From: Chthonomonadales bacterium
GTDB taxonomy: Bacteria > Armatimonadota > Chthonomonadetes > Chthonomonadales > CAJBBX01
Reading direction: 5' to 3'
Assembly (NCBI GenBank): GCA_027459625.1
Contig: DAIDHP010000019.1
Span: 1 to 64,000, forward strand
DNA: 64,000 nucleotides
A model generated the notes under the pieces. It saw nothing but the letters and a program-made list of their open reading frames with translations, did not search any database and had not been told where the DNA came from. The position numbers and the translations under genes were made by a program. Numbering within the stretch: position 1 is the first letter of the stretch; every line of letters starts with the position of its first letter. Positions 1 to 64,000 of the stretch are shown here, in pieces.

Positions 1-71
1 GAAAAACCATGGAAACCTAATAAACATGTACATTTTCATTCCGCTAAAAACTGTGCATTTTCAAGCCGTCA

Positions 72-971
72 TTGACAGGAACCTGGAGAAGGGAGTACCA
101 GGGGGGATTAGTCGTGGTAAACGGCACCCATTACGATATTCATCTGCGATTGTCGAAAATCTATCGCGATGTCTGCACGGGACGAATCAGCAGGGATTTC
201 ACTATTCCGATGTTCGACGGGCGCATTCTTCTCCCGTCGAAGGGGCCCGTCACCGAAACCCCGGATGTCAAGCCGCGCATCACAGCGAACCTCCCGAAAT
301 CGCTCCTAATGGCACATCTTACGAACGATATCGTTGCGGTGCAGACCCCATCCGGCTTGGAGTTGCGCTTCAAACCCGACGGCGAGGTGAGCGATATCCT
401 TTGGCGTGGACGCACGCTCATGACCGGCGGATTCCCCGTCGTAGCCACACCGCCTTTCAACCTTTTCAGCGTGATATTAGCCGATAACGCCCCCGTCGAT
501 GTCACGGATCGGAGCGCAAAGCCCGCCTCGGCGAGGTTGAATTTCCAAGGGGCGTTTACCTACGGCTCCCAGAACGCCAAATACGAGGAGTCTTGCGTTG
601 TTAAATCCGATTCGCAATTCACCCTCCATTACGATTACACCGCTGAAACCGATTTGAACATCCGCATGTGGCGGCAGTATTTCGACTTCCCCGTGAGCGA
701 CTACCTCGGACAGGTCGCGAAGACCGGCTCCCGGTCGGCGGTTCTGCCCGGCGATGTCACCAAATCCGAGATTCTACCTTGGGCGAAGAGTTTCACCTTC
801 GAGGGAAAGGGCGTTCGCGTCACCGTGCGAAGCTCCGCCGTCATGGCGCTGACGGATGATCGCAACTACGGTTCGCAGGACTACATGCTGGCGGGGTACC
901 CCGTGGCAGGGAAGGTGACGAAGGGGACGAAGTGGTCCTACGAGGTCACGGTGAGGGTTGAAAAGCGCTGA
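72..971 (+). pseudogene. 3' fragment of a putative secreted glycoside hydrolase
   Basis: About 299 codons open without a natural beginning. The first residues (WRREYQGGLVVVNGTH) look like the end of a glycoside-hydrolase TIM barrel running into its C-terminal beta domain, where 'GLVVVNGT' and 'YRDVCTGR' strands are usual. The only start is a TTG at 72 with no ribosome site, and the same frame is closed by TAA at 45-47. The remaining 250 residues are beta-rich with no catalytic motif I can identify. I infer that the catalytic N-terminus has been lost or lies in another frame outside the window. It could instead be a short beta-sandwich protein starting at TTG, but the abrupt start makes that less likely. 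Confidence 0.5.
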
Positions 972-995
972 CGAGTGGAGCGCGAAGACGAAAGT

Positions 996-1025
996 TTGAA
1001 ATTCGGCGACTCTTTGGCATATAAT
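996..1025 (+). promoter_or_regulatory. Sigma-70-type promoter upstream of the IS256 element
   Basis: TTGAAA (996-1001), an 18-bp spacer and a perfect TATAAT (1020-1025). It points at an ATG at 1031 whose frame runs into the insertion sequence at 1103, so it may have belonged to a gene interrupted by the element. It could now supply transcription into the transposase. Confidence 0.5.
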
Positions 1026-1102
1026 CGCTCATGAAAAGGGGATTGCGGACTCGTTTGACGCGATTTTCCCGGCGTGGGCGGCGATCCCCCTCGAAAAGGA
1101 GG

Positions 1103-2448
1103 GAGACTGTAAAATAAACTGTGCTTTTCCTTACTCTTAAAACGGTTCATAATCCATGCAGGAGGAAGGAAAACCTAATGGCAGATATCATTTCAAAAGA
1201 AGCGGCAAAACAACTCGTCCAAGAGCACGACTTGCACACCATGGAGGATGTCAACACCCTCTTCAAGTCACTCTTTGCCAGCACCTTGCAGGCCATGCTG
1301 GAAGCAGAGATGGATAATCATCTTGGCTATCAAAAGAACGACCAGGAAAACAAAGAAACCAGTAACCGGCGTAACGGACATACACTCAAAACCGTGCGCA
1401 GTGAACAGGGAAACCTTGAGATCGAGGTTCCACGGGATCGTTACTCTGATTTTTCGCCTGTCATCGTTGGGAAACGCCAGAAAAGCATCAACGGCATAGA
1501 AGGTCAGATTATCGAGCTGTACGCGCACGGGATGAGCACACGCGATATCCAGGACCATCTGGCTGGCATGTATGGCGTTCAGGCCTCCGCCACCCTCATC
1601 TCTCATGTTACCGATAAAGTGCTGCCTCTTCTTCGAGAATGGCAGGACCGGCCGCTGAAAGATATCTATGCCATGACGTTTCTGGATGCCATCCACTACA
1701 AAGTGCGAGAGGACGGCGCCGTTAGGAAAAAGGCGGCTTATATTGTCATCGGCGTGGATCTCAACGGCCAAAAGGATGTCCTTGGCACCTGGATAGGTGA
1801 AAACGAGAGCTCACGCTTCTGGCTCAAGGTTCTTAATGAGCTAAAAGTGCGAGGTGTGCAGGATATTTTGATATGCTGCACGGACAATCTCACCGGTTTC
1901 ACAGAAGCCATTGAGGCAGCATTCGCCCGTACGGAAGTACAAAAGTGTATCATTCATCAGCTGCGCAATTCGCTCCGTTATGTCTCCTGGAAGGAGCGAG
2001 CGCGCATCTGTCACGACCTGAAAAGAGTATATCAAGCCACCTCCGAGGAAGAAGGCTATGCTATTCTAAACGAGTTGGAGAATGAATGGGGACGCAAATA
2101 TCAACCCATTGCAGACTCATGGAAGCGAAACTGGTCGGAGCTGTCCACCTTCTTTAAATTCCCGCCTGAACTGCGAAAGGTGATGTATACGACCAATGTG
2201 ATTGAAGGCTTTAATCGCCAGTTGCGTAAAGTGACAAAGAGTAAGAGCTCGTTTCCAAATGATGAATCATTGCTCAAAATGCTGTATCTGGTAACCGAGC
2301 AGGTAACGAGAAAATGGACGCATCCTATGGCAAATTGGGCGGGTATCCTGGCGCAGTTAAGCATATTATTTCCCGATAGAATCCCGGATAAGGAAAGGGA
2401 TTTAGCTTGAAGACAAAAAGGGAAAAGCACACTTTACTTGACACTCCC
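1103..2448 (+). mobile_element. Complete IS256-family insertion sequence
   Basis: The element is bounded by 28-bp imperfect inverted repeats at 1103-1130 and 2421-2448 (23 of 28 positions match; both share an inner GTGCTTTTCC block). It carries one intact transposase. The 8-9 bp that flank each end do not match (AAAAGGAGG on the left, ATCATAGCG on the right), so no target-site duplication survives. This suggests an old insertion or later rearrangement. The length of 1346 bp is normal for the family. Confidence 0.9.
1178..2410 (+). CDS. IS256-family transposase (mutator-type DDE)
   Basis: A DDE recombinase that cuts and joins the IS ends. I chose the ATG at 1178 because GGAGGAAGGA lies at 1161-1170; the reading frame is open further upstream to 1121 but has no ribosome site there. 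The 410-residue product has the normal family length. Visible marks are the N-terminal helical region, the first acid in MTFLDAIHYKV, the second in ICCTDNLTGF, the C/H-containing segment KCIIHQLRNS, and the catalytic Glu in TTNVIEGFNRQLR. No frameshift or stop is seen, so the enzyme is probably functional. It is the only gene inside the element. Confidence 0.95.
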   Translation: MADIISKEAAKQLVQEHDLHTMEDVNTLFKSLFASTLQAMLEAEMDNHLGYQKNDQENKETSNRRNGHTLKTVRSEQGNLEIEVPRDRYSDFSPVIVGKRQKSINGIEGQIIELYAHGMSTRDIQDHLAGMYGVQASATLISHVTDKVLPLLREWQDRPLKDIYAMTFLDAIHYKVREDGAVRKKAAYIVIGVDLNGQKDVLGTWIGENESSRFWLKVLNELKVRGVQDILICCTDNLTGFTEAIEAAFARTEVQKCIIHQLRNSLRYVSWKERARICHDLKRVYQATSEEEGYAILNELENEWGRKYQPIADSWKRNWSELSTFFKFPPELRKVMYTTNVIEGFNRQLRKVTKSKSSFPNDESLLKMLYLVTEQVTRKWTHPMANWAGILAQLSILFPDRIPDKERDLA

Positions 2449-2458
2449 ATCATAGCGA

Positions 2459-2563
2459 TAATGCATCAATAAAAAGTGTCCATGCAAACATCTTAAGCTG
2501 TAATGCACGCATCAAAAGTTGTAATGCATGCGTCCTTATCGGTAATGCATGGATGAAAAGCGA
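2459..2563. repeat. Array of five degenerate 21-bp tandem repeats
   Basis: Units begin at 2459, 2480, 2501, 2522 and 2543, exactly 21 bp apart, with consensus close to TAATGCATGCATCAAAAGTTG. Units 3-5 all start TAATGCA; units 1 and 2 are more diverged. A weaker sixth unit may follow with a 2-bp shift. The array starts 10 bp after the right end of the IS256 element and lies 165 bp ahead of the secreted esterase gene. Spacing of two helical turns would place every unit on the same face of the helix, as in operator arrays or iterons. Function is unknown. Confidence 0.7.
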
Positions 2564-2727
2564 ATGCGAGTGCGTGCATAGGGAGGGTAATTGGATAAAA
2601 TTCGAGGGATGACGGCGATTCCGACGCGGCAATCATTCGAACCTTCGATACAATCACGTGAATTGACCCGAAGAACGCTTGCATTGTGACCGCGAGAATA
2701 ACGAATCCGAGGCGAAGGGGTGTCAAA

Positions 2728-4917
2728 GTGAAAACAGGTTATCATTATTACGTGTCAAGGAGCTTGCAATGGCTGTTAGGTCTCTCAATACTTCTGGCGT
2801 GCGCCGTGATGAGCGGTGAGGCGCGGGCGCAGGACTGGGACGGAGAGTTCACCATCTCCCCCGTCGGCGCGCCGAACATGAACCTTGAAGCGGTGAACTC
2901 GGGATCCACGGACGGAACGATCGTAACCATCGGAGCGTCCGCGGGAAAGGCGAACCAGATATGGCGCATCACCCCCATGGGCGACGGCGTCTATGCCGTC
3001 ACTCCCTCCTACGCTCCGGATATGCGGCTCTCCATTGAAAACGGCGGGACCGTGAACGGAACGCCATTGGTTCTTCAAGCCGACAAGGGGGAGCCGTGGC
3101 AGTTGTGGGCGATCTATCGGAACGGCGACGGCTCCTTCAGCCTCTCCCCGCGACACGAGCCGGAGAAGGGGATCGACGATTTCGGCGGCGACCCGAACCC
3201 GGGCGCGCGGATCGATCTCTGGGATTACAACCCGGACGACAAGCATCTCCTCTGGACGATTCATCCGCTTCACGGCGCGAAAACGCCCCCTCTTCCGCCG
3301 ATTTTGCCGGGCGTGATCAAGCAAGCCCCCTTCGACCACAGCGAAATCTACCCGGGCACGAAGCGCACGGTGACGGTCTTCATCCCCGCCCAGTATGACG
3401 GCTCGAAACCCGCGTGCGTGCTGGTGCAGCAGGACGGTTACAACCCGAGCGAGAAGGGGATGCTGGAGGCTCTCATCGCCGACAAGGAGATGCCGGTGAC
3501 CATCGGCGTGTTCGTGACCCCCGGCGACACACCCGCCACCACCCCGACCTCGATGGTTAGGCGCAATCGTTGCTTCGAATACGACGACATCAGTCCGAGG
3601 TACGTCACCTTCATCACCAAGGAGATACTCCCGTTCGTGGAGAAGACCTTCGGGGTTAAGCTATCCGAGAGCGGCAACGACAGGTGCATCGCGGGCGGGA
3701 GCAGCGGGGGGATATCCGCGTTCAACGCCGCCTTCGAGCGTCCGAACGAGTTCACTCGGGTCTACTCCAATAGCGGCAGCTTCGCGGATTTCCGAGGAGG
3801 TAATCAACTCCCGGAACTGGTGCGCAAATACGAGCCGGAACCGATTCGCGCCTATCTCACCACCGGCACGGACGACATGGAGAACTACGCGGGCAACTGG
3901 AACATATACAACCGCGAGATGAACAGCTCCTTCAAATATTCCGGATATGATTACTCCTTCCATATCCTGACGGGACCCCACGTGGCGGGCTGGAACGGTT
4001 GCTTCTACGACGCGATGCGCTACATCTGGAAGGGCTGGCCCCAGCCGGTGCGTGCTGGGCTTGGCGGCGGGCGGATGCAGGCGATGCTCGAACCGGGACA
4101 AGACTGGCAAACGGTGGCGGGTGATTTTCAAGACGCGCACGGTTTCGCCTGCGATTCGAAAGGGCGCGTCTACTTCCTGGATCGGAACCGGATTTACCGA
4201 ATCGGAGCCGACGGCGCCCCGAAGGTTTTCGTCGCCGATGCGGCGAACGCGGACGGCTTGACGGTCGACTCCAAGGACGAAGTCTGCACCGTTTCCCGCG
4301 CCACCGGAAAGATCATGCGCTACGACGCCTCCGGCAAGGGCGAGACCGTGGTGCAGGGGATCCATGGCGAGAACATCCTCGCCATGCCGAACGGCTCTTT
4401 TTACGTGGCGGATGTGACGGACTCCGCGACCGGCGCGGCAAAGGTGTGGCTGGTGCGGGACGGGCGGAAGACGGAGGTCTCATCCGACGTCCCATGGGCG
4501 GCTGGGATGGCGTATCGCCCGGATCAGTGGTTGCTGTCCGTTCCCGATCTTCACTCCAAGTGGGTGTATACCTTCCAGATCAACTCGGACGGAACGCTCG
4601 CGAACATGGAGCGGTTTTACAGGTTGCACGAGCAGGATTGGGACGACGACGCAGGCATTGAGGCGGTCTGCTATGCAAAGGACGGGCGAATGCTTGCGGC
4701 GACTCGCGCGGGAGTGCAGGTCTGCGCGGATGACGGACCGGTTCAGGCGATAATACCGCTTCCGGATCGCTCCCCGGTCACGGGGCTTTGCTTCGGCGGC
4801 GATGGGCTGAACACACTCTACGCCACCAACGGTCGGGAGATTTGGCGACGCACGGTGAAGCCGCAGGGGATCGGGGCGTTCACCCCCTGGGTGCGCGTGA
4901 ACGGTTCTCCGCTGTAA
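2728..4917 (+). CDS. Secreted ricin-lectin / esterase / SMP-30-like beta-propeller fusion
   Basis: A 729-residue exported protein with three modules. A signal peptide covers about residues 1-35. A ricin-B-like carbohydrate-binding domain follows (about 38-185, with repeated QIW/QLW/LLW ends). Next is an esterase-D / enterochelin-esterase-type alpha/beta hydrolase (about 195-430) with nucleophile Ser326 in GGSSGG, an Asp at 382/383 in TGTDD and His418 in GPHVAGW. The C-terminal 270 residues form an SMP-30/gluconolactonase-like beta-propeller. GTG at 2728 is preferred to GTG at 2686 because GAGGCGAAGGGG precedes it at proper spacing. Likely role: deacylation of plant or exopolysaccharide esters, perhaps acting on sugar lactones. 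The substrate is not readable from sequence. Confidence 0.8.
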   Translation: MKTGYHYYVSRSLQWLLGLSILLACAVMSGEARAQDWDGEFTISPVGAPNMNLEAVNSGSTDGTIVTIGASAGKANQIWRITPMGDGVYAVTPSYAPDMRLSIENGGTVNGTPLVLQADKGEPWQLWAIYRNGDGSFSLSPRHEPEKGIDDFGGDPNPGARIDLWDYNPDDKHLLWTIHPLHGAKTPPLPPILPGVIKQAPFDHSEIYPGTKRTVTVFIPAQYDGSKPACVLVQQDGYNPSEKGMLEALIADKEMPVTIGVFVTPGDTPATTPTSMVRRNRCFEYDDISPRYVTFITKEILPFVEKTFGVKLSESGNDRCIAGGSSGGISAFNAAFERPNEFTRVYSNSGSFADFRGGNQLPELVRKYEPEPIRAYLTTGTDDMENYAGNWNIYNREMNSSFKYSGYDYSFHILTGPHVAGWNGCFYDAMRYIWKGWPQPVRAGLGGGRMQAMLEPGQDWQTVAGDFQDAHGFACDSKGRVYFLDRNRIYRIGADGAPKVFVADAANADGLTVDSKDEVCTVSRATGKIMRYDASGKGETVVQGIHGENILAMPNGSFYVADVTDSATGAAKVWLVRDGRKTEVSSDVPWAAGMAYRPDQWLLSVPDLHSKWVYTFQINSDGTLANMERFYRLHEQDWDDDAGIEAVCYAKDGRMLAATRAGVQVCADDGPVQAIIPLPDRSPVTGLCFGGDGLNTLYATNGREIWRRTVKPQGIGAFTPWVRVNGSPL

Positions 4918-5317
4918 GCCGCCCATACGCATTCGGACAAAGTGTCGGGCGCGTTTGGTGGATTGCCGTTGAAATGACGTAAACGGTGTACCGTAGCAAC
5001 CGTCCATTCGCATTTTGACAATGTAACGGGTGTATTTGTAGGGGCGACCCTTGCGGTCGCCCGCAACGTATCGGTATCCCGAAATGGATCGAATTACGGT
5101 CGGGTGTTTCGTTGATGGGTGATGAATTTTGGATGTACCCCTATTCCAGGGTATTGCGTGATTCGATGGTAGTTTCATATGCCGGGGTTTCGGGCGACCA
5201 CAAGGGTCGCCCCTACAAAACGTGCGCGAAAGATACGTGTATACGTGTGTGAAATTCATGCAAACGGACCCGTCACTCCCAATTAAACTTCAATGCTCGA
5301 ACATACTGGATGGAATA
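4918..5317. other. Non-coding spacer with MITE-like inverted repeat
   Basis: This 400-bp stretch holds no convincing gene. Its right half is the inverted-repeat element described separately (5035-5220). Its left part holds two related stretches, at about 4922 and 5003, each starting CCATNCGCATT. No clear terminator follows the esterase gene. Confidence 0.5.
5035..5220. repeat. MITE-like element ending in GGGCGACC palindromes
   Basis: The left end TTTGTAGGGGCGACC...GGTCGCCCG (5035-5062) is matched in inverse orientation by CGGGCGACC...GGTCGCCCCTACAAAA (5191-5220). Each end is itself a palindrome of GGGCGACC/GGTCGCCC. The roughly 125-bp interior has no coding potential I can recognise. GGGCGACC-type interspersed repeats are known in many bacterial genomes. 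No target duplication is evident. Confidence 0.65.
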
Positions 5318-7351
5318 ATGAAATATCTTTGCATCATCTCCTGTTTGCTACTTCTCGCGACTGTCAAGGCGATCGCGAAGAACGCTCAAATCGATCAGCC
5401 GAAAACCGTTCTCGATTTGAACTTCGCCAAAACGCGCTCTTTGCAATCCGCTAGCTTCACCACTCTCTACTCCTCCTTGACGAGTGATCCCTCTCTGGAG
5501 GCGGACGGGTCTCCCTCGCTTGTGGCGGACACGCGCAAAACCACGGGCGAGTGGAACGAGTACTTTCACCTTAAGGAGGGGGTTCTCAAGGCGAACACGG
5601 CGTATGTGATTTCCTTCGACTACAAACCGCTGGCGGCTGCAAAGGGCGCGCGCTTTTACGCCCTCTTCCGTCGCCCGGGCGCCATCGCCCCAAGTCTCAC
5701 CTATCTCTCGGGCAAGACGGGGGAGGCGCAGCGGATCACGCTCTCATTTCCCCCTGCGGACACTTCGGACTACGCATTGATCCTTGGCATTCAAAACCAG
5801 GGGGCCATCGCGATCAACAATATCGTCATTCGCACCGACCCCGCGCACACCCCTCGCGTTATGAGCCTTCCCGTTGCGAAAAGAACCTGGAATTCCCCCG
5901 GCCACGCGACGTATTACATCGATTCCCTCCATGGCGACGACTCGGCGAGCGGAAAAAGCCCTTCGCATGCTTGGCGCACGCTGCGTAAAGTCAACACCGG
6001 GGTGTTCGGACCCGGCGACAAGATCCTGCTCCGCCGCGGAGACCGTTGGAGCGGATTTCTCTATCCGGGCGGAAGCGGCGCGAAGGGGAATCCCGCGGTG
6101 TTGGGCGATTACGGCTTCGGATCCAAGCCTCGTATTGACGGAGGGGAGGGGAGCCTGGCGACGGTCTATCTTTACAACTCGGAATACTGGACCATCCGCA
6201 ACCTGGATATCACCAACTCGGGCCCTTATCCCGTGCGGCAATTGAGCGGCGTGATCATCAATGTTGATAATTACGGAACCGCGCATGACATCACCTTGGA
6301 CGGTTTGCATATCCACGACGTGTCCGGCAGCGACGAGGCGAATCCTGCGGGCGGAAGCGGCATTCGCATCCTTCGCGGCGAGAGCGGAAGGTTGAGCCGA
6401 TACGACGGACTGCTTATCGAAAACTGCCATCTCGTTCATGTGGATCGCAACGGCATCCTGATGGACGGAAACGTGTGGCGAACGCACTGGTTCCCCAACC
6501 TGCACGTGGTGATACGCCGTAATCTTCTGGAGGATATCGGTGGGGATGGCATCGTGCCCATCGCCTGCGACGGGGCGTTGGTGGAGTACAACACGGTGCG
6601 AGGCGCGCGGGAGCGCACGGATAGCTACGCGGTGGGTATCTATCCTTGGAGTTGCGACAACACCGTGATACAGTTCAACGACGTGAGCGGGGTGAAGGGC
6701 ACGAAGGACGGTCAAGGCTACGATTGCGACTTCAACTGCCGGAACACCCTCATGCAGTACAACTACAGCCACGACAATCAGGGCGGGTTCATGCTGATCT
6801 GCGACGACGGGGATTTCAAGGCTCCGATGAACGCGGGGAACACGGGGAGCGTCATACGATACAACGTCTCCGTGAACGACGGCTTCCATACCTTCACGCT
6901 GAACGGTCCCTGCGATAACACGAAGATTTACAATAACGTCATATACGTGGGTAAGGGGCAAACTCTTTACGCCCTGGCGAGCGGGAACTGGGGCGGAGCC
7001 TGGGCGAGCGACACGCTTTTCTCCAACAATATCTTTTATATCGATTCGGGAAGCAAGGCGACCTTCGATTTGGGAGGAATGACCAACATTGTGTTTCGCC
7101 ACAACGCCTATTGGGGGGATATCGTCAACCGCCCCAATGACCCTTACGCCATTCTCTCGAACCCTTTGCTGGTGAAACCCGGCGGGATGAATCCGAGCGA
7201 TTACGCCCCCGCCGCCAACTCGCCCTGCCTAAACGCCGGAGAGATCATCGCGGGAAATGGCGGCAGGGACTTCGACGGAGCGGCGACGCCTCTAGGGGCT
7301 CCTCCATCCGTTGGGGCGTTTGAGAGAAGCCACAATCCTTTAGCCAAGTGA
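5318..7351 (+). CDS. Secreted right-handed parallel beta-helix protein
   Basis: A 677-residue protein. The ATG at 5318 gives a clean signal peptide (MKYLCIISCLLLLATVKAIA). Residues of about 25-190 form a beta-sandwich resembling a carbohydrate-binding module. From about 195 (YYIDSLHGDDSASGKSPSHAW) to the C-terminus there is a pectate-lyase-like parallel beta-helix, with coil repeats of the type 'IRNLDI', 'VIRRNL', 'LVEYNTV', 'VIQFND', 'LMQYNY'. The end 'GRDFDGAATPLGAPPSVGAFE' region is the usual terminus of such proteins. Polysaccharide lyase or glycosidase activity is plausible but no catalytic residues can be assigned. The upstream frame to 5222 is probably not translated. It sits beside another secreted carbohydrate-active protein. 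Confidence 0.8.
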   Translation: MKYLCIISCLLLLATVKAIAKNAQIDQPKTVLDLNFAKTRSLQSASFTTLYSSLTSDPSLEADGSPSLVADTRKTTGEWNEYFHLKEGVLKANTAYVISFDYKPLAAAKGARFYALFRRPGAIAPSLTYLSGKTGEAQRITLSFPPADTSDYALILGIQNQGAIAINNIVIRTDPAHTPRVMSLPVAKRTWNSPGHATYYIDSLHGDDSASGKSPSHAWRTLRKVNTGVFGPGDKILLRRGDRWSGFLYPGGSGAKGNPAVLGDYGFGSKPRIDGGEGSLATVYLYNSEYWTIRNLDITNSGPYPVRQLSGVIINVDNYGTAHDITLDGLHIHDVSGSDEANPAGGSGIRILRGESGRLSRYDGLLIENCHLVHVDRNGILMDGNVWRTHWFPNLHVVIRRNLLEDIGGDGIVPIACDGALVEYNTVRGARERTDSYAVGIYPWSCDNTVIQFNDVSGVKGTKDGQGYDCDFNCRNTLMQYNYSHDNQGGFMLICDDGDFKAPMNAGNTGSVIRYNVSVNDGFHTFTLNGPCDNTKIYNNVIYVGKGQTLYALASGNWGGAWASDTLFSNNIFYIDSGSKATFDLGGMTNIVFRHNAYWGDIVNRPNDPYAILSNPLLVKPGGMNPSDYAPAANSPCLNAGEIIAGNGGRDFDGAATPLGAPPSVGAFERSHNPLAK

Positions 7352-7469
7352 AATGGGTTTATAAGAACAGTCATAATGGGATGTGTATGGAGTGAGTCGG
7401 ATTTGCAGGGATAAGCGAGTCAGGGGAAGAGCATTCACGAAGCGATCGTGATGAGATACCGTGATATTC

Positions 7470-7602
7470 GCAAGCGGAGCTTTCAATTTGTGAGATCGAA
7501 GGGAATCGTGAAAAGGATCCTGAGTTAATAAGAGGATAACTCGCCGTAATTTGTCCTCCACACGGGATTGCGATCAACCAACCGCTTACAGTCTCGTTCG
7601 AA
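7470..7602 (-). pseudogene. Duplicated internal fragment of the RelE/YafQ-type toxin gene
   Basis: These 133 bp match 10236-10368 at 129 of 133 positions. On the minus strand they code for the middle of the toxin (DKLRRVILLLTQDPF, then LRSHKL), but both gene ends are missing: upstream the match stops inside the KRDYKRL region, downstream just after the KLK(A/G)PLA residues. The copy carries the same one-base deletion as the longer copy, so it was duplicated after the frameshift arose. It cannot make a toxin. Confidence 0.85.
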
Positions 7603-7759
7603 TCACCAAGTATTCAGGTCAAGTCGTGTTTAGGCCTTTTCCCCCATGGAACGTTTTTCGCGTTTGTTTACCCGTCATCAATAGCCTCACGCCATATCAG
7701 CCATAAGCCATGCCAAGAGTTGGTAAAACATATAAAATAATCAGGCGGAAATACATAAC

Positions 7760-7774
7760 TGGCATGCAATTTGC
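7760..7774 (+). promoter_or_regulatory. Sigma-54 (-24/-12) promoter of the first PEP-CTERM gene
   Basis: TGGCATG-CAAT-TTGC followed by A matches the sigma-54 consensus with the required GG-N10-GC spacing. It lies 153 bp upstream of the GTG at 7927 in an AT-rich spacer. It is one of six such sites in the window. Confidence 0.8.
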
Positions 7775-7926
7775 AATATTGTAATTTAGTTTGAGTTACC
7801 CCTAATCCGTGAAAATCACGTTCGGATACCGGATCATCCACTCGGTTCAAGATCGTGAGCGCGAATGCATTAAAAGTATCCATATCAATCCAGTAGTATT
7901 TAAAAAAATGAAAAAAGGAGAGAAAG

Positions 7927-8637
7927 GTGAAACTTAATTACCATGTATTGTTGTCGGCAATCTTCGCGATGGTTTTAAGTATTTTTGTAAGCGTGGGGTC
8001 CGGCGCTCAGATGCTTGAGATTACCTCACGTACGAGCTTGGGGGGAACCGATATAGTGGATTGGGGTCAGTTTGGCATAAATACGGTTTTCCAACAAGAT
8101 AGTTTCTTATCTAGTAACGGGCTCACGGGCCAAATTAGCGACAGCAGCAACTCTTTATTAGAGATACTCCAGCAAGAAAACGGCTGGGGGGGTAATTTCA
8201 CTCAAGGTGATTACGTGCTGTGGGATCAGACAAGCAGCGGGTCTCATCTGAACATCTCCTTCAGCACACCCGTATCCACTGCGGGAGCCAACATCCAGTC
8301 GGATTTCTACGGACCTTTCAACGCTACGATATCCGCATATGATTCAAGTAGTAATCTCCTTGCCACGTATACCGAATCAGGCGATTCCAATGGAAACAAC
8401 GATGGTTCCGCGATTTTTCTGGGGGTTTCCAGCCCCACGTCGAACATTTCCGTAATTCAATACACAACGGATTCGAGCACAGGCAATTATGACTTCGCCA
8501 TCAACCAGCTTGGAATCAGGCAGAATGCCTCAACCCCCGTTCCAGAGCCGGGCGATCTCCTCTTCCTTCTCGCGGCTGGAACGCCCGGGTTGGCGTTGCT
8601 CCTGAAGAGACGATATTTCCGTATTCAAAAGGGATAA
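7927..8637 (+). CDS. PEP-CTERM sorting-domain protein, copy 1
   Basis: A 236-residue exported surface protein. It starts at GTG 7927, with AGGAG six bases upstream. The signal peptide is about residues 1-27 (ending SGAQ). The body is a beta-rich domain of unknown function, with 'GLTGQISDSS', 'LNISFSTPVS' and 'AGANI' strands. The tail is a typical exosortase signal: VPEP near residue 204, a hydrophobic helix, then KRR. Exosortase is expected to cleave the tail after export and attach the protein to the surface or matrix. It is closely related to the gene at 11969, including long stretches of near-identical DNA, and more distantly to the frameshifted gene at 14999. A sigma-54 promoter precedes it and a strong terminator follows. 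Confidence 0.88.
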   Translation: MKLNYHVLLSAIFAMVLSIFVSVGSGAQMLEITSRTSLGGTDIVDWGQFGINTVFQQDSFLSSNGLTGQISDSSNSLLEILQQENGWGGNFTQGDYVLWDQTSSGSHLNISFSTPVSTAGANIQSDFYGPFNATISAYDSSSNLLATYTESGDSNGNNDGSAIFLGVSSPTSNISVIQYTTDSSTGNYDFAINQLGIRQNASTPVPEPGDLLFLLAAGTPGLALLLKRRYFRIQKG

Positions 8638-8656
8638 ATCACGCCTCTCACGCGGC

Positions 8657-8702
8657 AAGCGCAGGATCGGGGAGCGCACCCCATCCTGCGCTTTTGGTTT
8701 TT
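8657..8702 (+). terminator. Rho-independent terminator of PEP-CTERM gene 1
   Basis: An 11-bp stem AAGCGCAGGAT/ATCCTGCGCTT (8657-8667 with 8683-8693), extended by an inner GGGG/CCCC, is followed by a T-rich run. It lies 20 bp after the stop codon. Confidence 0.9.
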
Positions 8703-8851
8703 GGGGGAAGTTTGGATTTAACGATCCGCCGGGCATGGGATCGAGTGAGGGCGTATCAAAGCCGGCATCAGTGCGGAAATTGGGTAAGTCACTAGTCTCC
8801 GACGCTTCACATGATTTCATCATCGGGGTAATCGAAGTAAAATACATGTCA

Positions 8852-9947
8852 GAGCCTGTCCGAAAAACCCTTATTGACCCGGAAATGATTAAAAGGTATA
8901 ATGGCAATACAAAAACTTCGAGATTTAAACGATGTCTCGTAACTTTATACCCTATGAGCAAAAACAATGTTATCCGATGCCCCCCTCCATAACAGACTGG
9001 GTTGCGGAGAACAGTCTGGCTCGTTTCGTGTCGGATCTTTTGGATGAAATGGATGTTAAAGGTAGGTTGGAGGTTTTTTACGTCAAGCATCGGGCGGACG
9101 GCTGGGGTCATACGCCCCATCATCCTTTGATGATGCTCCAGGTTTTGATATACGGCTACTGCATTGGCGTCACCAGCTCCAGGAAGCTTTCCTCCCTTTT
9201 GGAATCCGACGTGTGCTTTCGTTATCTTTCCGGGAACCAGCATCCGGATTTTCGCACCATCTCGGACTTCCGCAAGAACAACATTGACGAATTGGGGGAT
9301 TTCTTCGTCGAGGTTCTCAGTTTGTGCCGCGAGGCGGGTCTTGCTCGAATGGGTCGGGTCGCCCTGGACGGTCGTCGCGTTGCCGGGAATGCGTCTCCGG
9401 ATCGGAACCGCGAGCTTGACCACATCAGGTCCGAGGTCGAGCGCATTCTTTCTGAGGCTCGGGCCAGAGACGCGGATGAGGCGAAGACGGGCGCGAGGGG
9501 GTTGTCGAGGAATGCGGAGGGGATGTGGAGTTGTTCATCGCCACGAAAAAGGACTGGCGGCAACGCAAGGAGTTACGGGAGAAAGGCTCGCCTCGAGGGC
9601 GGATACCGAGGGGCGCGACGAGTCGGGATTTGATGGAGCGCAAGCTGTTGACGAAACGGGGACGGAGCGCATACAAGCTTCGCGGTCAAACAATCGAGGC
9701 GGTGTTCGGTCAGATGGCGATGCGCGGTCTGGTTCGGTTCAGTATGAGAGGGGTAAGAAAGGTGAGAGGCGAATGGTCGTTATGGCGCTCCACGCACAAT
9801 ATACTCAAGCTGTGGGCGATCCGGAAGATTGAATGCGGTCTCGTAGGTGTAAGGAGGGGGCAAGCGGGGCGCCCATTCGGATGTTTAAAATGAATGAATG
9901 CATCCACTTATTAAAAAAAGTACGTTTAAAGTTTGCCGGACAGGCTC
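8852..9947 (+). mobile_element. IS1182-family element, internally deleted remnant
   Basis: Terminal inverted repeats are GAGCCTGTCCGAAAAAC at 8852-8868 and its inverse at 9931-9947 (15 of 17 match). The element is about 1.1 kb, against roughly 1.6 kb for complete relatives, because the middle of the transposase is missing. It cannot move by itself but both ends are present, so it could be mobilised in trans. No target duplication is recognised. Confidence 0.75.
8932..9893 (+). pseudogene. IS1182-family transposase with internal deletion
   Basis: The N-terminal half is normal for IS1182/DUF772 transposases (FIPYEQKQCYPMPPSI, then HHPLMMLQVLIYGY, SGNQHPDFRTISDFRK, GRVALDGRRVAGNAS). Around 9510-9530 the frame changes and the sequence jumps to the C-terminal end, in another frame (ELFIATKKDWRQRK, then LRGQTIEAVFGQMAMRGL). 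Some 150 residues between are gone, including the central catalytic acids. The last stop in the C-terminal frame is at 9893. The gene is inactive. Confidence 0.85.
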
Positions 9948-10111
9948 GTTATCTCGTGTTTTGTAATATACTGAATAAATTGCTAATGTATATTACCATA
10001 CTTCTTGGCGAGGTGGTTCTGCAGTGGGCGTTATATCCAATGTCGCCGGAATAAAGCCACGAAAGCTATTTCCTATGCCGGTTATCAGTAACGTCATCAG
10101 TCGAGAAGCCA

Positions 10112-10395
10112 TCAATAAACTTCATCATGTGAGCCAATAGCGTGAAGAATAATCCCATCTTCTTCTTGCCCGGGGATGGATTGAAATTCATACAGAAGGC
10201 GTAGGTTATAATCAACAGTGCATGCCCAGAGAGGGGCAAGCGGACCTTTCAATTTGTGAGATCGAAGGGAATCGTGAAAAGGATCCTGAGTTAATAAGAG
10301 GATAACTCGCCGTAATTTGTCCTCCACACGGGATTGCGATCAACCAACCGCTTGTAGTCTCGTTTGAAAGCGGGCGTCCATGATACGGTTCTCAT
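10112..10395 (-). pseudogene. RelE/YafQ-type mRNA-interferase toxin, frameshifted
   Basis: This would be a ribosome-dependent endoribonuclease toxin of about 94 residues. The ATG at 10395 overlaps the antitoxin stop (ATGA) and starts MRTVSWTPAFKRDYKRLVDR-NPVW. At about 10320-10325 one base is missing and the reading shifts; the right frame resumes as DKLRRVILLLTQDPF and ends with LRSHKLKGPLAPLWACTVDY and IGSHDEVY, all hallmarks of the family. Reading straight through gives a premature stop after about 34 residues. The whole span is 284 nt, one short of a whole number of codons. A sequencing error is unlikely to explain it fully, because the partial copy at 7470-7602 has the same change. Confidence 0.85.
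10236..10368. repeat. Direct repeat of 7470-7602
   Basis: 133 bp with four mismatches to 7470-7602, 2766 bp away in the same orientation. It lies inside the toxin gene. The interval between the copies holds PEP-CTERM gene 1 and the IS1182 remnant. Confidence 0.9.
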
Positions 10396-10613
10396 GAATT
10401 CAAATCCGAGAAGAGAGCATCCGTATCTCCGCTCCGGTAGTTACCCGTTTTTAGCTCTTCCTTGGATTGTTGAACCCGCGCGATCAAGGCAGCCCGACGG
10501 ATCTCCAACAGCCTCTTGCCAATGATGTCAACCAGTTCGGCTTGCTCAGCGGGCGGGAGAGTTTCCACTTGATCAATCGCTAGTTGCAATCGAGATTGGC
10601 TTTTTGTGTTCAT
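10392..10613 (-). CDS. Type II antitoxin, partner of the YafQ-type toxin
   Basis: A 73-residue protein that should neutralise the downstream toxin and autoregulate the operon. The N-terminus SRLQLAIDQVETLPPAEQAELVDIIGKRL is the helical region typical of small antitoxins paired with RelE/YafQ toxins, followed by a charged, probably disordered toxin-binding tail (KTGNYRSGDTDALFSDL). The stop TGA overlaps the toxin ATG. The open frame is intact although the toxin is broken, as expected when a toxin is lost first. No clear ribosome site beyond AAAGGAC is seen upstream. Confidence 0.75.
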   Translation of the reverse strand: MNTKSQSRLQLAIDQVETLPPAEQAELVDIIGKRLLEIRRAALIARVQQSKEELKTGNYRSGDTDALFSDLNS

Positions 10614-10849
10614 TCTGATTTGTCCTTTCTCAGTGATGCGTCTTGAAGCAAATTATAATCGATTATTTAATTCTTATCAAGAAATCGCCACCCCTGTCCG
10701 CGCAAGGGTATGCGACAACTCTCCCGGTGGAGTAAAATCATTGTCACGGATCATGGTTATCTTTTTTTATTGTGTTAAGCCTTGATTCTCATCCTTGTCG
10801 GCCCAAAATGAAGGGAATGAAGTTTAAATCACGCATCCGGAGGATACCT

Positions 10850-11704
10850 ATGGTGAACCAACCGTTTAGATTTTGCTTGAACACCGCGACCATCCGTTCT
10901 CGAAAACTGCCGATTACGGAATCCATTCGAATTGCCGCAAGCGCCGGCTATGATGCCATCGAGACTTGGATCGAGGAGATCGATCAGTATATGGCTTCGG
11001 GTGGCGATCTAGGCCAATTACGATCCGTCATCGAGGATTCCGGGCTGACGGTGGAGGGCGCGATAGGGTTTTTCGAGTGGCTTTCCGATGACGACTCCCG
11101 ACGCCGCAAGGGGCTGGACGAGGCGAGGAGAAACATGGAGATGCTCGCCCTAATTGGAGGCAAGCTTGTGGCTGCGCCGCCTTACGGCTCCGCGGATGTG
11201 AAAGACCTAAGCCTTGATGTAGCTGCGGAGCGGTATCGCGCCCTTTTGGAGGTCGGGGATGAGTTCGGGGTTACGCCGCTATTGGAGGTGTGGGGGTTCT
11301 CAAAAACGATCGGTCGTCTATCCGAGGCGTTGTATGTCGCGGCGCAGGCGGATCATCCGGGAGCGCGCATCCTGGCGGATGTGTATCATCTTTACAAGGG
11401 CGGGTCCGGTTTCGAAGGGCTGCGAATAGTGAACGGGAACGCTCTGCCGGTTTTTCATGTGAACGATTATCCCGCCCAGCCCGGGAGGGATGAAATCCGT
11501 GATGCGGATCGTGTGTACCCCGGGGATGGTGTCGCTCCTCTTGAAGACATATTCGGCGATCTACTCGCCATTGGGTTTAACGGCGTATTGTCTTTGGAAC
11601 TGTTCAACGGAACGTATTACCAAAACGAACCGCTGACGATCGCCAAAACCGGCATCGCGAAGCTGCGCGAGGTTGTCGCCAAATGTCATTTTGAGGCAAA
11701 GTGA
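10850..11704 (+). CDS. Sugar phosphate isomerase/epimerase family TIM barrel
   Basis: A 284-residue xylose-isomerase-like barrel. The ATG at 10850 follows CCGGAGGA (10836-10843); the frame is open to 10772 but the extra residues are basic and unlikely. Family marks are the early 'AASAGYDAIETW' strand-helix, 'VTPLLEVWGF' with the metal-ligand Glu, 'RILADVYHLYKGG' with Asp and His, 'PVFHVNDYP' and the final 'GVLSLELFNGTYY' Glu. These four acidic or histidine ligands would bind a divalent metal. The substrate (inosose, ketose or 3-keto sugar) cannot be told. It stands alone between the antitoxin operon (opposite strand) and PEP-CTERM gene 2. Confidence 0.85.
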   Translation: MVNQPFRFCLNTATIRSRKLPITESIRIAASAGYDAIETWIEEIDQYMASGGDLGQLRSVIEDSGLTVEGAIGFFEWLSDDDSRRRKGLDEARRNMEMLALIGGKLVAAPPYGSADVKDLSLDVAAERYRALLEVGDEFGVTPLLEVWGFSKTIGRLSEALYVAAQADHPGARILADVYHLYKGGSGFEGLRIVNGNALPVFHVNDYPAQPGRDEIRDADRVYPGDGVAPLEDIFGDLLAIGFNGVLSLELFNGTYYQNEPLTIAKTGIAKLREVVAKCHFEAK

Positions 11705-11884
11705 TCCACCTGGGATAATCCACTTCTGACACTCCCGGTCAATCCATTCTATTGAGTGTAGTCCGTACGTTTTTTATGGACAACGCCTTTATTTCAAAAC
11801 AGGGATATTCCTCCATAAGGAAGGATACGGAAAATCACTATGCAAGAAAGAAGTTTATTAAAAATATATAACATATGAACAAGA

Positions 11885-11899
11885 TGGCACGCATCTTGC
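11885..11899 (+). promoter_or_regulatory. Sigma-54 (-24/-12) promoter of the second PEP-CTERM gene
   Basis: TGGCACG-CATC-TTGC followed by A is a perfect consensus site, 70 bp upstream of the ATG at 11969. An AT-rich stretch (TTATTAAAAATATATAAC) lies just upstream. Confidence 0.85.
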
Positions 11900-11968
11900 A
11901 TTTATTAAAATTACCGTCGAGTAAAAATCCGTTATGGCGGTGACCATACCACTCATAAGGAGAGAAAG

Positions 11969-12682
11969 ATGAAATTTAGTTCTCATGTAGTATTGTCGAC
12001 AATCCTTGCGGTAGTTTTAGGAATTTTTATATGCTCGGGGTCCGGCGCTCAGATGCTTGAGATCACCTCGCGCACCGGTTTGGGAGGAACCGACTTGGTG
12101 AATTGGAGTCAGTTTGGCCCAACTAATACCACCTTAACCGGTCTTTCCAATTACATATCCAATAACGGGCTCACGGGCCAGATTGGCGACAGCAGCGCCG
12201 CATCCTTGGAGATACTCCAGCAAGAAAACGGCTGGTCGGGTAATTTCACTCAAGGTGATTACGCGCTGTATGATCAGGGTAGCGGGTCGAATCTGAACAT
12301 CTCCTTCAGCACACCCGTATCCGCTGCGGGAGCCAACATCATGTCGAACCCGTATGGTTTTTTTAACGCTACGATAACCGCATATGATTCAAGTAGTAAT
12401 CTCCTTGCCACGTATACCGAACTCGGTAATTCAAATGGAAACAACGATGGTTCCGCGATTTTTCTGGGGGTTTCCAGCCCCACGTCGAACATTTCCCTAA
12501 TTAAATACACAACGGATACGAGCGTAAATAGCACATATCCCGGCTTCGCAATCAACCAGCTTGGTATCAGGCAGAATCCCTCAACAGCCGTTCCGGAGCC
12601 AGGCGATTTAGCTTTCCTCCTTGCCGGTTTCCTCCCAGGATTGGCTTTTCTAATGAAGAGACGTTATGCCAAAGCCGTATGA
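11969..12682 (+). CDS. PEP-CTERM sorting-domain protein, copy 2
   Basis: A 237-residue exported protein. AAGGAG lies six bases before the ATG. The signal peptide (to about residue 27), beta-rich core and C-terminal VPEP-helix-KRR signal match copy 1 almost throughout; the segment 'SNGNNDGSAIFLGVSSPTS' is identical in both proteins and nearly identical in DNA. Differences cluster at the N-terminal third, including a 'LTGLSNYIS' insertion-like stretch. It is probably the product of a recent duplication. The likely role is a surface or matrix protein processed by an exosortase encoded outside the window. Confidence 0.88.
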   Translation: MKFSSHVVLSTILAVVLGIFICSGSGAQMLEITSRTGLGGTDLVNWSQFGPTNTTLTGLSNYISNNGLTGQIGDSSAASLEILQQENGWSGNFTQGDYALYDQGSGSNLNISFSTPVSAAGANIMSNPYGFFNATITAYDSSSNLLATYTELGNSNGNNDGSAIFLGVSSPTSNISLIKYTTDTSVNSTYPGFAINQLGIRQNPSTAVPEPGDLAFLLAGFLPGLAFLMKRRYAKAV

Positions 12683-12710
12683 TGTGTTGCGCTAATTGAG
12701 AACGTAATAC

Positions 12711-12740
12711 GGGGACGAGGATATATCTCGTCCCCTGTTA
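12711..12740 (+). terminator. Terminator of PEP-CTERM gene 2
   Basis: GGGGACGAG/CTCGTCCCC stem (12711-12719 with 12727-12735) with an AT loop, followed by TGTTATG. It lies 29 bp after the stop codon. Confidence 0.8.
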
Positions 12741-12778
12741 TGATTTCATGTTCCTCTATTAAGTGACACTCCGCACCG

Positions 12779-13411
12779 TTATCGCCTTATGACAGGATGA
12801 GGCGTGAGCAAGCCTTTCGTCTTGGAATCCAATTCATTGAAATAGGAGAGGAGAGCCTTCCTTGCGTTTCTCCATTCGGTATTATGTCCCGAGCCGAAGA
12901 TGACTTTTAAGGCGGTATCGCATCCTAACGCGGGCGTTACATGATCCCGAACGAATTCAAACCCCTCATGATCGATCAGGTGCATTATCGCGCATTCCAG
13001 ACAAAGAATCCTTCCTTGCAAACGATTGCGGATCGATTCGCATTGAGTGGCTTAGGTTAAGGATATCAGACATCGCTTATCTCCAGTTGCAATGATATAA
13101 TCCGATGCCGGAATGTCGCGTGAAAATAAAATCAATTCTCCGGAATCGATCCCTCCAATATCATTCAATAGGGCTTGGTCATCATTCCGAGTTGGATAGG
13201 GGATTGGGGATATATTCTGTAAAAAATCAATCAGTCGATTCACTCCTATGCCATATTGTTCACGTAGCCTCTTTCGCTTTTCAAGCATGTGTTTTAAAGA
13301 CGGGATGAAATGGATGTTTTCATATGGAGTGTCAAGAGCGGTAAAAAATGACGCGAGGAGATCGCAACTGGCGAGCTTTAGGAGTATGTCATTGTCGGCA
13401 AGGCAGATCAT
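12779..13411 (-). pseudogene. PIN-like domain protein interrupted by an in-frame TAA
   Basis: The N-terminal part (119 codons) starts MICLADNDILLKLASCDLL, where the early acids (ADND) recall PIN-type nucleases, and reaches 'SDYIIATGDKRCLISL'. A TAA at 13054-13052 then stops it. The same frame goes on without shift (ATQCESIRNRLQGRILCLE) for another 90 codons to 12779. One base change (for example CAA to TAA) would explain the break. The start overlaps the end of the upstream ImmA-like gene by 23 bp, so the two form an operon. PIN-like is my reading of the motif; I do not claim a demonstrated nuclease. Confidence 0.65.
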
Positions 13412-14399
13412 CCATGTTTCCTCCGGTCATGCGTATTAAATATTCCGCATTCTCTTCGGTTAACCTCTTCCAATCCAAACGTTCCAACAGGTAATGACGG
13501 ATGGTACGTACCGCATCGGCGTTTGGTTCAATAATATTTAACGATGCCATCGCCACAGGCATAAATTGCGCATTCCAAGAATAATTCAAAGCCACCACTC
13601 CAGGATCTATTCGCAACCGTTCGCCAATGGAAAGTGCCGCATTCGCTAATTGCTCCGCATTAAGCCATCGATCCGATTTTAACCGCAAATGCGGATTTCC
13701 AGTTAACACTTCCACCGCAAAACCATTTGCATCCTCCTCCTGATTTTCCGGTTTTAATTTTATATCCTGGTCCACTCGTGCGCCGTTTTCCGGCAAATGA
13801 CCCAATACTGAGTGACCAACCTCGTGGAGAATGTCAAAAACCGCTTGAGCGGAGTGTTTCAATTTTCTGGATAGCAAGATTGCGTATCGTCCCTCCTTGC
13901 GGAAAATCATGGCGTGAGGCTTTGAGGATTTGGGAGGCGTTTCCTGAAGATATAACACGGGAACACCGCAATTCCAGCATAATTCCAGCACCCTTTCCAG
14001 ATCAGGCGGATGGTTTCCGGCATCCAAAGCTTCTCGCATGGCTGCGGCGTTTTCCGGAAATGGATTCATTCCAACCGTCCCCTCCAAAGCTATTTCCGTC
14101 ATGCGCTATCCAAGGCGTTGAGCCCATAGGAACTTTTCACCGCTGGCGCCTTGCGCCGATTTATTCAGCACCGTTAAGGTATGGCAAAGTTGAGGCTTTG
14201 CATCCTCTTCTTGCAGCGAGCGTATATCGATCCGGAGATTTCGTGATATGAGCGTAAGAGCCTGGGCGTAGCCTGCGGGAGTTTGCGCGATCTCATCCCC
14301 CCACCATTCGGGAAACGCCACTTTTTTGACATATCGCTTCGACAATCCAATCTCGGATAATCTTCCATATATACCTGTCATCGGATTCCGATTCTTCAC
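13389..14399 (-). pseudogene. ImmA/IrrE-family metallo-endopeptidase split by an in-frame TAG
   Basis: Translation begins at GTG 14399, with AGGAGGTGA at ideal distance. The first 97 residues hold a conserved N-terminal region (FPEWWGDEIAQTPAGYAQAL) often fused to ImmA/IrrE peptidases. A TAG at 14108-14106 stops it; the same frame then continues RMTEIALEGTVGM through the peptidase to 13389. The protease motif HEVGH, with a downstream Glu in EEDANGFAVEVL, is intact. If the ATG at 14102 is used, a 237-residue peptidase could still be made alone. Such proteases cleave repressors or antitoxins and are common in phage and defence modules. The partner is the PIN-like gene downstream. Confidence 0.7.
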
Positions 14400-14510
14400 T
14401 TTTATCACCTCCTTTCCGTTCCGGATTTTTAATGATGATATATTATGCCATACGCAGGTTCCTCGTGCGAGTTGCCGAGCGGAGCGGAACATCAATCACA
14501 GGATGAGTAT

Positions 14511-14783
14511 TTATTTCAAATTGATTTCCAAATCATTCTCCGCCGCTTTAGTGGTTAGGTAGTTCACTAATGCCGAGCATGCCACGAGCATGAACTTCGC
14601 GTCCGCGAAGGTGGGCGGCGTATCCCCCTCCATGAGGGCGTGTCGTATGCCGCCGTCATCGCTGGTCCAGCCGTACATCTTTTCCAATCCGCCTGTGAGC
14701 ACGGAATGTAGCTGGATTTGAGGAGAGATGATTGCGAAGCCTTTTGACAAAATTACGCTGTCGCCACTGGAATGCACCTTCAC
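14511..14783 (-). pseudogene. C-terminal fragment resembling STM4504/CBY_0614 (Abi-type) proteins
   Basis: A 90-codon frame. The pattern KMYGWTSDDGGIRHAL...FADAKFMLVACSALVNYL is what I recall from the C-terminal end of the STM4504/CBY_0614 family, often annotated near abortive-infection genes. Full relatives are several times longer, and nothing upstream (14784-14927) codes for the rest. I call it a remnant. It lies directly upstream of the ImmA/PIN pair on the same strand. The family assignment is from memory and needs a profile search. Confidence 0.5.
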
Positions 14784-14927
14784 ATATGTGACACCATGGG
14801 ATGATTGATTAGTTTCTCAAATTATCATATGGAGGATATGTGACTACTCAAAGATAACATTGTTAGTGTTGAATAGGTGCTTTAGCTTTGTAAATATATC
14901 TATTATTACATGAATCAGCTAACAGTT

Positions 14928-14942
14928 TGGCATGATATTTGC
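14928..14942 (+). promoter_or_regulatory. Sigma-54 (-24/-12) promoter of the third PEP-CTERM gene
   Basis: TGGCATG-ATAT-TTGC followed by A, 57 bp upstream of the ATG at 14999. The promoter looks intact although the gene is frameshifted. Confidence 0.8.
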
Positions 14943-14998
14943 AACACATGATATTAAAGGGACTGGATTCCCTCACTTTCAAGATGGAGGTAACTATC

Positions 14999-15708
14999 AT
15001 GCTTTTCAAGAAGAGAGTAATTGCCGTATTCGCGTCCGCAACGTTCATGATTTTCTGTATGAGCAAGACAGCCAAGACGCAGGTGTTTTTTATTGGTGAC
15101 AGAGGGAGTTTGAATGCGACGGATTCAGTGGATTGGAGCCAATATGGAACAGGGCGAAATTGATTTCAGACCCATCCAATTTCAACTCATTGGGTGGAAT
15201 CACCGGTACCATTAGCGATTCAATGGACGGTCAATTATCCATTAATAAATCCGCTGATGGCTGGTGGGGGAATCTGTTGCCACACGGATCGATAATTTTG
15301 TGGGATTGGACAGGTAATAGCAGTTTGAACATCACATTCGATACTCCCATATCATCGGCGGGGGCGAATATCATGCCGTATAATGGGGGAGGGTATACGG
15401 CAAGCATATCAGCCTATGATAGCCATAATAGCTTATTAGGCATCTATAGCGGAGCAGGATATGCAGATTCCTCGAGTGGCCTTCCCGCCGTGTTTTTAGG
15501 TGTATCCAGTGACACGCCGAATATTTCAAGGATTGATTTTAAAATGGTCAACAGAGGAGATTCATTTGCAATCAATACGTTAGACATAAAATATGATCCA
15601 TCCGCTCCCGCAAAATCTGTTCCGGAACCCGGGTGTTTACCGTTTCTTTTATCCGGTGTTTTTCCCGGATTGGCGTTCCTGTTAAAGCGGCGATTATCAT
15701 TAGCCTAA
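14999..15708 (+). pseudogene. PEP-CTERM sorting-domain protein, copy 3, frameshifted
   Basis: The ATG at 14999 has TGGAGG upstream. It codes for a signal peptide and the conserved 'ATDSVDWSQYG' segment, then the frame closes at 15163. From about 15150 another frame carries on with LISDPSNFNSLGGITGTISDS, the beta core, the AGANIMP motif, and ends VPEPGCLPFLL-helix-LKRR, a complete sorting signal. One lost base (or two gained) in 15145-15165 would explain it. It is clearly related to copies 1 and 2 but more diverged, so this is an older paralog. Unless ribosomal frameshifting occurs, only a 54-residue exported peptide is made. Confidence 0.8.
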
Positions 15709-15741
15709 TGATGGAATGCGCGTTCTGATGATTGTAATAAC

Positions 15742-15780
15742 CCGGGATGAGGAAGTTTCATCCCGGTATTCTGTCTTTCT
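15742..15780 (+). terminator. Terminator of PEP-CTERM gene 3
   Basis: CCGGGATGA/TCATCCCGG stem (15742-15750 with 15758-15766), followed by T-rich ATTCTGTCTTTCT. Confidence 0.85.
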
Positions 15781-15987
15781 ATCATTTGACTAGACCACTT
15801 TGTTACAAAAGGAAAGACAAATATCCTCGGTTCTTAAGAAAATTTTGTCTTTCAATTCCTAACTTTCCCCTGTTCCTCTTCCAAAGATAGGAAATTTCCC
15901 ATTTGGGGTGTATTCTTAAGGTTAACGTTTCGAGCAATCCTTTTTTATCTTCGATCATCGACCCAATCCTTATCGAGGTGAGCCGCC

Positions 15988-17622
15988 ATGGGCATGTTGG
16001 AATCTTTGGTTCTGGGGCTGGGGCTGTTTTTCGTCGGTTTGCAATCCGTGGGAGATAACCTGCGAAGGGTCTCCGCGAGCAGCTTTCGCGCTGCTGTTGC
16101 CAAAAGTACTGGATCCGTGTGGGGGGATTGCCTGATGGGGACGGGGTTCGGGGCTTTGATGCAGAGCGCCACCGCAGTCACGTTTATCCTAGTCAGCATG
16201 GTGAGTAGCGCGGTGATCGACTCCCAGAGCGCTCTTCCTGTTATCGTCTGGGCGAACGTGGGGCTAACCTTTCTGGCGTTCGTGGCGACCTTCAACATCC
16301 ATCCTATCGTGGCGTATTGCGTCGGAATTGCCGGCATTTTAGTCGGGGTGATCCGCAAGCCGGGATGGAGACCCGTCGCCGGAGCGCTCTTCGGGGTGGC
16401 ATTGATGTTATACGGCTTGGAGACGATGGGGCAGGGAGCGGCTCCATTGAAGAACATGGCATGGTTCCATAGTATTATCGCCACCACTGCCTCCGCTCCG
16501 CTACTTGCGTTTGTTGTCGGCATTGTCGCTGCGGCGCTTCTTCAATCCAACACAGGAGCTGCGCTCCTTATCATCACGCTCACCGGAGCGGGAGCCTTCA
16601 ACATGGATCAGGCTCTGATGCTGATCTACGGTACGAATCTGGGGGCGATTGCGCTTCGCGCCATTCTCGCATCCGGCTTGAGGGGAACATCACTCAGGCT
16701 GGTTCGACTGGAGGATCTGTTCTGCGTGTGGAGCGGGGCTTTGATGATCGCTCTCTTCTATTTGGAGGCTCTGACAGGGATACCGCTTGTGAAGGCGGCG
16801 GTGATTGCGTTCAATCCCGACCGCAGGCTACAGGTGGCGGCGGCGTTTCTCCTTTCCAACCTCTTGCCGGCGTTGACCCTGATGTTCGTCATGCGTCCCT
16901 GTTGGATGGTTCTGAAAAGGATTTGGCCCGACGCGCGGGAGGAGAAGGATTCACGGCCGCAGTATATCAATGAACAGGCGATTGGGGATTCACTCACAGC
17001 CATGGATCTACTCGCTAAGGAGCATGCAAGACTTCTGCGACACATTCGCGACGTGCTGGCGGAGAACGGAAAATCCGCCTCAGTATCAAGCCCGGTGCGG
17101 GATGCGTTTGCCACGCTTGCCGGTGAGGCGGAGAGGTTCGCGAGCAGGCTGTCGAGTCGGAATCAGCTAGGCTCGGATGCTGCGGATAGATTGCATCATC
17201 TGCGCGAGGAACTCTCTCTGATCCGCTATCTCGAGGAGAGTGTGATCGAGTTCAAGGAGGCGGCTCATCGTTTGTTAACGGACGAGAAGGAGAAAGAGGT
17301 GGTCAAACGTCTGACGGATGCGATTGATCAACTTCTCGAGCTTGCGGCTAAGGCTGCTGATACATTGACGGCGACGGATATCGAAACGCTTCGTGTGCAG
17401 ACGCGAACGCACGGACCGTTGATAGAGGATGTGCGCACTTTCTGCATGACGGCTGCGGAGGGGGATATGAGTGTCCGAGTGTCCCTGTTGGCGTTGGTGG
17501 ACGATTTCGAGCTTGTGGGCTGGATGACGCATCGGCTCTCCAAACTGCTTTCCAATATCTCTCCCGCCACAGAGAAGGCTCCCGCCCTCGGAGGAGATAC
17601 TGCGGCTCCGCAGGCGGTCTGA
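15988..17622 (+). CDS. Na/Pi cotransporter family protein with PhoU-like C-terminus
   Basis: A 544-residue inner-membrane transporter that should bring in phosphate with sodium. About eight hydrophobic segments fill residues 1-310, with the duplicated Na/Pi signature seen as QSATAV (first half) and QSNTGA (second half). From about 330 to 530 there is a charged helical domain resembling PhoU (repeated three-helix pattern, 'DSLTAMDLLAKEHARLL'). ATG 15988 follows CGAGGTG at good spacing; a second ATG two codons later is possible. No phosphate regulon genes adjoin it. Length and layout are normal for the family. Confidence 0.88.
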   Translation: MGMLESLVLGLGLFFVGLQSVGDNLRRVSASSFRAAVAKSTGSVWGDCLMGTGFGALMQSATAVTFILVSMVSSAVIDSQSALPVIVWANVGLTFLAFVATFNIHPIVAYCVGIAGILVGVIRKPGWRPVAGALFGVALMLYGLETMGQGAAPLKNMAWFHSIIATTASAPLLAFVVGIVAAALLQSNTGAALLIITLTGAGAFNMDQALMLIYGTNLGAIALRAILASGLRGTSLRLVRLEDLFCVWSGALMIALFYLEALTGIPLVKAAVIAFNPDRRLQVAAAFLLSNLLPALTLMFVMRPCWMVLKRIWPDAREEKDSRPQYINEQAIGDSLTAMDLLAKEHARLLRHIRDVLAENGKSASVSSPVRDAFATLAGEAERFASRLSSRNQLGSDAADRLHHLREELSLIRYLEESVIEFKEAAHRLLTDEKEKEVVKRLTDAIDQLLELAAKAADTLTATDIETLRVQTRTHGPLIEDVRTFCMTAAEGDMSVRVSLLALVDDFELVGWMTHRLSKLLSNISPATEKAPALGGDTAAPQAV

Positions 17623-17786
17623 ACCGTATTTTTATTGGAACGAAACCGATTGATGATGTAAATATCTGATTCCATCCTCGCATTCACATTTTTAAGCATG
17701 CTTTGCGTATATGCATTTTGGACACGCATATCGATAAGTCTGCACTCAGTGACCGCATATGGACAATCAATGATGCTATGTGAAAA

Positions 17787-17827
17787 GAGCGTTGGCTATG
17801 ATCCAAGGATCATTTTCGCCAACGCTC
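17787..17827. terminator. Hairpin between convergent genes
   Basis: GAGCGTTGGC/GCCAACGCTC (17787-17796 with 17818-17827), with a second stem ATGATCC/GGATCAT nested inside. It lies between the ends of the Na/Pi transporter gene and the convergent GH35 gene, and could serve as a bidirectional terminator. There is no strong T run. Confidence 0.5.
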
Positions 17828-17895
17828 GCTCATACTATTCCGGATGAAGTGACGATTTCGGAAATCAGGCGTATAAGCCCGACAGCTGTCTTACA

Positions 17896-20871
17896 CTACC
17901 TTGTCTCGCCAACCAACTCATAAGAATCCCTGCTGGCGGCAAGTTCCGAGGATACCGTCACCTTGTCCGGACGAGTGCCGTCCTCGTCGTAGATTACCAA
18001 TTTGTTCCTGCCTGGTTTCAGCCAGCATTCGGGGATGTATAGTCCGTTAATCGGGATTTTCTCAGGATATCTGCCGAGATTGTGCCCGTTCACCCATACC
18101 GAACCGTGCCCCATGCTGGTGATGACAACCCTCCAAATGGGGTGCGTTCCGATCTCCGCAGGAGGATCGGTGTTGAAGGATGTGCGGAAGAAGGTTGGGC
18201 CATCGAATTTCTCCGATTTGGACAATTTCGACCATCCGACGTTGGAATTGGGATCTCCGGGACCCCCTTTCATTCGCCACTCTCCGATGGAAACCCCCTC
18301 ACCGGTGTAGTTCGTGAAGTAGACCGGTTTGGCGATTCCGCCCACGTTCGCTGTGTTCTCCACAAAGACGGATACGACCGCAGGCTCATTCGCCTTCAGA
18401 ACGCCATCCAATGAAGCGTTGAAGGGTTCATTCCACCCAGCGTGATGAGCGATCTCCTTGCCGTTCACGAAGACGGTTCCGTTGTCATCCACGCTCTCGA
18501 AGATCAGCATTTGGTTATTCGTCACGGCGGGGGTGAATGTTGTTTGGAACCATGCATACCCAGGCTGCTGATTAAATGCATCCTCTCCCACGGTGTAGCT
18601 TTTCCAACGTGGATCATCAGGCGATGGAGGACCGTTCCTCACGTCTTCCCGACCGTTCGCCGGCATCATCCGCCAGCCTTCCAACTCAATCCGATTTCCG
18701 TTTTGCAGCGAAACCGTTCCCATCAGCCCCTTGGGATCGTAAGTGTCAATCGGACCCGGGCTGCAGCAGATCTTGCTTCTGCCGTCATGCGCAGTGAAGA
18801 TTGCAAGAGTATGTCTGCCCGCTGGAAGTTTGAGCGTGATATTCCCTTGATGCAGGTTTCCAGCGCCTACGCGGTTACCATTGACGAAAGCTATCATTCT
18901 ATCTCCCCCTGCCTGTACATGGAAAGAGTATTCTCCCGTGTTCGGGACATCAATAGTCGTGCGGTACCAGGCATCTGCAGTCAAATCCCCGTCCGTGCCC
19001 ATCTGGAGTGGTTCGGGGCTTTTCAACCAAGCGTGATCGTCATAATTCGTAGCCGCAGGCTGAGTAGCCTTTCGCACCTCCCATCCGGTAAGACTAAGCT
19101 GCTTCGGATGTTCGAAGGACACATGCTCCGAATTCAATGGCATGGGAATATCAGATGCGCCATAGGCAAGTGCGGTGGGTATCTTCTTTTGAACCCACGG
19201 CAGTTCCGCATTTACAATCAACTTTCCACTTCGAACGAAGGCGTCCCCGACGTAATGGGGGCCACAGACGAGTAACGGTTCCTCTCCAGCATGCACGAAC
19301 CATGTCCGTTCCGCAAGCGACTGGCTCATCGCCAACACTCGTATTTTCCTCTTGCCATCCGAAAAAACATATTCCTCGGGATTTCCGTCGGAAAATCGAG
19401 TTTTAAGTAGGATGAAGTTACCCTCCATGCGTTTCATATTTCGTGCGCCTGTAAGGATACGCGCGCTGGATGGGGCTTTGAATAACACCTCGGCTGGCGA
19501 ACCGGGTTGACCGTAAACCACCATGGTAACCGTGTCGCCTTGAGGGAAGATTCCCAAAACTCTTGTCGGCGCCCAGGAGATGGTAACATTTGGCGCGATT
19601 TTAAATCCCTCGACTACAGGGATGATATCCTCCGGTTCCAATGTTAATTCGCCGGAGGTTGAAAGACCAGTGCTTTGCGGCGCCTGCACGGTGGTTTCAG
19701 CCGATGAGTTAGACGAGTTATCCAAGAATACGATCGTTCCGGCGGGGCTTTTTCTAGCTGTAACGCGCACTCCGGAATTCGAAGCCACTCCTTGATAATC
19801 CGCTGAAGCGTCGTCGCTGTTTTCAAGAATATCCTCGAAGCTCCGAGCGAACCACGCGGCGCGTTTGAAAGCGTAGTACATGGGTCGAAGATCACCTCCC
19901 TGACCCACCGCAGCGCCGTAGTCGTAAGAGGCTGCGTCTTCGTTGTTGTTCGTGTAGCCGAAGTTGGAGCCTCCGTGCGCCATGTAGTAGTTGTACCCGT
20001 TGCCGCCATGAGCTATGATCTTCCAAGTGCGGCGACTGTATGTTCTTGCGTCACCAGGATGCGGACCATAGTCGGAGTACCAAACGCTCCAGAACTCGGT
20101 GGTCATCCAGGGGTTGGGACGAGTTGGATCGTCAAGCATGCCGTTTCCCGCCGGATCGCTTCCATGATGCAATCCGCTGTAAAAATAGGGCACTTGCAAA
20201 CCGAGCGAGAGCGCCTTTTTCCTCAGGTGCGCGAGATACCCGTTTGTGTGATCCTCGGTACCCCATCCGCCAGGGTGTTCATTCTCCAACTGAACCAATA
20301 TTACCGGACCACCGTGGTTTATTTGATTCTTCGCGACGATCGGTATGAGCTTGTCAAAATAGCGATCGACGTATTTTAGGAAGACCGGGTTGTTCACGCG
20401 CGCAACTAGTCCGGGCTTGGAGCGAAGCCAGATCGGGTATCCTCCGTTCGTCCATTCAGCGCAGTAATAGGGTCCCACGCGGCAGATCGCGTACATCCCC
20501 ATCTTTTTCACCAGTTTCAGGTACGCGTTCAGATCGTGACTACCGGTGAAATCGAATTTTCCCTCTTCCGGTTCATGCCAGTTCCAGAAGTTATACATCT
20601 CCACGCAGTTAAAGCCCGCTCGTTTTAGTCTTAGCAATCTGTCTCGCCAAAGGTCTCGGGGCACGCGAGCGTACTCCATTCCGGCGGAGACGATAAAAGT
20701 TCGCTTGCCATTTATCAAAAAGCCGTGACTATCGAAATTGATGTAAGGGCTCGCAGCAGGGGATGGGGGAAAGATATGGTCATTGGCTCTCGCCTGTAAC
20801 GCCGCTATCCCGAAGAACAACGTAAGGAGGATGCCGTAAGAGAGGGCGTTCCTGAAGAGGTTCCGGTTCAC
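17896..20871 (-). CDS. Secreted GH35 beta-galactosidase
   Basis: A 991-residue exported glycosidase that should remove terminal beta-galactose from oligosaccharides. After a signal peptide (about 1-29) comes the GH35 barrel: GFNCVEMYNFWNWHEPEEG, the acid/base Glu198 in VQLENEH, and the nucleophile Glu259 in MTTEFWSVW. The tail has beta-sandwich, jelly-roll domains (GEYSFHVQAGGDRMIAFVNG, then MLIFESVDDNGTVFVNGKEIAHHAGWN, and GHGSVWVNGHNLGRY) normal for the family. The protein is long but in range. It is a single gene, with no transporter or regulator nearby, and starts 55 bp from the tRNA-Ser end. Confidence 0.92.
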   Translation of the reverse strand: MNRNLFRNALSYGILLTLFFGIAALQARANDHIFPPSPAASPYINFDSHGFLINGKRTFIVSAGMEYARVPRDLWRDRLLRLKRAGFNCVEMYNFWNWHEPEEGKFDFTGSHDLNAYLKLVKKMGMYAICRVGPYYCAEWTNGGYPIWLRSKPGLVARVNNPVFLKYVDRYFDKLIPIVAKNQINHGGPVILVQLENEHPGGWGTEDHTNGYLAHLRKKALSLGLQVPYFYSGLHHGSDPAGNGMLDDPTRPNPWMTTEFWSVWYSDYGPHPGDARTYSRRTWKIIAHGGNGYNYYMAHGGSNFGYTNNNEDAASYDYGAAVGQGGDLRPMYYAFKRAAWFARSFEDILENSDDASADYQGVASNSGVRVTARKSPAGTIVFLDNSSNSSAETTVQAPQSTGLSTSGELTLEPEDIIPVVEGFKIAPNVTISWAPTRVLGIFPQGDTVTMVVYGQPGSPAEVLFKAPSSARILTGARNMKRMEGNFILLKTRFSDGNPEEYVFSDGKRKIRVLAMSQSLAERTWFVHAGEEPLLVCGPHYVGDAFVRSGKLIVNAELPWVQKKIPTALAYGASDIPMPLNSEHVSFEHPKQLSLTGWEVRKATQPAATNYDDHAWLKSPEPLQMGTDGDLTADAWYRTTIDVPNTGEYSFHVQAGGDRMIAFVNGNRVGAGNLHQGNITLKLPAGRHTLAIFTAHDGRSKICCSPGPIDTYDPKGLMGTVSLQNGNRIELEGWRMMPANGREDVRNGPPSPDDPRWKSYTVGEDAFNQQPGYAWFQTTFTPAVTNNQMLIFESVDDNGTVFVNGKEIAHHAGWNEPFNASLDGVLKANEPAVVSVFVENTANVGGIAKPVYFTNYTGEGVSIGEWRMKGGPGDPNSNVGWSKLSKSEKFDGPTFFRTSFNTDPPAEIGTHPIWRVVITSMGHGSVWVNGHNLGRYPEKIPINGLYIPECWLKPGRNKLVIYDEDGTRPDKVTVSSELAASRDSYELVGETR

Positions 20872-20926
20872 GTTAATCTCCTGTAAAAGGGTGAATTTGG
20901 ATTACGATTAGGGGAGGGATCGGATA

Positions 20927-21010
20927 CGGAGAGGGCGGGATTCGAACCCGCGAGGCTCATCGCCTACCCGTTTTCAAGACGGGGTCCTTAAACCGCTCGG
21001 ACACCTCTCC
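20927..21010 (-). tRNA. tRNA-Ser (anticodon UGA)
   Basis: On the minus strand GGAGAGG pairs with CCTCTCC as acceptor stem. The D arm, an anticodon stem CCCGT/ACGGG with loop CTTGAAA, a long variable arm, and a GCGGGTTCGAATCCCGC T arm are all present. The anticodon is TGA, reading UCA-type serine codons. The discriminator is G, as in Ser tRNAs. CCA is not encoded. Confidence 0.95.
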
Positions 21011-21104
21011 ATAAAACTTCATACGGTGGGAAACTGCAAAAACGCCTTTCAGGTATTTCGCAGAGTGTGACATTTGCCATTCCATCCGCTAAGAATTCCC
21101 TAAT

Positions 21105-21134
21105 AGTATAGCGAATGGAACCGTGAAACGTCAA
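21105..21134 (-). promoter_or_regulatory. Sigma-70-type promoter of tRNA-Ser
   Basis: On the minus strand TTGACG (21134-21129), an 18-bp spacer and TATACT (21110-21105). It is 95 bp upstream of the mature tRNA 5' end, implying a long processed leader. Confidence 0.6.
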
Positions 21135-21136
21135 TC

Positions 21137-22276
21137 TTAAACGTTATGAGGGTTGGGGTTATTCTTTTGCATCAATTTTCTCAAAACAAGAAGCTCCGCC
21201 ATGTTCTCCATCGTGACAATCCCCACCAAACTGCCCCGATCCATCACCATTGCGCATGTGCTTTGAGTACCGCTCATTTTCGTAGCCAAATCGTTCAAGC
21301 TATCCTCGGGAGACGCAGTCAGATACTCACGATCCATAACGCCCGCCACATATCCATCGCCGCCAATGTTTGAAATCCCTCTCAATAAGTTCTGCCGGGA
21401 GAGTACGCCTATCACCTGCCGGTCCATCATTATCGGGAAATCCTGTTGGGAGGTTTGCAACAGCAACTCGGCGGCTTGTTGCAGGGTGGCGCCAACGGGC
21501 AGCACCCTGAAGTCGGTAATCATCGCCTCGGCGACCTTCACACCCTCCACAAGAGCTTTACCCCGGTACATTGCGGCTTCCTGCCCTGCGCCAAGATAGA
21601 TGAAGAAAGCGATAATAATGAGCATGGGGCTTTCGAATATCCCGACAAAGCCGAACACGATGGCGAGGAACTGACCCACCGATGCCGCGATGTCGGTGGC
21701 TTGAACCTGACCTATTCTCATGGCTAGAATGGCGCGTAACACTCTTCCGCCATCCATTGGGAACGCGGGAATGAGATTGAATAATGCCAGAACGATATTG
21801 GCGCCCGCCACTTTCTGCCACCAAAACCCGTTCGTGGTGTAAAGCGTCGCGCTCCAAGGCGCGAGCTTCCCGATTGCGGTGAGAACCGTAAGGATGACTG
21901 CGGCAATTACCACGTTTACAGCGGGGCCAGCCAACGCCACGATCAGTTCCTGCATCTTGGCGGGCAACTCCTCCATGCGTGCCACTCCCCCGATGGGGTA
22001 TAAAACAATCTCGTTCACTTTGAGACCGAACTTTTGCGCTACAATGCTATGACCAAGTTCATGCAGGAGAACGCAAGAGAAAAGACCCAGCACGTATATG
22101 ATGGTGATGAGGGTCATGTTTCCATTGGAGACAAACGCAATCCATGGTAACAGAAGCAAAAACGTGAAATGAATACGAATGGGAATGCCCGCCACTGTGC
22201 CCAACCTTAGGGTCCATGCTCCGCCAGGCGTGACGTGCTGTGCGGTATGACGATCTTTTTCGGGTGGTACGGACAT
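21137..22276 (-). CDS. Site-2 protease family (M50) metalloprotease with CBS domains
   Basis: A 379-residue intramembrane zinc protease, probably cutting membrane-bound regulators. ATG 22276 has GGGAG at good distance; five more codons upstream are open. Several membrane helices hold the HELGH zinc motif and the third ligand in NLIPAFPMDGGR. The C-terminal 120 residues form a pair of CBS domains (VAEAMITDFRVLP, then VAGVMDREYLTASPEDSL) that may sense an adenosine ligand. This architecture is standard for Rv2625c-like proteases. It is 81 bp downstream of a sugar isomerase on the same strand. Confidence 0.9.
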   Translation of the reverse strand: MSVPPEKDRHTAQHVTPGGAWTLRLGTVAGIPIRIHFTFLLLLPWIAFVSNGNMTLITIIYVLGLFSCVLLHELGHSIVAQKFGLKVNEIVLYPIGGVARMEELPAKMQELIVALAGPAVNVVIAAVILTVLTAIGKLAPWSATLYTTNGFWWQKVAGANIVLALFNLIPAFPMDGGRVLRAILAMRIGQVQATDIAASVGQFLAIVFGFVGIFESPMLIIIAFFIYLGAGQEAAMYRGKALVEGVKVAEAMITDFRVLPVGATLQQAAELLLQTSQQDFPIMMDRQVIGVLSRQNLLRGISNIGGDGYVAGVMDREYLTASPEDSLNDLATKMSGTQSTCAMVMDRGSLVGIVTMENMAELLVLRKLMQKNNPNPHNV

Positions 22277-22357
22277 TACGAACACTCCCAATTGAAAATG
22301 AGAGGATATGGCATCCTCATAGTATTCATACGGTTACATGACCAGTGTATATCCATC

Positions 22358-23185
22358 CTATCGAGTTATTTTCCCCCATGCAGTGTTTATGCCGTCCAAT
22401 GCCCATACGGCTGGATTTCCGAAGGGCTCGGGAGTTATGGGTCCATCATATCCAATGGTATTTAAAGCGTTTAGAAATCCCGGCAGATCAATCACGCCCG
22501 TCGCTCCTGGAAGGCATCGGCGATGGTCGAGGTATTCATCCATCGAGACCCCTGCTGGCGCGTCGCTTACATGCACATAGACGATATCTTTTGGTTGCAG
22601 TTTGAGGATATCCTTCACGCTCCCTCCGGAGGTGTGCCAATGCCAGCAATCGAGCAGCAAACCTACATTCGGCCCGATTTCTCTCGCCATATCCATCATG
22701 GCGTCCAAAGTATAAATGAATGGGTATTTAAACGCATCGCGGGATGTTTTCGGGCCGACGAACTCCAAGCCTAGCCGGCAATCGTGCTCCGCCAAAATCT
22801 CCGAGATGGGCTTGAATCGCTGAATATGGAAGGCTCGATTTTCCTCTAACGTCCTGTCGTTGGACCCCGGCGTGATCCAAGTGCTGGTTCGGGAGCAACC
22901 CAATTGCTGGGAAGCCGAGGCGAACCTTGGCAGAGCGCGCAAACCTTCCCTCCATCTCTCTTCCGGTCCGCGCCAATCCACGGGCAGCCCCCATCCGGCG
23001 GGCCATAGATGCGCTTCGCAGAACATCTTTCTTACAGCGTTGGAGCCGTCCTTGTCTATCAAGTCGGCAACTTCCTGTATGCTGAATTCCAATCCGTCGT
23101 AACCGGTTTTGCTCGCAATTTCCAACGCTTCGTGCAGGTTTTTAACCGCGATTCCCAAGGCCCATGGTGACAAACATCTATACAT
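22358..23185 (-). CDS. Sugar phosphate isomerase/epimerase family TIM barrel
   Basis: A 275-residue xylose-isomerase-like barrel. Marks are 'ASKTGYDGLEFS' near the N-terminus, 'CRLGLEFVGPKT' with a metal-ligand Glu, 'NVGLLLDCWHWHTSGG' with Asp and His, 'DIVYVHVSDAP', and 'YDGPITPEPFG' with the last Glu. It resembles enzymes acting on inositol- or hexose-derived ketoses. It follows the rfaE2/rfb genes after 122 bp but may be transcribed separately. It is one of three such barrels in the window, and not obviously a recent duplicate of the others. Confidence 0.85.
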   Translation of the reverse strand: MYRCLSPWALGIAVKNLHEALEIASKTGYDGLEFSIQEVADLIDKDGSNAVRKMFCEAHLWPAGWGLPVDWRGPEERWREGLRALPRFASASQQLGCSRTSTWITPGSNDRTLEENRAFHIQRFKPISEILAEHDCRLGLEFVGPKTSRDAFKYPFIYTLDAMMDMAREIGPNVGLLLDCWHWHTSGGSVKDILKLQPKDIVYVHVSDAPAGVSMDEYLDHRRCLPGATGVIDLPGFLNALNTIGYDGPITPEPFGNPAVWALDGINTAWGKITR

Positions 23186-23307
23186 CCTCTCTCTCCTTTG
23201 ACCGGAAATATTTAAAGCAATGGCATCTTTCGCTTACTTTGATGAATATTGGACGGATGCTTACCCGTATGTCTGATATCCGTCTGCATTTGGCTGAAAC
23301 TTTGCAT

Positions 23308-23814
23308 CTAAGGGAGGGCGGCGTGAAGTTGGATGATTTTATCGATGATGTTTGTCGTGGATTTGCCCTCCACCAGCCCCACAACGACCACTTTCCCCCC
23401 GAAACGCTCCACCGTTTTCGCTTCCGGCAGATCCTCCGCGCGATAGTCGCCGCCTTTCACATGAATACCGGGTTTCACTCTTTCGATTAGCCGATCCGGG
23501 CGCAGTTCATCGAAGAGACAGATGTAATCCACGCTCGCCAAGTGCGATAGCAATTCCGCGCGTTCCCCTTCGGGGACTATAGGGCGCTTGTCCCCCTTCA
23601 GCAGGCGAACGGATTGGTCGCTGTTAAGCCCTACGACGAGCAGATCTCCCATCATTCGGGCTTGCAAAAGATAACGCACATGTCCCACATGGAGTACATC
23701 GAAGCACCCGTTTGTGAAGACGATTTTGTCTCCCTTTTTTCTTCGTTCGTTAAGAATGCTTTCAAGCTTGTCCGCTATGACAACCTTGTTTTGTATACCG
23801 TTCAGGTCGGACAT
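23308..23814 (-). CDS. rfaE2: D-glycero-beta-D-manno-heptose 1-phosphate adenylyltransferase
   Basis: Transfers AMP from ATP to heptose-1-phosphate to give ADP-heptose for lipopolysaccharide core or other surface glycans. At 168 residues it is the stand-alone C-terminal half of the HldE/RfaE enzyme. The nucleotidyltransferase signature is FTNGCFDVLHVGHVRYL (HxGH-type), with VVGLNSDQSV, KGDKRPIVP and EGKSTTNII downstream. It starts 3 bp after the rfbB stop, so the genes are co-transcribed. The kinase half and the isomerase/epimerase genes of the pathway are not in the window. Confidence 0.92.
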   Translation of the reverse strand: MSDLNGIQNKVVIADKLESILNERRKKGDKIVFTNGCFDVLHVGHVRYLLQARMMGDLLVVGLNSDQSVRLLKGDKRPIVPEGERAELLSHLASVDYICLFDELRPDRLIERVKPGIHVKGGDYRAEDLPEAKTVERFGGKVVVVGLVEGKSTTNIIDKIIQLHAALP

Positions 23815-23817
23815 ATT

Positions 23818-24852
23818 TTATAAATCCTCTCCAAGATACGGACCGTAAAACGCCTTTACAAATTGCTGGTATCTCGTTGAGTTCACAATGTCCTCCCACC
23901 AGGATCGATGATCCACATACCACTTCACCGTATTCCCCAACGCCTCGTCGAATGTGGCGGATGGCTTCCAGCCAAGCTTTTCAATTTTTTCGGTATTCAA
24001 GGCGTATCGTTTGTCATGGGACGCTCCGCGAGGATCGGGAATGCGTTTGATGAGAGTTTCGGGTTTGCCCAATGCTTGCAATACCATTTTGGTGACTTCA
24101 ATGTTGGGTCGCTCATTCCCTCCCCCCACGTTGTAGACCTGACCGATCTCGCCATTCAACAGGGCGGTGGCGATTCCGGAGCAATGATCCCGCACAAAAA
24201 TCCAGTCACGCACCTGGTTACCATCGCCGTACAGGGGCAGTTTCTTATCCTGCATGGCTCTGGTGATGAAAAACGGCAGAATTTTTTCCGGAAATTGGAA
24301 CGGTCCGAATGTGTTCGAGCCGCGAGTCACCAAAGCCTTTGTTCCATAGGCGATTTGATGCGCTCGCACCTGCAACTCTCCGCCCGCTTTGCCCGCCGAA
24401 TAAGGGGTTCTCGGCTCCAAAGGATCCGTCTCTGTGAATAACCCACTCTCGATTTCGCCATACACCTCGTCCGTTGAAACATGCAGCATTCTTTCCGCGT
24501 CGTACTTTCGCGAGCACTCAAGAAGGATGCTGACACCTGTAACATTGGAGGATATAAGACCTGTGGGGTCCATCAAACTACGGTCGTTATGGGATTCCGC
24601 CGCGAAATTGAGCACATGCGTGATTTTCTCCCAGCGGAAAATCCCTTCCACAACCGTGACGTCTTCGATTCGACCAGGATAAAACCGAAACCTGGAGTCG
24701 TTTCTCAACTCCTGCATGTTCGCCGGATTTCCAGCGTATGTTAATGCATCCAATACCACCACGCAATCATCCGGATGGTTTTCCATCCAGTACCGCACGA
24801 AATTGGTTCCGATAAATCCTGCGCCTCCTGTGACCAATAGCGTGCGGCTCAT
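23818..24852 (-). CDS. rfbB: dTDP-glucose 4,6-dehydratase
   Basis: Converts dTDP-glucose to dTDP-4-keto-6-deoxyglucose with bound NAD. A 344-residue extended SDR. TGGAGFIGTNFV is the NAD-binding GxxGxxG motif, STDEVYGEI carries the catalytic Thr-Asp-Glu, and PYSAGKAGGE has the YxxxK pair. The C-terminus (HRSWWEDI) is typical. The start ATG overlaps the end of the upstream epimerase gene by 4 bp (ATGA). It works with the rfbA product just upstream. Confidence 0.95.
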   Translation of the reverse strand: MSRTLLVTGGAGFIGTNFVRYWMENHPDDCVVVLDALTYAGNPANMQELRNDSRFRFYPGRIEDVTVVEGIFRWEKITHVLNFAAESHNDRSLMDPTGLISSNVTGVSILLECSRKYDAERMLHVSTDEVYGEIESGLFTETDPLEPRTPYSAGKAGGELQVRAHQIAYGTKALVTRGSNTFGPFQFPEKILPFFITRAMQDKKLPLYGDGNQVRDWIFVRDHCSGIATALLNGEIGQVYNVGGGNERPNIEVTKMVLQALGKPETLIKRIPDPRGASHDKRYALNTEKIEKLGWKPSATFDEALGNTVKWYVDHRSWWEDIVNSTRYQQFVKAFYGPYLGEDL

Positions 24853-25298
24853 AGTTTGAACTCCGAGTGGATCTCCTCATGCCGTATCTCGTCCACCGGC
24901 TCTTTCTTGCCTTTGCCAGCGTAAAGCTTGTCAGGGAAATTCAGAATAAAGGCGTCTTGCTCTCCGATGTTTTCATATGCATGGACCACACCAGGCGGGA
25001 CGATCACCAAGAAGGCGTTTTCCTCGCCCATTTCATACACCTCCTTGAGGATGCCTGTCTCGGATCGGAACCAAAGGGTTAGACGAAATTTACCGCTGAG
25101 AAAGCAAAAGCAGTCTGATTGTGTTATATGCTCATGCGGTCCTCTGGCTACGCCCGGATGAGTTACGGAGAGGTAACCCATCACGGGATGAAATCTTTCG
25201 GGAAGCTCATCTTCGCGAAAAAGTTCGGATAACCATCCTCGGGCATCCTTGAAACGATTCAGCTTGTTTATAACCACTCCTGGTATCTGACTTGTCAT
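24849..25298 (-). CDS. dTDP-4-dehydrorhamnose 3,5-epimerase-like cupin
   Basis: A 149-residue RmlC-type cupin, shorter than classical RmlC (about 180). GVARGPHEHITQSD has the histidine corresponding to the catalytic base region, and VPPGVVHAYENIGEQDAFILN the second cupin motif. The classical motif tyrosine is not evident. Position between rfbA and rfbB, with 4-bp overlaps at both ends, says it acts on a dTDP-4-keto-6-deoxy sugar. It could be a 3,5-epimerase or one of the related 3,4-ketoisomerases; rfbC is likely but I leave the symbol open. Confidence 0.8.
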   Translation of the reverse strand: MTSQIPGVVINKLNRFKDARGWLSELFREDELPERFHPVMGYLSVTHPGVARGPHEHITQSDCFCFLSGKFRLTLWFRSETGILKEVYEMGEENAFLVIVPPGVVHAYENIGEQDAFILNFPDKLYAGKGKKEPVDEIRHEEIHSEFKL

Positions 25299-26359
25299 GA
25301 TATGCTCACCTGACTGTTATCCCCGAGCATTAAACGATATACATGGGGACGCCTTTCTTCTTTTCGAACCTCCACATTCCTGCCGATCAAACTGTCGGAG
25401 ATTCTTTGTTCTATGTTGATGATGGAACTGTGGGAGAGCACGATGCTATGCTCGATTTCGCTATGATGAATGCGTACATCATCGTGAATGGATGTAAACG
25501 GGCCAATATAGGCGTCTTCGATCACGCAGTTCTCCCCGATGATAACCGGACCGCGCACTTCGCTTCTAAGAATGCGGGATCCCTTGCCTATGTCCACTTT
25601 GCCATTCAGGATGGAACTGGCGTCGGCTATCCCGTCCATTCGAAACGAGAGGGTGTCAAGGATGATTCTGTTAGCCTCAAGCATGTCCTCGAGCTTTCCG
25701 GTATCCTTCCACCACCCGTCGATTACATGGGACTTCACCTCGTATCCATGATCGATTAGATACTGAATGGCATCGGTAATTTCGTACTCCCCGCGCGCTG
25801 AAGGGGTGATGGCGTGCACCGCTTCGAAGATGCGCTTATCGAACATATACACTCCTACCAACGCCAGATCGGTTTTAGGTTCCGATGGCTTTTCCACGAG
25901 TTGGATGATTCGATCCCCATCCAACTCCGCTACCCCGAACTCCTGCGGATTTCGAACGTGCGCGAGAAGGATTTGAGCGTTCGGAGTGTGTTGGGAGAAA
26001 TCCTTGACAAGCGGGGTGATCCCATCCTTGACGATGTTATCTCCAAGGTACATTACGAAGGAATCATCGCCGAGGTATTCCTCCGCCGTCATTACCGCAT
26101 GGGCGAGCCCTAATGGAGCGCTTTGAGGGATATAGGTTACATTCACCCCCCACATGGAGCCATCCCCCACGGCGGAACGAATCTCCTCCTGTGTGTCTCC
26201 GACAATGATCCCTATATCATGGATGCCCGCGTTTCGAATGCATTCGATCGCATAATAAAGGATCGGCTTGTTTGCCACGGGTACGAGTTGCTTTGCGCTG
26301 GTGTAAGTGATGGGACGGAGTCGAGTTCCTTTCCCGCCGCTGAGGATTAATCCCTTCAT
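25295..26359 (-). CDS. rfbA: Glucose-1-phosphate thymidylyltransferase, long form
   Basis: Makes dTDP-glucose from dTTP and glucose-1-phosphate. At 354 residues it is the long form, with a C-terminal left-handed beta-helix of hexapeptide repeats (GSRILRSEVRGPVIIGENCVIEDAYIG region), whereas the short rhamnose-type enzyme has about 290. The N-terminal nucleotide motif is LSGGKGTRLRPITYTSAKQL, followed by YLGDNIV and the VEKPSEPKTDLALVG segment. It is the first of four overlapping genes (rfbA, epimerase, rfbB, rfaE2), 44 bp after galE. The long form is often linked to deoxysugar pathways other than plain rhamnose. Confidence 0.93.
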   Translation of the reverse strand: MKGLILSGGKGTRLRPITYTSAKQLVPVANKPILYYAIECIRNAGIHDIGIIVGDTQEEIRSAVGDGSMWGVNVTYIPQSAPLGLAHAVMTAEEYLGDDSFVMYLGDNIVKDGITPLVKDFSQHTPNAQILLAHVRNPQEFGVAELDGDRIIQLVEKPSEPKTDLALVGVYMFDKRIFEAVHAITPSARGEYEITDAIQYLIDHGYEVKSHVIDGWWKDTGKLEDMLEANRIILDTLSFRMDGIADASSILNGKVDIGKGSRILRSEVRGPVIIGENCVIEDAYIGPFTSIHDDVRIHHSEIEHSIVLSHSSIINIEQRISDSLIGRNVEVRKEERRPHVYRLMLGDNSQVSIS

Positions 26360-26403
26360 CTTGCCTCCTTGTCACGCGTGGAATTCGCGTATGCTGTGTA
26401 ACG

Positions 26404-27381
26404 CTAATATTTTCGGTTTGTTTCCCAGTTCCATGCATGGCGGATTATCGCTTCGATATCCGTGTATTTTGGCTCCCAGCCTAGCTCTAGTTTCGCCTTG
26501 GCCGAACTTGCCACCAAACGCGGAGGGTCTCCCTCGCGTCGAGAACCCAATTCAACCGGGATTGTTTTACCGGATACCTTCTCGCAAACGTTTATGATCT
26601 CTCGAACGGAGTAGCCTGTTTCCGATCCAAGATTATAGAAGCCACTCTCTCCTCCGTCGCGTAATCTCTCCAACGCCAAGGAGTGAGCCTGAGCCAAGTC
26701 AAGCACATGGATGTAATCGCGAATGCAAGTGCCATCCGGGGTGTCGTAATCATCCCCAAATATCGTCATCTTGTCTCGCTTTCCGGAAGCCACCTGCAGA
26801 GCGATTGGAATGAGATGGGTTTCCGGGTCATGACTCTCGCCGATATTGCCGTCCGGATCCGATCCCGAAGCGTTGAAATATCGGAGCGCGGCGTAACGCA
26901 ATCCATAAGCCTTGTCATATGCGTTCATGATCTTCTCGCAGAAGAATTTGCTTTCGCCGTAGGGATTGATGGGATTTTGCGGATGCTTTTCATCCATTGG
27001 AACGTATTGAGGGTTGCCGTAGGTTGCGCAGGAGGAGGAGAAAATGAAGTTCCTCACCCCATATTGTCGCATCGCATCCAACAGGCTTAGAGTGGACCGA
27101 ACGTTGTTGTTGTAGTATTTTTCCGGATCGGTGACAGATTCCCCAACGTATGCGAATGCGGCGAAATGCACCACCGCGTCGAGGGGATATTTATTGAACA
27201 GACGATCCAACGTCAATCGATCGCCCATATCGCCAACTACCAAAGGAACGTCCTTCACCGCTCCCCTATGGCCATACACCATGCTGTCGAGAACAACGAC
27301 TTTTTTTCCACGATTGCGCTCATAGAGAACATAGTGGCTTCCTATGTATCCGGCACCGCCGGTGACTAAAATCATGTCCAT
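26404..27381 (-). CDS. galE: UDP-glucose 4-epimerase
   Basis: Interconverts UDP-glucose and UDP-galactose with bound NAD. A 325-residue SDR with TGGAGYIGSHYV, the SSSCATYGN serine motif, and YGESK (YxxxK). The region EGDPPRLVASSAKAKLELGW is diagnostic of GalE. The start may be M1 or M3. It leads the dTDP-sugar genes on the same strand and would provide galactose for the polysaccharide, in keeping with the galactose-type phosphotransferase at 30693. Confidence 0.93.
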   Translation of the reverse strand: MDMILVTGGAGYIGSHYVLYERNRGKKVVVLDSMVYGHRGAVKDVPLVVGDMGDRLTLDRLFNKYPLDAVVHFAAFAYVGESVTDPEKYYNNNVRSTLSLLDAMRQYGVRNFIFSSSCATYGNPQYVPMDEKHPQNPINPYGESKFFCEKIMNAYDKAYGLRYAALRYFNASGSDPDGNIGESHDPETHLIPIALQVASGKRDKMTIFGDDYDTPDGTCIRDYIHVLDLAQAHSLALERLRDGGESGFYNLGSETGYSVREIINVCEKVSGKTIPVELGSRREGDPPRLVASSAKAKLELGWEPKYTDIEAIIRHAWNWETNRKY

Positions 27382-27687
27382 ACCTCTTTTCGATAACAGT
27401 AATTACAAATTCAGGGAATTACCTCCTCATCCCCCATGCCGCATGTTTAAGCGAAGCGAAGAAGTAATAGCCTGAAATAATAAGCGAGCGATGCAACGGC
27501 AAAATTCAGAAAAAAGGTTTATATCTCACACATCACGAAAAACGAAAGCCCCAAGAGACGAATTTTGCATTTGCTAGAAGCCATATATTATGTTTCATCC
27601 CGGGTAAATGTAAATAGGCGCTTTTCAGGGATTTGCTTAAGCTTCAAAAGCTCGTTGATCGTTCACGTTCGGAATTGACCCAACACC
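27382..27687. other. Gene-free spacer upstream of galE
   Basis: 306 bp with no coding frame I believe. It contains a 9-bp inverted pair GCAAAATTC (27499-27507) / GAATTTTGC (27560-27568), the same core as in the larger palindrome at 48223-48308. It presumably includes the galE promoter, but no clear -35/-10 pair stands out. Confidence 0.4.
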
Positions 27688-28446
27688 TCATTTAATGAAA
27701 CGATATTTGAATATCGTCCACAGCGCCACAACACCATCCTTCCAGCCGATCTTTTTACCTTCCTCGTAGTCTCGTCCGGCGTAGGAAATGGGCACCTCGT
27801 ATATTCTACATCGCTTTTTCGCCACTTTTGCAGTGATCTCAGGCTCAAAATCGAATCGGTTTGATTGAATTCGAATGTCTTTGATGATCTCCTTGCGGAA
27901 AACCTTGTAACAAACCTCCATGTCGGTCAGGTTGAGGTTGGTCATCATATTGGAGAGCGTGGTAAGCATCCCGTTCGCCATGCGATGCCAGAATAAGTGC
28001 ACCCGATGCGCCCCGCCGCCGAGAAAACGCGAACCGAAGACGACATCGGCTTTCCCTTCGACAATAGGCGCGATTAAGGAGAAGTATTCCTTGGGGTCAT
28101 ACTCCAGATCCGCGTCCTGAATCAGGACGATATCTCCCGTGCATCGCTCGATGGCGGTTCGAACCGCCGCGCCTTTGCCGCTGTTCCTCTCGTGATAGAA
28201 CACCTTCACATCCGGATATTTGCCCTCAATTTTATCCCGTAAAAGCTCTCGCGTACCGTCGTTAGAGCCATCATCCACCATCACGATCTCTTTTTTAATA
28301 TCAACATCTCTGATACGGCATAGAATTTCCTCAAGAGTGTTCACTTCGTTATAGATCGGCACTAACACTGAGAGCGTGAAATCATGTCCCATGAAATTCT
28401 TTACTGTCATGTTGGCCTCGTAAATTTCCGTATGCCGGTCAGTCAT
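27688..28446 (-). CDS. Family 2 glycosyltransferase, DPM1/polyprenyl-phosphate sugar synthase type
   Basis: A 252-residue cytoplasmic GT2 enzyme. LVPIYNEVNTLEE, the VDDGSNDGT nucleotide-binding motif, QDADLEYDP (DxD) and GSRFLGG are the dolichyl/undecaprenyl-phosphate mannose or glucose synthase pattern. It lacks the C-terminal membrane helices of DPM1-long or GtrB types. The ATG at 28446 overlaps the end of the upstream membrane glycosyltransferase; an ATG at 28410 with GAGG is also possible. It probably charges undecaprenyl phosphate with a sugar used by that GT-C protein. A close paralog lies at 29795. Confidence 0.85.
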   Translation of the reverse strand: MTDRHTEIYEANMTVKNFMGHDFTLSVLVPIYNEVNTLEEILCRIRDVDIKKEIVMVDDGSNDGTRELLRDKIEGKYPDVKVFYHERNSGKGAAVRTAIERCTGDIVLIQDADLEYDPKEYFSLIAPIVEGKADVVFGSRFLGGGAHRVHLFWHRMANGMLTTLSNMMTNLNLTDMEVCYKVFRKEIIKDIRIQSNRFDFEPEITAKVAKKRCRIYEVPISYAGRDYEEGKKIGWKDGVVALWTIFKYRFIK

Positions 28447-29777
28447 TGGCGACAGACTCCATTTTTCTTTACTTCCGATCCGCTCATCGTCTTTCCTGCG
28501 ATTCCGTTCGCCGCCAGTGTGATGAGGATGGGATATAACGGCATGGAATATCGTGCGAACGCCAGAATTGCAGCGTAAATGATATTAAAGTATAGCACGA
28601 CCGCCACTAACGGCGTCACATCCACCCCGCTGGAACGAGCTATTAACACCCCGCGAATCGCTCCCGCTATTGCCAGAATCGCAAAAAAACCAACCAGAAG
28701 CGATTTCGCGGGAGTCTCCACTACATACCAGAAAGTGAATAGCTGGATGATAAACTTCCTGAGAAAGATCAGAGGATGATGCAAAACATCGTTTATCGCC
28801 ACAATGTTCTCTGCTTTCTCTTTTCGAACTTCATTATGAATGCTTTCTTTCATCCCACCAACTATCCTGCCGTTTTTATACGTGAAAAAGGGTATTCCGA
28901 AACGCCGAAGAATCCCGACTTCATATTGATTCGCCTCCCAATCCCAATTTCCTTGAAATTTATCTCGGAGCAGGAAGTATTTGCTTTGCGCGTTGACGTA
29001 TCCCCGCAGGAACTCTCCGCTTGCGTTGGAACTAATGCCCGTGAATTGTCCATTGCTGACGACGTAGTTTCGAGCCATCCAGGGCAAGCATAATACCAAG
29101 ACCATCACAACGCATGCGATTGGGCCAGCAAAGGGTATCGGCTTCCGTTCCCTCTTGTTACGGTACCATATCAATGCGATCAGGGGGTAGGGGAATAGAA
29201 AAGGCACCGGTTTTGCGAGAGCCCCCAGTCCGATCACCAACCCCGTAAGCACTCCGTTTTTGATATTCGGCTCTCTGTAAAATCGAAGCGACAGCCACGC
29301 GATTAAGGTGAAAAGCAACATATCCGTGGCGCCATCGTCCACTACAGGGACATATCGAAGGCATTGAGGCCATATGGCGCAAAGAACACCGGCAAGGATC
29401 GCCACTTTTTCACTGAATAGTTGGCGTGCCATCTGATACACGATAAGACAAGTGAGACCAGCGAAGACGCACTGCAGGAAGAAGACCGGATTGTAAGATT
29501 GAATCCGGTGCACGGGGTTGAAACCGAAAATGTCGAAAACCAATGCGATTATTGCGGGATATAAGGGCGCTCTCCGCATCGTGGGTCCGACGCCAAGACT
29601 AAAACCGTCGCCATGATAAATATGCTCCCCTATGCGACCAAAGGAATCCATGTCGAAAATCTGATGTATTGCAAGAAGCCGTTTGAAAATAACAAATGAC
29701 CAGAGAATTGCAAGGATGAATCCAATCAGGAAGATAATAAAAGCGGTTCGATTAGAGGGTTTTGGATTGGTGCCCAT
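28443..29777 (-). CDS. GT-C (ArnT/PMT-like) membrane glycosyltransferase
   Basis: A 444-residue polytopic membrane protein with about 10-12 hydrophobic helices. The first periplasmic loop has 'IFDMDSFGRIGEHIYHGDGFS' with the acidic pair expected in GT39/PMT_2 enzymes, and MRRAPLYPAIIALVFDIFG resembles the conserved segment after it. Such enzymes transfer sugars from polyprenyl phosphate onto lipid A, glycans or proteins on the outer face. It is flanked on both sides by GT2 enzymes that could make the donor, with 4-bp overlap on one side and 17 bp on the other. Confidence 0.82.
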   Translation of the reverse strand: MGTNPKPSNRTAFIIFLIGFILAILWSFVIFKRLLAIHQIFDMDSFGRIGEHIYHGDGFSLGVGPTMRRAPLYPAIIALVFDIFGFNPVHRIQSYNPVFFLQCVFAGLTCLIVYQMARQLFSEKVAILAGVLCAIWPQCLRYVPVVDDGATDMLLFTLIAWLSLRFYREPNIKNGVLTGLVIGLGALAKPVPFLFPYPLIALIWYRNKRERKPIPFAGPIACVVMVLVLCLPWMARNYVVSNGQFTGISSNASGEFLRGYVNAQSKYFLLRDKFQGNWDWEANQYEVGILRRFGIPFFTYKNGRIVGGMKESIHNEVRKEKAENIVAINDVLHHPLIFLRKFIIQLFTFWYVVETPAKSLLVGFFAILAIAGAIRGVLIARSSGVDVTPLVAVVLYFNIIYAAILAFARYSMPLYPILITLAANGIAGKTMSGSEVKKNGVCRQ

Positions 29778-29794
29778 GAATAGTCCTTTCGAAA

Positions 29795-30529
29795 TTATTC
29801 ATTGCTGACGAAACGGTATTTTATCAGGGTCCAAATGGCGACCACTCCATCGGTCCATCGGATTTTCTTGCCTTGAGCCACGTTTCTTGCTTCGTAACGG
29901 ATGGGCACCTCAATGATGGGGATTCTCTTCCTCAGGAGTTTCGCGGTGACCTCGGGGCAGAACTCAAAACGCATGCATCTCAGGGTAAGCGATTGCAGAA
30001 TATCCGTGCGAAACGCCTTGTAACAGGTCGCCTCGTCGGTCAAGGGGGCGCGGTAAAGGAAACGAACCATCCAAGCCAGCAGCCAGTTGATGAATCTGTT
30101 CGCCCAGTGCATGCGGGGCGAGGCGTTAAGAAAACGTGACCCGTAAATCACCGGTGCGTTCGATTGTTTGAATTTTCGGAGAATTACCAGCATATCTTGA
30201 GGATCGTACTCCATATCCCCATCCTGGATGATTGTGTATTCAGCCCTGACGGAGGGAATCGCCTGTCTCAGGCAATATCCTTTCCCCATGTTCCGAGGAA
30301 TGAATATCACTCTTACATCAGGGAGCTTTCCGTCAAATCCGCTTCGGATGAGTTGCGTGGTTCCATCCGTGGAACCGTCATCGATGATGATGATCTCCTT
30401 GGATATGGGGAGCGAAAGTAGGCTGTTCATCAGAACCGGCAAGTGCTCCATCTCGTTGAATACGGGTACAAGAATCGCGAGTTCGGGAGATGAGGTGACC
30501 TCCGCTTCTTGCCGATCGCTTGACTTCAT
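29795..30529 (-). CDS. Family 2 glycosyltransferase, DPM1-like (paralog)
   Basis: A 244-residue GT2 with LVPVFNEMEHLP, IDDGSTDGT, QDGDMEYDP (DxD) and GSRFLNA, parallel to the enzyme at 27688, including the same C-terminal pattern KIRWTDGVVAIWTLIKYRF. The two are paralogs. It begins the three-gene run 29795 / 28443 / 27688. The likely role is synthesis of a polyprenyl-phosphate-linked hexose. Confidence 0.85.
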   Translation of the reverse strand: MKSSDRQEAEVTSSPELAILVPVFNEMEHLPVLMNSLLSLPISKEIIIIDDGSTDGTTQLIRSGFDGKLPDVRVIFIPRNMGKGYCLRQAIPSVRAEYTIIQDGDMEYDPQDMLVILRKFKQSNAPVIYGSRFLNASPRMHWANRFINWLLAWMVRFLYRAPLTDEATCYKAFRTDILQSLTLRCMRFEFCPEVTAKLLRKRIPIIEVPIRYEARNVAQGKKIRWTDGVVAIWTLIKYRFVSNE

Positions 30530-30637
30530 GTGTTTCCTTTGCCCAAGAGTTAAAATATAAATGCTCGTATAAACTTAGGTTCAGGATAATAATACGCAAT
30601 CTTTGCTTGTAAAGGCAAACGCAATACCCTGTGCAAT

Positions 30638-30677
30638 AAAAAAGCCTTCCGCATACACATGAGCGGAAAGGCTTTTT
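30638..30677 (-). terminator. Terminator downstream of the sugar transferase gene
   Basis: AAAAAGCCTTCCGC/GCGGAAAGGCTTTTT (about 30638-30652 with 30663-30677) forms a strong stem with A and T tails at both sides, so it can work in both directions. On the minus strand it comes 15 bp after the stop at 30693, separating that gene from the GT2 genes. Confidence 0.9.
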
Positions 30678-30692
30678 GCATGGTTCATCGTT

Positions 30693-31421
30693 TCATTTCG
30701 CCCCGCGGCATGTAAGCACAGCGGGAATGGTCTTGAAAATAATCTTAATGTCGTTCCAAAAAGTCATACTTTCAATGTAGAGTATATCCAACTCAACCCA
30801 ACGTTTGAAGTCTATGTTGCTTCTACCACTGATCTGCCATAAACAGGTCAAGCCTGGCTTCACAGCCAGACGTCCGAACTCATATCTGGTGTATTTTGCA
30901 ACCTCATGGGGCAAGGGAGGACGGGGACCAACGATACTCATGTCGCCGAAGAGAACGTTCACCAACTGGGGCAACTCGTCTATGCTCAGTTTTCTAAGAA
31001 TTCGACCAACTCGGGTGATTCTCGGATCATTTTCAATCTTGAAAACAGGACCGGAGCATTCATTCAGATGCAACAGGTCTTTTTTCTTCGACTCTGCATC
31101 CACGCACATGGAGCGGAATTTATAACAGGTGAAATGCCGTCCCCCCACGCCGACGCGGGTTTGCTTGAATATGACAGGGCCCTTCGAGGTCAGCTTGATG
31201 AACAACGCCGCTAACGCGTAAACCCACGAAAACAGAATCAAACCGACCAACGAGAAAAGAATATCGAGCATCCGCTTCGCTTTTGCATATCGAACATCGC
31301 AAACCGGTATATGGCTGATATAATCAGGATCGAACGTGGACGAGGGATAGAGTGAAGTTTGCACTCCCATCTCCAGAGGATGCAAACTGATGGAATTTTG
31401 TGTTTGTTCCGTTAATGCCAT
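30693..31421 (-). CDS. Initiating sugar-phosphate (polyprenyl glycosylphospho-) transferase
   Basis: Transfers a sugar-1-phosphate from UDP-sugar to undecaprenyl phosphate, the first step of exopolysaccharide repeat-unit assembly. The 242-residue protein is the short type: a cytoplasmic N-tail, one hydrophobic helix (about 50-72), then the catalytic domain with FKQTRVGVGGRHFTCYKFRSM, RKLSIDELPQLVNVLFGDMSIVGPRP and KPGLTCLWQISGRS. It lacks the multi-helix N-terminal part of WbaP. A sigma-54 promoter precedes it, so it may be switched on together with the operon at 55.3 kb and the PEP-CTERM genes. Confidence 0.92.
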   Translation of the reverse strand: MALTEQTQNSISLHPLEMGVQTSLYPSSTFDPDYISHIPVCDVRYAKAKRMLDILFSLVGLILFSWVYALAALFIKLTSKGPVIFKQTRVGVGGRHFTCYKFRSMCVDAESKKKDLLHLNECSGPVFKIENDPRITRVGRILRKLSIDELPQLVNVLFGDMSIVGPRPPLPHEVAKYTRYEFGRLAVKPGLTCLWQISGRSNIDFKRWVELDILYIESMTFWNDIKIIFKTIPAVLTCRGAK

Positions 31422-31511
31422 TTACTGAGTCTCCTATAATGCCTAAATGCAGCATTGCGATATGAATATCGCAACAGGATAAGGACTCTTCCATCCTCAA
31501 TCTTATTAACT

Positions 31512-31526
31512 GCAAAAGCCATGCCA
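31512..31526 (-). promoter_or_regulatory. Sigma-54 (-24/-12) promoter of the sugar-phosphate transferase gene
   Basis: On the minus strand TGGCATG-GCTT-TTGC followed by A, 91 bp upstream of the ATG at 31421. AT-rich DNA lies further upstream (31540-31610). Confidence 0.8.
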
Positions 31527-31637
31527 AATCGGGCGTTTTTAGGCGATGACCCAATATTTTTTTCCAGATTTTTTATTGTCTGTAACTAAATAATCTTCAC
31601 TTCTTAAAATAATGGGGCGAATCAGGCGGAAAAGCGA

Positions 31638-32483
31638 CTATTTCGGTGCTGTATTGCGAACGTGGAAATCATACACAGTCTTCCTAGGCAATCCGTACTC
31701 CTTCGATACCATCCTTGCGGCATCCGCTGGACGCATGCCGTTCTCGATGAGCGTCCTTAGTTTTTCCTCCCATCCCGTGTTCGGTTGTGGAGTGTCGAGT
31801 CGAATTCCCCCGGGGTGAGCTACGATGGTGATCTCCCCCCTTGGCGGATGCGAGGCGTAATGGTCCAGCGCCTCCCATACCGTCCCTCGAAACACCTCCT
31901 CGTGAACTTTGGTAAGCTCCCGAGCTACCGCCACGGCTATGTTTCCGAGATGTTTCGCAATATCCTCCAGTGTTTGTGCGAGCCTTCGGGGAGATTCATA
32001 TAGGATAATCGTAAGAGATTGATTCGCCATTTCCTCGAAGAATTGATTTCGGTCCGTCTTGGTGCGAGGCGGAAAACCGAAAAAGACGAACCTCTCCGTT
32101 GGCAAACCGGAAATGATCAGCCCGCTTAACGCGGCATTTGCTCCTGGAACGGGGATAACAAGAATAGCGGATTCGATCGCTTTGCGAATAAGGCGTTCCC
32201 CCGGGTCGGATACGCCTGGCAGACCCGCATCGGATACCAACGCCACGGTTTGACCCTGTAACATTTTCTCGATAATATCATCAAGCTTATTCGTGTTGGT
32301 GTGCTCGTGACAGGAAGTGATGGGCGTGTGGATGTCGTAATGGCTTAAAAGTTTGCGTGTGACACGGGTGTCTTCCGCAGCGATGATATCCGCTTCGCGG
32401 AGAATCCTCAGGGCTCTCAGAGATATGTCCTCCAAATTGCCTATCGGCGTTGCAACGACATATAAAATCCCGGAATCGGACAT
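31638..32483 (-). CDS. rsmI: 16S rRNA (cytidine1402-2'-O)-methyltransferase
   Basis: Methylates the 2'-OH of C1402 in 16S rRNA using SAM. A 281-residue tetrapyrrole-methylase-fold enzyme. LYVVATPIGNLEDISLRA is the signature start, AEDTRVTRKLLSHY follows, then SDAGLPGVSDPG (SAM-binding) and FFGFPPRTK. The C-terminal small domain has the helix-turn 'GMRPADAARMVSKEYGLPRKTVYD'. It is a single gene with no overlap. Confidence 0.95.
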   Translation of the reverse strand: MSDSGILYVVATPIGNLEDISLRALRILREADIIAAEDTRVTRKLLSHYDIHTPITSCHEHTNTNKLDDIIEKMLQGQTVALVSDAGLPGVSDPGERLIRKAIESAILVIPVPGANAALSGLIISGLPTERFVFFGFPPRTKTDRNQFFEEMANQSLTIILYESPRRLAQTLEDIAKHLGNIAVAVARELTKVHEEVFRGTVWEALDHYASHPPRGEITIVAHPGGIRLDTPQPNTGWEEKLRTLIENGMRPADAARMVSKEYGLPRKTVYDFHVRNTAPK

Positions 32484-32548
32484 GCTTCCCTTTCTCTCCC
32501 CGATACCGAGGGGGGGGCCTCACACCGCAGATAGATCGTATTGAGAGG

Positions 32549-32585
32549 AAGAACGTGGTGAAGGGATCACCACGTTCTTTTTCAG
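32549..32585. terminator. Terminator-like hairpin between foldase and rsmI genes
   Basis: AAGAACGTGGTG/CACCACGTTCTT (32549-32560 with 32568-32579) followed on the plus strand by TTTT. On the minus strand it follows the foldase gene stop but the T run is poor. Confidence 0.65.
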
Positions 32586-32607
32586 CGTTACGATATTTAC
32601 TAGGGAC

Positions 32608-34362
32608 CTACTGCTTTGGTTTCACTGGTTGAGGCGCGTTGGTTTGCATGGATGATTTCCCGCCTGGAGGAACGGTTACGGTTCCAGTTCCCTTGCCGGC
32701 TCCCTGTGCCGCCGCCGCAGCTTTTTCCTGAGCTTGCCCTTGCGCCTCTTGCTGTTTTTGGATCTTCTCAGCTTGGGCGATTTCCGCCAGAATTTGCTCC
32801 TCCTTGGCGACGCGTGCGGGCTGATTTGCCTTTTTAAAGATTGCCAGGAGTTGTTCGTGGATTGGCATCATATCGGGTGTGGTGTCCCATTGGTGAGCAT
32901 CCTGAATTCTCTCGTAAACTTGCAGGGCCTGAGCAGGCTCTTTTGCGTCCTCATATAGTTTTGCCAAAGTGAATTCGCTGCCCAGATCCTCGATGTGCTC
33001 CAACGCCGCGCTTAAAGCCGTTATGATTTCCGGACGAACTTTGGCTTTCGCAGCTGCTGACGGGGCGTGATGCGCACCGTTGGGCGCCATCATCGCCGGT
33101 CCGCCAAGGTAATCTTCATAGTAAAGTAACTGTCCCAGCAATAAGGATGCATCATAATCGACCGGATTGGATTTCACCTCGGCTCTAAGTTCCGCTATCA
33201 GATTATCCATCCCGCCAGGTGACATCATCTCCATCGGGTTATTCATCAACATGGCGTAATCATACATCCATTTGTATGAGTTGACTTTCCAGACAACCTT
33301 CATGGTTTTAATGCCTTCCGTAAGCATTTGCTGGAACTCCTGATTCGCCTTCTGTTGCTTCATCTTGGCGGCGAGTTGGCTTATATTTTTGTTGAAATCC
33401 TTGGGCAGAACGGTGCGCATGCCCTCAAGTAGGATGATATGATATCCGTATTGAGTCTTCACTATGCCGCTCAACTGCCCCGGTTTCATGGCTTCGACGG
33501 CGGCGGCGAACGGAGGTGTGTAATTGTCAACCGGAGCCCAACCGTATTCCCCGCCCTGTTTCGCCGGTTTGTGCGTCTTTGGATCGTAGTTGTTTCCCGG
33601 ATCGTCGGAGAACTCGTTCGCCATCTTTGCGAAGTTCGCTCCCCCTTGCAGTGCCTTTAGAATCTTCTCCGCCTTCGCTTTCGCCTGTTGATCCGGCAAC
33701 TTTTGGTTGGATATGAGAATCTGCCTAAGTTTAACCTGCTCGTATGATTGGATTAAATCCTGCCGAGTGACATTGATTCCCGCCGTAATGCTATCCATCA
33801 GCATTTTGGGAAGCAGTTCACGCGAGAGATTTCTGCGCAGACTGTTCATCGTCAATCCAATGGACTGAAGGTAGTTATTGAACATATCATCGGATGCGGG
33901 CTTCCCTTGCCCAAGCTGCGTCTTCATCTGTTGTATCTGCTTATCAATATCCTTGTTGGTAACCTTGAAACCCTTTTGCTTCGCAATCGAACGCAGCAAC
34001 GCCTCGTCAATTAATCCGGGAGATCCTTGCATTCCGGATGTTCCCGCAAACACTTGACCCTTCATTAATATTTTCTGCAACTCACTGCCACTCTGATTGT
34101 TGTTACGAATTTGGTTCCAAGCAAGATCAAACTCCTCCTGGGTGATCGGTTCACCGTTAACCGTGGCGATCACTTGCCCAATGGCGGCGGATTCCTCGGC
34201 GTTTTGGTTCGAAATGCCCAGCCCGCCTCCGAAATATACGATAATGCCCAATGCGAATAGAATAGCTATCACGAAATACCAAAAACGGTTGGCGGAGAAC
34301 TGTCTCCAATAGGTGATGGACGTTATATTCCTAGACCCTCTCCTGCGTTTTTTATTAGGCAT
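32608..34362 (-). CDS. SurA/PrsA-type peptidyl-prolyl isomerase (foldase)
   Basis: A 584-residue envelope chaperone. A basic N-terminus (KKRRRGSR) is followed by one membrane anchor (about 28-48), a SurA-N-like helical domain with 'ATVNGEPITQEEFDLAW', and a parvulin rotamase domain (about 210-320): LRQILISNQ, FAKMANEFSDDPG, GGEYGWAPVDN, and VKTQYGYHIILLEG. The second half (350-540) is helical, perhaps TPR-like. The tail is Gln/Ala-rich and then Pro/Gln/Lys. It should help fold exported proteins. Six base pairs separate it from the sugar isomerase upstream, so they are probably co-transcribed. Confidence 0.87.
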   Translation of the reverse strand: MPNKKRRRGSRNITSITYWRQFSANRFWYFVIAILFALGIIVYFGGGLGISNQNAEESAAIGQVIATVNGEPITQEEFDLAWNQIRNNNQSGSELQKILMKGQVFAGTSGMQGSPGLIDEALLRSIAKQKGFKVTNKDIDKQIQQMKTQLGQGKPASDDMFNNYLQSIGLTMNSLRRNLSRELLPKMLMDSITAGINVTRQDLIQSYEQVKLRQILISNQKLPDQQAKAKAEKILKALQGGANFAKMANEFSDDPGNNYDPKTHKPAKQGGEYGWAPVDNYTPPFAAAVEAMKPGQLSGIVKTQYGYHIILLEGMRTVLPKDFNKNISQLAAKMKQQKANQEFQQMLTEGIKTMKVVWKVNSYKWMYDYAMLMNNPMEMMSPGGMDNLIAELRAEVKSNPVDYDASLLLGQLLYYEDYLGGPAMMAPNGAHHAPSAAAKAKVRPEIITALSAALEHIEDLGSEFTLAKLYEDAKEPAQALQVYERIQDAHQWDTTPDMMPIHEQLLAIFKKANQPARVAKEEQILAEIAQAEKIQKQQEAQGQAQEKAAAAAQGAGKGTGTVTVPPGGKSSMQTNAPQPVKPKQ

Positions 34363-34368
34363 GCGCTC

Positions 34369-35214
34369 TTAATCCTTTATCATTCGTTTCATTGCGGCGA
34401 GACACGCTCGTGATCCTGCTTCTGAAGTGCCGCCATCAGGTATGTAATGAGTTTCCAACGACAAATATCCGGTGTAGTTCATTTCTTTCAATTCAGCGAA
34501 CTGACCGACGTAATCGATTTCGCCTTCTCCCACCACGCACCATACCGGCTTGCCGTTCGCATTGCGATAAGCGTCTTTAATATGAATATGTTTCAGCCAT
34601 GGTTTCACGGCCTGGAATCCGTCGGGATAAGGTCTTTCCCCGGCGAAAAAAGCGTTTCCGGCATCCCAGCAGACTTGTATCGCAGGGGATTGCAATTGCG
34701 ATACAAGGTGGCGTGTCTCTGCACCTGTACCAATGAAGCAGGCGTGTTCGTTTTCCAATGCGAGAATGACGCCTTCTTTCTCGGCGATGCGGGTGATACC
34801 ATTTAATGCCTCCGCTATGCGTTTCTCGATTTCAGAGGTAACCGCGCCTTGTCGCCAGAAGGTGAAAATGCGCAAAAGTGGGGTGTCAAACCAATGCGCC
34901 CAGTGGATGCAACGCATCAGAAGATCCTGCTGCTCCTCCATGCCTCTCGATGTGGCGAGATGCATGGGACCCTTCGCTTCAGAAGAATCGGTGAAGAGGT
35001 CGCATTTGAAAATTGGCGTGGAAAGGCAAGAGACTTTCATGTCCCTCGCTTTCAACGCCTCCTTCGCTCGAACCGCCAAAGGCTCCGAAAGTTCGCCTAT
35101 GTTTACATTCCATAGACCCCTTAACTCAGCCGCACGGACGTCATACTCAAGCATTACGTCCAGTGCATGTTCAAAATCCTGGGAAATCTCATCGGTGATT
35201 ACGGAAAGTTGCAT
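34369..35214 (-). CDS. Sugar phosphate isomerase/epimerase family TIM barrel
   Basis: A 281-residue xylose-isomerase-like barrel. Typical segments are 'MLEYDVRAAELRGLW', 'GVILALENEHACFIG' (Glu), 'AIQVCWDAGNAFFAG' (Asp, Asn), 'WLKHIHIKDAYRN' (His), 'YVGQFAELKEMNYTGYLSLETHY' (final Glu). Substrate unknown. The start ATG at 35214 follows weak AAATCC. It runs into the foldase gene 6 bp later, an odd pairing with no shown functional meaning. Confidence 0.85.
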   Translation of the reverse strand: MQLSVITDEISQDFEHALDVMLEYDVRAAELRGLWNVNIGELSEPLAVRAKEALKARDMKVSCLSTPIFKCDLFTDSSEAKGPMHLATSRGMEEQQDLLMRCIHWAHWFDTPLLRIFTFWRQGAVTSEIEKRIAEALNGITRIAEKEGVILALENEHACFIGTGAETRHLVSQLQSPAIQVCWDAGNAFFAGERPYPDGFQAVKPWLKHIHIKDAYRNANGKPVWCVVGEGEIDYVGQFAELKEMNYTGYLSLETHYIPDGGTSEAGSRACLAAMKRMIKD

Positions 35215-35327
35215 TTTGTGTGCTCGGTGGATTTGAAAACGTATGGAAAACCGTATTATGTTACCCCCTCGGGGGGAATAATGTCAAATAACAAAATCGC
35301 TTTACATCCGATCAAACTCGTTTCGCG

Positions 35328-37619
35328 TTAACCTTCATCCTGTTGATTCATTATGAAGGAGCAATCAGGATTGGTGCATTTCACCACGATATCGGATTTG
35401 CCACGTTGTTTTCCTTCCCCCAACACCCATCCGCACTCCGGACAGATTTGCGGGATCGGTTTTAGAGATGTGGCAAAGTCGCATTTGGGATAGTTCGAGC
35501 ACCCATAAAATATCGTGCCTCTCCGGCTGTGTTTTTCCAGTATGTGACCGCCGTCCTTGGGGCATTTCACCCCCTCCACCACAACCTGCGCCGGGCGTTG
35601 CTCCGCCTCTTCCCCCTGAATCTTCACAATGGTGCGGCATTTAGGATAACCGGAGCAACCGAGAAATTTGCCGAATCTTCCCATTCTTTCCACCAAGGGC
35701 TTGCCGCACTTCGGACATTTCTGATCCGTAACCTTTGGCTCCTCCTTTTGCGGAGCCTCCCTTGGAGTGCCGTCCAGGTTGAGGATTGTCTTGCATCTCG
35801 GATAGCCCGAACATCCGAGGAATTTGCCCATTCGGCTTTCCCTGATCGCCATCGGTTTGCCGCAGTTGGGGCATGGGGTGTCCGTGAGCACCGATTCCGG
35901 TTTCACACGTTCCATTTTTTCATGAGCTTCAGAGAGCGTCTCATTGAACGGGAAGTAGAAATCCTTCAGCAACTGCACCTTCTCGCGATTTCCCTCTTCG
36001 ATATCGTCGAGTTTCGTTTCCATCTCCGCCGTGAACCCCACGTCAAGGATATTCGGAAAGTGTTTGACTAACAGGTCATTTACCGTGAAACCCAATTCCG
36101 TAGGGATGAAACGCTTTTGATCCAGCACAACATATTCTCTCTCCACGATTGTGGAAATGATCGATGCATAAGTGCTTGGGCGACCGATTCCCTTCTCCTC
36201 CAAGGCTTTCACTATGGTGGCTTCAGTGTAGCGCGGCGAGGGTTCCGTAAAGTGTTGCTTGGGTTCCAAGTTGAGCAAATCCAAAATCTGATCTATTATC
36301 AATTCCGGCAACGGAGTGCGCTCCTCATCCGCCATCTCCTCCGTATCCTTGCCTTCCGTATAGACCGCCATAAATCCGGTAAACCGCAGAACAGAGCCCG
36401 TGGCGCGAAATAGATACTCTCCGCATACAATATCGGCCGTGGTTACGTCAAATATGGCGGGCGTCATTTGGCTCGCCAAGAACCGTTGCCAGATAAGGCG
36501 GTACATTTTCAGTTGATCCGCGTTCAGAAAATCGGCTAGCATATCCGGCGTGCGATAGATGGATGTGGGGCGAATCGCCTCGTGTGCATCCTGCGCCTGG
36601 CTCCTGGCTTTATAAATCGGCGGGGTGGCGGGACGATAGGGTTCACCGTATTGATCCGTAATGAAAGTGCGCGTCTCCTCCTGCGCCTCTTTCGCCACAC
36701 GAGTGGAGTCGGTGCGCATGTAGGTGATCAAGCCCACGGCTCCCTGAGAGCCCAAATCCACGCCTTCATAGAGTTGCTGGGCGATGGACATGGTGCGGCG
36801 GTTCCCAAACCCGAGCTTCCTCGAGGCTTCCTGTTGAAGTGTGCTGGTTATAAAAGGAGGGGAGGGGTTTCGCTTTCGTTCCTGTTTCTTTACCGATTTG
36901 ACCGCCCAAGGGACATTTCGTAACTCTGTCAGAAGAGCTTGCGCCTCGGCTTCGTTATTGATGGCCTGTTTTTTACCGTTCTTGCCCACAAACTTCGCGT
37001 CGAAGGCGAATTTGGGGATTGGCGGTTGGGGTGTGAGAGTGGCGGTTAGGCTCCAATACTCCTCCGGGATGAAAGCCTGTATCTCGCGCTCGCGATCGCA
37101 TATCAACCTAACGGCGACGGACTGCACCCTCCCCGCTGATAGATTTTTGCGCACCTTTTTCCAGAGAAGCGGCGAGAGGCGATAACCCACAAGGCGATCC
37201 AAAATCCTTCGCGCCTCCTGGGCGTTAACCCGTTTCATGTCGATTTCACGCGGATGTTGGATGGCATTCTCGACTGCGGAACGCGTTATTTCGTTAAATT
37301 CGATACGTTTGGCGTTCTTTATCTGGAGGGCTTGCGCCAAATGCCAGGATATCGCCTCGCCCTCGCGATCGGGGTCGGAGGCGAGCAATACTGAGTCCGC
37401 TTTCTTCGCAGCCTCCGCTATCTTTTTGATAACATCCTTGCGATCGGATATACGCACGTATTTCGGCGTGAAATCGTTCTCGATATCCACGCCGAGTTCC
37501 TTTTGGGGCAAATCCCTTACGTGTCCCATTGACGCCTCAACCATGTAGTCCTTGCCTAGAAAGTTCTTCAGGGTTTTGGTCTTGGCTGGTGATTCAACTA
37601 TTATTAATGTCTTTCCCAT
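35328..37619 (-). CDS. topA: DNA topoisomerase I (type IA)
   Basis: Relaxes negative supercoils by single-strand passage. The 763-residue protein starts with the Toprim domain (TLIIVESPAKTKTLKNFLG, and LLASDPDREGEAISWHL with the DxDxE acids). The active tyrosine is in GLITYMRTDSTR. After the gate domains there are three C4 zinc ribbons (CPNCGKPMAIRES..., CPKCGKPLVERM..., CPKDGGH...) and a last CPECG...CTNPDC ribbon. Length and layout are normal. A consensus TTGACA promoter lies just upstream. Confidence 0.97.
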   Translation of the reverse strand: MGKTLIIVESPAKTKTLKNFLGKDYMVEASMGHVRDLPQKELGVDIENDFTPKYVRISDRKDVIKKIAEAAKKADSVLLASDPDREGEAISWHLAQALQIKNAKRIEFNEITRSAVENAIQHPREIDMKRVNAQEARRILDRLVGYRLSPLLWKKVRKNLSAGRVQSVAVRLICDREREIQAFIPEEYWSLTATLTPQPPIPKFAFDAKFVGKNGKKQAINNEAEAQALLTELRNVPWAVKSVKKQERKRNPSPPFITSTLQQEASRKLGFGNRRTMSIAQQLYEGVDLGSQGAVGLITYMRTDSTRVAKEAQEETRTFITDQYGEPYRPATPPIYKARSQAQDAHEAIRPTSIYRTPDMLADFLNADQLKMYRLIWQRFLASQMTPAIFDVTTADIVCGEYLFRATGSVLRFTGFMAVYTEGKDTEEMADEERTPLPELIIDQILDLLNLEPKQHFTEPSPRYTEATIVKALEEKGIGRPSTYASIISTIVEREYVVLDQKRFIPTELGFTVNDLLVKHFPNILDVGFTAEMETKLDDIEEGNREKVQLLKDFYFPFNETLSEAHEKMERVKPESVLTDTPCPNCGKPMAIRESRMGKFLGCSGYPRCKTILNLDGTPREAPQKEEPKVTDQKCPKCGKPLVERMGRFGKFLGCSGYPKCRTIVKIQGEEAEQRPAQVVVEGVKCPKDGGHILEKHSRRGTIFYGCSNYPKCDFATSLKPIPQICPECGWVLGEGKQRGKSDIVVKCTNPDCSFIMNQQDEG

Positions 37620-37655
37620 ACATTCTTCCGTTCCCTATTTGGGTTAAGCCGTGAT

Positions 37656-37684
37656 GTGATACCTATGGCGTTAGGTTCTGTCAA
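37656..37684 (-). promoter_or_regulatory. Sigma-70-type promoter of topA
   Basis: On the minus strand TTGACA (37684-37679), a 17-bp spacer and TATCAC (37661-37656), 37 bp before the topA start. Confidence 0.5.
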
Positions 37685-37787
37685 GCGGATCATCCCTCAT
37701 TATCGCACAATCGTGTGATTTGCTCATGACGAGTGTTTATATGATATCGATACAAGCGGCTTATAGTTCCATTACATGCTTATAACG

Positions 37788-40700
37788 TTAGCGCAGCATG
37801 TTCACTGCGGTGGTTAACTGGCTATCATCAACAACCGATGTCTCCTGAACGGGATTTTTGACAATCGTGTCGGGGATTATCGGATGACCATCCATGGCTT
37901 GTCCATGCGCATCGCGCCAATCGCTCTCCGGTACGCGAAACAGGCTGCCATCCATCAATTGCACATTTTTCGCCCCAGCCACCATACCCGCCGTATCGGT
38001 TCCCACGAGTTTCGCAAGATGATCATATTGCAAAGCCTGCGCGAACACCTCCGCGTCCCCGGCCGTGTTGCCGTTAACCAAAGCGACTATGGGACGGTTC
38101 CATGATTGCAAGGGATACCCCGATGGCGCGGCATCTCTGGACACCACTGTTGCGAGAGGCTTACGGTACAAGATATCTAAAAATTGATCGGAGAGATTGC
38201 CGCCGGGGTTGTCACGCAAATCCAAAATCAACCCCTTTTTGGTTTGATCCTCTCCAAACAATGCACGTTTGAATTCTTCCAAAGCGTTCGCATTCATCAT
38301 ACGTACATGAATATAGGCAATAGTTCCCCCTGATAGATCCCTCACCCGCGACTTATTCTCCTCGTCGGCGTTGAAATCCCTCAACGTATTTGTTAAAGTC
38401 GAAGGCCATGGTTTCATTTTCACGGTTCTGGCGGATGTTTTATCCGGAGTCGGACTGACCAAAAGTTCGGTCCACTTATTCGCCTTGCCGTAAAGAGCTT
38501 CGTAAAAAGACTCGCTGCGCTGAACATCCTTGCCGTCCACAGCCAGCAGATACTCTCCCTTCATCACCTGCGCACCTGGCTGATCCGAGGGACCATGCTT
38601 CAGCACGTCATCCACTTTCAATCCGGGACCGGTGTAATTTTGGTCAAAATCCAATCCGAGAGAAGCTGTATTGCTCGCCTCGATAAGCGATCCCGGTGAA
38701 ATAATTCCAGTATTGGATACGTTCAATTTTCCAAGCAGGGATTCGACGATCATGTCGAAATCCTCGTCCGTTTGCGCTTCGGTGATTTCAGACTTATATT
38801 CCGTGAATAGTCCGTTTAATTGCTCATCTGAGAGATTACGAAGGTAGAAACGCGTCCGAATGTAACGGCATATCTCCTCATAATCCATTTTATATCGATC
38901 GGATCGGCTAACATGCATTACTCCGGACAACGAGATTTGCTGCAAGCCTTTTTGAGTACGCGTAATCTTCAGCAATGAGCCGTCGGATGCGAGAAAGTAG
39001 AACGTCGTTCCGTCCTTGCTGAAACATACTTTCGGCGTGACGTTGGAAGAAAATGCCATGCCGGCTTCGTGGCCTGTCGCCATGTCAAACATGATGAAGG
39101 AGGATTGATTCCCGTTTGACACCGTTATGAGCGCGTTCCGGGCGTCCGGCGAGAGGGATAAGCCTATGATGTCCTCTGCAGTTTTGAACATGGGGTGGGC
39201 GCGGTTCCATATTTCATCGAAATTGATTTGCACCGTGGATGGTGGGGGTGGCGTTCCCTTTCCGATATAGACGGGAACCTTCTCTTCGATTGATGGCATC
39301 AAGGGAATGAGGTATACGCCATCATCCCCGCCACGGTCGGAAACAAAAACGATATTTTTACCGTCCGCTGTCCAATCCGCCATGCCATTATATCCGGGAT
39401 AACGGGTGATATTGACCGATACGCCTCCAATGCCGCGAACCACCCAAAGGTTCGTGGAGCCGTATTCGTCTTTTTCGGAGTAAAGAATCCAACGAGAATC
39501 TGGCGACCATTTATAAGATTCAATGTTCACTCCATCCGCAATTCGATATGTCCCTCCAAAAGGGGTCGCGGAGATATTCCTAGCGTACAATCCCGGTTTG
39601 TCGCCTCCAACCTCGACCCAGGAGACGTACTTGCCGTCCGGTGAGAACTCCACGAGAGCGTCGTCCGTTTTTGGCTGAAGGTCGACAACTTGCACAACCT
39701 TGGTGGAAGTATTCTGCAGTCGCACCCCAAGTCCACCGTCTTGTTCCAGATACGCCACGCTCTTACCATCGGGAGACCATACCGGCTCATAATGCGGATG
39801 AAGCCCCGTGGAAAGATCTTTTGCGTCGCCACCAGTCGCAGTGCAACTCCATATCTGATCATAGGCTCCGAACACCACGGATTTATCGTCCGGGGCTAGG
39901 TCAAACGAAGTAAGATGATTGTGAAAAACCTGTCTGGGATCGGCCAAATCCATGGAATCCGATACGGTGTTCACTGCAATCTCCGCAGGTTTTTCCGCGC
40001 CGATATCAAAGGAGAAGATATGGAACCCTGAGATGTAAGCGATCACCGGTGATTTGCGCGCTATTGCGGCGAACCTCATCCCGTATTCGTGAAAATGGGT
40101 GATGCGTTCGGGAGGCGATGCCTTCCCCGAATTCAGTGTTTTATTGTCAATTGGTACGGACCATATGTTTGCGCTGCCTTGTTGGTAGGAAATGTAATAA
40201 AGCGTTTTGCCGTCAGGCGAGAACATCGGCCAAGCGTTAAGACCGTCGGTATCGCTTACCCTGATCGGCGTTCCGCCTGTTGCGGGTATGAGATAGATTG
40301 TGTCATGTTTGCCGCCTTGATACTGTGGACGCCACCAGGGTTGTTCCCCAACCGCCATCGCAATCCATTTGCCATCCGGAGACCATGCTGCGTTTTGAAC
40401 GGAATCCAAACCATGAAAGATCCGCTTCTCTCTGCCGGATACCACATTTAACTCGTAGAGATCCGCGTTGGATCCTTGGCGATTGGATGTGAACAGAAGA
40501 TGGGATCCGTCCGGTGACCAGTCCTGCAAGTAATTCGGGGCGTCGTTAAAGGTTAATCTTTTCGCTTCGCCCCCTTCCGCAGGGATAATGTAGATGGCGA
40601 GATGACCGGAGCGAGTGGTGGAGAAGGCGATCCAATTTCCATCGGGGGACCATTTCGGCAATGCGTCGAATGCATCATTCACGGTTAAACGCATCGCTTT

Positions 40701-40850
40701 TCCCCCATGTATGGGGGCAACCCAAAGATTCCCTTTCGCTTCGAAGCATACTTTGCTTCCGTCCGGCGAGAGGGTGGGGTAGTTCATGGCTTTAGCGCTT
40801 AACCGAACAATGAAAAACAAGGAAAACATACATAAGCCCGTCTTAATCAT
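37788..40850 (-). CDS. Tricorn-protease-like protein (beta-propellers, PDZ, S41 domain)
   Basis: A 1020-residue exported protein. The ATG at 40850 with CGGAG upstream gives a signal peptide (about 1-20). Two TolB/WD-like beta-propellers follow (about 20-690), with repeated 'LSPDGSKV', 'WSPDGNWIAF', 'WSPDGKSVAYL' blades. A helical linker, a PDZ domain (about 750-830) and an S41 peptidase-like domain (to about 1000) follow. The layout is that of Tricorn-like periplasmic peptidases. In the expected nucleophile motif the sequence is NGNTAGDAEVF, where the catalytic Ser is replaced by Gly931. The protein may be a pseudo-enzyme that binds peptides or polymers. Confidence 0.8.
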   Translation of the reverse strand: MIKTGLCMFSLFFIVRLSAKAMNYPTLSPDGSKVCFEAKGNLWVAPIHGGKAMRLTVNDAFDALPKWSPDGNWIAFSTTRSGHLAIYIIPAEGGEAKRLTFNDAPNYLQDWSPDGSHLLFTSNRQGSNADLYELNVVSGREKRIFHGLDSVQNAAWSPDGKWIAMAVGEQPWWRPQYQGGKHDTIYLIPATGGTPIRVSDTDGLNAWPMFSPDGKTLYYISYQQGSANIWSVPIDNKTLNSGKASPPERITHFHEYGMRFAAIARKSPVIAYISGFHIFSFDIGAEKPAEIAVNTVSDSMDLADPRQVFHNHLTSFDLAPDDKSVVFGAYDQIWSCTATGGDAKDLSTGLHPHYEPVWSPDGKSVAYLEQDGGLGVRLQNTSTKVVQVVDLQPKTDDALVEFSPDGKYVSWVEVGGDKPGLYARNISATPFGGTYRIADGVNIESYKWSPDSRWILYSEKDEYGSTNLWVVRGIGGVSVNITRYPGYNGMADWTADGKNIVFVSDRGGDDGVYLIPLMPSIEEKVPVYIGKGTPPPPSTVQINFDEIWNRAHPMFKTAEDIIGLSLSPDARNALITVSNGNQSSFIMFDMATGHEAGMAFSSNVTPKVCFSKDGTTFYFLASDGSLLKITRTQKGLQQISLSGVMHVSRSDRYKMDYEEICRYIRTRFYLRNLSDEQLNGLFTEYKSEITEAQTDEDFDMIVESLLGKLNVSNTGIISPGSLIEASNTASLGLDFDQNYTGPGLKVDDVLKHGPSDQPGAQVMKGEYLLAVDGKDVQRSESFYEALYGKANKWTELLVSPTPDKTSARTVKMKPWPSTLTNTLRDFNADEENKSRVRDLSGGTIAYIHVRMMNANALEEFKRALFGEDQTKKGLILDLRDNPGGNLSDQFLDILYRKPLATVVSRDAAPSGYPLQSWNRPIVALVNGNTAGDAEVFAQALQYDHLAKLVGTDTAGMVAGAKNVQLMDGSLFRVPESDWRDAHGQAMDGHPIIPDTIVKNPVQETSVVDDSQLTTAVNMLR

Positions 40851-41043
40851 TACAATCTCCGATGGCTGAAGGAATAGGACAGCAACAACGACAATGCAAT
40901 CATTATGAACAATAATTGCATTAGAGTAAATTAATTTCGCATGTATGACAGACAACATAACGACAGGACGATCCGCATCGCCCCGTCGTTATGGATATAA
41001 ACGCCATCAGCAAAGGGTTGATGGTAGTTCCGACTGCTCCGCG

Positions 41044-42393
41044 TCATTCGTCATGTTTATGAAAAACGCCTGCGGCGTACCATCCGGCAATACCCGCCAA
41101 AATAAGCGCCTGAGGAGCATATTCGGCAATCCCACCTTGCCAAGGAAGCATGAACTCCAAGGATCTGTGAAGGAAAACATCCAAATTCAGTCTGATTATG
41201 AGATACGTAAGTAAGACCCCTATTATTGCAGGATTGACACTCTGCTTGATCATTCCGATGACGCTGTAAATAATTCCTCCCGCCAGTGGCCCCATGATTA
41301 GAAAGAGGCCAAGCCCCAGCGCGATATCCTCGGAGTCATCCTCTCCGAAAGGTGCGACACCGATAAGGGGCATCAGAATGCATGATGCGAAATTGGCGGC
41401 TCCCATTACAAATAGGTAGGTGGATGGTAATTGTCGCAGAACAAGCAAGGACAGAATGACGATAACCACCAAACATCCAAGATATTGGATGCTCCTTGTG
41501 AGCAAATACTTACGATAGAGAACGGTCTCCTCTTGAAGGATGAACGCTCTTGAATTTGACTCCTTGCTCGGCTGGGTCGGCGCGGACGGAGCGGAGGACT
41601 TTGTCTCCGCGGAAGCGGGTGCGCTTTCTGGCTTCTCCCTTGGCGTGATCTCCGGAAGAGCGGTCAAATCCTTGTGACACCAACTGCAGATGTCCGGCGA
41701 GACGCTTTCCATGCCACACCAGCGGCAATACCATGTTTTGCCTGTGGTTTCGGTTTCAACAGGTTGCGCCGTCTCCGCTTTTGGCTCCACCGACGCCGGC
41801 TCCCCCGTTTTCTCAATCTCTTTGTTCAGTGGGGAGGGCTTGTACAGGATTTCCGGCTTTGGTTGGTCGACAGTCTCCATTTTGGAAACCAGCGGCGCCT
41901 CCCTTATCAGTGGCTCCTTCGGCTCCACTGGCGCCGATGCGCTGAATATGGGAGTGACAGGCTTCGGAACGATTATCGGCGGTGGAACCACCCCGCTTCT
42001 TCTGGGTGGCGGAGGCATTCCGGGCAACACTTTTTTGGGCGGTGTTTTGGCGCCGGAATCCGCATCTCCGCTTAACGAGCGAGGTATTGGTCTTTGATAC
42101 TCCTCGACATTCTCGGTTGAGGTGGATTGGACCTCTTCGGAGGAGGATGTGTCATCCGGTGAAACGAGAGGTCGTGCAGTTCTGCTTAAAAGACCCGATT
42201 CGCTTTGATTCGTAATGTCCTGTGAGGAGATCGCTGGAGTTTCTCCCTCTTCAGCGGTCTCAGTTTCCGCTATCTCCGTTGATGCCTGTTTTTGCTTTTC
42301 CACTTGCGCCACGCCGGCTGGTGTGAGGGCGGCGCCGCACCAACTGCATATTTCCTCCGTATCGCTTTCCATCCCGCACCATTTACAAAACAT
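41044..42393 (-). CDS. Membrane protein with two zinc ribbons, function unknown
   Basis: About 449 residues. The ATG at 42393 follows GGAGG, better than the GTG/ATG choice at 42420. Residues 1-25 form a short zinc ribbon (CKWCGMESDTEEICSWCG). A long Pro/Glu/Thr-rich linker follows, then a second near-identical ribbon at about 230 (CRWCGMESVSPDICSWCH). The last 150 residues have four hydrophobic helices. I do not recognise a family. The two ribbons share CxWCGMES...ICSWC, so the second arose by internal duplication or both are under the same constraint. Confidence 0.7.
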   Translation of the reverse strand: MFCKWCGMESDTEEICSWCGAALTPAGVAQVEKQKQASTEIAETETAEEGETPAISSQDITNQSESGLLSRTARPLVSPDDTSSSEEVQSTSTENVEEYQRPIPRSLSGDADSGAKTPPKKVLPGMPPPPRRSGVVPPPIIVPKPVTPIFSASAPVEPKEPLIREAPLVSKMETVDQPKPEILYKPSPLNKEIEKTGEPASVEPKAETAQPVETETTGKTWYCRWCGMESVSPDICSWCHKDLTALPEITPREKPESAPASAETKSSAPSAPTQPSKESNSRAFILQEETVLYRKYLLTRSIQYLGCLVVIVILSLLVLRQLPSTYLFVMGAANFASCILMPLIGVAPFGEDDSEDIALGLGLFLIMGPLAGGIIYSVIGMIKQSVNPAIIGVLLTYLIIRLNLDVFLHRSLEFMLPWQGGIAEYAPQALILAGIAGWYAAGVFHKHDE

Positions 42394-42636
42394 ACCCGTC
42401 CTCCATTCGCATCTGCGCACAAAGCATCTTTCGCACGACCATCATTTTTAAAAAGCGTATATTTGAATTGATTACAACCGACATCAAAGACATCACCAGT
42501 TTAGAGTCGCTTTTTCCATAGCCGTTAATTGCAATATTCGCAGCAGGAGCGTCCATCCAGCATGTGAAAATTACATGAATTTTGCCTTCACCTAGTCTGA
42601 TAAGTTCCGAATGGCGTCGTATCCGTTTGGGATACT

Positions 42637-44484
42637 TTAACTCTTTCCGGATCCCCCCGGCAATACCACGGCCATGGCATACGAACGACGAACATCCTGC
42701 AATTTGACTTTCAAGGTCTGACCGACAAATCTTTTTCCATCGTTCAATTCCAAGAGAAAACCATCCGTCCATCCGATTACATCCGGCTCGGGACGCAGTG
42801 AAGATACGCTTACGACGCAATCCACAGTTTGTCCGCGTTTGTATCCCTGATATTTTTTGATGAATTCCGCGATATCCCCGCCTATTATCTCATATTTTTC
42901 GGGATGCAGAGATTTGTCCGCCCGAATGAAGATCGCCCTTTGCACCTCTCGCTCCATGCGATCCACAGTCTCCCCTTCCGATCCAACAAGCAGTTCAGCA
43001 ATGCAGGGATGACAGAGGATGAGATAAGCTTCGCGACTCTTGCGTTCCGTTCTAACCGTTCGATGTAATTCGCGCTCCAGCAAAATACTTATAGTCTCCG
43101 GCGTAGGCAGCTTGCCCTTTCCTCCGCAATAGGAGCATGGCTCGGTCATGAAGTCCACGAGAGTCTCCGCAGTTCGTTTGCGAGTCATTTCCACCAAACC
43201 CAAAGGGCTGATATTGGATATTTTGGTGCGGGAGCGATCTCGCTTTAGAGCCGTTTCCAATGTGCGGATGATCTGTTGCTTGTCGCGGGAATTGTTCATG
43301 TCAATAAAGTCAATCACGATAATCCCGCCGATATCCCGCAGGCGCATTTGGCGCGCGATCTCATTGGCTGCGTCTATGTTCGTCCTCAGGATTGTCTCCG
43401 AAAGGCTTCCGCCGCTGACGAATTTTCCGGTGTTGACGTCTATTACCGTCAAGGCTTCCGTCTCATCAATAATAAGATAGCCTCCGGTGCGAAGCCACAC
43501 CTTTCTCTTAAGCGACTTTTCGATCTCCGTCTCGATATTATAGTGGTCGAAAATCGGTTCCTCGCCGGTGTAAAGCTGAATGCGCCCCTTAAGCCTTGGT
43601 GACACCATATCCAGCAATTCGTTCGCCTTCTCATACTCCACTGGATCGTCTATGATTAACCGCTGAATGTCGGAACCGAAAACATCCCGAATGGTTTTAT
43701 ACACCAGGGTCAGGTCCTGATGGATAAGGGCTGGGGCGGCGCTTTTATGGAACTGGTTTTGGATCTGCCGCCAAAGTTTCAATAAAAAGTCTTTGTCAGA
43801 TCTTAGCTCCTGTTCGGTCTTGTCCTCAGCCTCCGTGCGAATGATGATTCCGAACCCCGGCTCCTTTAAAGCGACTCCGATCTTTTTCAGTCGGTCGCGT
43901 TCCTTGCCATCCTCGATTTTACGAGATATCCCGATGTTATCGGCTTCAGGCATTAGCACGAGGTATCTTCCAGGCAGGGAGATACGCGTGGATACCCGCG
44001 CTCCTTTGGTGCCACGAGGGCCCTTGATCACCTGTACCAGAATCTCCTGGCCAACCTTGAGCACCTCGGTGATATTTTGCTGGCGAAGATATGATCTTCT
44101 CGTGGAGATTCTTTTTTTATGTGCGGGGGCGGAAGTTTCGACCTCCTCCGCATCCTCTATTTCCTCGCCGATCTCTACTGTGAAATCGTCCGAATCCTCC
44201 TCCGTAGCGTTCACGGATTCGTTTCCGTTAGATTTCTGCGTTTCACCTTCAACCGTGGGGACCACATCCCCGACATATAGAAATGCGTTTCGTTCCAATC
44301 CGATATCAACGAATGAGGCGTCCATGCCGGGCAGAACGTTTTCCACCCTCGCCTTGTACAAGTTGCCAACGACGCGTTCCTCGCGTTCCACATGCAACTC
44401 AACAAGCTTGCCATCTTCGGTGACGGCGATTCGCGTTTCTCTTTCGCCTACGTTGACCACAATTTCCTTAGCCAACGATTTCAC
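42637..44484 (-). CDS. rng: Ribonuclease E/G family endoribonuclease
   Basis: A single-strand-specific endonuclease for rRNA maturation and mRNA decay. In the 615-residue protein an N-terminal S1 domain (NLYKARVENVLPGMDASFVDIGLERNAFL) is split by an acidic insert of about 55 residues (NATEEDSDDFTVEIGEEIED). The catalytic part has VIDVNTGKF and VIDFIDMNNSRD, with the metal-binding acids, and the zinc-link CSYCGGKG. After LHPEKYEIIGG a C-terminal 70-residue tail (YKRGQTVDCVVSVSSLRP) looks like a TRAM-type RNA-binding domain. There is an AAGGAGG ribosome site. The neighbour upstream is a DUF2344 protein, a common pair. Confidence 0.93.
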   Translation of the reverse strand: MKSLAKEIVVNVGERETRIAVTEDGKLVELHVEREERVVGNLYKARVENVLPGMDASFVDIGLERNAFLYVGDVVPTVEGETQKSNGNESVNATEEDSDDFTVEIGEEIEDAEEVETSAPAHKKRISTRRSYLRQQNITEVLKVGQEILVQVIKGPRGTKGARVSTRISLPGRYLVLMPEADNIGISRKIEDGKERDRLKKIGVALKEPGFGIIIRTEAEDKTEQELRSDKDFLLKLWRQIQNQFHKSAAPALIHQDLTLVYKTIRDVFGSDIQRLIIDDPVEYEKANELLDMVSPRLKGRIQLYTGEEPIFDHYNIETEIEKSLKRKVWLRTGGYLIIDETEALTVIDVNTGKFVSGGSLSETILRTNIDAANEIARQMRLRDIGGIIVIDFIDMNNSRDKQQIIRTLETALKRDRSRTKISNISPLGLVEMTRKRTAETLVDFMTEPCSYCGGKGKLPTPETISILLERELHRTVRTERKSREAYLILCHPCIAELLVGSEGETVDRMEREVQRAIFIRADKSLHPEKYEIIGGDIAEFIKKYQGYKRGQTVDCVVSVSSLRPEPDVIGWTDGFLLELNDGKRFVGQTLKVKLQDVRRSYAMAVVLPGGSGKS

Positions 44485-44617
44485 CTCCTTAAGTGGTAAT
44501 TGCGAAATCCCTTAATGCGTATCCTCACGGATGAGATTTACGCTTAAGTAAAGGCATTTTCACAAATACCGGAATATTTTGTTTATTTCTGTTATCGTCG
44601 GAATCATCCGACAAAAC

Positions 44618-45274
44618 CTATTCGCGCAATAATTCGATCCGGTGCGCTTTTATGTATGATATTCCCTTCAATAACTCGTTAAGAGTTTCCGCTATCTCCG
44701 AGGGCTTCGCGGAGGAATCACGTGTTAAATCCTGTTTTGTTTGAAGGATTAATCTGTCGTCGTTGACGTTTTCGATAAGAATGCTCTCCAAGCAGGGACG
44801 GATATTCTTGTGAAGCGTTTTGCCGTTTTTGATTCGAGTTACAATCAACTCGTCTGGCTGCATGATCGATATTATTGCGGATTCCACTTCCGAAATCGTT
44901 AACATTGTTTCCATTCGGCACCAAATACGCATGCGAGCATGGGTGAATCCCGATAGGTATTCTCCTGCGTTTCTCGATTGTATCGCCTCAACACTATGAA
45001 CTCTAAAACATGGGGGAAGAGTGGCGTTTAGTCGGTTCGCGATCTCATCCGAGGGCGTTTCCTCTGTCAATTCCAACACAGCTGCCTCGGCGCCCCCCGT
45101 GCTTCCCACACCGAGGGCGGAAGCAAATGCAAGCTTAATTCGAGGATTGAAGCCGTTCGTGAACGCAACCGGGAGTTGTGAACGGCGCAATGCGCGCTCA
45201 AATGTCCGCACCACATCCAAATGTCCTAGCCAGCGAGCAGATTCCCCTTTCTCAAATAAAAGTGCGTATCTCAT
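44618..45274 (-). CDS. TIGR03936 / DUF2344 radical-SAM-associated protein
   Basis: A 218-residue protein that starts YALLFEKGESARWLGHLDVVRTFERALRRSQLP and continues FTNGFNPRIKLAFASALGVG, the standard signature of this family. It is normally fused to, or encoded next to, a B12-binding radical SAM protein (TIGR03960) and lies beside rng, as here. The radical SAM gene itself is absent: 478 bp of non-coding DNA and then folC on the opposite strand follow. The biochemical role is not established; the conserved link to RNase E/G suggests RNA or ribosome metabolism. Confidence 0.9.
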   Translation of the reverse strand: MRYALLFEKGESARWLGHLDVVRTFERALRRSQLPVAFTNGFNPRIKLAFASALGVGSTGGAEAAVLELTEETPSDEIANRLNATLPPCFRVHSVEAIQSRNAGEYLSGFTHARMRIWCRMETMLTISEVESAIISIMQPDELIVTRIKNGKTLHKNIRPCLESILIENVNDDRLILQTKQDLTRDSSAKPSEIAETLNELLKGISYIKAHRIELLRE

Positions 45275-45719
45275 GTTTGGCGGTCAGACTGCCACCCAAT
45301 CGATGAATGACAATCATTCACGTTAGCTTCGTCCCTTGTGTCTATTCCTAAGGAATTTCATTTGAACTTGTAATAGGTCCAGTCAAATAATACCACAATG
45401 GATGCATAAACGCCTTTTTATCGGTGTTGACAATCCGTAGACCCTCTGGTAATCTTTGTGAGCCGATCTGTTTGACTAGGAACGGTCGGATAAATCTTCT
45501 TGATTTTGAACCTCCTATGGGTTCCAAATGTCATTATGTAAGGTGTATTTGGCATGCAACGGAGCGGTTTTAGGAATTCCATTCATCCCTTATTGTAATG
45601 AATCGATCTTATGTATGCCGAGGTAATTACTATTTTTGGAACAATCGGCTTTTTTCTAACATTTTATGCTGGATGAACATACCCAAAAGTGAATGTTGCG
45701 ATCACCTTGATATGAGACT
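45275..45719. other. Gene-free spacer between DUF2344 and folC genes
   Basis: About 445 bp of AT-richer DNA between divergent genes, without a convincing open frame. A small hairpin GAACC...GGTTC lies near 45508-45526. A sequence TGGCATGCAAC at 45551 looks like a -24 half of a sigma-54 site, but the -12 TTGC is absent. An ncRNA cannot be excluded. Confidence 0.4.
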
Positions 45720-45728
45720 TGATATAAT
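45720..45728 (+). promoter_or_regulatory. Extended -10 promoter of folC
   Basis: TGATATAAT combines TGn with a perfect TATAAT, 24 bp before the folC ATG. No good -35 is found at 17 bp, as is usual for extended -10 promoters. Confidence 0.45.
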
Positions 45729-45752
45729 CCCTCGAATGAAAGTGTTTTTTCA

Positions 45753-47066
45753 ATGAACTATGAAGAGGCTGTAAACTATCTTCAATCGCTGCATCGATTT
45801 GGCATAAAACTCGGTAATGACCGAATATCCGAACTTATGCGCATGCTTGGCTCTCCGCAGTACCGTTACCGAATCGCTCATGTGGCGGGAACCAAGGGAA
45901 AAGGGTCCACCACCGTGATGATCGCCTCCATTCTTCGTTCGTCGGGATTTCACGTTGGGGGATACTATTCGCCCTATGTGTATGACCTTTGCGAGCGAGT
46001 GCAGGTGGACGGGCAAAATATACCGAGAGAAGACTTCACGCGGCTCGTAAACCTTATAAAGCCCTTGATAGACGATCTGCGGGAAACCTCCCATGGGAGT
46101 TGCACGGAGTTCGAGTTAAAGACCGCCATTGGGTTGAAGTACTTCGCGGAACGCGAGGTGGACTACGCCGCGATTGAAGTGGGAATCGGCGGGCGCCTGG
46201 ACGCCACGAACATTGTCGCATCCGATGTGGGGGTTATCACCAACATAGGATTGGATCATACCCAGATACTAGGGGATACGTTGGCGAAAATCGCTTCGGA
46301 AAAGGCGGGCATTATCAAGGAGGGGGTTCCAATAATTACAGCGGCGGACAAGGAGGAGGCTTTGGCGGTTATACGGAGCGTTGCGAAGGAGAAAGGATCC
46401 ACCCTTACCTTCGTCTCCTCATCCGAGATGGCTGCGGATGCGTCCGATCCCGTAATTGGTGTTCTGAAAGACGGGAGTGAATTCACCGTGCAAACTCCCG
46501 CGAAAATCTACTCGAATCTCAGGCTTAGCTTGGCGGGGGAGGTTCAGCGTCTCAACGCCGCCTGCGCAGTGGGTGCGGTGGAGCAGCTATCAATGAAGTT
46601 TCGGTGGGACCTCACTCCGGAAGCGGTGCGCGACGGTTTGCTGAAAGCTTGGCTGCCTGGAAGAATGCAAAAAATTCATTCGCATCCCGATGTGATCTTA
46701 GACGGGGCGCATAATCAACTCGCCGCCGGCATCCTCGCCAACGAGATTGCGAATCTCAAATTCAAGCGACTATTGCTTGTCGTGGGAATGGTTTCCGGGC
46801 ATGACCCTGAAGGGGTGCTTGAACCAATAGCCTCCCTGGCTCACAAAGTGTATGCCACGCAGCCTCTCTGGACAAGGGGATTGAGCGTGGCAACGATCGC
46901 CGAAACGGCGAGACGATACTGTCCGCGTGTGGAGTGTGTCACTCCCCCGTTGGATGCGGCGAGAAAAGCCGTGCAGGAAGCGAATGCGGATGATTTGGTG
47001 CTGGTGACCGGCTCGTTCTACACGGTGGGGGATGTCCGACCCTGGGAACTATTCCCCTCCCAATAA
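45753..47066 (+). CDS. folC: Folylpolyglutamate synthase / dihydrofolate synthase
   Basis: Adds glutamate to dihydropteroate or folates with ATP. A 437-residue Mur-ligase-family enzyme. AGTKGKGSTTVMIASILR is the P-loop, GYYSPYV follows, then ELKTAIGLKYFAE, EVGIGGRLDATNIV, TNIGLDHTQILG and KAGIIKEG, all normal for FolC, and DGAHNQLAAG near residue 315 in the C-terminal domain. No clear ribosome site is seen; the transcript may be nearly leaderless. It is a lone gene on the plus strand. Confidence 0.95.
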   Translation: MNYEEAVNYLQSLHRFGIKLGNDRISELMRMLGSPQYRYRIAHVAGTKGKGSTTVMIASILRSSGFHVGGYYSPYVYDLCERVQVDGQNIPREDFTRLVNLIKPLIDDLRETSHGSCTEFELKTAIGLKYFAEREVDYAAIEVGIGGRLDATNIVASDVGVITNIGLDHTQILGDTLAKIASEKAGIIKEGVPIITAADKEEALAVIRSVAKEKGSTLTFVSSSEMAADASDPVIGVLKDGSEFTVQTPAKIYSNLRLSLAGEVQRLNAACAVGAVEQLSMKFRWDLTPEAVRDGLLKAWLPGRMQKIHSHPDVILDGAHNQLAAGILANEIANLKFKRLLLVVGMVSGHDPEGVLEPIASLAHKVYATQPLWTRGLSVATIAETARRYCPRVECVTPPLDAARKAVQEANADDLVLVTGSFYTVGDVRPWELFPSQ

Positions 47067-47122
47067 CCCTTTGCCGTCAGCCACCATCGAAACGAAAAAC
47101 TCCAACCTTTTCACCGTCTCAT

Positions 47123-47998
47123 TCACAGAACCATATCCAAAGGATTGGCTCCGGAACTGTCATCAGTGATTGAGAATGTTTTTCGGATTTTATACTGATC
47201 GCAGAGCGCGGCGAGCGAAGCGTCCGCAGCTTGACATGCTTGGTTTACCTGCTGAGACGCCGAACCGAGCTGAGAGGAGGAACCCTTCATCTGTTGCAAT
47301 GCCTGTAACGCCTTTGACGGATCTCCGTTTATTCCCTGAGCGAAAGATGCGGATATGGAAGCCATCTCCGCACTCGTCTTCCCTAAGAGCGCGTAATAGG
47401 TGTCTCGTAAAGGATCGCAGGATTGAGGCACGGGTTTGTTGTAACTAGTGTAATATGCGCTCAACTCCTGCCACTGCGCCGCCCACCCGTTTAACGACTG
47501 CTGGAACTGTTGCGTGGCTTGTTGCTCCATTTGAGTGTTGCCGTTGGTCGACATCTGCGATTCAAGCATGTTTTTGGTAAGGTTCGCCCCCAAACCGATC
47601 ACCTGCCCAGTTTGCGCTTTTTCCAAGCTAACCCTTTTCATCTCCATCTGCTGAATAAACGCGATGAAGTCCAGTACATCCTGAGGCGGAGCGGTTGGGG
47701 GGGGTACAACTGTGGATGCGGTTGTTGGATTGGCAAGCGGAGTGACCGTGTTATCTTTGATGGTGAGATTGGACGGCGTCGCTGGCATCGCCTTGATATC
47801 CGCGATGGATGAGGGATGGTGCATCAGAATATAGGCGATTACGACTCCAGCCAGGATAACCAAAATTGCAGATCCCAAGGCGATTTTTTTGCCCACAGAT
47901 CCTGTCGAGGCTGCTTGGATTGCCCTTCCGCATTCCGGACATCGCTGCATTTTTTCGGTCACTCTTGCACCGCATGTCGTACATCGCATTTCGTTCAC
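47123..47998 (-). CDS. Zinc-ribbon, single-pass membrane protein of unknown function
   Basis: 291 residues. An N-terminal zinc ribbon (CTTCGARVTEKMQRCPECG) is followed by one membrane helix (IALGSAILVILAGVVIAYIL, about 35-54) and a mainly helical outer domain rich in Gln, Ser and Ala. The C-terminus lacks recognisable motifs. It recalls the zinc-ribbon membrane protein at 41044 in layout but not in sequence. The ribosome site GAGAGGTGA is close to the start. Confidence 0.7.
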   Translation of the reverse strand: MNEMRCTTCGARVTEKMQRCPECGRAIQAASTGSVGKKIALGSAILVILAGVVIAYILMHHPSSIADIKAMPATPSNLTIKDNTVTPLANPTTASTVVPPPTAPPQDVLDFIAFIQQMEMKRVSLEKAQTGQVIGLGANLTKNMLESQMSTNGNTQMEQQATQQFQQSLNGWAAQWQELSAYYTSYNKPVPQSCDPLRDTYYALLGKTSAEMASISASFAQGINGDPSKALQALQQMKGSSSQLGSASQQVNQACQAADASLAALCDQYKIRKTFSITDDSSGANPLDMVL

Positions 47999-48680
47999 CT
48001 CTCGCTTTCCAGTTACAACCCCCGCCCGAACGAATGAAATTATCCGCGCTCCGCCTTCCTCATGAAAATATACGGAACGTTTTCAGATGGAATTGCATCC
48101 CTGGCATATGCTTACATCTTGCAATTATAAGGTGTTGGCGAGTTTTTGTCAAGCGCATTAATCCCCGTCTGCTTCGATAAATCCTTGCAGACTCATTTGC
48201 TTTCCATAAAAACAACATAAGCAGGTAATTGCAAAATTCGCTTTTCAGGTAATTCGCCGAGCATGAAATGAGCGATATTAGCCTCATTTATGAATTTTGC
48301 AATTACCTCTAATGGTTGACAATGTTCGGACAACTCAAACGAAGCTGACTGAAGGAAGGAATCGCTTCATGGCTTGGTTTTGACGATTAGGAGTGACCCA
48401 AAAACAATTTGGACGCGCGGCGGGGATAATAGATCGTCGCGCTTGATGTGCGTATTCCGCTTTATGATTTAATAGACGGTCTTACTGGATTATTAGGATG
48501 TCGGTTGCTTTGAAAATAGTGGGCTCTTTAATGAGAAACTGCGATATCGGATGAATCCAACAAGCGTTTTTTGTCTCGTGGAAGTCTATTGAAATGTGTT
48601 GATTGCCAAGGGTCGTTTGCAAATAAGTATATCAATGAAAAAAAATCGGGGGTCAAAGGGAAAAGTAACGTGTCACTGGC
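47999..48680. other. 682-bp gene-free region
   Basis: It holds the long palindrome at 48223-48308 and otherwise no coding frame or recognisable RNA. The part from 48310 to 48680 is featureless to me. Confidence 0.5.
48223..48308. repeat. 86-bp palindromic element with 17-bp perfect arms
   Basis: AGGTAATTGCAAAATTC (48223-48239) is exactly inverted as GAATTTTGCAATTACCT (48292-48308). Inner pairs CATGAAATGAG / CTCATTTATG extend the fold. AGGTAATT occurs once more at 48247-48254. It could be a mobile REP/MITE-type element or a structured RNA. A shorter pair with the same GCAAAATTC core lies at 27499-27568. Confidence 0.7.
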
Positions 48681-49736
48681 TCATGTTTCGAATCCTCCGG
48701 AACTCAAATAATTTGGTTTCATTAACTGAATGCTTATAATGAGTCTGCCCAAAAGTTGGTTCGCATTGGGATTTAACTTGTCGAACTCAATGGCGATCTG
48801 ATAAACGGGGAGTTTTTCAGTATGAGAAATATCCGTCACACGCACTACGCTTCCGGATATGGTGAGCGGGTTTTCAATACTCGACCATTCATTCCCCCAA
48901 CGGACATCCACCCGGGACCCCTTGGGCAGGGGCGTCATGGAGTTCAAAGCCACCCCGCCGAGACTGATATCCCTGCCAAGACCACTGATCTCTTTCCTTG
49001 TGGTTTGTTCCCCGGATATCTCGACCTTGATGGGATAGGAGATTGCGGTGCGGGGATGGCGTCGGCGTTGCCGTCGCTTGATGACGGAGGGCTTGCGAAT
49101 GGTCCATGTCAAGCCATTCTCGTCGATATGTAGCACCGATGATGTGAACTCGTAGAGACCATCCTCGCCTAGTATTCGTATGTCGATCGATTTACTTTTG
49201 ACAGGAAATGCATTGTCGAGGGTGATTTGAAAAGATTCCGGTGCTGTGGAGATCACTTTCGCGGGGATCATCTCTTCGGGAGTGGTCTTGAAACTTCCTG
49301 CCAGAAGGTACTGATCGGGAACGATGGTTTGAAAGGAAAACAAGGGAGGAGCGAAATGGCGTTCTCCGCCACCGGAAATAGACGAACGAATGAGCGATAC
49401 GAGGGTGTCGAGGTCGAATGGCTTGTAAAGAGTCTTCAAACCTCCAGACTCCCAGACACTACCCTCGAGATTTGGCGTTTCATAAGCGGACATAGCTATG
49501 AACGGCGTCCAAGGCGCGGCGGATTTCAAACGGGGTAATGCGGCAATCCCGTCCATATCAGGAAGATGTAGATCCAATAGAACGACATGAAAGGTTTTTC
49601 GAATAAGTAATTTAAGTGCGTCTGTAGCATTGGCTGCGCTATCCACCTCGAAACCGTAATTCAGCAATTTGGCTTCGAGGATCCTGCGGAAATTCTGATC
49701 GTTGTCTACTACCAACACAGATTTGCGGGTAATCAT
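48681..49736 (-). CDS. Receiver-PilZ protein (c-di-GMP-linked response regulator)
   Basis: 351 residues. Residues 1-120 are a CheY-like receiver (VLVVDNDQ acids, phospho-acceptor Asp in VVLLDLHLPDMDG, Lys in LYKPFD). The C-terminal part from about 215 is a PilZ domain: RRQRRRHPR supplies the RxxxR arginines and DISLGGVAL the [D/N]xSxxG motif, so c-di-GMP binding is expected. There is no DNA-binding domain; the output is probably direct control of exopolysaccharide or secretion machinery. It has its own sigma-54 promoter and lies directly downstream of the sigma-54 activator gene. Confidence 0.87.
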   Translation of the reverse strand: MITRKSVLVVDNDQNFRRILEAKLLNYGFEVDSAANATDALKLLIRKTFHVVLLDLHLPDMDGIAALPRLKSAAPWTPFIAMSAYETPNLEGSVWESGGLKTLYKPFDLDTLVSLIRSSISGGGERHFAPPLFSFQTIVPDQYLLAGSFKTTPEEMIPAKVISTAPESFQITLDNAFPVKSKSIDIRILGEDGLYEFTSSVLHIDENGLTWTIRKPSVIKRRQRRRHPRTAISYPIKVEISGEQTTRKEISGLGRDISLGGVALNSMTPLPKGSRVDVRWGNEWSSIENPLTISGSVVRVTDISHTEKLPVYQIAIEFDKLNPNANQLLGRLIISIQLMKPNYLSSGGFET

Positions 49737-49823
49737 TGTTTAATCCTACGGCAAGATGTATCGCTATTTCCTTTCCGAAGGTGAATAACCAGCATTTATA
49801 CCAGCCCTTCATAAAACCTTAAT

Positions 49824-49838
49824 GCAATAAACATGCCA
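49824..49838 (-). promoter_or_regulatory. Sigma-54 (-24/-12) promoter of the receiver-PilZ gene
   Basis: On the minus strand TGGCATG-TTTA-TTGC followed by A, 88 bp upstream of the start at 49736 and just beyond the stop of the activator gene. This lets the activator control its downstream neighbour separately from its own operon. Confidence 0.8.
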
Positions 49839-49858
49839 ACGTAAGAGCACGAGAGTGT

Positions 49859-51070
49859 TTATTCGGCTATTTCGCACTCTTTTCTTAAGCGAAGCGGAAA
49901 CATTTCGCAGGTCAGCAGTTTTGTGCCCCTGTCCGCCAATACCACCGCTCGTTCAATTGCGTTCTCCAACTCTCGCACGTTGCCAGGGTAATCGTATTTC
50001 ATCAGGTGTTCCATCGCCTCCGGGGTGCATCCTTTGATCCTTCTACCGTTTTCTCGGTTGTACTTGACGAGAAAATGATCCACCAGCGCGGGGATATCCT
50101 CTATTCTCTCTCTCAAGGGTGGAACGTGAAGTTGCACCACCTGCAGGCGATAGTAAAGATCCTCCCTGAATTTGCGGTTATTCACTTCAATTTCCAAATC
50201 CCGATTTGTTGCCGTTATAAGTCTTACATCCACGTGAAGCGGTCTGGTGCCTCCCACGCGCTCGAACTCCCTCTCTTGAATTACTCTCAGTAATTTCACC
50301 TGAATGGATGGCGGGATCTCGCCCACCTCGTCAAGGAAGAGAGTTCCCTGATGAGCCAGTTCAAAACGTCCGGCCTTTTGAGCGTTTGCTCCGGTGAAAG
50401 CGTTCTTCTCATGCCCGAACATTTCGCTCTCAAGCAGAGTCTCCGTTAGCGCAGCGCAGGATACCGCCACGAAAGGTTTGTTCGCCCTTGGAGAGTTGTA
50501 ATGGAGAGCGCGAGCGATCAATTCCTTGCCCGTTCCGCTTTCCCCGGTGATCAGAACCGTTGCACGGCTGTCCGCCGCGCGTTCAATCAATTTGAACAGT
50601 TCCTGCATCTTGCCGCTGTTACCGACGATGTTATCAAAACGATACGTGGTTTTTAACTGCGCTCGGAGTTCGTAATTCTCTTGCTCGAGAATGCGATTGC
50701 TTAGGGCGTGCTGTATCATGGTGCGCATCTCATCTATGTCGAAAGGCTTGGGGATGTAGTTGTACGCCCCCAGTCTCATGGCTTCGACCGCCGTTTTGAT
50801 CGTGCCATACGCCGTTATCATAATTGCAGTGCAATGGGGCTGCAACTCCTTGACAATTTTCAAGACCTCAACCCCGGTCATATCCGGCATAATAAGGTCG
50901 GATATCAGGAGGTCTATAGTGGTGTTGGATGCAATATCCACCGCCTTTTTACCGCACTCAGCGAGATGGACATCATATCCCTCCTTTTTTAGCATGACCT
51001 CCAGAACGCGACGTATGTTGGGTTCGTCATCCACAATCAAAATGGAATGAGGAGAAACCTGAGCGCTCAT
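49859..51070 (-). CDS. Sigma-54-dependent response regulator lacking a Fis DNA-binding domain
   Basis: A 403-residue NtrC-type activator. Receiver domain 1-120 with phospho-acceptor Asp58 (ISDLIMPDM) and Lys108 (PKPFD). AAA+ domain about 145-370: Walker A GESGTGKE (176-183), sigma-54-contact loop NAFTGA (223-228; the first Gly of GAFTGA is Asn), Walker [12 protein letters not shown], arginine finger FREDLYYRL, and YPGNVREL. After [12 protein letters not shown] only about 20 residues remain. Normal relatives have a further 60-70 with a Fis-type helix-turn-helix. No such sequence is coded in the DNA after the stop. It is downstream of the histidine kinase gene with a 96-bp gap. Confidence 0.92.
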
Positions 51071-51166
51071 GATAATCTCCTCCTTGTTTCATTTGTATAT
51101 TTCATTTGTTAGTTACCGCTGCTCCAATTCACTTCTTGTTCACTTTATGATCCGCTCGCAATAGCC

Positions 51167-53785
51167 CTAAGTGTAAATGTCTGGCAACTCTGTTGTGTAT
51201 TGTTCATTGATGGGAATCAATGGCAAATCTCCACTATATGGCAGTGAGAGGCGGAAGGAGGTCCCGGAGCCCTCTCTTCGAAACACTTCAACATTTCCAT
51301 TGTGATTTTCAACAATTCTCTTCACGATGGAAAGCCCAAGTCCTGTCCCCTTTGTCTTGGTTGTGAAGAATGGCTGGAATATTTTATCGATTTTATCTTC
51401 CGGTATGCCGCAACCCGTATCATCGAACTGAGCGCGGACCATGCCGGCAGGCTCATCCATCGATGTGGATATGGTCAAAGTCCCTCCGACTTTCATGGCT
51501 TGAACGGCGTTGATGATGATATTTCGGATCACCTGTTCGATCTGTTTTCTGTCCACGATTATGTCCGGAAGTCCGTCGGAATGATTGTACTCCACCTTCA
51601 CCCCTGACTCCTGGATGAAGCTGTTTAAAAAACGAACGGACCGATCGACCAGTTCGTTTATGCTGGTTTGCTCCAACCTCATATACATTGGACGCGCGAA
51701 ATCAAGCAGATCCATGGTGATCTGGCTCAACGCATCCACCTCTTCAATGATGATATCCAGAAACTCTCTGAAAGGCGCCTCGTTGGCGTAATCATTTCGT
51801 ATGAGTTGCGCCGCCCCTTTGATGGAACTCAGCGGATTACGCACCTCATGCGCCATTTTCGCTGCAAATTCCCCGATGTCCGCCAGTCTGCGGATATGGT
51901 TCATCTCCTGTTCCATGAGAGTTTCGTGAGTCACATCCTCAACCAATATAACCGCTCCCTGCCTTTGACCCATTCGATCGATAAGCGGGGAAAGAAGGAG
52001 ATTTAAAAATCTCTTCGTATTATCCTTGGTGTGGTAAGGTTGCTTGTAGTGTTGCGCAGCCTCTCCGTCCGTTAAACATTTATTGATGAGCTTCTCCAAG
52101 GAGATAGCCTCCATGGGGGGCAATTCTAACTGTTCTATAAGCTGTTGGCAACTCAACTCCACATGCCTTTGCTCCGTCAAGCCCCATATCTGCTCGAATG
52201 CGTTATTCCATCGGAGTACTTTTCCTTCGGAGTCCAGCACCAGCACTCCTCCGACCATGGAGCGCAATATATTATCGGTCTGATTCGCAAGACGGTTTAT
52301 CTCCTGGTACCTTTGTTCGCGGTCTTCGTATAATTGCGCGTTTTCGATGGCTATGCCTGCCTGATTCACGAATGTGGTCAGAAGGTCCACCGCTTCAGGG
52401 CGAATGATCCTCTCGGAGGAACGGTTATCCGCGACAATCACTCCGATGGTCTGCCCTCTCGATATGATCGGAATGGCTATGAACGCGTTTGCGCCAAGCG
52501 TGCGTGCGAATCCGCGCATGGGTTGCAAGGCGTTTTCGATGTCGTATTCAACAATCGGCATCTGTTTCTTCGCCACCATCCCTATCACTCCTTCACCGAT
52601 CTTCGCCGACGAGGAATGAACGATGTCCTCCTTGTATCCCCTCCAAATCCTAGGGATGTATTTGCGAGCATGCTTGTCATGCAGGTACAGGCAACATCGG
52701 TCAAACTTCACCACATCCACAATGTTGTCAGCAACATGCTCAAGCAGATTGTTGAGATCGAGATGCGAAATCACCGCTTGGGTTAATTCCGAGATCGTGT
52801 AGAGTTCGACCAAGCGGTGATTGACATCATCGTAAAGCTGTTTGTTATTGATCGCCAATGCCGCCTGACTGGCGAAAACCGAAAAGAGGCGCATGTCATC
52901 CGTGGTAAAGTCCGGCAGCGTTTTCCTGCGTCTTATGGATAATACACCAGTGACGACCCCTTTTTCATCCTTCATGGGCACGATCATGGAGGAACCGATA
53001 CCCGGCATGGGAGATACGCCTTCCAGTCTGGGATCGTTTTCCACGTCGGAGATCACCATCGCCTCTCCTGTTTGCGCCACTTTGCCCGCAATCCCTTCTC
53101 CTATCTCTCTTTGCGCTAGATCCACCACCTCTTCGGACAAACCGAAGCTTGCGGCGATTGTCAACGCGTTTGTATCCATGTTCAAACGCATTAAAGAGCA
53201 GGCTTGGGCGTCCATCACCTTGGCGGCTTTCTCCGTAATGATATCCAGGAGTTGTGTTAACTCCATGCTGTCCATCGCCCTGCCAATTTCATAAATGGTG
53301 GACACCTCCCGTATGCTTCTATTTGCTTGTTGATGCAACAATCGGGATTGGTCCTGTAAAAAAATCCTGTCGAAAGCGCTTGAGATAGTCCCTGAAACAA
53401 TCCGCAAGGCATCCTTGGAATGTTGGTTTCTTAGCCCCAGGATCATGAAGGTTCGTGGTGCGAAACGGACGGGCAGGGATTCAAAAAATATCTGATCATC
53501 AGAAGATGAGGAAACCGAAGCTGGGTCGTTTTCAGTCATGAATCTGTAATGCGCAAGGTATTCCAGCGCAAGCCGAGAGGAATCCCCAATGACGCAACGC
53601 GTGGGATTCTTTCCTTGGATATCCATCACCCCGGAATGAATCCATTTCGCGTCGTAGAGAACTCGAAGTGCTAAATCGGATGCTACGGGCGCGGAATCGG
53701 ATCCGGATAGGGTCTCTTGAAGATGTATCAGGGTTTGAAACAGACTTTCATCATCTTCAACCAAGTTCTGATTTTTCATTGTCAT
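51167..53785 (-). CDS. Cytoplasmic GAF-GAF-PAS sensor histidine kinase
   Basis: About 872 residues from ATG 53785 (ATG 53779 also possible; a TTG at 53866 is unlikely). No membrane segment. An N-terminal region of about 150 residues is unassigned; a coiled-coil follows. GAF1 is about 177-318, GAF2 about 347-485, PAS about 500-620. The NtrB-like kinase core has H-box MAHEVRNPLSS (His646), N-box QVIRNIIINAVQAM, and G boxes DDTGCGIPED, FFTTKTKGTGLGL. It should phosphorylate the regulator encoded immediately downstream. Two GAF domains suggest a soluble ligand. It is analogous to PrsK of PEP-CTERM systems, but orthology is not shown. Confidence 0.9.
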   Translation of the reverse strand: MTMKNQNLVEDDESLFQTLIHLQETLSGSDSAPVASDLALRVLYDAKWIHSGVMDIQGKNPTRCVIGDSSRLALEYLAHYRFMTENDPASVSSSSDDQIFFESLPVRFAPRTFMILGLRNQHSKDALRIVSGTISSAFDRIFLQDQSRLLHQQANRSIREVSTIYEIGRAMDSMELTQLLDIITEKAAKVMDAQACSLMRLNMDTNALTIAASFGLSEEVVDLAQREIGEGIAGKVAQTGEAMVISDVENDPRLEGVSPMPGIGSSMIVPMKDEKGVVTGVLSIRRRKTLPDFTTDDMRLFSVFASQAALAINNKQLYDDVNHRLVELYTISELTQAVISHLDLNNLLEHVADNIVDVVKFDRCCLYLHDKHARKYIPRIWRGYKEDIVHSSSAKIGEGVIGMVAKKQMPIVEYDIENALQPMRGFARTLGANAFIAIPIISRGQTIGVIVADNRSSERIIRPEAVDLLTTFVNQAGIAIENAQLYEDREQRYQEINRLANQTDNILRSMVGGVLVLDSEGKVLRWNNAFEQIWGLTEQRHVELSCQQLIEQLELPPMEAISLEKLINKCLTDGEAAQHYKQPYHTKDNTKRFLNLLLSPLIDRMGQRQGAVILVEDVTHETLMEQEMNHIRRLADIGEFAAKMAHEVRNPLSSIKGAAQLIRNDYANEAPFREFLDIIIEEVDALSQITMDLLDFARPMYMRLEQTSINELVDRSVRFLNSFIQESGVKVEYNHSDGLPDIIVDRKQIEQVIRNIIINAVQAMKVGGTLTISTSMDEPAGMVRAQFDDTGCGIPEDKIDKIFQPFFTTKTKGTGLGLSIVKRIVENHNGNVEVFRREGSGTSFRLSLPYSGDLPLIPINEQYTTELPDIYT

Positions 53786-54213
53786 ATCCACTGTTATTGT
53801 CAAAAGGGATACGCAACGTCCTGTTAAAAGGGATGAGATGACCCGTGGGAGTCCTCTCCTCTTCAAATAGGGCGATTAAATTGCTTCCCGGCAATTGCCT
53901 GCCTGCAAAATATATATCCGTATGCCATTATATCACATTCAATCTTTCGTAACAATTAAATGCAATTTCAAAAATCATTAAAAAAGCCTTATGGGAGTTG
54001 CATGACAAGCATGCGAAGCCATGGGCGCTAACCATTCAACGGAAGCGCGGGATCGCTGTATTCGGGCTATTTTTATCATGAAGCGAATGCAGCGGGATTG
54101 TCTTCCTTCGCATCGGATTGAGATAGATATCATAATATGAGTCGTGAGACTGAATCGATTTGCATTTTGACGAACGTAAAAATCAAAAAAGGAAATCAGG
54201 AAAGGATAGGAAT
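53786..54213. other. Spacer between divergent kinase and dehydrogenase genes
   Basis: About 428 bp with no credible frame (the upstream extension of the kinase frame has no good start). It should hold divergent promoters; no clear consensus pair is visible. Confidence 0.4.
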
Positions 54214-55089
54214 ATGGATGTTGGATTGATTGGGATGGGCTTGATGGGGCGTTCAATGACGAGTAAATTGCTGGAAAAAGGATATCGCGTGCATATTCAT
54301 AATCGAACAAGGGCAACTTCGGCCAAACTAGTTGAAATAGGCGCGATATGGGAGAACACCCCTCGCGCCGTAGCGGAAAAATCCGACGTGATAATGTCCA
54401 TTGTCAAGGATCCTCAAGCGGTGAGAGATATCGCATTGGGCGAAAACGGAGTTCTTTCGGGAATGAGCGAAGAGAGCGTCTTTGCGGAGATGAGCACGGT
54501 CTCCCCTGCATGGGCCGAGGAGTTTGAGGGGATTGCGAAAGAGAGAGGTCTCCGTTATATCCAGGCTCCCGTTTTGGGCAGCGTCCCGCAAATAAACGAG
54601 GAGAAGTTGCTCGTTTTTGCGGGAGGGGATGTTTCGGACGTGGAGAGGATCGAGCCCGTTTGGAGCGCATTCAGCGCCAAAATTTGGAGGATGGAGAAAC
54701 CATCCCAATCAGCAGGCGTGAAACTGGCATGTAACATGCTCGTGGCTCATATGACCATGGGATTGGGGCAATCCATTCTATTCGCCGAGAAGAATGGCGT
54801 GGACGGTTCCGTTTTTTTGGATATTCTTTCAAACTCCATACTTGGATGCGGGCTTTACTCCGGCAAAGGCAATCTCATCCAGTCTCGACAATTCCCTCCT
54901 AGTTTCACGCTTGAAAACATGCTGAAGGACCTTAACCTGGTGCAACAGACTGCTACGAAAGAAGGCATACCCCTTCCGCTGCACGCACAGATTCGAGAGT
55001 TTTTCATCTCGGCGGTAAGCCAAGGATACGGAGAAGAGGATTACACGGCGGTGTTCAAAGTGTTGGAGAATTTGACACGGCTGAGTTAA
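54214..55089 (+). CDS. NAD(P)-dependent beta-hydroxyacid dehydrogenase (HIBADH/GLYR1 family)
   Basis: 291 residues from ATG 54214, with AAAGGATAGG upstream. The N-terminal Rossmann motif is VGLIGMGLMGRSM. AEMSTVSPAWAEE matches the substrate-binding DxSTxxP region, and the catalytic Lys lies in GVKLACNML. The C-terminal helical domain (ENMLKDLNLVQQTATKEGIPLPL) is typical. HNRTR after the second strand suggests preference for NADP. Possible roles are reduction of succinic or glyoxylic semialdehyde or 3-hydroxyisobutyrate oxidation. It is a single gene before the sigma-54 promoter of the exopolysaccharide operon. Confidence 0.9.
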   Translation: MDVGLIGMGLMGRSMTSKLLEKGYRVHIHNRTRATSAKLVEIGAIWENTPRAVAEKSDVIMSIVKDPQAVRDIALGENGVLSGMSEESVFAEMSTVSPAWAEEFEGIAKERGLRYIQAPVLGSVPQINEEKLLVFAGGDVSDVERIEPVWSAFSAKIWRMEKPSQSAGVKLACNMLVAHMTMGLGQSILFAEKNGVDGSVFLDILSNSILGCGLYSGKGNLIQSRQFPPSFTLENMLKDLNLVQQTATKEGIPLPLHAQIREFFISAVSQGYGEEDYTAVFKVLENLTRLS

Positions 55090-55178
55090 TTTCCTTGCAT
55101 GTGCGGAGCGGCGGCGCCCCGTTACTATGCATCATGAATCGGGGATGATAACGGCCCCAGGTTCATGTCGTGGCAAGT

Positions 55179-55193
55179 TGGCATGCAACTTGC
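55179..55193 (+). promoter_or_regulatory. Sigma-54 (-24/-12) promoter of the exopolysaccharide operon
   Basis: TGGCATG-CAAC-TTGC followed by A, 135 bp upstream of the first gene at 55328. It differs by only two bases from the site of PEP-CTERM gene 1 when the last spacer base and the following base are compared. Confidence 0.8.
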
Positions 55194-55327
55194 AAAGATA
55201 TTAAGATAAGGGAATGGATGGTGATCCTTTAACCCTATGCGTTCTGAATTGGATGGCTTTATTTACAGCCACCGTTCATTTTAAAATGTCGTTTATTTAT
55301 CGGACGCCGCGATAGCGTCGGAGCTCC

Positions 55328-56248
55328 ATGATGAGACTAAAAAGTTATATTCTCCTGGCGGATCCCGCATGGCTGGATGTCAGCGTTCCGTCCTATTACC
55401 CCTATGTAAATGAGATTTTGGCTAGTTGCGATGCAGCCGGAAGAGGTTGGACCGGCGTATCGCTTCCCATTGACCAAAGCAAGATGATCCTTCGCGCACT
55501 GGATACGGAATACAAAATCCGTATGAGCGAGGGTGTTTTTTATCGACCGGATCTTCCTCTGGGGGATCGGGACACTTTTCAGCGAAACTCCGCGCTCATC
55601 GACCTTGGTTCCGACGCCGACTGGATTCTTCAGATAGACACGGATGAGTTTCCCCCCGACATCGACGCCCTGCACGATGCATTGAGATTCGCTGATGAAA
55701 GGGGGCTGTGCGCCGTTGAGTGGCCCATGAGAGTGCTCTATCGCCGCCTGCGAACCGGGGAATATCTGGAGGTGTGCCAAAAGGACGGAGGGGATCACTA
55801 TGAGTACCCTGGCGCAGTGGCTGTGAAACCTATGACGCATCTGAGTGAAATGCGGTGCGTCCGAAAACCTTTTCTCCGTCCCATTGTCGAAGGAGACACC
55901 TCAAGTTTACAAATTCAACGACCTCCGATGGAAGGAGAGTGCAGGGACTACAGGATAACTCGCGAGAGTGCAATCATTCATAACTCTTGGGCAAGGGAGC
56001 CATCCTCCGTTTGGAGGAAGCTGAGATCCTGGGGGCATCACGATGTGAAAAAGTTGTGGGTAGCTTATTACCTGCAATGGCTCCTCTCTCCTCTGTTTTG
56101 GAGAACCATGGCGGACTTTCACCCCTTTGCAAGAGGGTTATGGCGATCTCTTAGAATTAGCGATGCGAAAATCCCGATATCACGCTCTTATTCGGGTAAC
56201 GCCGCGCCAAAAAGAACACATGAATATCAGGGGCGAACGGTGCTATGA
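55328..56248 (+). CDS. Putative glycosyltransferase (GT2/GT92-like), first gene of the operon
   Basis: 306 residues. The clearest motif is WILQIDTDEFPP, a DxD-type metal and nucleotide-sugar site as in GT2/GT92-like enzymes, after 'RDTFQRNSALIDLG'. A His/Trp-rich segment (AIIHNSWAREPSSVWRKLRSWGHH) follows at about 215-240. There is no signal peptide; a hydrophobic stretch near the C-terminus may touch the membrane. GGAG precedes the ATG. The stop overlaps the next start by 4 bp. Donor and acceptor cannot be told. Confidence 0.7.
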   Translation: MMRLKSYILLADPAWLDVSVPSYYPYVNEILASCDAAGRGWTGVSLPIDQSKMILRALDTEYKIRMSEGVFYRPDLPLGDRDTFQRNSALIDLGSDADWILQIDTDEFPPDIDALHDALRFADERGLCAVEWPMRVLYRRLRTGEYLEVCQKDGGDHYEYPGAVAVKPMTHLSEMRCVRKPFLRPIVEGDTSSLQIQRPPMEGECRDYRITRESAIIHNSWAREPSSVWRKLRSWGHHDVKKLWVAYYLQWLLSPLFWRTMADFHPFARGLWRSLRISDAKIPISRSYSGNAAPKRTHEYQGRTVL

Positions 56249-56814
56249 ATGAGTGGATTGTCAGTATCCGACATAAACTCCATCCCATCCGAGAGATATG
56301 GGATGATTTTCGCCTTTTTCTACTCACCGTTTGCGGATATGTTCCTTCGCATGGGTTCCGTCGTATGGTTTACCTGGCATTCGGGCTGCATATCGGGCGG
56401 ACAAGTTCCATCCATTGGCGAGCGCGCTTTTTTCGCCCGGAGGGAGTGCGCATTGGTGATTATACAACCATAGGAAATGACGCTTTCTTGGACGGACGAG
56501 AGGGGTTGAGTATCGGGAATTGCGTCAATATAGCGGCGGAAGTGCGCATATACACCCGTGAGCATGATATTGATGATCCCATGTTTCGGGAAGTGGGGGG
56601 AGCCATCGTGATTGAGGACTATGCCTATATCGGCTCTCGCGTGACGGTCCTTCCAGGAGTGCATATCGGCTACGGCGCCGTAGTTGGCAGCGGAGCGGTG
56701 GTAACCAAAAACGTCGAGCCATTCACTTTGGTTGGAGGCGTGCCTGCAAAACCGATACGCCGAAGAAACGAAAATCTGGAATACAAATTGGGATACGCAA
56801 AACGTTTCCAGTGA
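56245..56814 (+). CDS. Left-handed beta-helix acyltransferase
   Basis: A 189-residue hexapeptide-repeat O-acetyltransferase of the WcaF/maltose-acetyltransferase type. Repeats run from about 60 (RIGDYTTIGNDAFLDGR) to 170, with the catalytic His in IYTREHDIDDP, and AYIGSRVTVLPGVHIGYGAVVGSGAVV, the acetyl-CoA site. It probably acetylates the exopolysaccharide or a precursor. It begins inside the end of the first gene of the operon and is followed by a GT2 gene after 18 bp. Confidence 0.88.
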   Translation: MNEWIVSIRHKLHPIREIWDDFRLFLLTVCGYVPSHGFRRMVYLAFGLHIGRTSSIHWRARFFRPEGVRIGDYTTIGNDAFLDGREGLSIGNCVNIAAEVRIYTREHDIDDPMFREVGGAIVIEDYAYIGSRVTVLPGVHIGYGAVVGSGAVVTKNVEPFTLVGGVPAKPIRRRNENLEYKLGYAKRFQ

Positions 56815-56832
56815 ATTACGGAGGAGGAAGTC

Positions 56833-57735
56833 ATGAAGCTTCGCACCGTCATTGTCGTTCCGCACCATTCCGGAGTGGCGAACACCATGGAATGTCTGCG
56901 TTCTCTGGATCAACAGACCGATCGGCGTTTTCTGACGGTTCTGGTTCAAAACGGGAGCATGGATCCTCTAAACGACTCCGAAACAAGCTCCTTTCATAAC
57001 TCATGCGAGATCCGAATCCGGGAGAATTCGGGTTTTACGGGTGCGGTCAATACGGGAATACGATACGCACTAAATACGGAGGCGGAATTCATATGGTTAG
57101 TGAACAATGACACCATCGTTCCTCCGAACACTCTCTCCTCGCTTGTTCTCGCCGCCGAAACACATCCGGATTGCGCCGCCTTCACCCCTCTGATATATCG
57201 GCATCCTTCCAAGGATGTTTGGTTCGCGGGGTCATCCTACGACGAGAATCGTATGTTCGCATTTCACACTCAGACGGTTCCCGATGTCAAAGTGAATGAT
57301 GTTATCGATATTCCATGGTCGACCGGATGTGCGATGTTTCTGAGACGGTCCGCCTTGGGGGAATTCGCTCCGTTCGATGAGAGATTTTTCCTCAAATGGG
57401 AGGATGTCGATTTTAGCCTGAGGTTGAGATCCAATGGATGGAGAATCGCGCTGGTTTGGAATTCCACGCTCTATCACAAAGTCAGTCGGGCATGTCCGGA
57501 GGAGTCACAGTTATCGATCTACTACGACACACGCAACCATCTCCTTTTCTCGAAGAAGCATGCTAAAAAACGAGATCGTAAGCGGACGGAACGTGGGATA
57601 ATCGCCTATCATCTTCTCGAAGCCCTTCGTAAATATCGACACGGCGCCCCTTTCAATCGAACTGTGCTCCCCTGTGTTTTGGGAGTTCGGGACCATATGC
57701 AAGGGCGATACGGACGGAGGCAGTGGATGAGATGA
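56833..57735 (+). CDS. Family 2 glycosyltransferase
   Basis: 300 residues. The start TVIVVPHHSGVANTMECLRSL, then 'IRENSGFTGAVNTGIRYAL', 'EFIWLVNNDTIVPP' (DxD-type NND) and 'RFFLKWEDVDFSLRLRSNGW' (ED and base region) are the rhamnosyltransferase-like GT2 pattern. A GGAGGAAG ribosome site is present. The stop overlaps the next start by 4 bp. It has a last basic region but no membrane helix. It adds one sugar to the lipid-linked repeat unit. Confidence 0.87.
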   Translation: MKLRTVIVVPHHSGVANTMECLRSLDQQTDRRFLTVLVQNGSMDPLNDSETSSFHNSCEIRIRENSGFTGAVNTGIRYALNTEAEFIWLVNNDTIVPPNTLSSLVLAAETHPDCAAFTPLIYRHPSKDVWFAGSSYDENRMFAFHTQTVPDVKVNDVIDIPWSTGCAMFLRRSALGEFAPFDERFFLKWEDVDFSLRLRSNGWRIALVWNSTLYHKVSRACPEESQLSIYYDTRNHLLFSKKHAKKRDRKRTERGIIAYHLLEALRKYRHGAPFNRTVLPCVLGVRDHMQGRYGRRQWMR

Positions 57736-58760
57736 AAATCGCGATCATCTGTCAGTATCTGCCTTCCGGTTGCAAGTTCGGGGTGGGGTATCTAGTGAGC
57801 GCATTCGCGGATGAGTTATGCAAGCGCGGATGGGATGTCACTGTGATTAGCCGATATACCGCGTTTCCAGAAGCGTTATACAAATGTAAAACCATTTCCT
57901 GCGAGGATCGGTGGAGTGTTTTTCGTTTCGCGTTTAAGTTAAGGGAGATTGATTGGAGTGAATACGATATTCTGCATGCATTCACGGACGATTTTTTACT
58001 ATTCCATTTGCCGACGCCCCCACGTGTTCGCACCATGACCGGTTCCAGTCTCTTGGAGGCGATTCACATCGCAGGGGCGAAGGAAAAGGCTCGAATGCTC
58101 TTTCTTTGGATGACGGAATGGGTCTCGTGTTTTGTAGCGAACCGGGTCGTGTGCATCTCGGAGAATACCCGTCATAGCTTTCCGTGGCTGAAGGATGTCG
58201 TTCCTTGCGGGGTGGATTTAACGGTTTTTCATCCATCATCCGAACGAGCTCCGTTTCCAGTGATTCTTTTCGTTGGCACTTGGAAATGGAGAAAGAGAGG
58301 GCGATTGCTGATGGATCTCTTTCGTGAACAAATTCGCCCCGCCATTCCGAACGCTCAATTGTGGATGGTATGCGATGACGCTCCCGACGCCCCCGGAGTG
58401 ATCCAATTCGGCAAGCTGGACACTCCATCTCTCGCCAAACTGTACCGCCAAGCCTGGGTGTTTTGTCTGCCCAGCACATACGAAGGGTTCGGCATTCCCT
58501 ATGTGGAGGCTATGGCTTCCGGTCTGCCTGTTGTCGCCACCCCGAACCCGGGTGCAAAAGAGGTGTTAGGGAATGGATCGCATGGCGTTGTATGCGATCC
58601 GAAGCGTTTGGGAGATGAGATCATCTATCTATTGTCGGACAAATCCGCTCGTGAGGAATTGGGCGAAAAGGGATTGAAACGCGCACGTGATTACGATCTG
58701 CAAAATGTCGTGAGCACTTACGAAAAGTTGTATCTTCAGCTTATCTCGGGTGCGGCGTAA
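57732..58760 (+). CDS. Family 4 glycosyltransferase
   Basis: 342 residues from ATG 57732, which overlaps the preceding TGA and has GGAGG 11 bases upstream. GT-B fold: an N-terminal domain (IAIICQYLPSGCKFGVGYLVSAFADEL) and a C-terminal nucleotide-sugar domain with PFPVILFVGTWKWRKRG, LPSTYEGFGIPYVEAMASGLPVVA (the E-x7-E motif), and a final helix. A retaining transferase for the exopolysaccharide. No membrane segment. Confidence 0.9.
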   Translation: MKIAIICQYLPSGCKFGVGYLVSAFADELCKRGWDVTVISRYTAFPEALYKCKTISCEDRWSVFRFAFKLREIDWSEYDILHAFTDDFLLFHLPTPPRVRTMTGSSLLEAIHIAGAKEKARMLFLWMTEWVSCFVANRVVCISENTRHSFPWLKDVVPCGVDLTVFHPSSERAPFPVILFVGTWKWRKRGRLLMDLFREQIRPAIPNAQLWMVCDDAPDAPGVIQFGKLDTPSLAKLYRQAWVFCLPSTYEGFGIPYVEAMASGLPVVATPNPGAKEVLGNGSHGVVCDPKRLGDEIIYLLSDKSAREELGEKGLKRARDYDLQNVVSTYEKLYLQLISGAA

Positions 58761-58783
58761 AAATACGAGGGGGGAATTACAGG

Positions 58784-59980
58784 ATGGAGACAAAAACAGG
58801 AATGGGGAATGAGCACAATATTGTTATTATTTCGATGGAGTATTGGGACGATATATGGCGCAGAAGTCAATTTATCGCAGATGGATTGGCAATGGCCTCA
58901 CCTCACTCGAAGGTGCTATATGTCGAACTCTCGCGTCATCTCCTGAAATCACAATTCCTTCCAGCTTTGCAAGGAGTTTCAAGCCCCAATAATGCGCCTG
59001 GCAATCTGTATGTATTCAAACCTGTTCATATCTTCCCATGGGAAAGCGAAAAGGGAGGGAAAATCAATGAACTCTCTCTCTGCAAACAGATATGCCGGAC
59101 GATTCGCCATTTAGGCATGCATGACCCTGTGCTTTGGATAAATCTTCATGATGCTTGGAATCTGCCGGCAATGTGCTCTAACTCAGGCGTGATTTACGAC
59201 ATCACGGATGATTGGACTGCGAATGACCAACCCGCCGGGAAAAGAGAGAGAGTGATGCAAATGGACCGAACGCTATGCAAAACAGCGGATTTGGTTGTGG
59301 TATGTTCCCGAAAGCTGCTTAACGACAAAGCCTCCGTTTGTAAGCGCATCGCGCTCATTCCCAATGGAGTGGAGGTGGATAAATATCGATATGTTTCCAC
59401 CGAGATACCGAATCCGCGATGGAAAAAAGGCGAGTTGCCTCGTCCTATCCTGGGATATACCGGGACATTGCATGCGGATAGATTGGATGTTTCTCTCTTA
59501 TGCGATATTGCGGAACGCAATCCCGCATCTTCCGTAGTGCTGCTCGGTCCCTGTTATCTTGGCGCGGAACATCTGCGTAAGCTGAAATCGTATCCCAACA
59601 TCCATGTTTTCCCGCCTGTCGCCTATTCGCACATCCCAATCATAATGCGAGATATCGATTGCTACATCGTGCCTCATCTGGTTAATGATTTCACGGAGAG
59701 CCTCAATCCCTTGAAACTTTGGGAGTGCCTGGCAAGCGGCAAGCCAGTGGTCTCCACACGCGTGGCGGGTTTCAACGATTATCCCGAATTAGTCTATCTG
59801 GCTGACACAGTCGAGGAGATTGCAAATCAGATAAGTGTGGCGCTGAACGAGGCGTCATGTATGCGTAATCTGCGAATTGATGTAGCTGAGCAGAACAGTT
59901 GGGGGAGCAGGGTGCAATATATTCAAAACTTGATTGAATCCGTTGTCAAGGAAAGGAACGCGGACAATGTGCGCGCGTGA
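58784..59980 (+). CDS. GT-B glycosyltransferase (TuaH/WsaF-like)
   Basis: 398 residues. The N-terminus (IVIISMEYWDDIWRRSQFIADGLA) with 'VIYDITDDWTAND' and 'ADLVVVCSRKLL', and the C-terminal 'RPILGYTGTLHADRLDVSLL' and 'ESLNPLKLWECLASGKPVVST' (E-x7-E), put it in the TuaH-like group of teichuronic or exopolysaccharide glycosyltransferases. Ribosome site AGGGGGGAATT is loose. It overlaps the next gene by 14 bp. Confidence 0.85.
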   Translation: METKTGMGNEHNIVIISMEYWDDIWRRSQFIADGLAMASPHSKVLYVELSRHLLKSQFLPALQGVSSPNNAPGNLYVFKPVHIFPWESEKGGKINELSLCKQICRTIRHLGMHDPVLWINLHDAWNLPAMCSNSGVIYDITDDWTANDQPAGKRERVMQMDRTLCKTADLVVVCSRKLLNDKASVCKRIALIPNGVEVDKYRYVSTEIPNPRWKKGELPRPILGYTGTLHADRLDVSLLCDIAERNPASSVVLLGPCYLGAEHLRKLKSYPNIHVFPPVAYSHIPIIMRDIDCYIVPHLVNDFTESLNPLKLWECLASGKPVVSTRVAGFNDYPELVYLADTVEEIANQISVALNEASCMRNLRIDVAEQNSWGSRVQYIQNLIESVVKERNADNVRA

Positions 59981-60926
59981 ACCGAAAATCTCCGTTATCA
60001 TCGTCACATGGAATACTAGGGAAATGACTCTTCGCTTGCTTAAGTTTTTTTTTGAGGAAGCACTGATGGAGAGTTACGAGGTTATTTTAGTCGATAACAA
60101 CTCCACCGATGGAACGGTTACAAGCGTATTGACACAATTCCCTCGCGTGCGAGTTCTATGCAATTCCAGCAATCTAGGCTTTGCAATCGCATGCAATCAG
60201 GCGGCATCCTTAGCTTCCGGGCGATATCTCCTCCTGCTTAACACAGATGTCATTTTGAATCCTGGGGTTATCTCATGCCTTGAACAGGTTTTGGATGCGA
60301 ATCCGGATAAGGCAATTGTGGGTCCAAAGTTATTAAACGCTGACGGGTCTGTTCAGCTTTCCCGATATCGTTTGCCAACTCCTTTCAGGGCTTTCTGCGA
60401 TCATCTGGGATTAACCGCATGGATGCCGGAATCTCCTGTTTTCGGAGACTATCGTAACGCCGCCATGGACAAGGTCCAGGAGGTTGAGTATCTCATAGGA
60501 GCCTGTCTGCTTGTTCGCAAATCCGCATTCGCTTCCGTGAATGGTTTCGATGAATCCTTCTTTTTCTATGGAGAGGAGGCGGACCTTTCCATGAGGTTGA
60601 GGAAATTGGGGTGGGGAATTCTCTTCGTACCGGAAACATGCGCCGTTCATTTGGGCGGTCGAAGCGGGGAGACCGTCAGCAACCAAGTCTTTTCAGAGTT
60701 CCGCAAGGCACAGGAAAGATTTTATCTGAAACATTATGGTCTATTCGGGTTATCATGGTTTCGCGGCACTCTGTTTTTCGGATCCTTCATTCGGTGCATG
60801 CTTTACGGGGTTGTGCAGTTAATGTATCCAAAGCCGGAATTAATGGCTAAACGCAATCTTTGGAAAAGAATCTTTTTATGGAATATCGGGTTTCGTAATC
60901 AGGGGCTGGACAACCGAATCAGATAG
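59967..60926 (+). CDS. Family 2 glycosyltransferase (rhamnosyltransferase-like)
   Basis: 319 residues from ATG 59967, with AAGGAAAGGA upstream; an upstream ATG at 59934 lies deeper in the preceding gene. VIIVTWNTREMTLRLL, VDNNSTDGTV, NLGFAIACNQAA, LLLNTDVILNPG (DxD) and GFDESFFFYGEEADLSMRLRKLGW are the standard pattern of WcaA/RfbN-like rhamnosyl- or N-acetylhexosaminyltransferases. The last 60 residues are hydrophobic-basic and may attach to the membrane. A 147-bp gap separates it from the polymerase-like gene. Confidence 0.9.
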   Translation: MCAREPKISVIIVTWNTREMTLRLLKFFFEEALMESYEVILVDNNSTDGTVTSVLTQFPRVRVLCNSSNLGFAIACNQAASLASGRYLLLLNTDVILNPGVISCLEQVLDANPDKAIVGPKLLNADGSVQLSRYRLPTPFRAFCDHLGLTAWMPESPVFGDYRNAAMDKVQEVEYLIGACLLVRKSAFASVNGFDESFFFYGEEADLSMRLRKLGWGILFVPETCAVHLGGRSGETVSNQVFSEFRKAQERFYLKHYGLFGLSWFRGTLFFGSFIRCMLYGVVQLMYPKPELMAKRNLWKRIFLWNIGFRNQGLDNRIR

Positions 60927-61073
60927 ACGAATTCACCAAATTCCTTTGAATGCATTCCTTTCGATGATCTCCACAACAGTGCACTATAGCCAATATCCAT
61001 ATTGTTTTTTACGGTGGAGCGAGCCATTTGACTTTGTTCAAGATGTCTCTTCGCATTTCGAATAGGCAAGCGG

Positions 61074-62393
61074 ATGACGCCATTATCTATATTCAGGCAA
61101 ATGAATATCAAATCACTTGGAGTATCCGTCCCAGCTCTCGCCATGGTTACGTTTTGCGCTTTGGGCGGGGTATTCATCCTGTTTTTGCCGAATGGACAAA
61201 TTCCTCTTTTATCCGCAGCTATCTTTTTAATCGTTTTAACAATTCTCTTCCCTTTACCATGCGCTTTTTTGGCTATCGGTTTGATCCCACTCCAGCAAGC
61301 GTTTCTCGGCGAGGATGCTCGCGTGCATGTCAGCCTTTCCGATACCCTGATGGTAGCCAGTTTGGCTGGAGTGGCGATTCGCTATCCATTCATAATTCGT
61401 TCATGGTTTCGGGACATGCCTATGATCTTTTGGGCGTATCTTCTCTTTCTCTTCATCTCTCTTGTTCGCCGAGGGGATCCGGTATCAGGCGGTCTCTCTC
61501 TTGCTAGGATGGTTTTGAATATATATGCAGGCATAGGAGTGGGATATCTTTTAGGTTCCAAAAGAAAGGGATTGCAAGAAGGGCTTTCTCTCTATGTGAT
61601 ATTATGCGTTCTCCTATCACTCCTCATTCTTTATCTATCTTCGATCGGGGGCGATGAGAAGGCGAACTATCCGATGGAATTGAATAAAAACGCCGTGGGA
61701 ATCACGATTGGTTGCGCCGTAGTAATGCTTTCCGCTTTTATTATGGAGTGGCGGGAACTTCCGATACAGGTGGCTCTTTCCTTGGCTCTAGGAGTTTGTA
61801 TTGCGGGATTATCCTTCTCATTATCTCGTGGGGCGTGCCTCGCGACGGCTTTTGGAGTGATGCTGCTGGCGTGGTTTCAGAGGAGCCTGAGAACCTTTCT
61901 TGCGGTACTTCTCTGTCTATCGGTCATATACCTCGTCCTTCTTAATTTCGGATCAGCGAATGTAAAGTCTTACGCCTTGGATTTCGGCGAAGAATCCTAC
62001 TCCGCGAAGGAGCGAATTCGAACCATGAGCATGAACTGGGGTTTTTTTATGGAATCGCCTCTGCTTGGGGAAGGATTAGGGCTGCGGAAGGAGGCGGAAC
62101 CCCATAACATTCTGCTAACGACCCTATCGGAGACTGGGATAATCGGCTTGCTGTTCATAATCGCCGTTTTCTCACGGGGATATTACGAGATATATCAAGC
62201 AATCACTCATTATGAAATCAACAGGATGGAACGCGCCATGTTGTTGTGCGCGGCAGCCATTTTTCTTATGACCCTCGGTCATGGGATGATAGATGTTTAT
62301 TGGAGAAGGGGAGCGGGGGCATTGGCTTGGGTGTTTGTAGGTTATGCGTTTGCCTCGCGACGCATTGGAATTGAGGGCTCGAAAAATGTATAG
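61074..62393 (+). CDS. O-antigen ligase / Wzy-like polymerase family membrane protein
   Basis: 439 residues with about 11 hydrophobic helices. In the Wzy_C region a large outer loop carries 'SLSRGACLATAFG', 'MSMNWGFFMESPLLGEGLGLR' and then 'EPHNILLTTLSETGIIGLLF', the (G)xGxG...HN...E motif of O-antigen ligases and polymerases. It would polymerise or ligate the undecaprenyl-linked repeat units made by the neighbouring glycosyltransferases. ATG 61101 is an alternative start. No flippase (Wzx) gene is present inside the window. Confidence 0.88.
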   Translation: MTPLSIFRQMNIKSLGVSVPALAMVTFCALGGVFILFLPNGQIPLLSAAIFLIVLTILFPLPCAFLAIGLIPLQQAFLGEDARVHVSLSDTLMVASLAGVAIRYPFIIRSWFRDMPMIFWAYLLFLFISLVRRGDPVSGGLSLARMVLNIYAGIGVGYLLGSKRKGLQEGLSLYVILCVLLSLLILYLSSIGGDEKANYPMELNKNAVGITIGCAVVMLSAFIMEWRELPIQVALSLALGVCIAGLSFSLSRGACLATAFGVMLLAWFQRSLRTFLAVLLCLSVIYLVLLNFGSANVKSYALDFGEESYSAKERIRTMSMNWGFFMESPLLGEGLGLRKEAEPHNILLTTLSETGIIGLLFIIAVFSRGYYEIYQAITHYEINRMERAMLLCAAAIFLMTLGHGMIDVYWRRGAGALAWVFVGYAFASRRIGIEGSKNV

Positions 62394-63501
62394 CAACTGT
62401 CATCCCCTATATGTGATGCAAGTTCTGGATACCAATGGGATCGCTGGAATCGAAAGGCACGTTCTTACATTGGCGGAGGAATTGATCGCTCAAGGAGTAA
62501 CCTGCGAAATTGTGACCAATGGCTCTAACGCTTTAACCAGGCTCGCATCTCAATCCGCCATACCTTTTGGAACCGCGTTCAATGGCGATACTTTTCCCGG
62601 AAAATGTTGGCGTCTTTTTCGATATGTCCGCGAAAAGAATCCGGATATACTGCACGCCCATAACGGCAATTCCAAGATGGCGGCGGTGTTGGTTGGCGGG
62701 CTTTTGAACAAACCCGTCATCTTCACACAGCATTTTCTCAGAACGCGTGCGGATCATTCCTTTTTGCTCCGTAAACCGCTAAGCTATTGTCATGCGAAAG
62801 CCAATAGTCACTTGAAAAGAATCATCGCGGTTTCAGAATGCGTCGCCGAGGGGATGAGAAAGCGATATGGACTGAAACTGGCGAATTTGGCGGTGGTTCC
62901 TTTGGGTGTCAAAGAGCCTGCGTCACGAAATGTCTCGGAGAGCCGTGAATGCGCACCGCGATCCTCAGCCTGCCTGATTGCATACATAGGTCGATTGGAA
63001 TCGGAGCGACAGCCTGAATTGTTGATTGACGCGCTTGGCATCGTGAACGAATGGACGGATGCGTGGGGGGCTTGTATCATTGGCGAGGGCAGTCGGCTGA
63101 GATCCTGCAGGCAATTGACCGATAGATTGCATCTTTCATCCAAAATCACGTTCACGGGTTGGATGGAGGATGTGACGGATATTTTAAACGCTGCGGATGC
63201 CCTTGCTAACCCTTGCGCGGTGGAATCTTTCGGGCTTTCCACCTTGGAGGCTATGGCTAACGGTAAACCCGTGGTGGCGATTAATGGGAATGGCTCATCT
63301 GAACTTGTGCAAGACGGCGAAACAGGGATACTCACCGAAAACAACCCCTTGGCTTTTTCTGGAGGAATATTAAGATTGATTGAAAATCCCGAACGTGCGA
63401 AAGAGATGGGGAGCAATGGGAAGAGAAGATTTCAAGAGCATTACACCGCCAGAAAAATGACCGAATCGATTATCGCATTATACAAAGAAGCTGCGACCTA
63501 A
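62386..63501 (+). CDS. Family 4 glycosyltransferase
   Basis: 371 residues from ATG 62386, which overlaps the end of the polymerase gene by 8 bp and has a GAGGG upstream. 'VMQVLDTNGIAGIERHVLTLAEELIAQG' is a GT4 beginning, followed by 'HAHNGNSKMAAVLVGGLLNKPVIFTQH', 'ACLIAYIGRLESERQPELLIDAL' and 'NPCAVESFGLSTLEAMANGKPVVAINGNG' (E-x7-E). It is the last gene of the operon; its stop overlaps that of the convergent gene by 4 bp. Confidence 0.9.
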   Translation: MYSNCHPLYVMQVLDTNGIAGIERHVLTLAEELIAQGVTCEIVTNGSNALTRLASQSAIPFGTAFNGDTFPGKCWRLFRYVREKNPDILHAHNGNSKMAAVLVGGLLNKPVIFTQHFLRTRADHSFLLRKPLSYCHAKANSHLKRIIAVSECVAEGMRKRYGLKLANLAVVPLGVKEPASRNVSESRECAPRSSACLIAYIGRLESERQPELLIDALGIVNEWTDAWGACIIGEGSRLRSCRQLTDRLHLSSKITFTGWMEDVTDILNAADALANPCAVESFGLSTLEAMANGKPVVAINGNGSSELVQDGETGILTENNPLAFSGGILRLIENPERAKEMGSNGKRRFQEHYTARKMTESIIALYKEAAT

Positions 63502-64000
63502 TTCGGTGAGGCATCCCATGCAGCGTTGAGAATCTCCCGAATGAACATATCATCTGCTTGGGATGGGAATAGTCCGCTCAACGGGGATTCCGCCAATTCC
63601 GCCACGGACCAAACGCTCTTCGGCCAAGAACTGTCCTGTGGAGGGTGGAGAACAATTTGAAGCGATCTGGAGATTGATCCCTCTGGATCCAAGGAGTTCA
63701 GGAGATCAAGCACATGATTAATACGCACCAGTGAAAAGCCCGCCTGCTCGGTATCCAAATCTTCCAAGGAGACTTGAAATGAAATAATTTCCGACCGTAG
63801 TTTCGCCACCAGTGATTCCAGAGCCATTTTCAGCCTTTCATCCTGGATTTGCGCACCCTCTCCCTCCGACGCCGTTTTTCCCTTTATCTCACGGATGACG
63901 GATTTTGCGGATTCCTTGATGAGTGGGTCGCCTGATGAAATGCTCGGTTGTACGATGTGATTTTCCCCATAGCTAAACGACGGTACGGGATTTGGTTGCT
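63498..64000 (-). CDS. C-terminal part of an unknown protein, runs off the window
   Basis: The frame is open from the right edge of the window to the TAG at 63498, about 166 codons. An internal ATG at 63827 is unlikely to be the real start because coding continues upstream without a stop (HIVQPSISSGDPLIKES...). The visible part is helical and acidic with no recognised domain (LVAKLRSEIISFQVSLEDLD). A leader of an earlier domain must lie beyond 64000. Convergent with the exopolysaccharide operon. Confidence 0.6.
   Translation of the reverse strand, partial: QPNPVPSFSYGENHIVQPSISSGDPLIKESAKSVIREIKGKTASEGEGAQIQDERLKMALESLVAKLRSEIISFQVSLEDLDTEQAGFSLVRINHVLDLLNSLDPEGSISRSLQIVLHPPQDSSWPKSVWSVAELAESPLSGLFPSQADDMFIREILNAAWDASPN

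Follow-up and report, generated by a model that had tools for sequence, protein, structure and literature searches.

Six near-identical sites in a 64-kb window of Chthonomonadales DNA (the whole stretch that was analysed) very likely represent the −24/−12 promoters of a single matrix-building sigma-54 regulon, with a kinase–regulator pair encoded in the same window as its enhancer-free switch. The best reading of the sequence is sigma-54 control of PEP-CTERM and EPS genes through a group-5-type activator, in a phylum other than Proteobacteria.

Sites of the window and the genes they precede

The motif TGGCAYG-N4-TTGC has exactly six matches within the 64-kb window, whereas in 100 dinucleotide shuffles of the window it averaged 0.07 matches and never appeared more than once. 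N4 is the only spacing present, and no copy with an N2, N3, N5 or N6 spacer was found in the window. All six copies follow the sigma-54 −24/−12 promoter form TGGCAYR-N4-TTGCW with its strict spacing. Each lies between ORFs and is correctly oriented ahead of a gene, the distance between the T of TGG and the start codon being 71–167 bp (Table 1). The positions and strands are those reported in the first-pass annotation, whose description of the sites as intergenic, directed towards a gene and close before its start was likewise borne out. Its claim that no further intergenic site exists agrees with the nearest other candidates in the window (54725 and 59746), which carry one mismatch each and both fall within ORFs.

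Table 1 Features of the window related to the proposed sigma-54 regulon
Feature	Position	Strand	Basis
Putative sigma-54 −24/−12 site TGGCATGCAATTTGCA, 5′ of PEP-CTERM gene 1	7760..7775	+	Motif and spacing search
PEP-CTERM protein 1, 236 aa, tail ...VPEPGDLLFLLAAGTPGLALLLKRRYFRIQKG	7927..8637	+	ORF; weak PF07589 match
Putative sigma-54 site TGGCACGCATCTTGCA, 5′ of PEP-CTERM gene 2	11885..11900	+	Motif and spacing search
PEP-CTERM protein 2, 237 aa, paralogue of protein 1	11969..12682	+	ORF translation
Putative sigma-54 site TGGCATGATATTTGCA, 5′ of PEP-CTERM gene 3	14928..14943	+	Motif and spacing search
PEP-CTERM gene 3, frame change in assembly	14999..15708	+	ORF and same-genus comparison
Sugar genes 3′ of EPS transferase, same strand, possible operon	22358..30529	−	ORFs; names by inspection
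EPS polyprenyl glycosylphosphotransferase (Bac_transf; TIGR03025 above cut-off)	30693..31421	−	Profile search
Putative sigma-54 site TGGCATGGCTTTTGCA, 5′ of EPS initiating transferase operon	31511..31526 (5′ end 31526)	−	
Receiver-PilZ protein, 351 aa, RxxxR and DxSxxG c-di-GMP-binding signature	48681..49736	−	
Putative sigma-54 site TGGCATGTTTATTGCA, between activator stop (20 bp before) and receiver-PilZ gene	49823..49838 (5′ end 49838)	−	
Sigma-54 activator: receiver, AAA+ and AAA lid, NAFTGA loop, no HTH_8	49859..51070	−	Profile search and alignment
GAF-GAF-PAS-HisKA-HATPase histidine kinase, adjoins activator	51167..53866	−	Profile search
Putative sigma-54 site TGGCATGCAACTTGCA, 5′ of glycosyltransferase cluster	55179..55194	+	Motif and spacing search
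EPS cluster	55328..63501	+	ORFs and profile search

All three PEP-CTERM genes had been named as targets, and a site does precede each of them; the third gene comes with a reservation, as its frame changes near codon 57 in the assembly. An intact 242-aa orthologue is present in a same-genus genome (L193), with 93% and 97% identity in the two frames, and the window copy is either a pseudogene or the product of an assembly error. A Mutator-family transposase (window 1121–2410) and a DUF772 transposase fragment (8932–9633) lie near the PEP-CTERM genes. Named by inspection, the sugar genes 3′ of the EPS transferase encode two GT2-like proteins, a membrane protein, GalE-, RmlA-, RmlC- and RmlB-like proteins, a nucleotidyltransferase and a sugar isomerase-like protein. 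The EPS cluster holds genes for a 306-aa protein of no known kind, a hexapeptide acetyltransferase, glycosyltransferases and a polymerase/ligase-like membrane protein. From the domains of the receiver-PilZ protein, we infer a link of the regulon to c-di-GMP.

The motif across the genome and in relatives

The genome assembly (4.55 Mb, 114 contigs, 96.55% complete; the window is contig C19) contains 17 exact sites, compared with three for the reversed control. Coherent targets follow 14 of them, six in the window and eight elsewhere. These 14 sites serve 13 putative transcription units, of which eight are PEP-CTERM genes; the remaining units are the EPS sugar transferase, the receiver-PilZ gene, the glycosyltransferase operon, a prepilin and a membrane protein of no known kind. 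Among the 11 sites outside the window, those before PEP-CTERM genes are on C4, C11 (two genes, three sites), C41 and C49. The C16 site lies before a prepilin gene whose product has N_methyl and DUF1559 domains, and the C22 site precedes a 217-aa membrane protein without a Pfam match (L024:8328-8981), whose predicted fold (pLDDT 77) has no PDB match with E < 0.001. Homologues of this protein (L197, L205, L226) share many invariant residues, and the gene is a predicted sigma-54 target in four family genomes. The remaining three sites were discounted as probably due to chance: those on C6 and C35 fall within ORFs, and the one on C12 adjoins a hairpin at a distance of about 450 bp from an ORF.

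PEP-CTERM genes follow nine of 16 TTGCW sites and 2.1% of the positions sampled in the same DNA, a comparison that understates the contrast because the sampled DNA was picked around the sites. The genome-wide scan that yielded the 17 sites was proposed as a check in the first-pass annotation; none of the three exosortase genes of the genome has one of these sites close by. No such site occurs within 400 bp of eight other PEP-CTERM-like genes, and the proposed regulon thus takes in roughly one half of the PEP-CTERM genes found in the genome. The idea of one regulon is upheld by the coherent targets of 14 of the 17 sites. One PEP-CTERM gene is preceded by two sites 145 bp apart (L020:9098 and 9243), and this double site is kept in a same-genus genome at a distance of 149 bp (L202, minus-strand offsets 2910 and 3059).

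The comparison panel comprised 61 relatives. The presence of rpoN and that of an activator agree in 59 of the 61 genomes (Fisher p 1e-13, kinship ignored, as in all statistics of the panel). Genomes with rpoN carry a mean of 7.2 motif sites (control 1.6) and those without it 2.35 (control 1.45), and in the own family the numbers are 11.6 versus 1.0. The excess of sites diminishes in relatives that lack rpoN, and two genomes depart from this pattern. G022 has 12 exact sites against none for the control, and no rpoN or activator was found in its 95% complete genome; G025 has rpoN and shows no motif excess. Exosortase presence is weakly tied to rpoN (p 0.10, 61 genomes), and several relatives without rpoN keep an exosortase.

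The gene order activator, site, receiver/PilZ recurs in G001, G006, G015 and G020, and also in G033, which belongs to another order. A site lies 20–93 bp after the activator stop in eight genomes (G001, G006, G015, G016, G020, G028, G033 and G047), and G024 and G060 have near matches. Where the flank is readable, a receiver-PilZ-type frame comes next, not everywhere, as another gene follows in G003 and G025. The EPS sugar transferase is a predicted sigma-54 target in five relatives (G001, G004, G006, G012 and G015). Other genes preceded by sites include PEP-CTERM genes, a glycosyltransferase (G004), a Wzz/tyrosine-kinase-type gene (G015), a Wzy-type ligase (G006) and exosortase itself (G020); none of the seven sites read in G033 was found to precede a PEP-CTERM gene. 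By inspection, a small cold-shock-type gene follows a site in G015 and G012, which represent two families of the order (L232, L259), and a site in G004 (L217) precedes a sigma-70-family-like gene. Some targets in G015 (L233, L240) and G024 (L243, L246, L247, L248) have PEP-CTERM-like tails in which PEP is replaced (PEL, PAPS, PSPS or PSPE), possibly as variant sorting signals.

A single activator and the choice of promoters

The genome has one copy of rpoN with an intact RpoN box (ARRTIVKYRE). The PF00158 search gave one strong match, the window activator, with a score of 246 bits; all others reach 34 bits or less and were regarded as ordinary AAA proteins rather than as further sigma-54 activators. 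No other true sigma-54 activator was found in the genome, in an assembly whose completeness and number of contigs mean that a second one could be missing. No Fis-type HTH (HTH_8) is present in this activator, which stops after the AAA lid, and its receiver and AAA+ domains without a DNA-binding domain are the architecture of group 5. The NAFTGA loop corresponds to the GAFTGA loop for sigma-54 contact, and N at its first position is accepted for sigma-54 activators (PMC3162934). The activator is 97% identical in MAG MAS4.bin79 (L032). Sixteen genomes of the order have an activator, one each, and every one of these proteins ends 222–229 residues past Walker A, without an HTH, whereas the phylum proteins with HTH_8 extend 273 or more residues past this point. 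HTH_8 occurs in nine of 26 scanned members, and no short member has a C-terminal extension in the alignment. Short activators are also present in other families (G033, G035, G041, G047, G054, G055 and G060; 242 residues in G042), as well as in G048 and G049, both of which have a second activator.

The histidine kinase lies just 5′ of the activator in the same orientation and is presumably its cognate partner; the pairing recurs in G001, G003, G006, G015 and G024. Hydropathy analysis of the kinase revealed no clear membrane spans, the sole hydrophobic stretch being a marginal one near residue 461. In the mechanism that we infer, the kinase would phosphorylate the regulator, and the AAA+ ring of the regulator would remodel sigma-54 RNA polymerase. 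Since the activator lacks a DNA-binding domain and is the sole one found, its action is most likely from solution and on every promoter bound by sigma-54. Without such a domain it could not choose promoters by enhancer sites, and as the single activator of the genome it would have no need to choose. The regulon would be defined by the −24/−12 sequence alone, with no enhancer sites, and the activator probably turns on the complete set of matrix genes at the same time. The co-expressed output would comprise exported PEP-CTERM proteins, EPS glycosyltransferases, the receiver-PilZ c-di-GMP effector, the prepilin and the conserved membrane protein.

Real sigma-54 promoters could also belong to a split regulon, in which a DNA-binding partner or another regulator brings the activator to chosen promoters. 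The paired promoters before one gene, kept in the same-genus genome, leave room for such promoter-specific control. We consider this arrangement unlikely, as no shared upstream k-mer rose above shuffles in the 14 promoters (a search run without a positive control) and the genome has a single strong sigma-54 activator domain.

The first-pass annotation had compared the system with PrsK/PrsR, where PrsR, an enhancer-binding protein with a Fis-type HTH, is proposed to activate sigma-54 at proteobacterial PEP-CTERM genes via an upstream enhancer box. The promoter before the PEP-CTERM genes is indeed of the same type (PMC1569441), and so is the EPS association, with the kinase–regulator pair beside EPS genes. 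Nevertheless, a standard PrsK/PrsR system is quite improbable here. The regulator scores 387 bits with the PrsR model TIGR02915, below the cut-off of 502.6, and has no HTH; no PrsK (TIGR02916, cut-off 300 bits) was found above the cut-off in the 61 genomes, clear membrane spans are missing from the kinase, and the k-mer search in the 14 promoters, with the same lack of a positive control, gave no common motif that could represent an enhancer box. The sigma-54 regulon is retained from the original interpretation, with a single rpoN, a site excess that follows rpoN and targets that recur, and the PrsK/PrsR label is given up. The first-pass annotation left out that the likely activator is encoded in the window itself, is the sole one found and has no DNA-binding domain.

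The sigma-54 identity of the motif is read from its sequence, and the sites might instead bind another DNA-binding protein; the exact −24/−12 consensus match, the strict N4 spacing and a motif excess that tracks rpoN across relatives make this very improbable. Chance occurrences with a fitted story, which three of the 17 genome sites resemble, are refuted as an account of the whole by six window sites against 0.07 expected, by 17 against three in the genome and by the same target classes and synteny in relatives, in line with the argument against chance made at the outset.

Relation to known sigma-54 systems

It is rather likely that sigma-54 acts as a dedicated matrix switch in Chthonomonadales and some other families of the phylum, with one rpoN, one enhancer-free activator without a DNA-binding domain, and a co-controlled receiver-PilZ protein as a possible c-di-GMP link.

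In Proteobacteria, a sigma-54 box was found before 99 of 167 PEP-CTERM genes, in a system that also comprises an enhancer motif, the Fis-type regulator PrsR and the transmembrane kinase PrsK; the box was stated as common to Proteobacteria only (Haft et al. 2006, PMC1569441). For pepA of Aquincola tertiaricarbonis, RpoN1 dependence is known by experiment (PMC9850573). The system described here shares with PrsK/PrsR the sigma-54 promoter before PEP-CTERM genes, the EPS link and two-component control. In contrast, its activator lacks an HTH and is not PrsR, neither a PrsK nor an enhancer motif was detected, and one activator appears to serve the whole regulon, EPS, PilZ and prepilin genes included, in another phylum. 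In the literature, we found no paper that combines Armatimonadota and RpoN, and Armatimonadetes and PEP-CTERM were found together only in a LuxI/LuxR survey. The wiring seen in 2006 in Proteobacteria with a DNA-binding PrsR seems to exist in another phylum with a non-DNA-binding activator.

The closer likeness in the activator itself is to FlgR of Helicobacter and CtcC of Chlamydia, which belong to group 5 without an HTH (PMC7175178), also called type Ic (PMC3162934), and likewise combine receiver and AAA+ domains with no DNA-binding domain (PMC7175178, PMC3162934, PMC7482065). AtoC is the closest NCBIfam model of the window activator, and CtcC is likewise closest to E. coli AtoC. Unlike in those systems, the predicted regulon here concerns the extracellular matrix rather than flagella or chlamydial late genes, the activator has a NAFTGA loop and the kinase is a soluble-looking GAF-GAF-PAS protein, and the organism is, as far as can be told, not a host-restricted pathogen. 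Sigma-54 has been described as a controller of the bacterial exterior in a survey whose main text does not mention PEP-CTERM (PMC3162934), and the present EPS and surface regulon fits this trend. With one rpoN and one activator, the sigma-54 regulon may be readable from promoter sequence, which would make uncharacterised targets, the 217-aa membrane protein among them, candidate matrix-assembly factors. The system may also serve as a natural setting in which to test enhancer-free sigma-54 activation, for which the other known examples are pathogens, Helicobacter and Chlamydia among them.

Follow-up and report, generated by a model that had tools for sequence, protein, structure and literature searches.

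The stretch of DNA analysed here (the window) comprises 64,000 nt of a contig from a Chthonomonadales bacterium, and its minus strand carries, in the 5′ to 3′ direction, genes for a histidine kinase, a sigma-54 activator and a protein that combines a receiver with a PilZ domain, with a putative sigma-54 site in the gap before the last of these (Table 1). This arrangement of a receiver-PilZ gene placed after the activator gene with a sigma-54 site between them, as given in a preliminary description, was confirmed by Pfam and by pattern matching. The activator-to-receiver-PilZ gap measures 122 bp and holds a perfect match to the −24/−12 pattern, which lies 20 bp past the activator stopcodon and has its first base 102 bp ahead of the receiver-PilZ ATG. 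The kinase and activator genes form a tandem, share one strand and are separated by 96 bp, in agreement with their description as one unit, and the true start of the kinase may be an internal ATG.

Table 1. Predicted genes and promoter-like sites in the window, with the evidence for each
Feature	Position	Strand	Basis
Sigma-54 site ahead of PEP-CTERM gene 7927-8637	7760..7774	+	Pattern match
PEP-CTERM protein, 236 aa	7927..8637	+	C-terminus VPEPG...LKRR
Sigma-54 site ahead of PEP-CTERM gene 11969-12682	11885..11899	+	Pattern match
PEP-CTERM protein, 237 aa	11969..12682	+	
Sigma-54 site ahead of third PEP-CTERM gene	14928..14942	+	Pattern match
PEP-CTERM protein, C-terminal part; frame broken upstream in this assembly	15133..15708	+	
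Bacterial sugar transferase (EPS_sugtrans TIGR03025), first gene of first exopolysaccharide run	30693..31421	-	
Sigma-54 site of first exopolysaccharide operon	31512..31526	-	Pattern match
Receiver-PilZNR-PilZ (YcgR-type) protein, 351 aa	48681..49736	-	Pfam, AlphaFold and VIA-align, sequence profile
Sigma-54 promoter-like site TGGCATGTTTATTGC (TGGCATG-TTTA-TTGC) of receiver-PilZ gene	49824..49838	-	Perfect −24/−12 pattern match; position kept in relatives
Sigma-54 activator, receiver + AAA+ + lid, without HTH, NAFTGA loop, 403 aa	49859..51070	-	Pfam, alignment
Histidine kinase GAF-GAF-PAS-HisKA-HATPase, 899 aa from TTG	51167..53866	-	Pfam
Candidate sigma-70 promoter of kinase-activator unit, TTGTTA-17-TATAAT with TG	53927..53955	-	Consensus match; region total not above chance
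Sigma-54 site of second exopolysaccharide operon	55179..55193	+	Pattern match
Second exopolysaccharide gene run	55328..63501	+	Pfam

Pfam assigned residues 7–116 of the receiver-PilZ protein to Response_reg (2e-21) and residues 223–334 to PilZ (2.4e-14), and both c-di-GMP motifs, RxxxR (225–229) and (D/N)xSxxG, are present. An alignment of 12 receiver-PilZ proteins, 20–91% identical to that of the window, showed D11, D55, K105, Q223-R225, R229 and G261 to be invariant, and the response regulator features (phospho-acceptor Asp, acidic pocket and Lys; D11, D55 and K105) are thereby kept in 12/12. The RxxxR motif is likewise found in all 12 and the Ser of (D/N)xSxxG in nine, with Gly replacing this Ser in the other three, and the Chthonomonas calidirosea protein has Ala at the receiver Ser/Thr position. 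Pfam matched PilZ in 12 family members, Response_reg in 11 and PilZNR (PF12945) in six; PF12945 was not matched in the window protein itself, for which the double barrel is predicted from fold and profile matches. AlphaFold predicts a receiver plus two beta barrels, with a mean pLDDT of 77.5 (81.3 for the C-terminal part alone). As receiver domains took up the VIA-align list of the full-length model, the PilZNR-PilZ part (residues 134–351) was folded and aligned alone, and matched VCA0042 (2rde_B; Z 13.4, rmsd 4.2, 192 aligned), MrkH (5ejl; Z 13.4, rmsd 4.4, 193 aligned), MotI/DgrA (5vx6; Z 12.4, rmsd 5.7, 192 aligned) and YcgR (5y6f; Z 11.5, rmsd 6.4, 196 aligned) over almost its whole length; no row of these lists served to exclude any family. 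The sequence profile of the protein matches YpfA/DgrA (5vx6) with an E-value of 1.7e-21. The barrel fold and the profile matches therefore argue for a phosphorylatable YcgR-type adaptor, and the receiver plus PilZ combination of the preliminary description can be refined to a predicted receiver fused to a PilZNR-PilZ pair, a c-di-GMP adaptor of the YcgR/MrkH/DgrA type. Ten GGDEF matches in the same genome could in principle supply c-di-GMP. Two family members without sigma-54 factor and activator (G005 and G007) have one and zero GGDEF matches, versus 8–14 in seven activator-bearing genomes, hinting, from these nine genomes, that c-di-GMP signalling and the regulon were lost together.

The AAA+ sigma-54 interaction domain of the activator was recognised (PF00158, 8.3e-73), with the GAFTGA loop present as the variant NAFTGA, and no HTH was found in the protein by Pfam (including HTH_8), as it stops 35 aa past the GNVREL sequence. 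An HTH hidden behind a frameshift was considered and rejected, as such a domain would not fit into the 122-bp gap and the activators of relatives stop at the same point. In the window's own genome (G000, a 4.55-Mb assembly, 96.6% complete), a single protein scored highly with PF00158 (246 bits) and the other six matches reached 25–34 bits, making the window activator the sole sigma-54 activator found in this genome. Among 61 genomes of the phylum, 40 have both a sigma-54 factor and a strong activator, 19 have neither, and only two have one alone (G014, 64% complete, and G058, 80% complete). Within the order (G000–G030), all 16 activator-positive genomes have exactly one strong activator, each lacking the HTH.

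We compared 37 activators, one from each of 37 of the 41 positive genomes (leaving aside G036, G037, G058, G059 and second activators). The alignment divided these into 26 without HTH, 10 whose tail is longer and one truncated at the end of its contig, and Pfam recognised HTH_8 in 9/37. The NAFTGA loop is found in 19 of the 26 HTH-less activators, with SAFTGA in two more, and in none of the 10 long-tailed ones, so that activators having lost the DNA-binding domain tend also to have an altered sigma-54-contacting loop. Francke et al. (PMC3162934) report the G1-to-N change among validated activators, Paracoccus and Ruegeria each having it in their only one, and therefore NAFTGA need not abolish function. 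In a tree of the 37 activators the loss of the HTH does not appear as a single clean event, and the receiver-PilZ label needs nine changes, with 34 of 500 shuffles as low, which makes this a weak test. Because the window activator has no HTH, it probably acts on every sigma-54 promoter in the cell.

The order of kinase, activator, promoter and PilZ gene, which the preliminary description had proposed to look for in related genomes, does recur. Receiver-PilZ is the next gene in 15 of the 25 genomes that have an HTH-less activator and readable downstream DNA, and these 15 belong to five families of the Armatimonadota (f1, f2, f3, f6 and f8). The gap contains a perfect sigma-54 site in 11/15 and a site with one mismatch in two more (G035 and G060), and no recognisable sigma-54 site was detected in the gaps of G004 and G012. 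For the first 14 genomes, perfect sites in 10 gaps compare with an expectation of 0.008 at the genome-wide site density when genomes are treated as independent; the fifteenth (G030) also has a perfect gap site, and its contig begins in the last 33 residues of the activator. A kinase gene was recognised upstream of the activator by regular expression in 18 of the 23 genomes with upstream DNA, and none was recognised this way in G006, G035, G038, G052 and G060. Another gene, with no receiver-PilZ, follows the HTH-less activator in the remaining 10/25 (G003, G017, G019, G025, G038, G041, G042, G052, G054 and G055), and the PilZ protein is therefore dispensable to the activator.

The pattern TGGCAYR-N4-TTGC has 21 exact matches in the window's own genome compared to seven for the backward-read control, suggesting that about a third of these sites are probably background, and at least four (L027, L029, L036 and L044) lie inside long same-strand frames. 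The window represents 1.4% of the genome and holds 6/21 sites (binomial P about 4e-7). The site excess ratio is mild in activator-less genomes (1.44, versus 2.69 in activator-bearing genomes); one genome (G022) has 58 perfect sites compared to 13 for the control, yet neither activator nor sigma-54 factor was found there, which reflects either missing contigs or another cause. Nine of the 21 sites have a PEP-CTERM ORF within 420 bp downstream, compared to 0/21 in the opposite direction, and these nine sites serve eight genes, with one gene having two sites. Of the other classes of sites, two are ahead of exopolysaccharide operons and one is ahead of the receiver-PilZ gene. The preliminary description had the activator switching on polysaccharide genes, and the sites ahead of the two polysaccharide operons agree with this, but the commonest targets are PEP-CTERM genes, a point absent from that description, as are the missing DNA-binding domain of the activator and its being the only one in the genome. 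In the first exopolysaccharide run, glycosyltransferase genes and nucleotide-sugar genes extend along the minus strand down to about position 23818, and the second encodes a 306-aa protein without Pfam match, a hexapeptide acyltransferase, glycosyltransferases and a Wzy-type ligase/polymerase. Three exosortase matches (PF09721) above the cut-off were found in the same genome.

Some further sites lie ahead of other genes. In three genomes from two families (L035 in G000, L199 in G001 and L158 in G033), a perfect site lies 95–174 bp upstream of a gene whose product has a prepilin-type N-terminus (FTLIELLVV or FTMVELLVV), and the two genomes of the genus each have one 53–71 bp ahead of the gene for a predicted membrane protein of roughly 210 aa (L043 in G000 and L197 in G001). 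The third of the tandem PEP-CTERM genes in the window (14943–15708, plus strand) is present as a 71-aa ORF followed by a 191-aa frame, with an intact 241-aa ORF in the same-genus genome (L191), and is either a pseudogene or an assembly error. A search for an enhancer motif upstream of the sites was also performed: CGGAAACG occurred five times when duplicate sites were counted, a run in which the sigma-54 motif itself stood out, but no k-mer exceeded the shuffles upstream of the 12 de-duplicated sites, a number that gives limited power.

Sites in other genomes showed a similar set of targets. We examined all 21 sites in G000, 17/17 in G001, 20/21 in G006 and 19/20 in G015 (in the latter two together with the receiver-PilZ site), 24/34 in G020, and six loci each in G013 and G033; the PEP-CTERM counts omit tails recognised by eye in G015 and G020 (PELSS, PELGSS and PGPSS) and a false regular expression match in G033 (L138). 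Five of the 17 sites in G001 precede PEP-CTERM genes, two precede exopolysaccharide genes and one the receiver-PilZ gene, and in G006 nine of the 20 sites examined are ahead of PEP-CTERM genes, with one more ahead of a sugar transferase. The G015 sites include ones ahead of a sugar transferase gene and of a Wzz/tyrosine-kinase-like gene (the latter recognised by eye), and those examined in G020 include three ahead of PEP-CTERM genes and others ahead of exosortase and receiver-PilZ. Homologues of the sugar transferase encoded by the first gene of the first exopolysaccharide run have sites in G001, G006 and G015.

The interpretation that we favour, with moderate confidence, is that a biofilm-matrix regulon is run from this locus, by the sole, HTH-less activator and a receiver-PilZ adaptor connected in a coherent feed-forward circuit. 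The GAF/PAS histidine kinase would phosphorylate the activator, and as this has no DNA-binding domain and no competitors, it could act from solution on every sigma-54 promoter, needing no enhancer site; these promoters would jointly drive the PEP-CTERM surface proteins, the exopolysaccharide operons and the receiver-PilZ gene. The receiver-PilZNR-PilZ protein would be a second response regulator, with a phosphorylatable receiver and a PilZ domain predicted to bind c-di-GMP, and most likely serves as a post-translational, YcgR-like adaptor on the matrix machinery. Its action would depend on c-di-GMP and perhaps also on phosphorylation by the same kinase, and output would then require both the kinase signal and c-di-GMP. 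What this scheme takes from the DNA sequence is the domain make-up, the promoter sites, the genes of the regulon, the presence of a single activator and the conserved order, and we infer the phosphotransfer, the binding of c-di-GMP, the activity of the promoters and the target of the PilZ protein, including the edge from receiver-PilZ to polysaccharide that would close the loop. The earlier interpretation is thus partly supported as a whole, with the layout speaking for the feed-forward topology and this last edge standing as an inference.

Two other roles for the receiver-PilZ protein are unlikely, but have some evidence in their favour. The protein could assist the HTH-less activator in transcription, binding DNA (as MrkH does) or the activator when loaded with c-di-GMP, and so supplying the lost specificity or gate. 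MrkH, described as a DNA-binding, c-di-GMP-dependent activator (PMC3161979), is indeed among the best structural matches, and in 15 genomes the gene adjoins an activator without DNA-binding domain; however, the fold matches non-DNA-binding YcgR-type proteins equally well, the sites have no shared motif upstream, and ten genomes with such an activator lack the receiver-PilZ neighbour. That the protein truly replaces the DNA-binding or gating function, as a MrkH- or FleQ-like c-di-GMP-dependent partner licensing the enhancer-less activator, we consider quite improbable; if true, it would make a phylum-level sigma-54 regulon into an AND gate of kinase and c-di-GMP, with two response regulators that share one kinase. 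The other role, to which we give the same low likelihood as to a transcriptional partner in general, is that of a motility brake like YcgR or MotI, where phosphorylation and c-di-GMP would cause the protein to halt a flagellar or type IV pilus motor when expression of the matrix genes begins. The closest solved relatives would fit such a brake, being YpfA/MotI by profile and YcgR by structure, as would a sigma-54 site ahead of a pilM-like gene recognised by eye (L030), and PixA of Myxococcus, with PilZ and a receiver, is described as regulating motility (PMC8316039), but it is surface and matrix genes that dominate the sigma-54 regulon.

A third role, which appears more doubtful, is that of a phosphate sink, in which the two receivers share one kinase and the induced receiver-PilZ protein diverts phosphoryl groups and so shuts the activator off by negative feedback, tuned by c-di-GMP. 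The full conservation of D11, D55 and K105 and the position of the gene, adjacent to the only tandem kinase and under the sigma factor with which the activator works, are consistent with such a sink, but a mere sink would need no conserved PilZ motifs, and identity between the two receivers is only about 30%. Finally, we rejected as very improbable the explanation that the site is decorative, a chance match in a gene read through from the kinase-activator unit, since despite a search of the gap giving no terminator above chance, perfect sites are found at the same place across relatives of five families.

The favoured reading, of a matrix regulon with a receiver-PilZ adaptor, bears on a question raised in the 2006 PEP-CTERM paper, which described a sigma-54 box only in Proteobacteria, with other regulators and DNA motifs still to be found (PMC1569441). 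The Armatimonadota system would be one such other case: a lone activator that has no DNA-binding domain would govern PEP-CTERM and exopolysaccharide genes as a sigma-54 regulon of the whole cell, which the genetic layout couples to c-di-GMP. The parts are already known: PEP-CTERM/RpoN regulons (PMC1569441, PMC9850573) have been described, as have activators that lack the DNA-binding domain (PMC3162934) and proteins of the YcgR and receiver-PilZ types (PMC8316039). The combination in Armatimonadota appears undescribed within the literature searched, where the papers found for sigma-54 (PMC4351183) and for exosortase and PEP-CTERM (PMC5539150) in this phylum appear to treat other subjects. The order is kept in distant relatives, which indicates a real control unit that can be tested in a little-studied phylum. 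One carrier (G015) is taken to be the cultured C. calidirosea T49, a member of the Chthonomonadales within the Armatimonadota, which opens the regulon to testing.

FlgR of Helicobacter serves flagellar genes and CtcC of Chlamydia serves late developmental genes, whereas the HTH-less activator described here has a PEP-CTERM/exopolysaccharide regulon plus a putative c-di-GMP adaptor. Both are 'type Ic' proteins, which like the window activator consist of a receiver and AAA+ domain with no HTH and are the sole activator (PMC3162934). The predicted adaptor itself shares the PilZNR and PilZ barrels and the RxxxR and (D/N)xSxxG motifs with YcgR, MotI (DgrA, YpfA), VCA0042 and MrkH, but has an extra N-terminal, putatively phosphorylatable receiver, a sigma-54 site and an activator gene as neighbour. 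PixA is also a response regulator with PilZ and receiver and binds c-di-GMP in vitro, but has the reversed order, with PilZ first, and no adjacent kinase gene according to its description (PMC8316039).

The closest parallel is with the proteobacterial PrsK/PrsR/RpoN system, with its tandem kinase and sigma-54 response regulator, PEP-CTERM sites, linked exopolysaccharide genes and exosortase (PMC1569441), and with RpoN-dependent expression of pepA (PMC9850573). Sites ahead of PEP-CTERM genes, the trait of a PrsK/PrsR-type regulon, are found here as well, in the 9/21 versus 0/21 reversed described above. In the PrsR case a second motif is described upstream (PMC1569441), whereas none was detected upstream of the 12 sites here. 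The kinase also differs from PrsK in being of the GAF/PAS type, and TIGR02916 (PrsK) is absent among its 25 best families. PrsR carries a Fis-type C-terminal HTH that the window activator lacks, and the latter scores 387 bits with TIGR02915 (PrsR), below the cut-off of 502.6, matching profile positions 1–374 of 445 only; plain PrsR membership is ruled out by the missing HTH and this score. The window system works like the PrsK/PrsR/RpoN regulon but with an activator that is not PrsR, and differs from it in its built-in c-di-GMP receiver-PilZ gene and in belonging to a different phylum.
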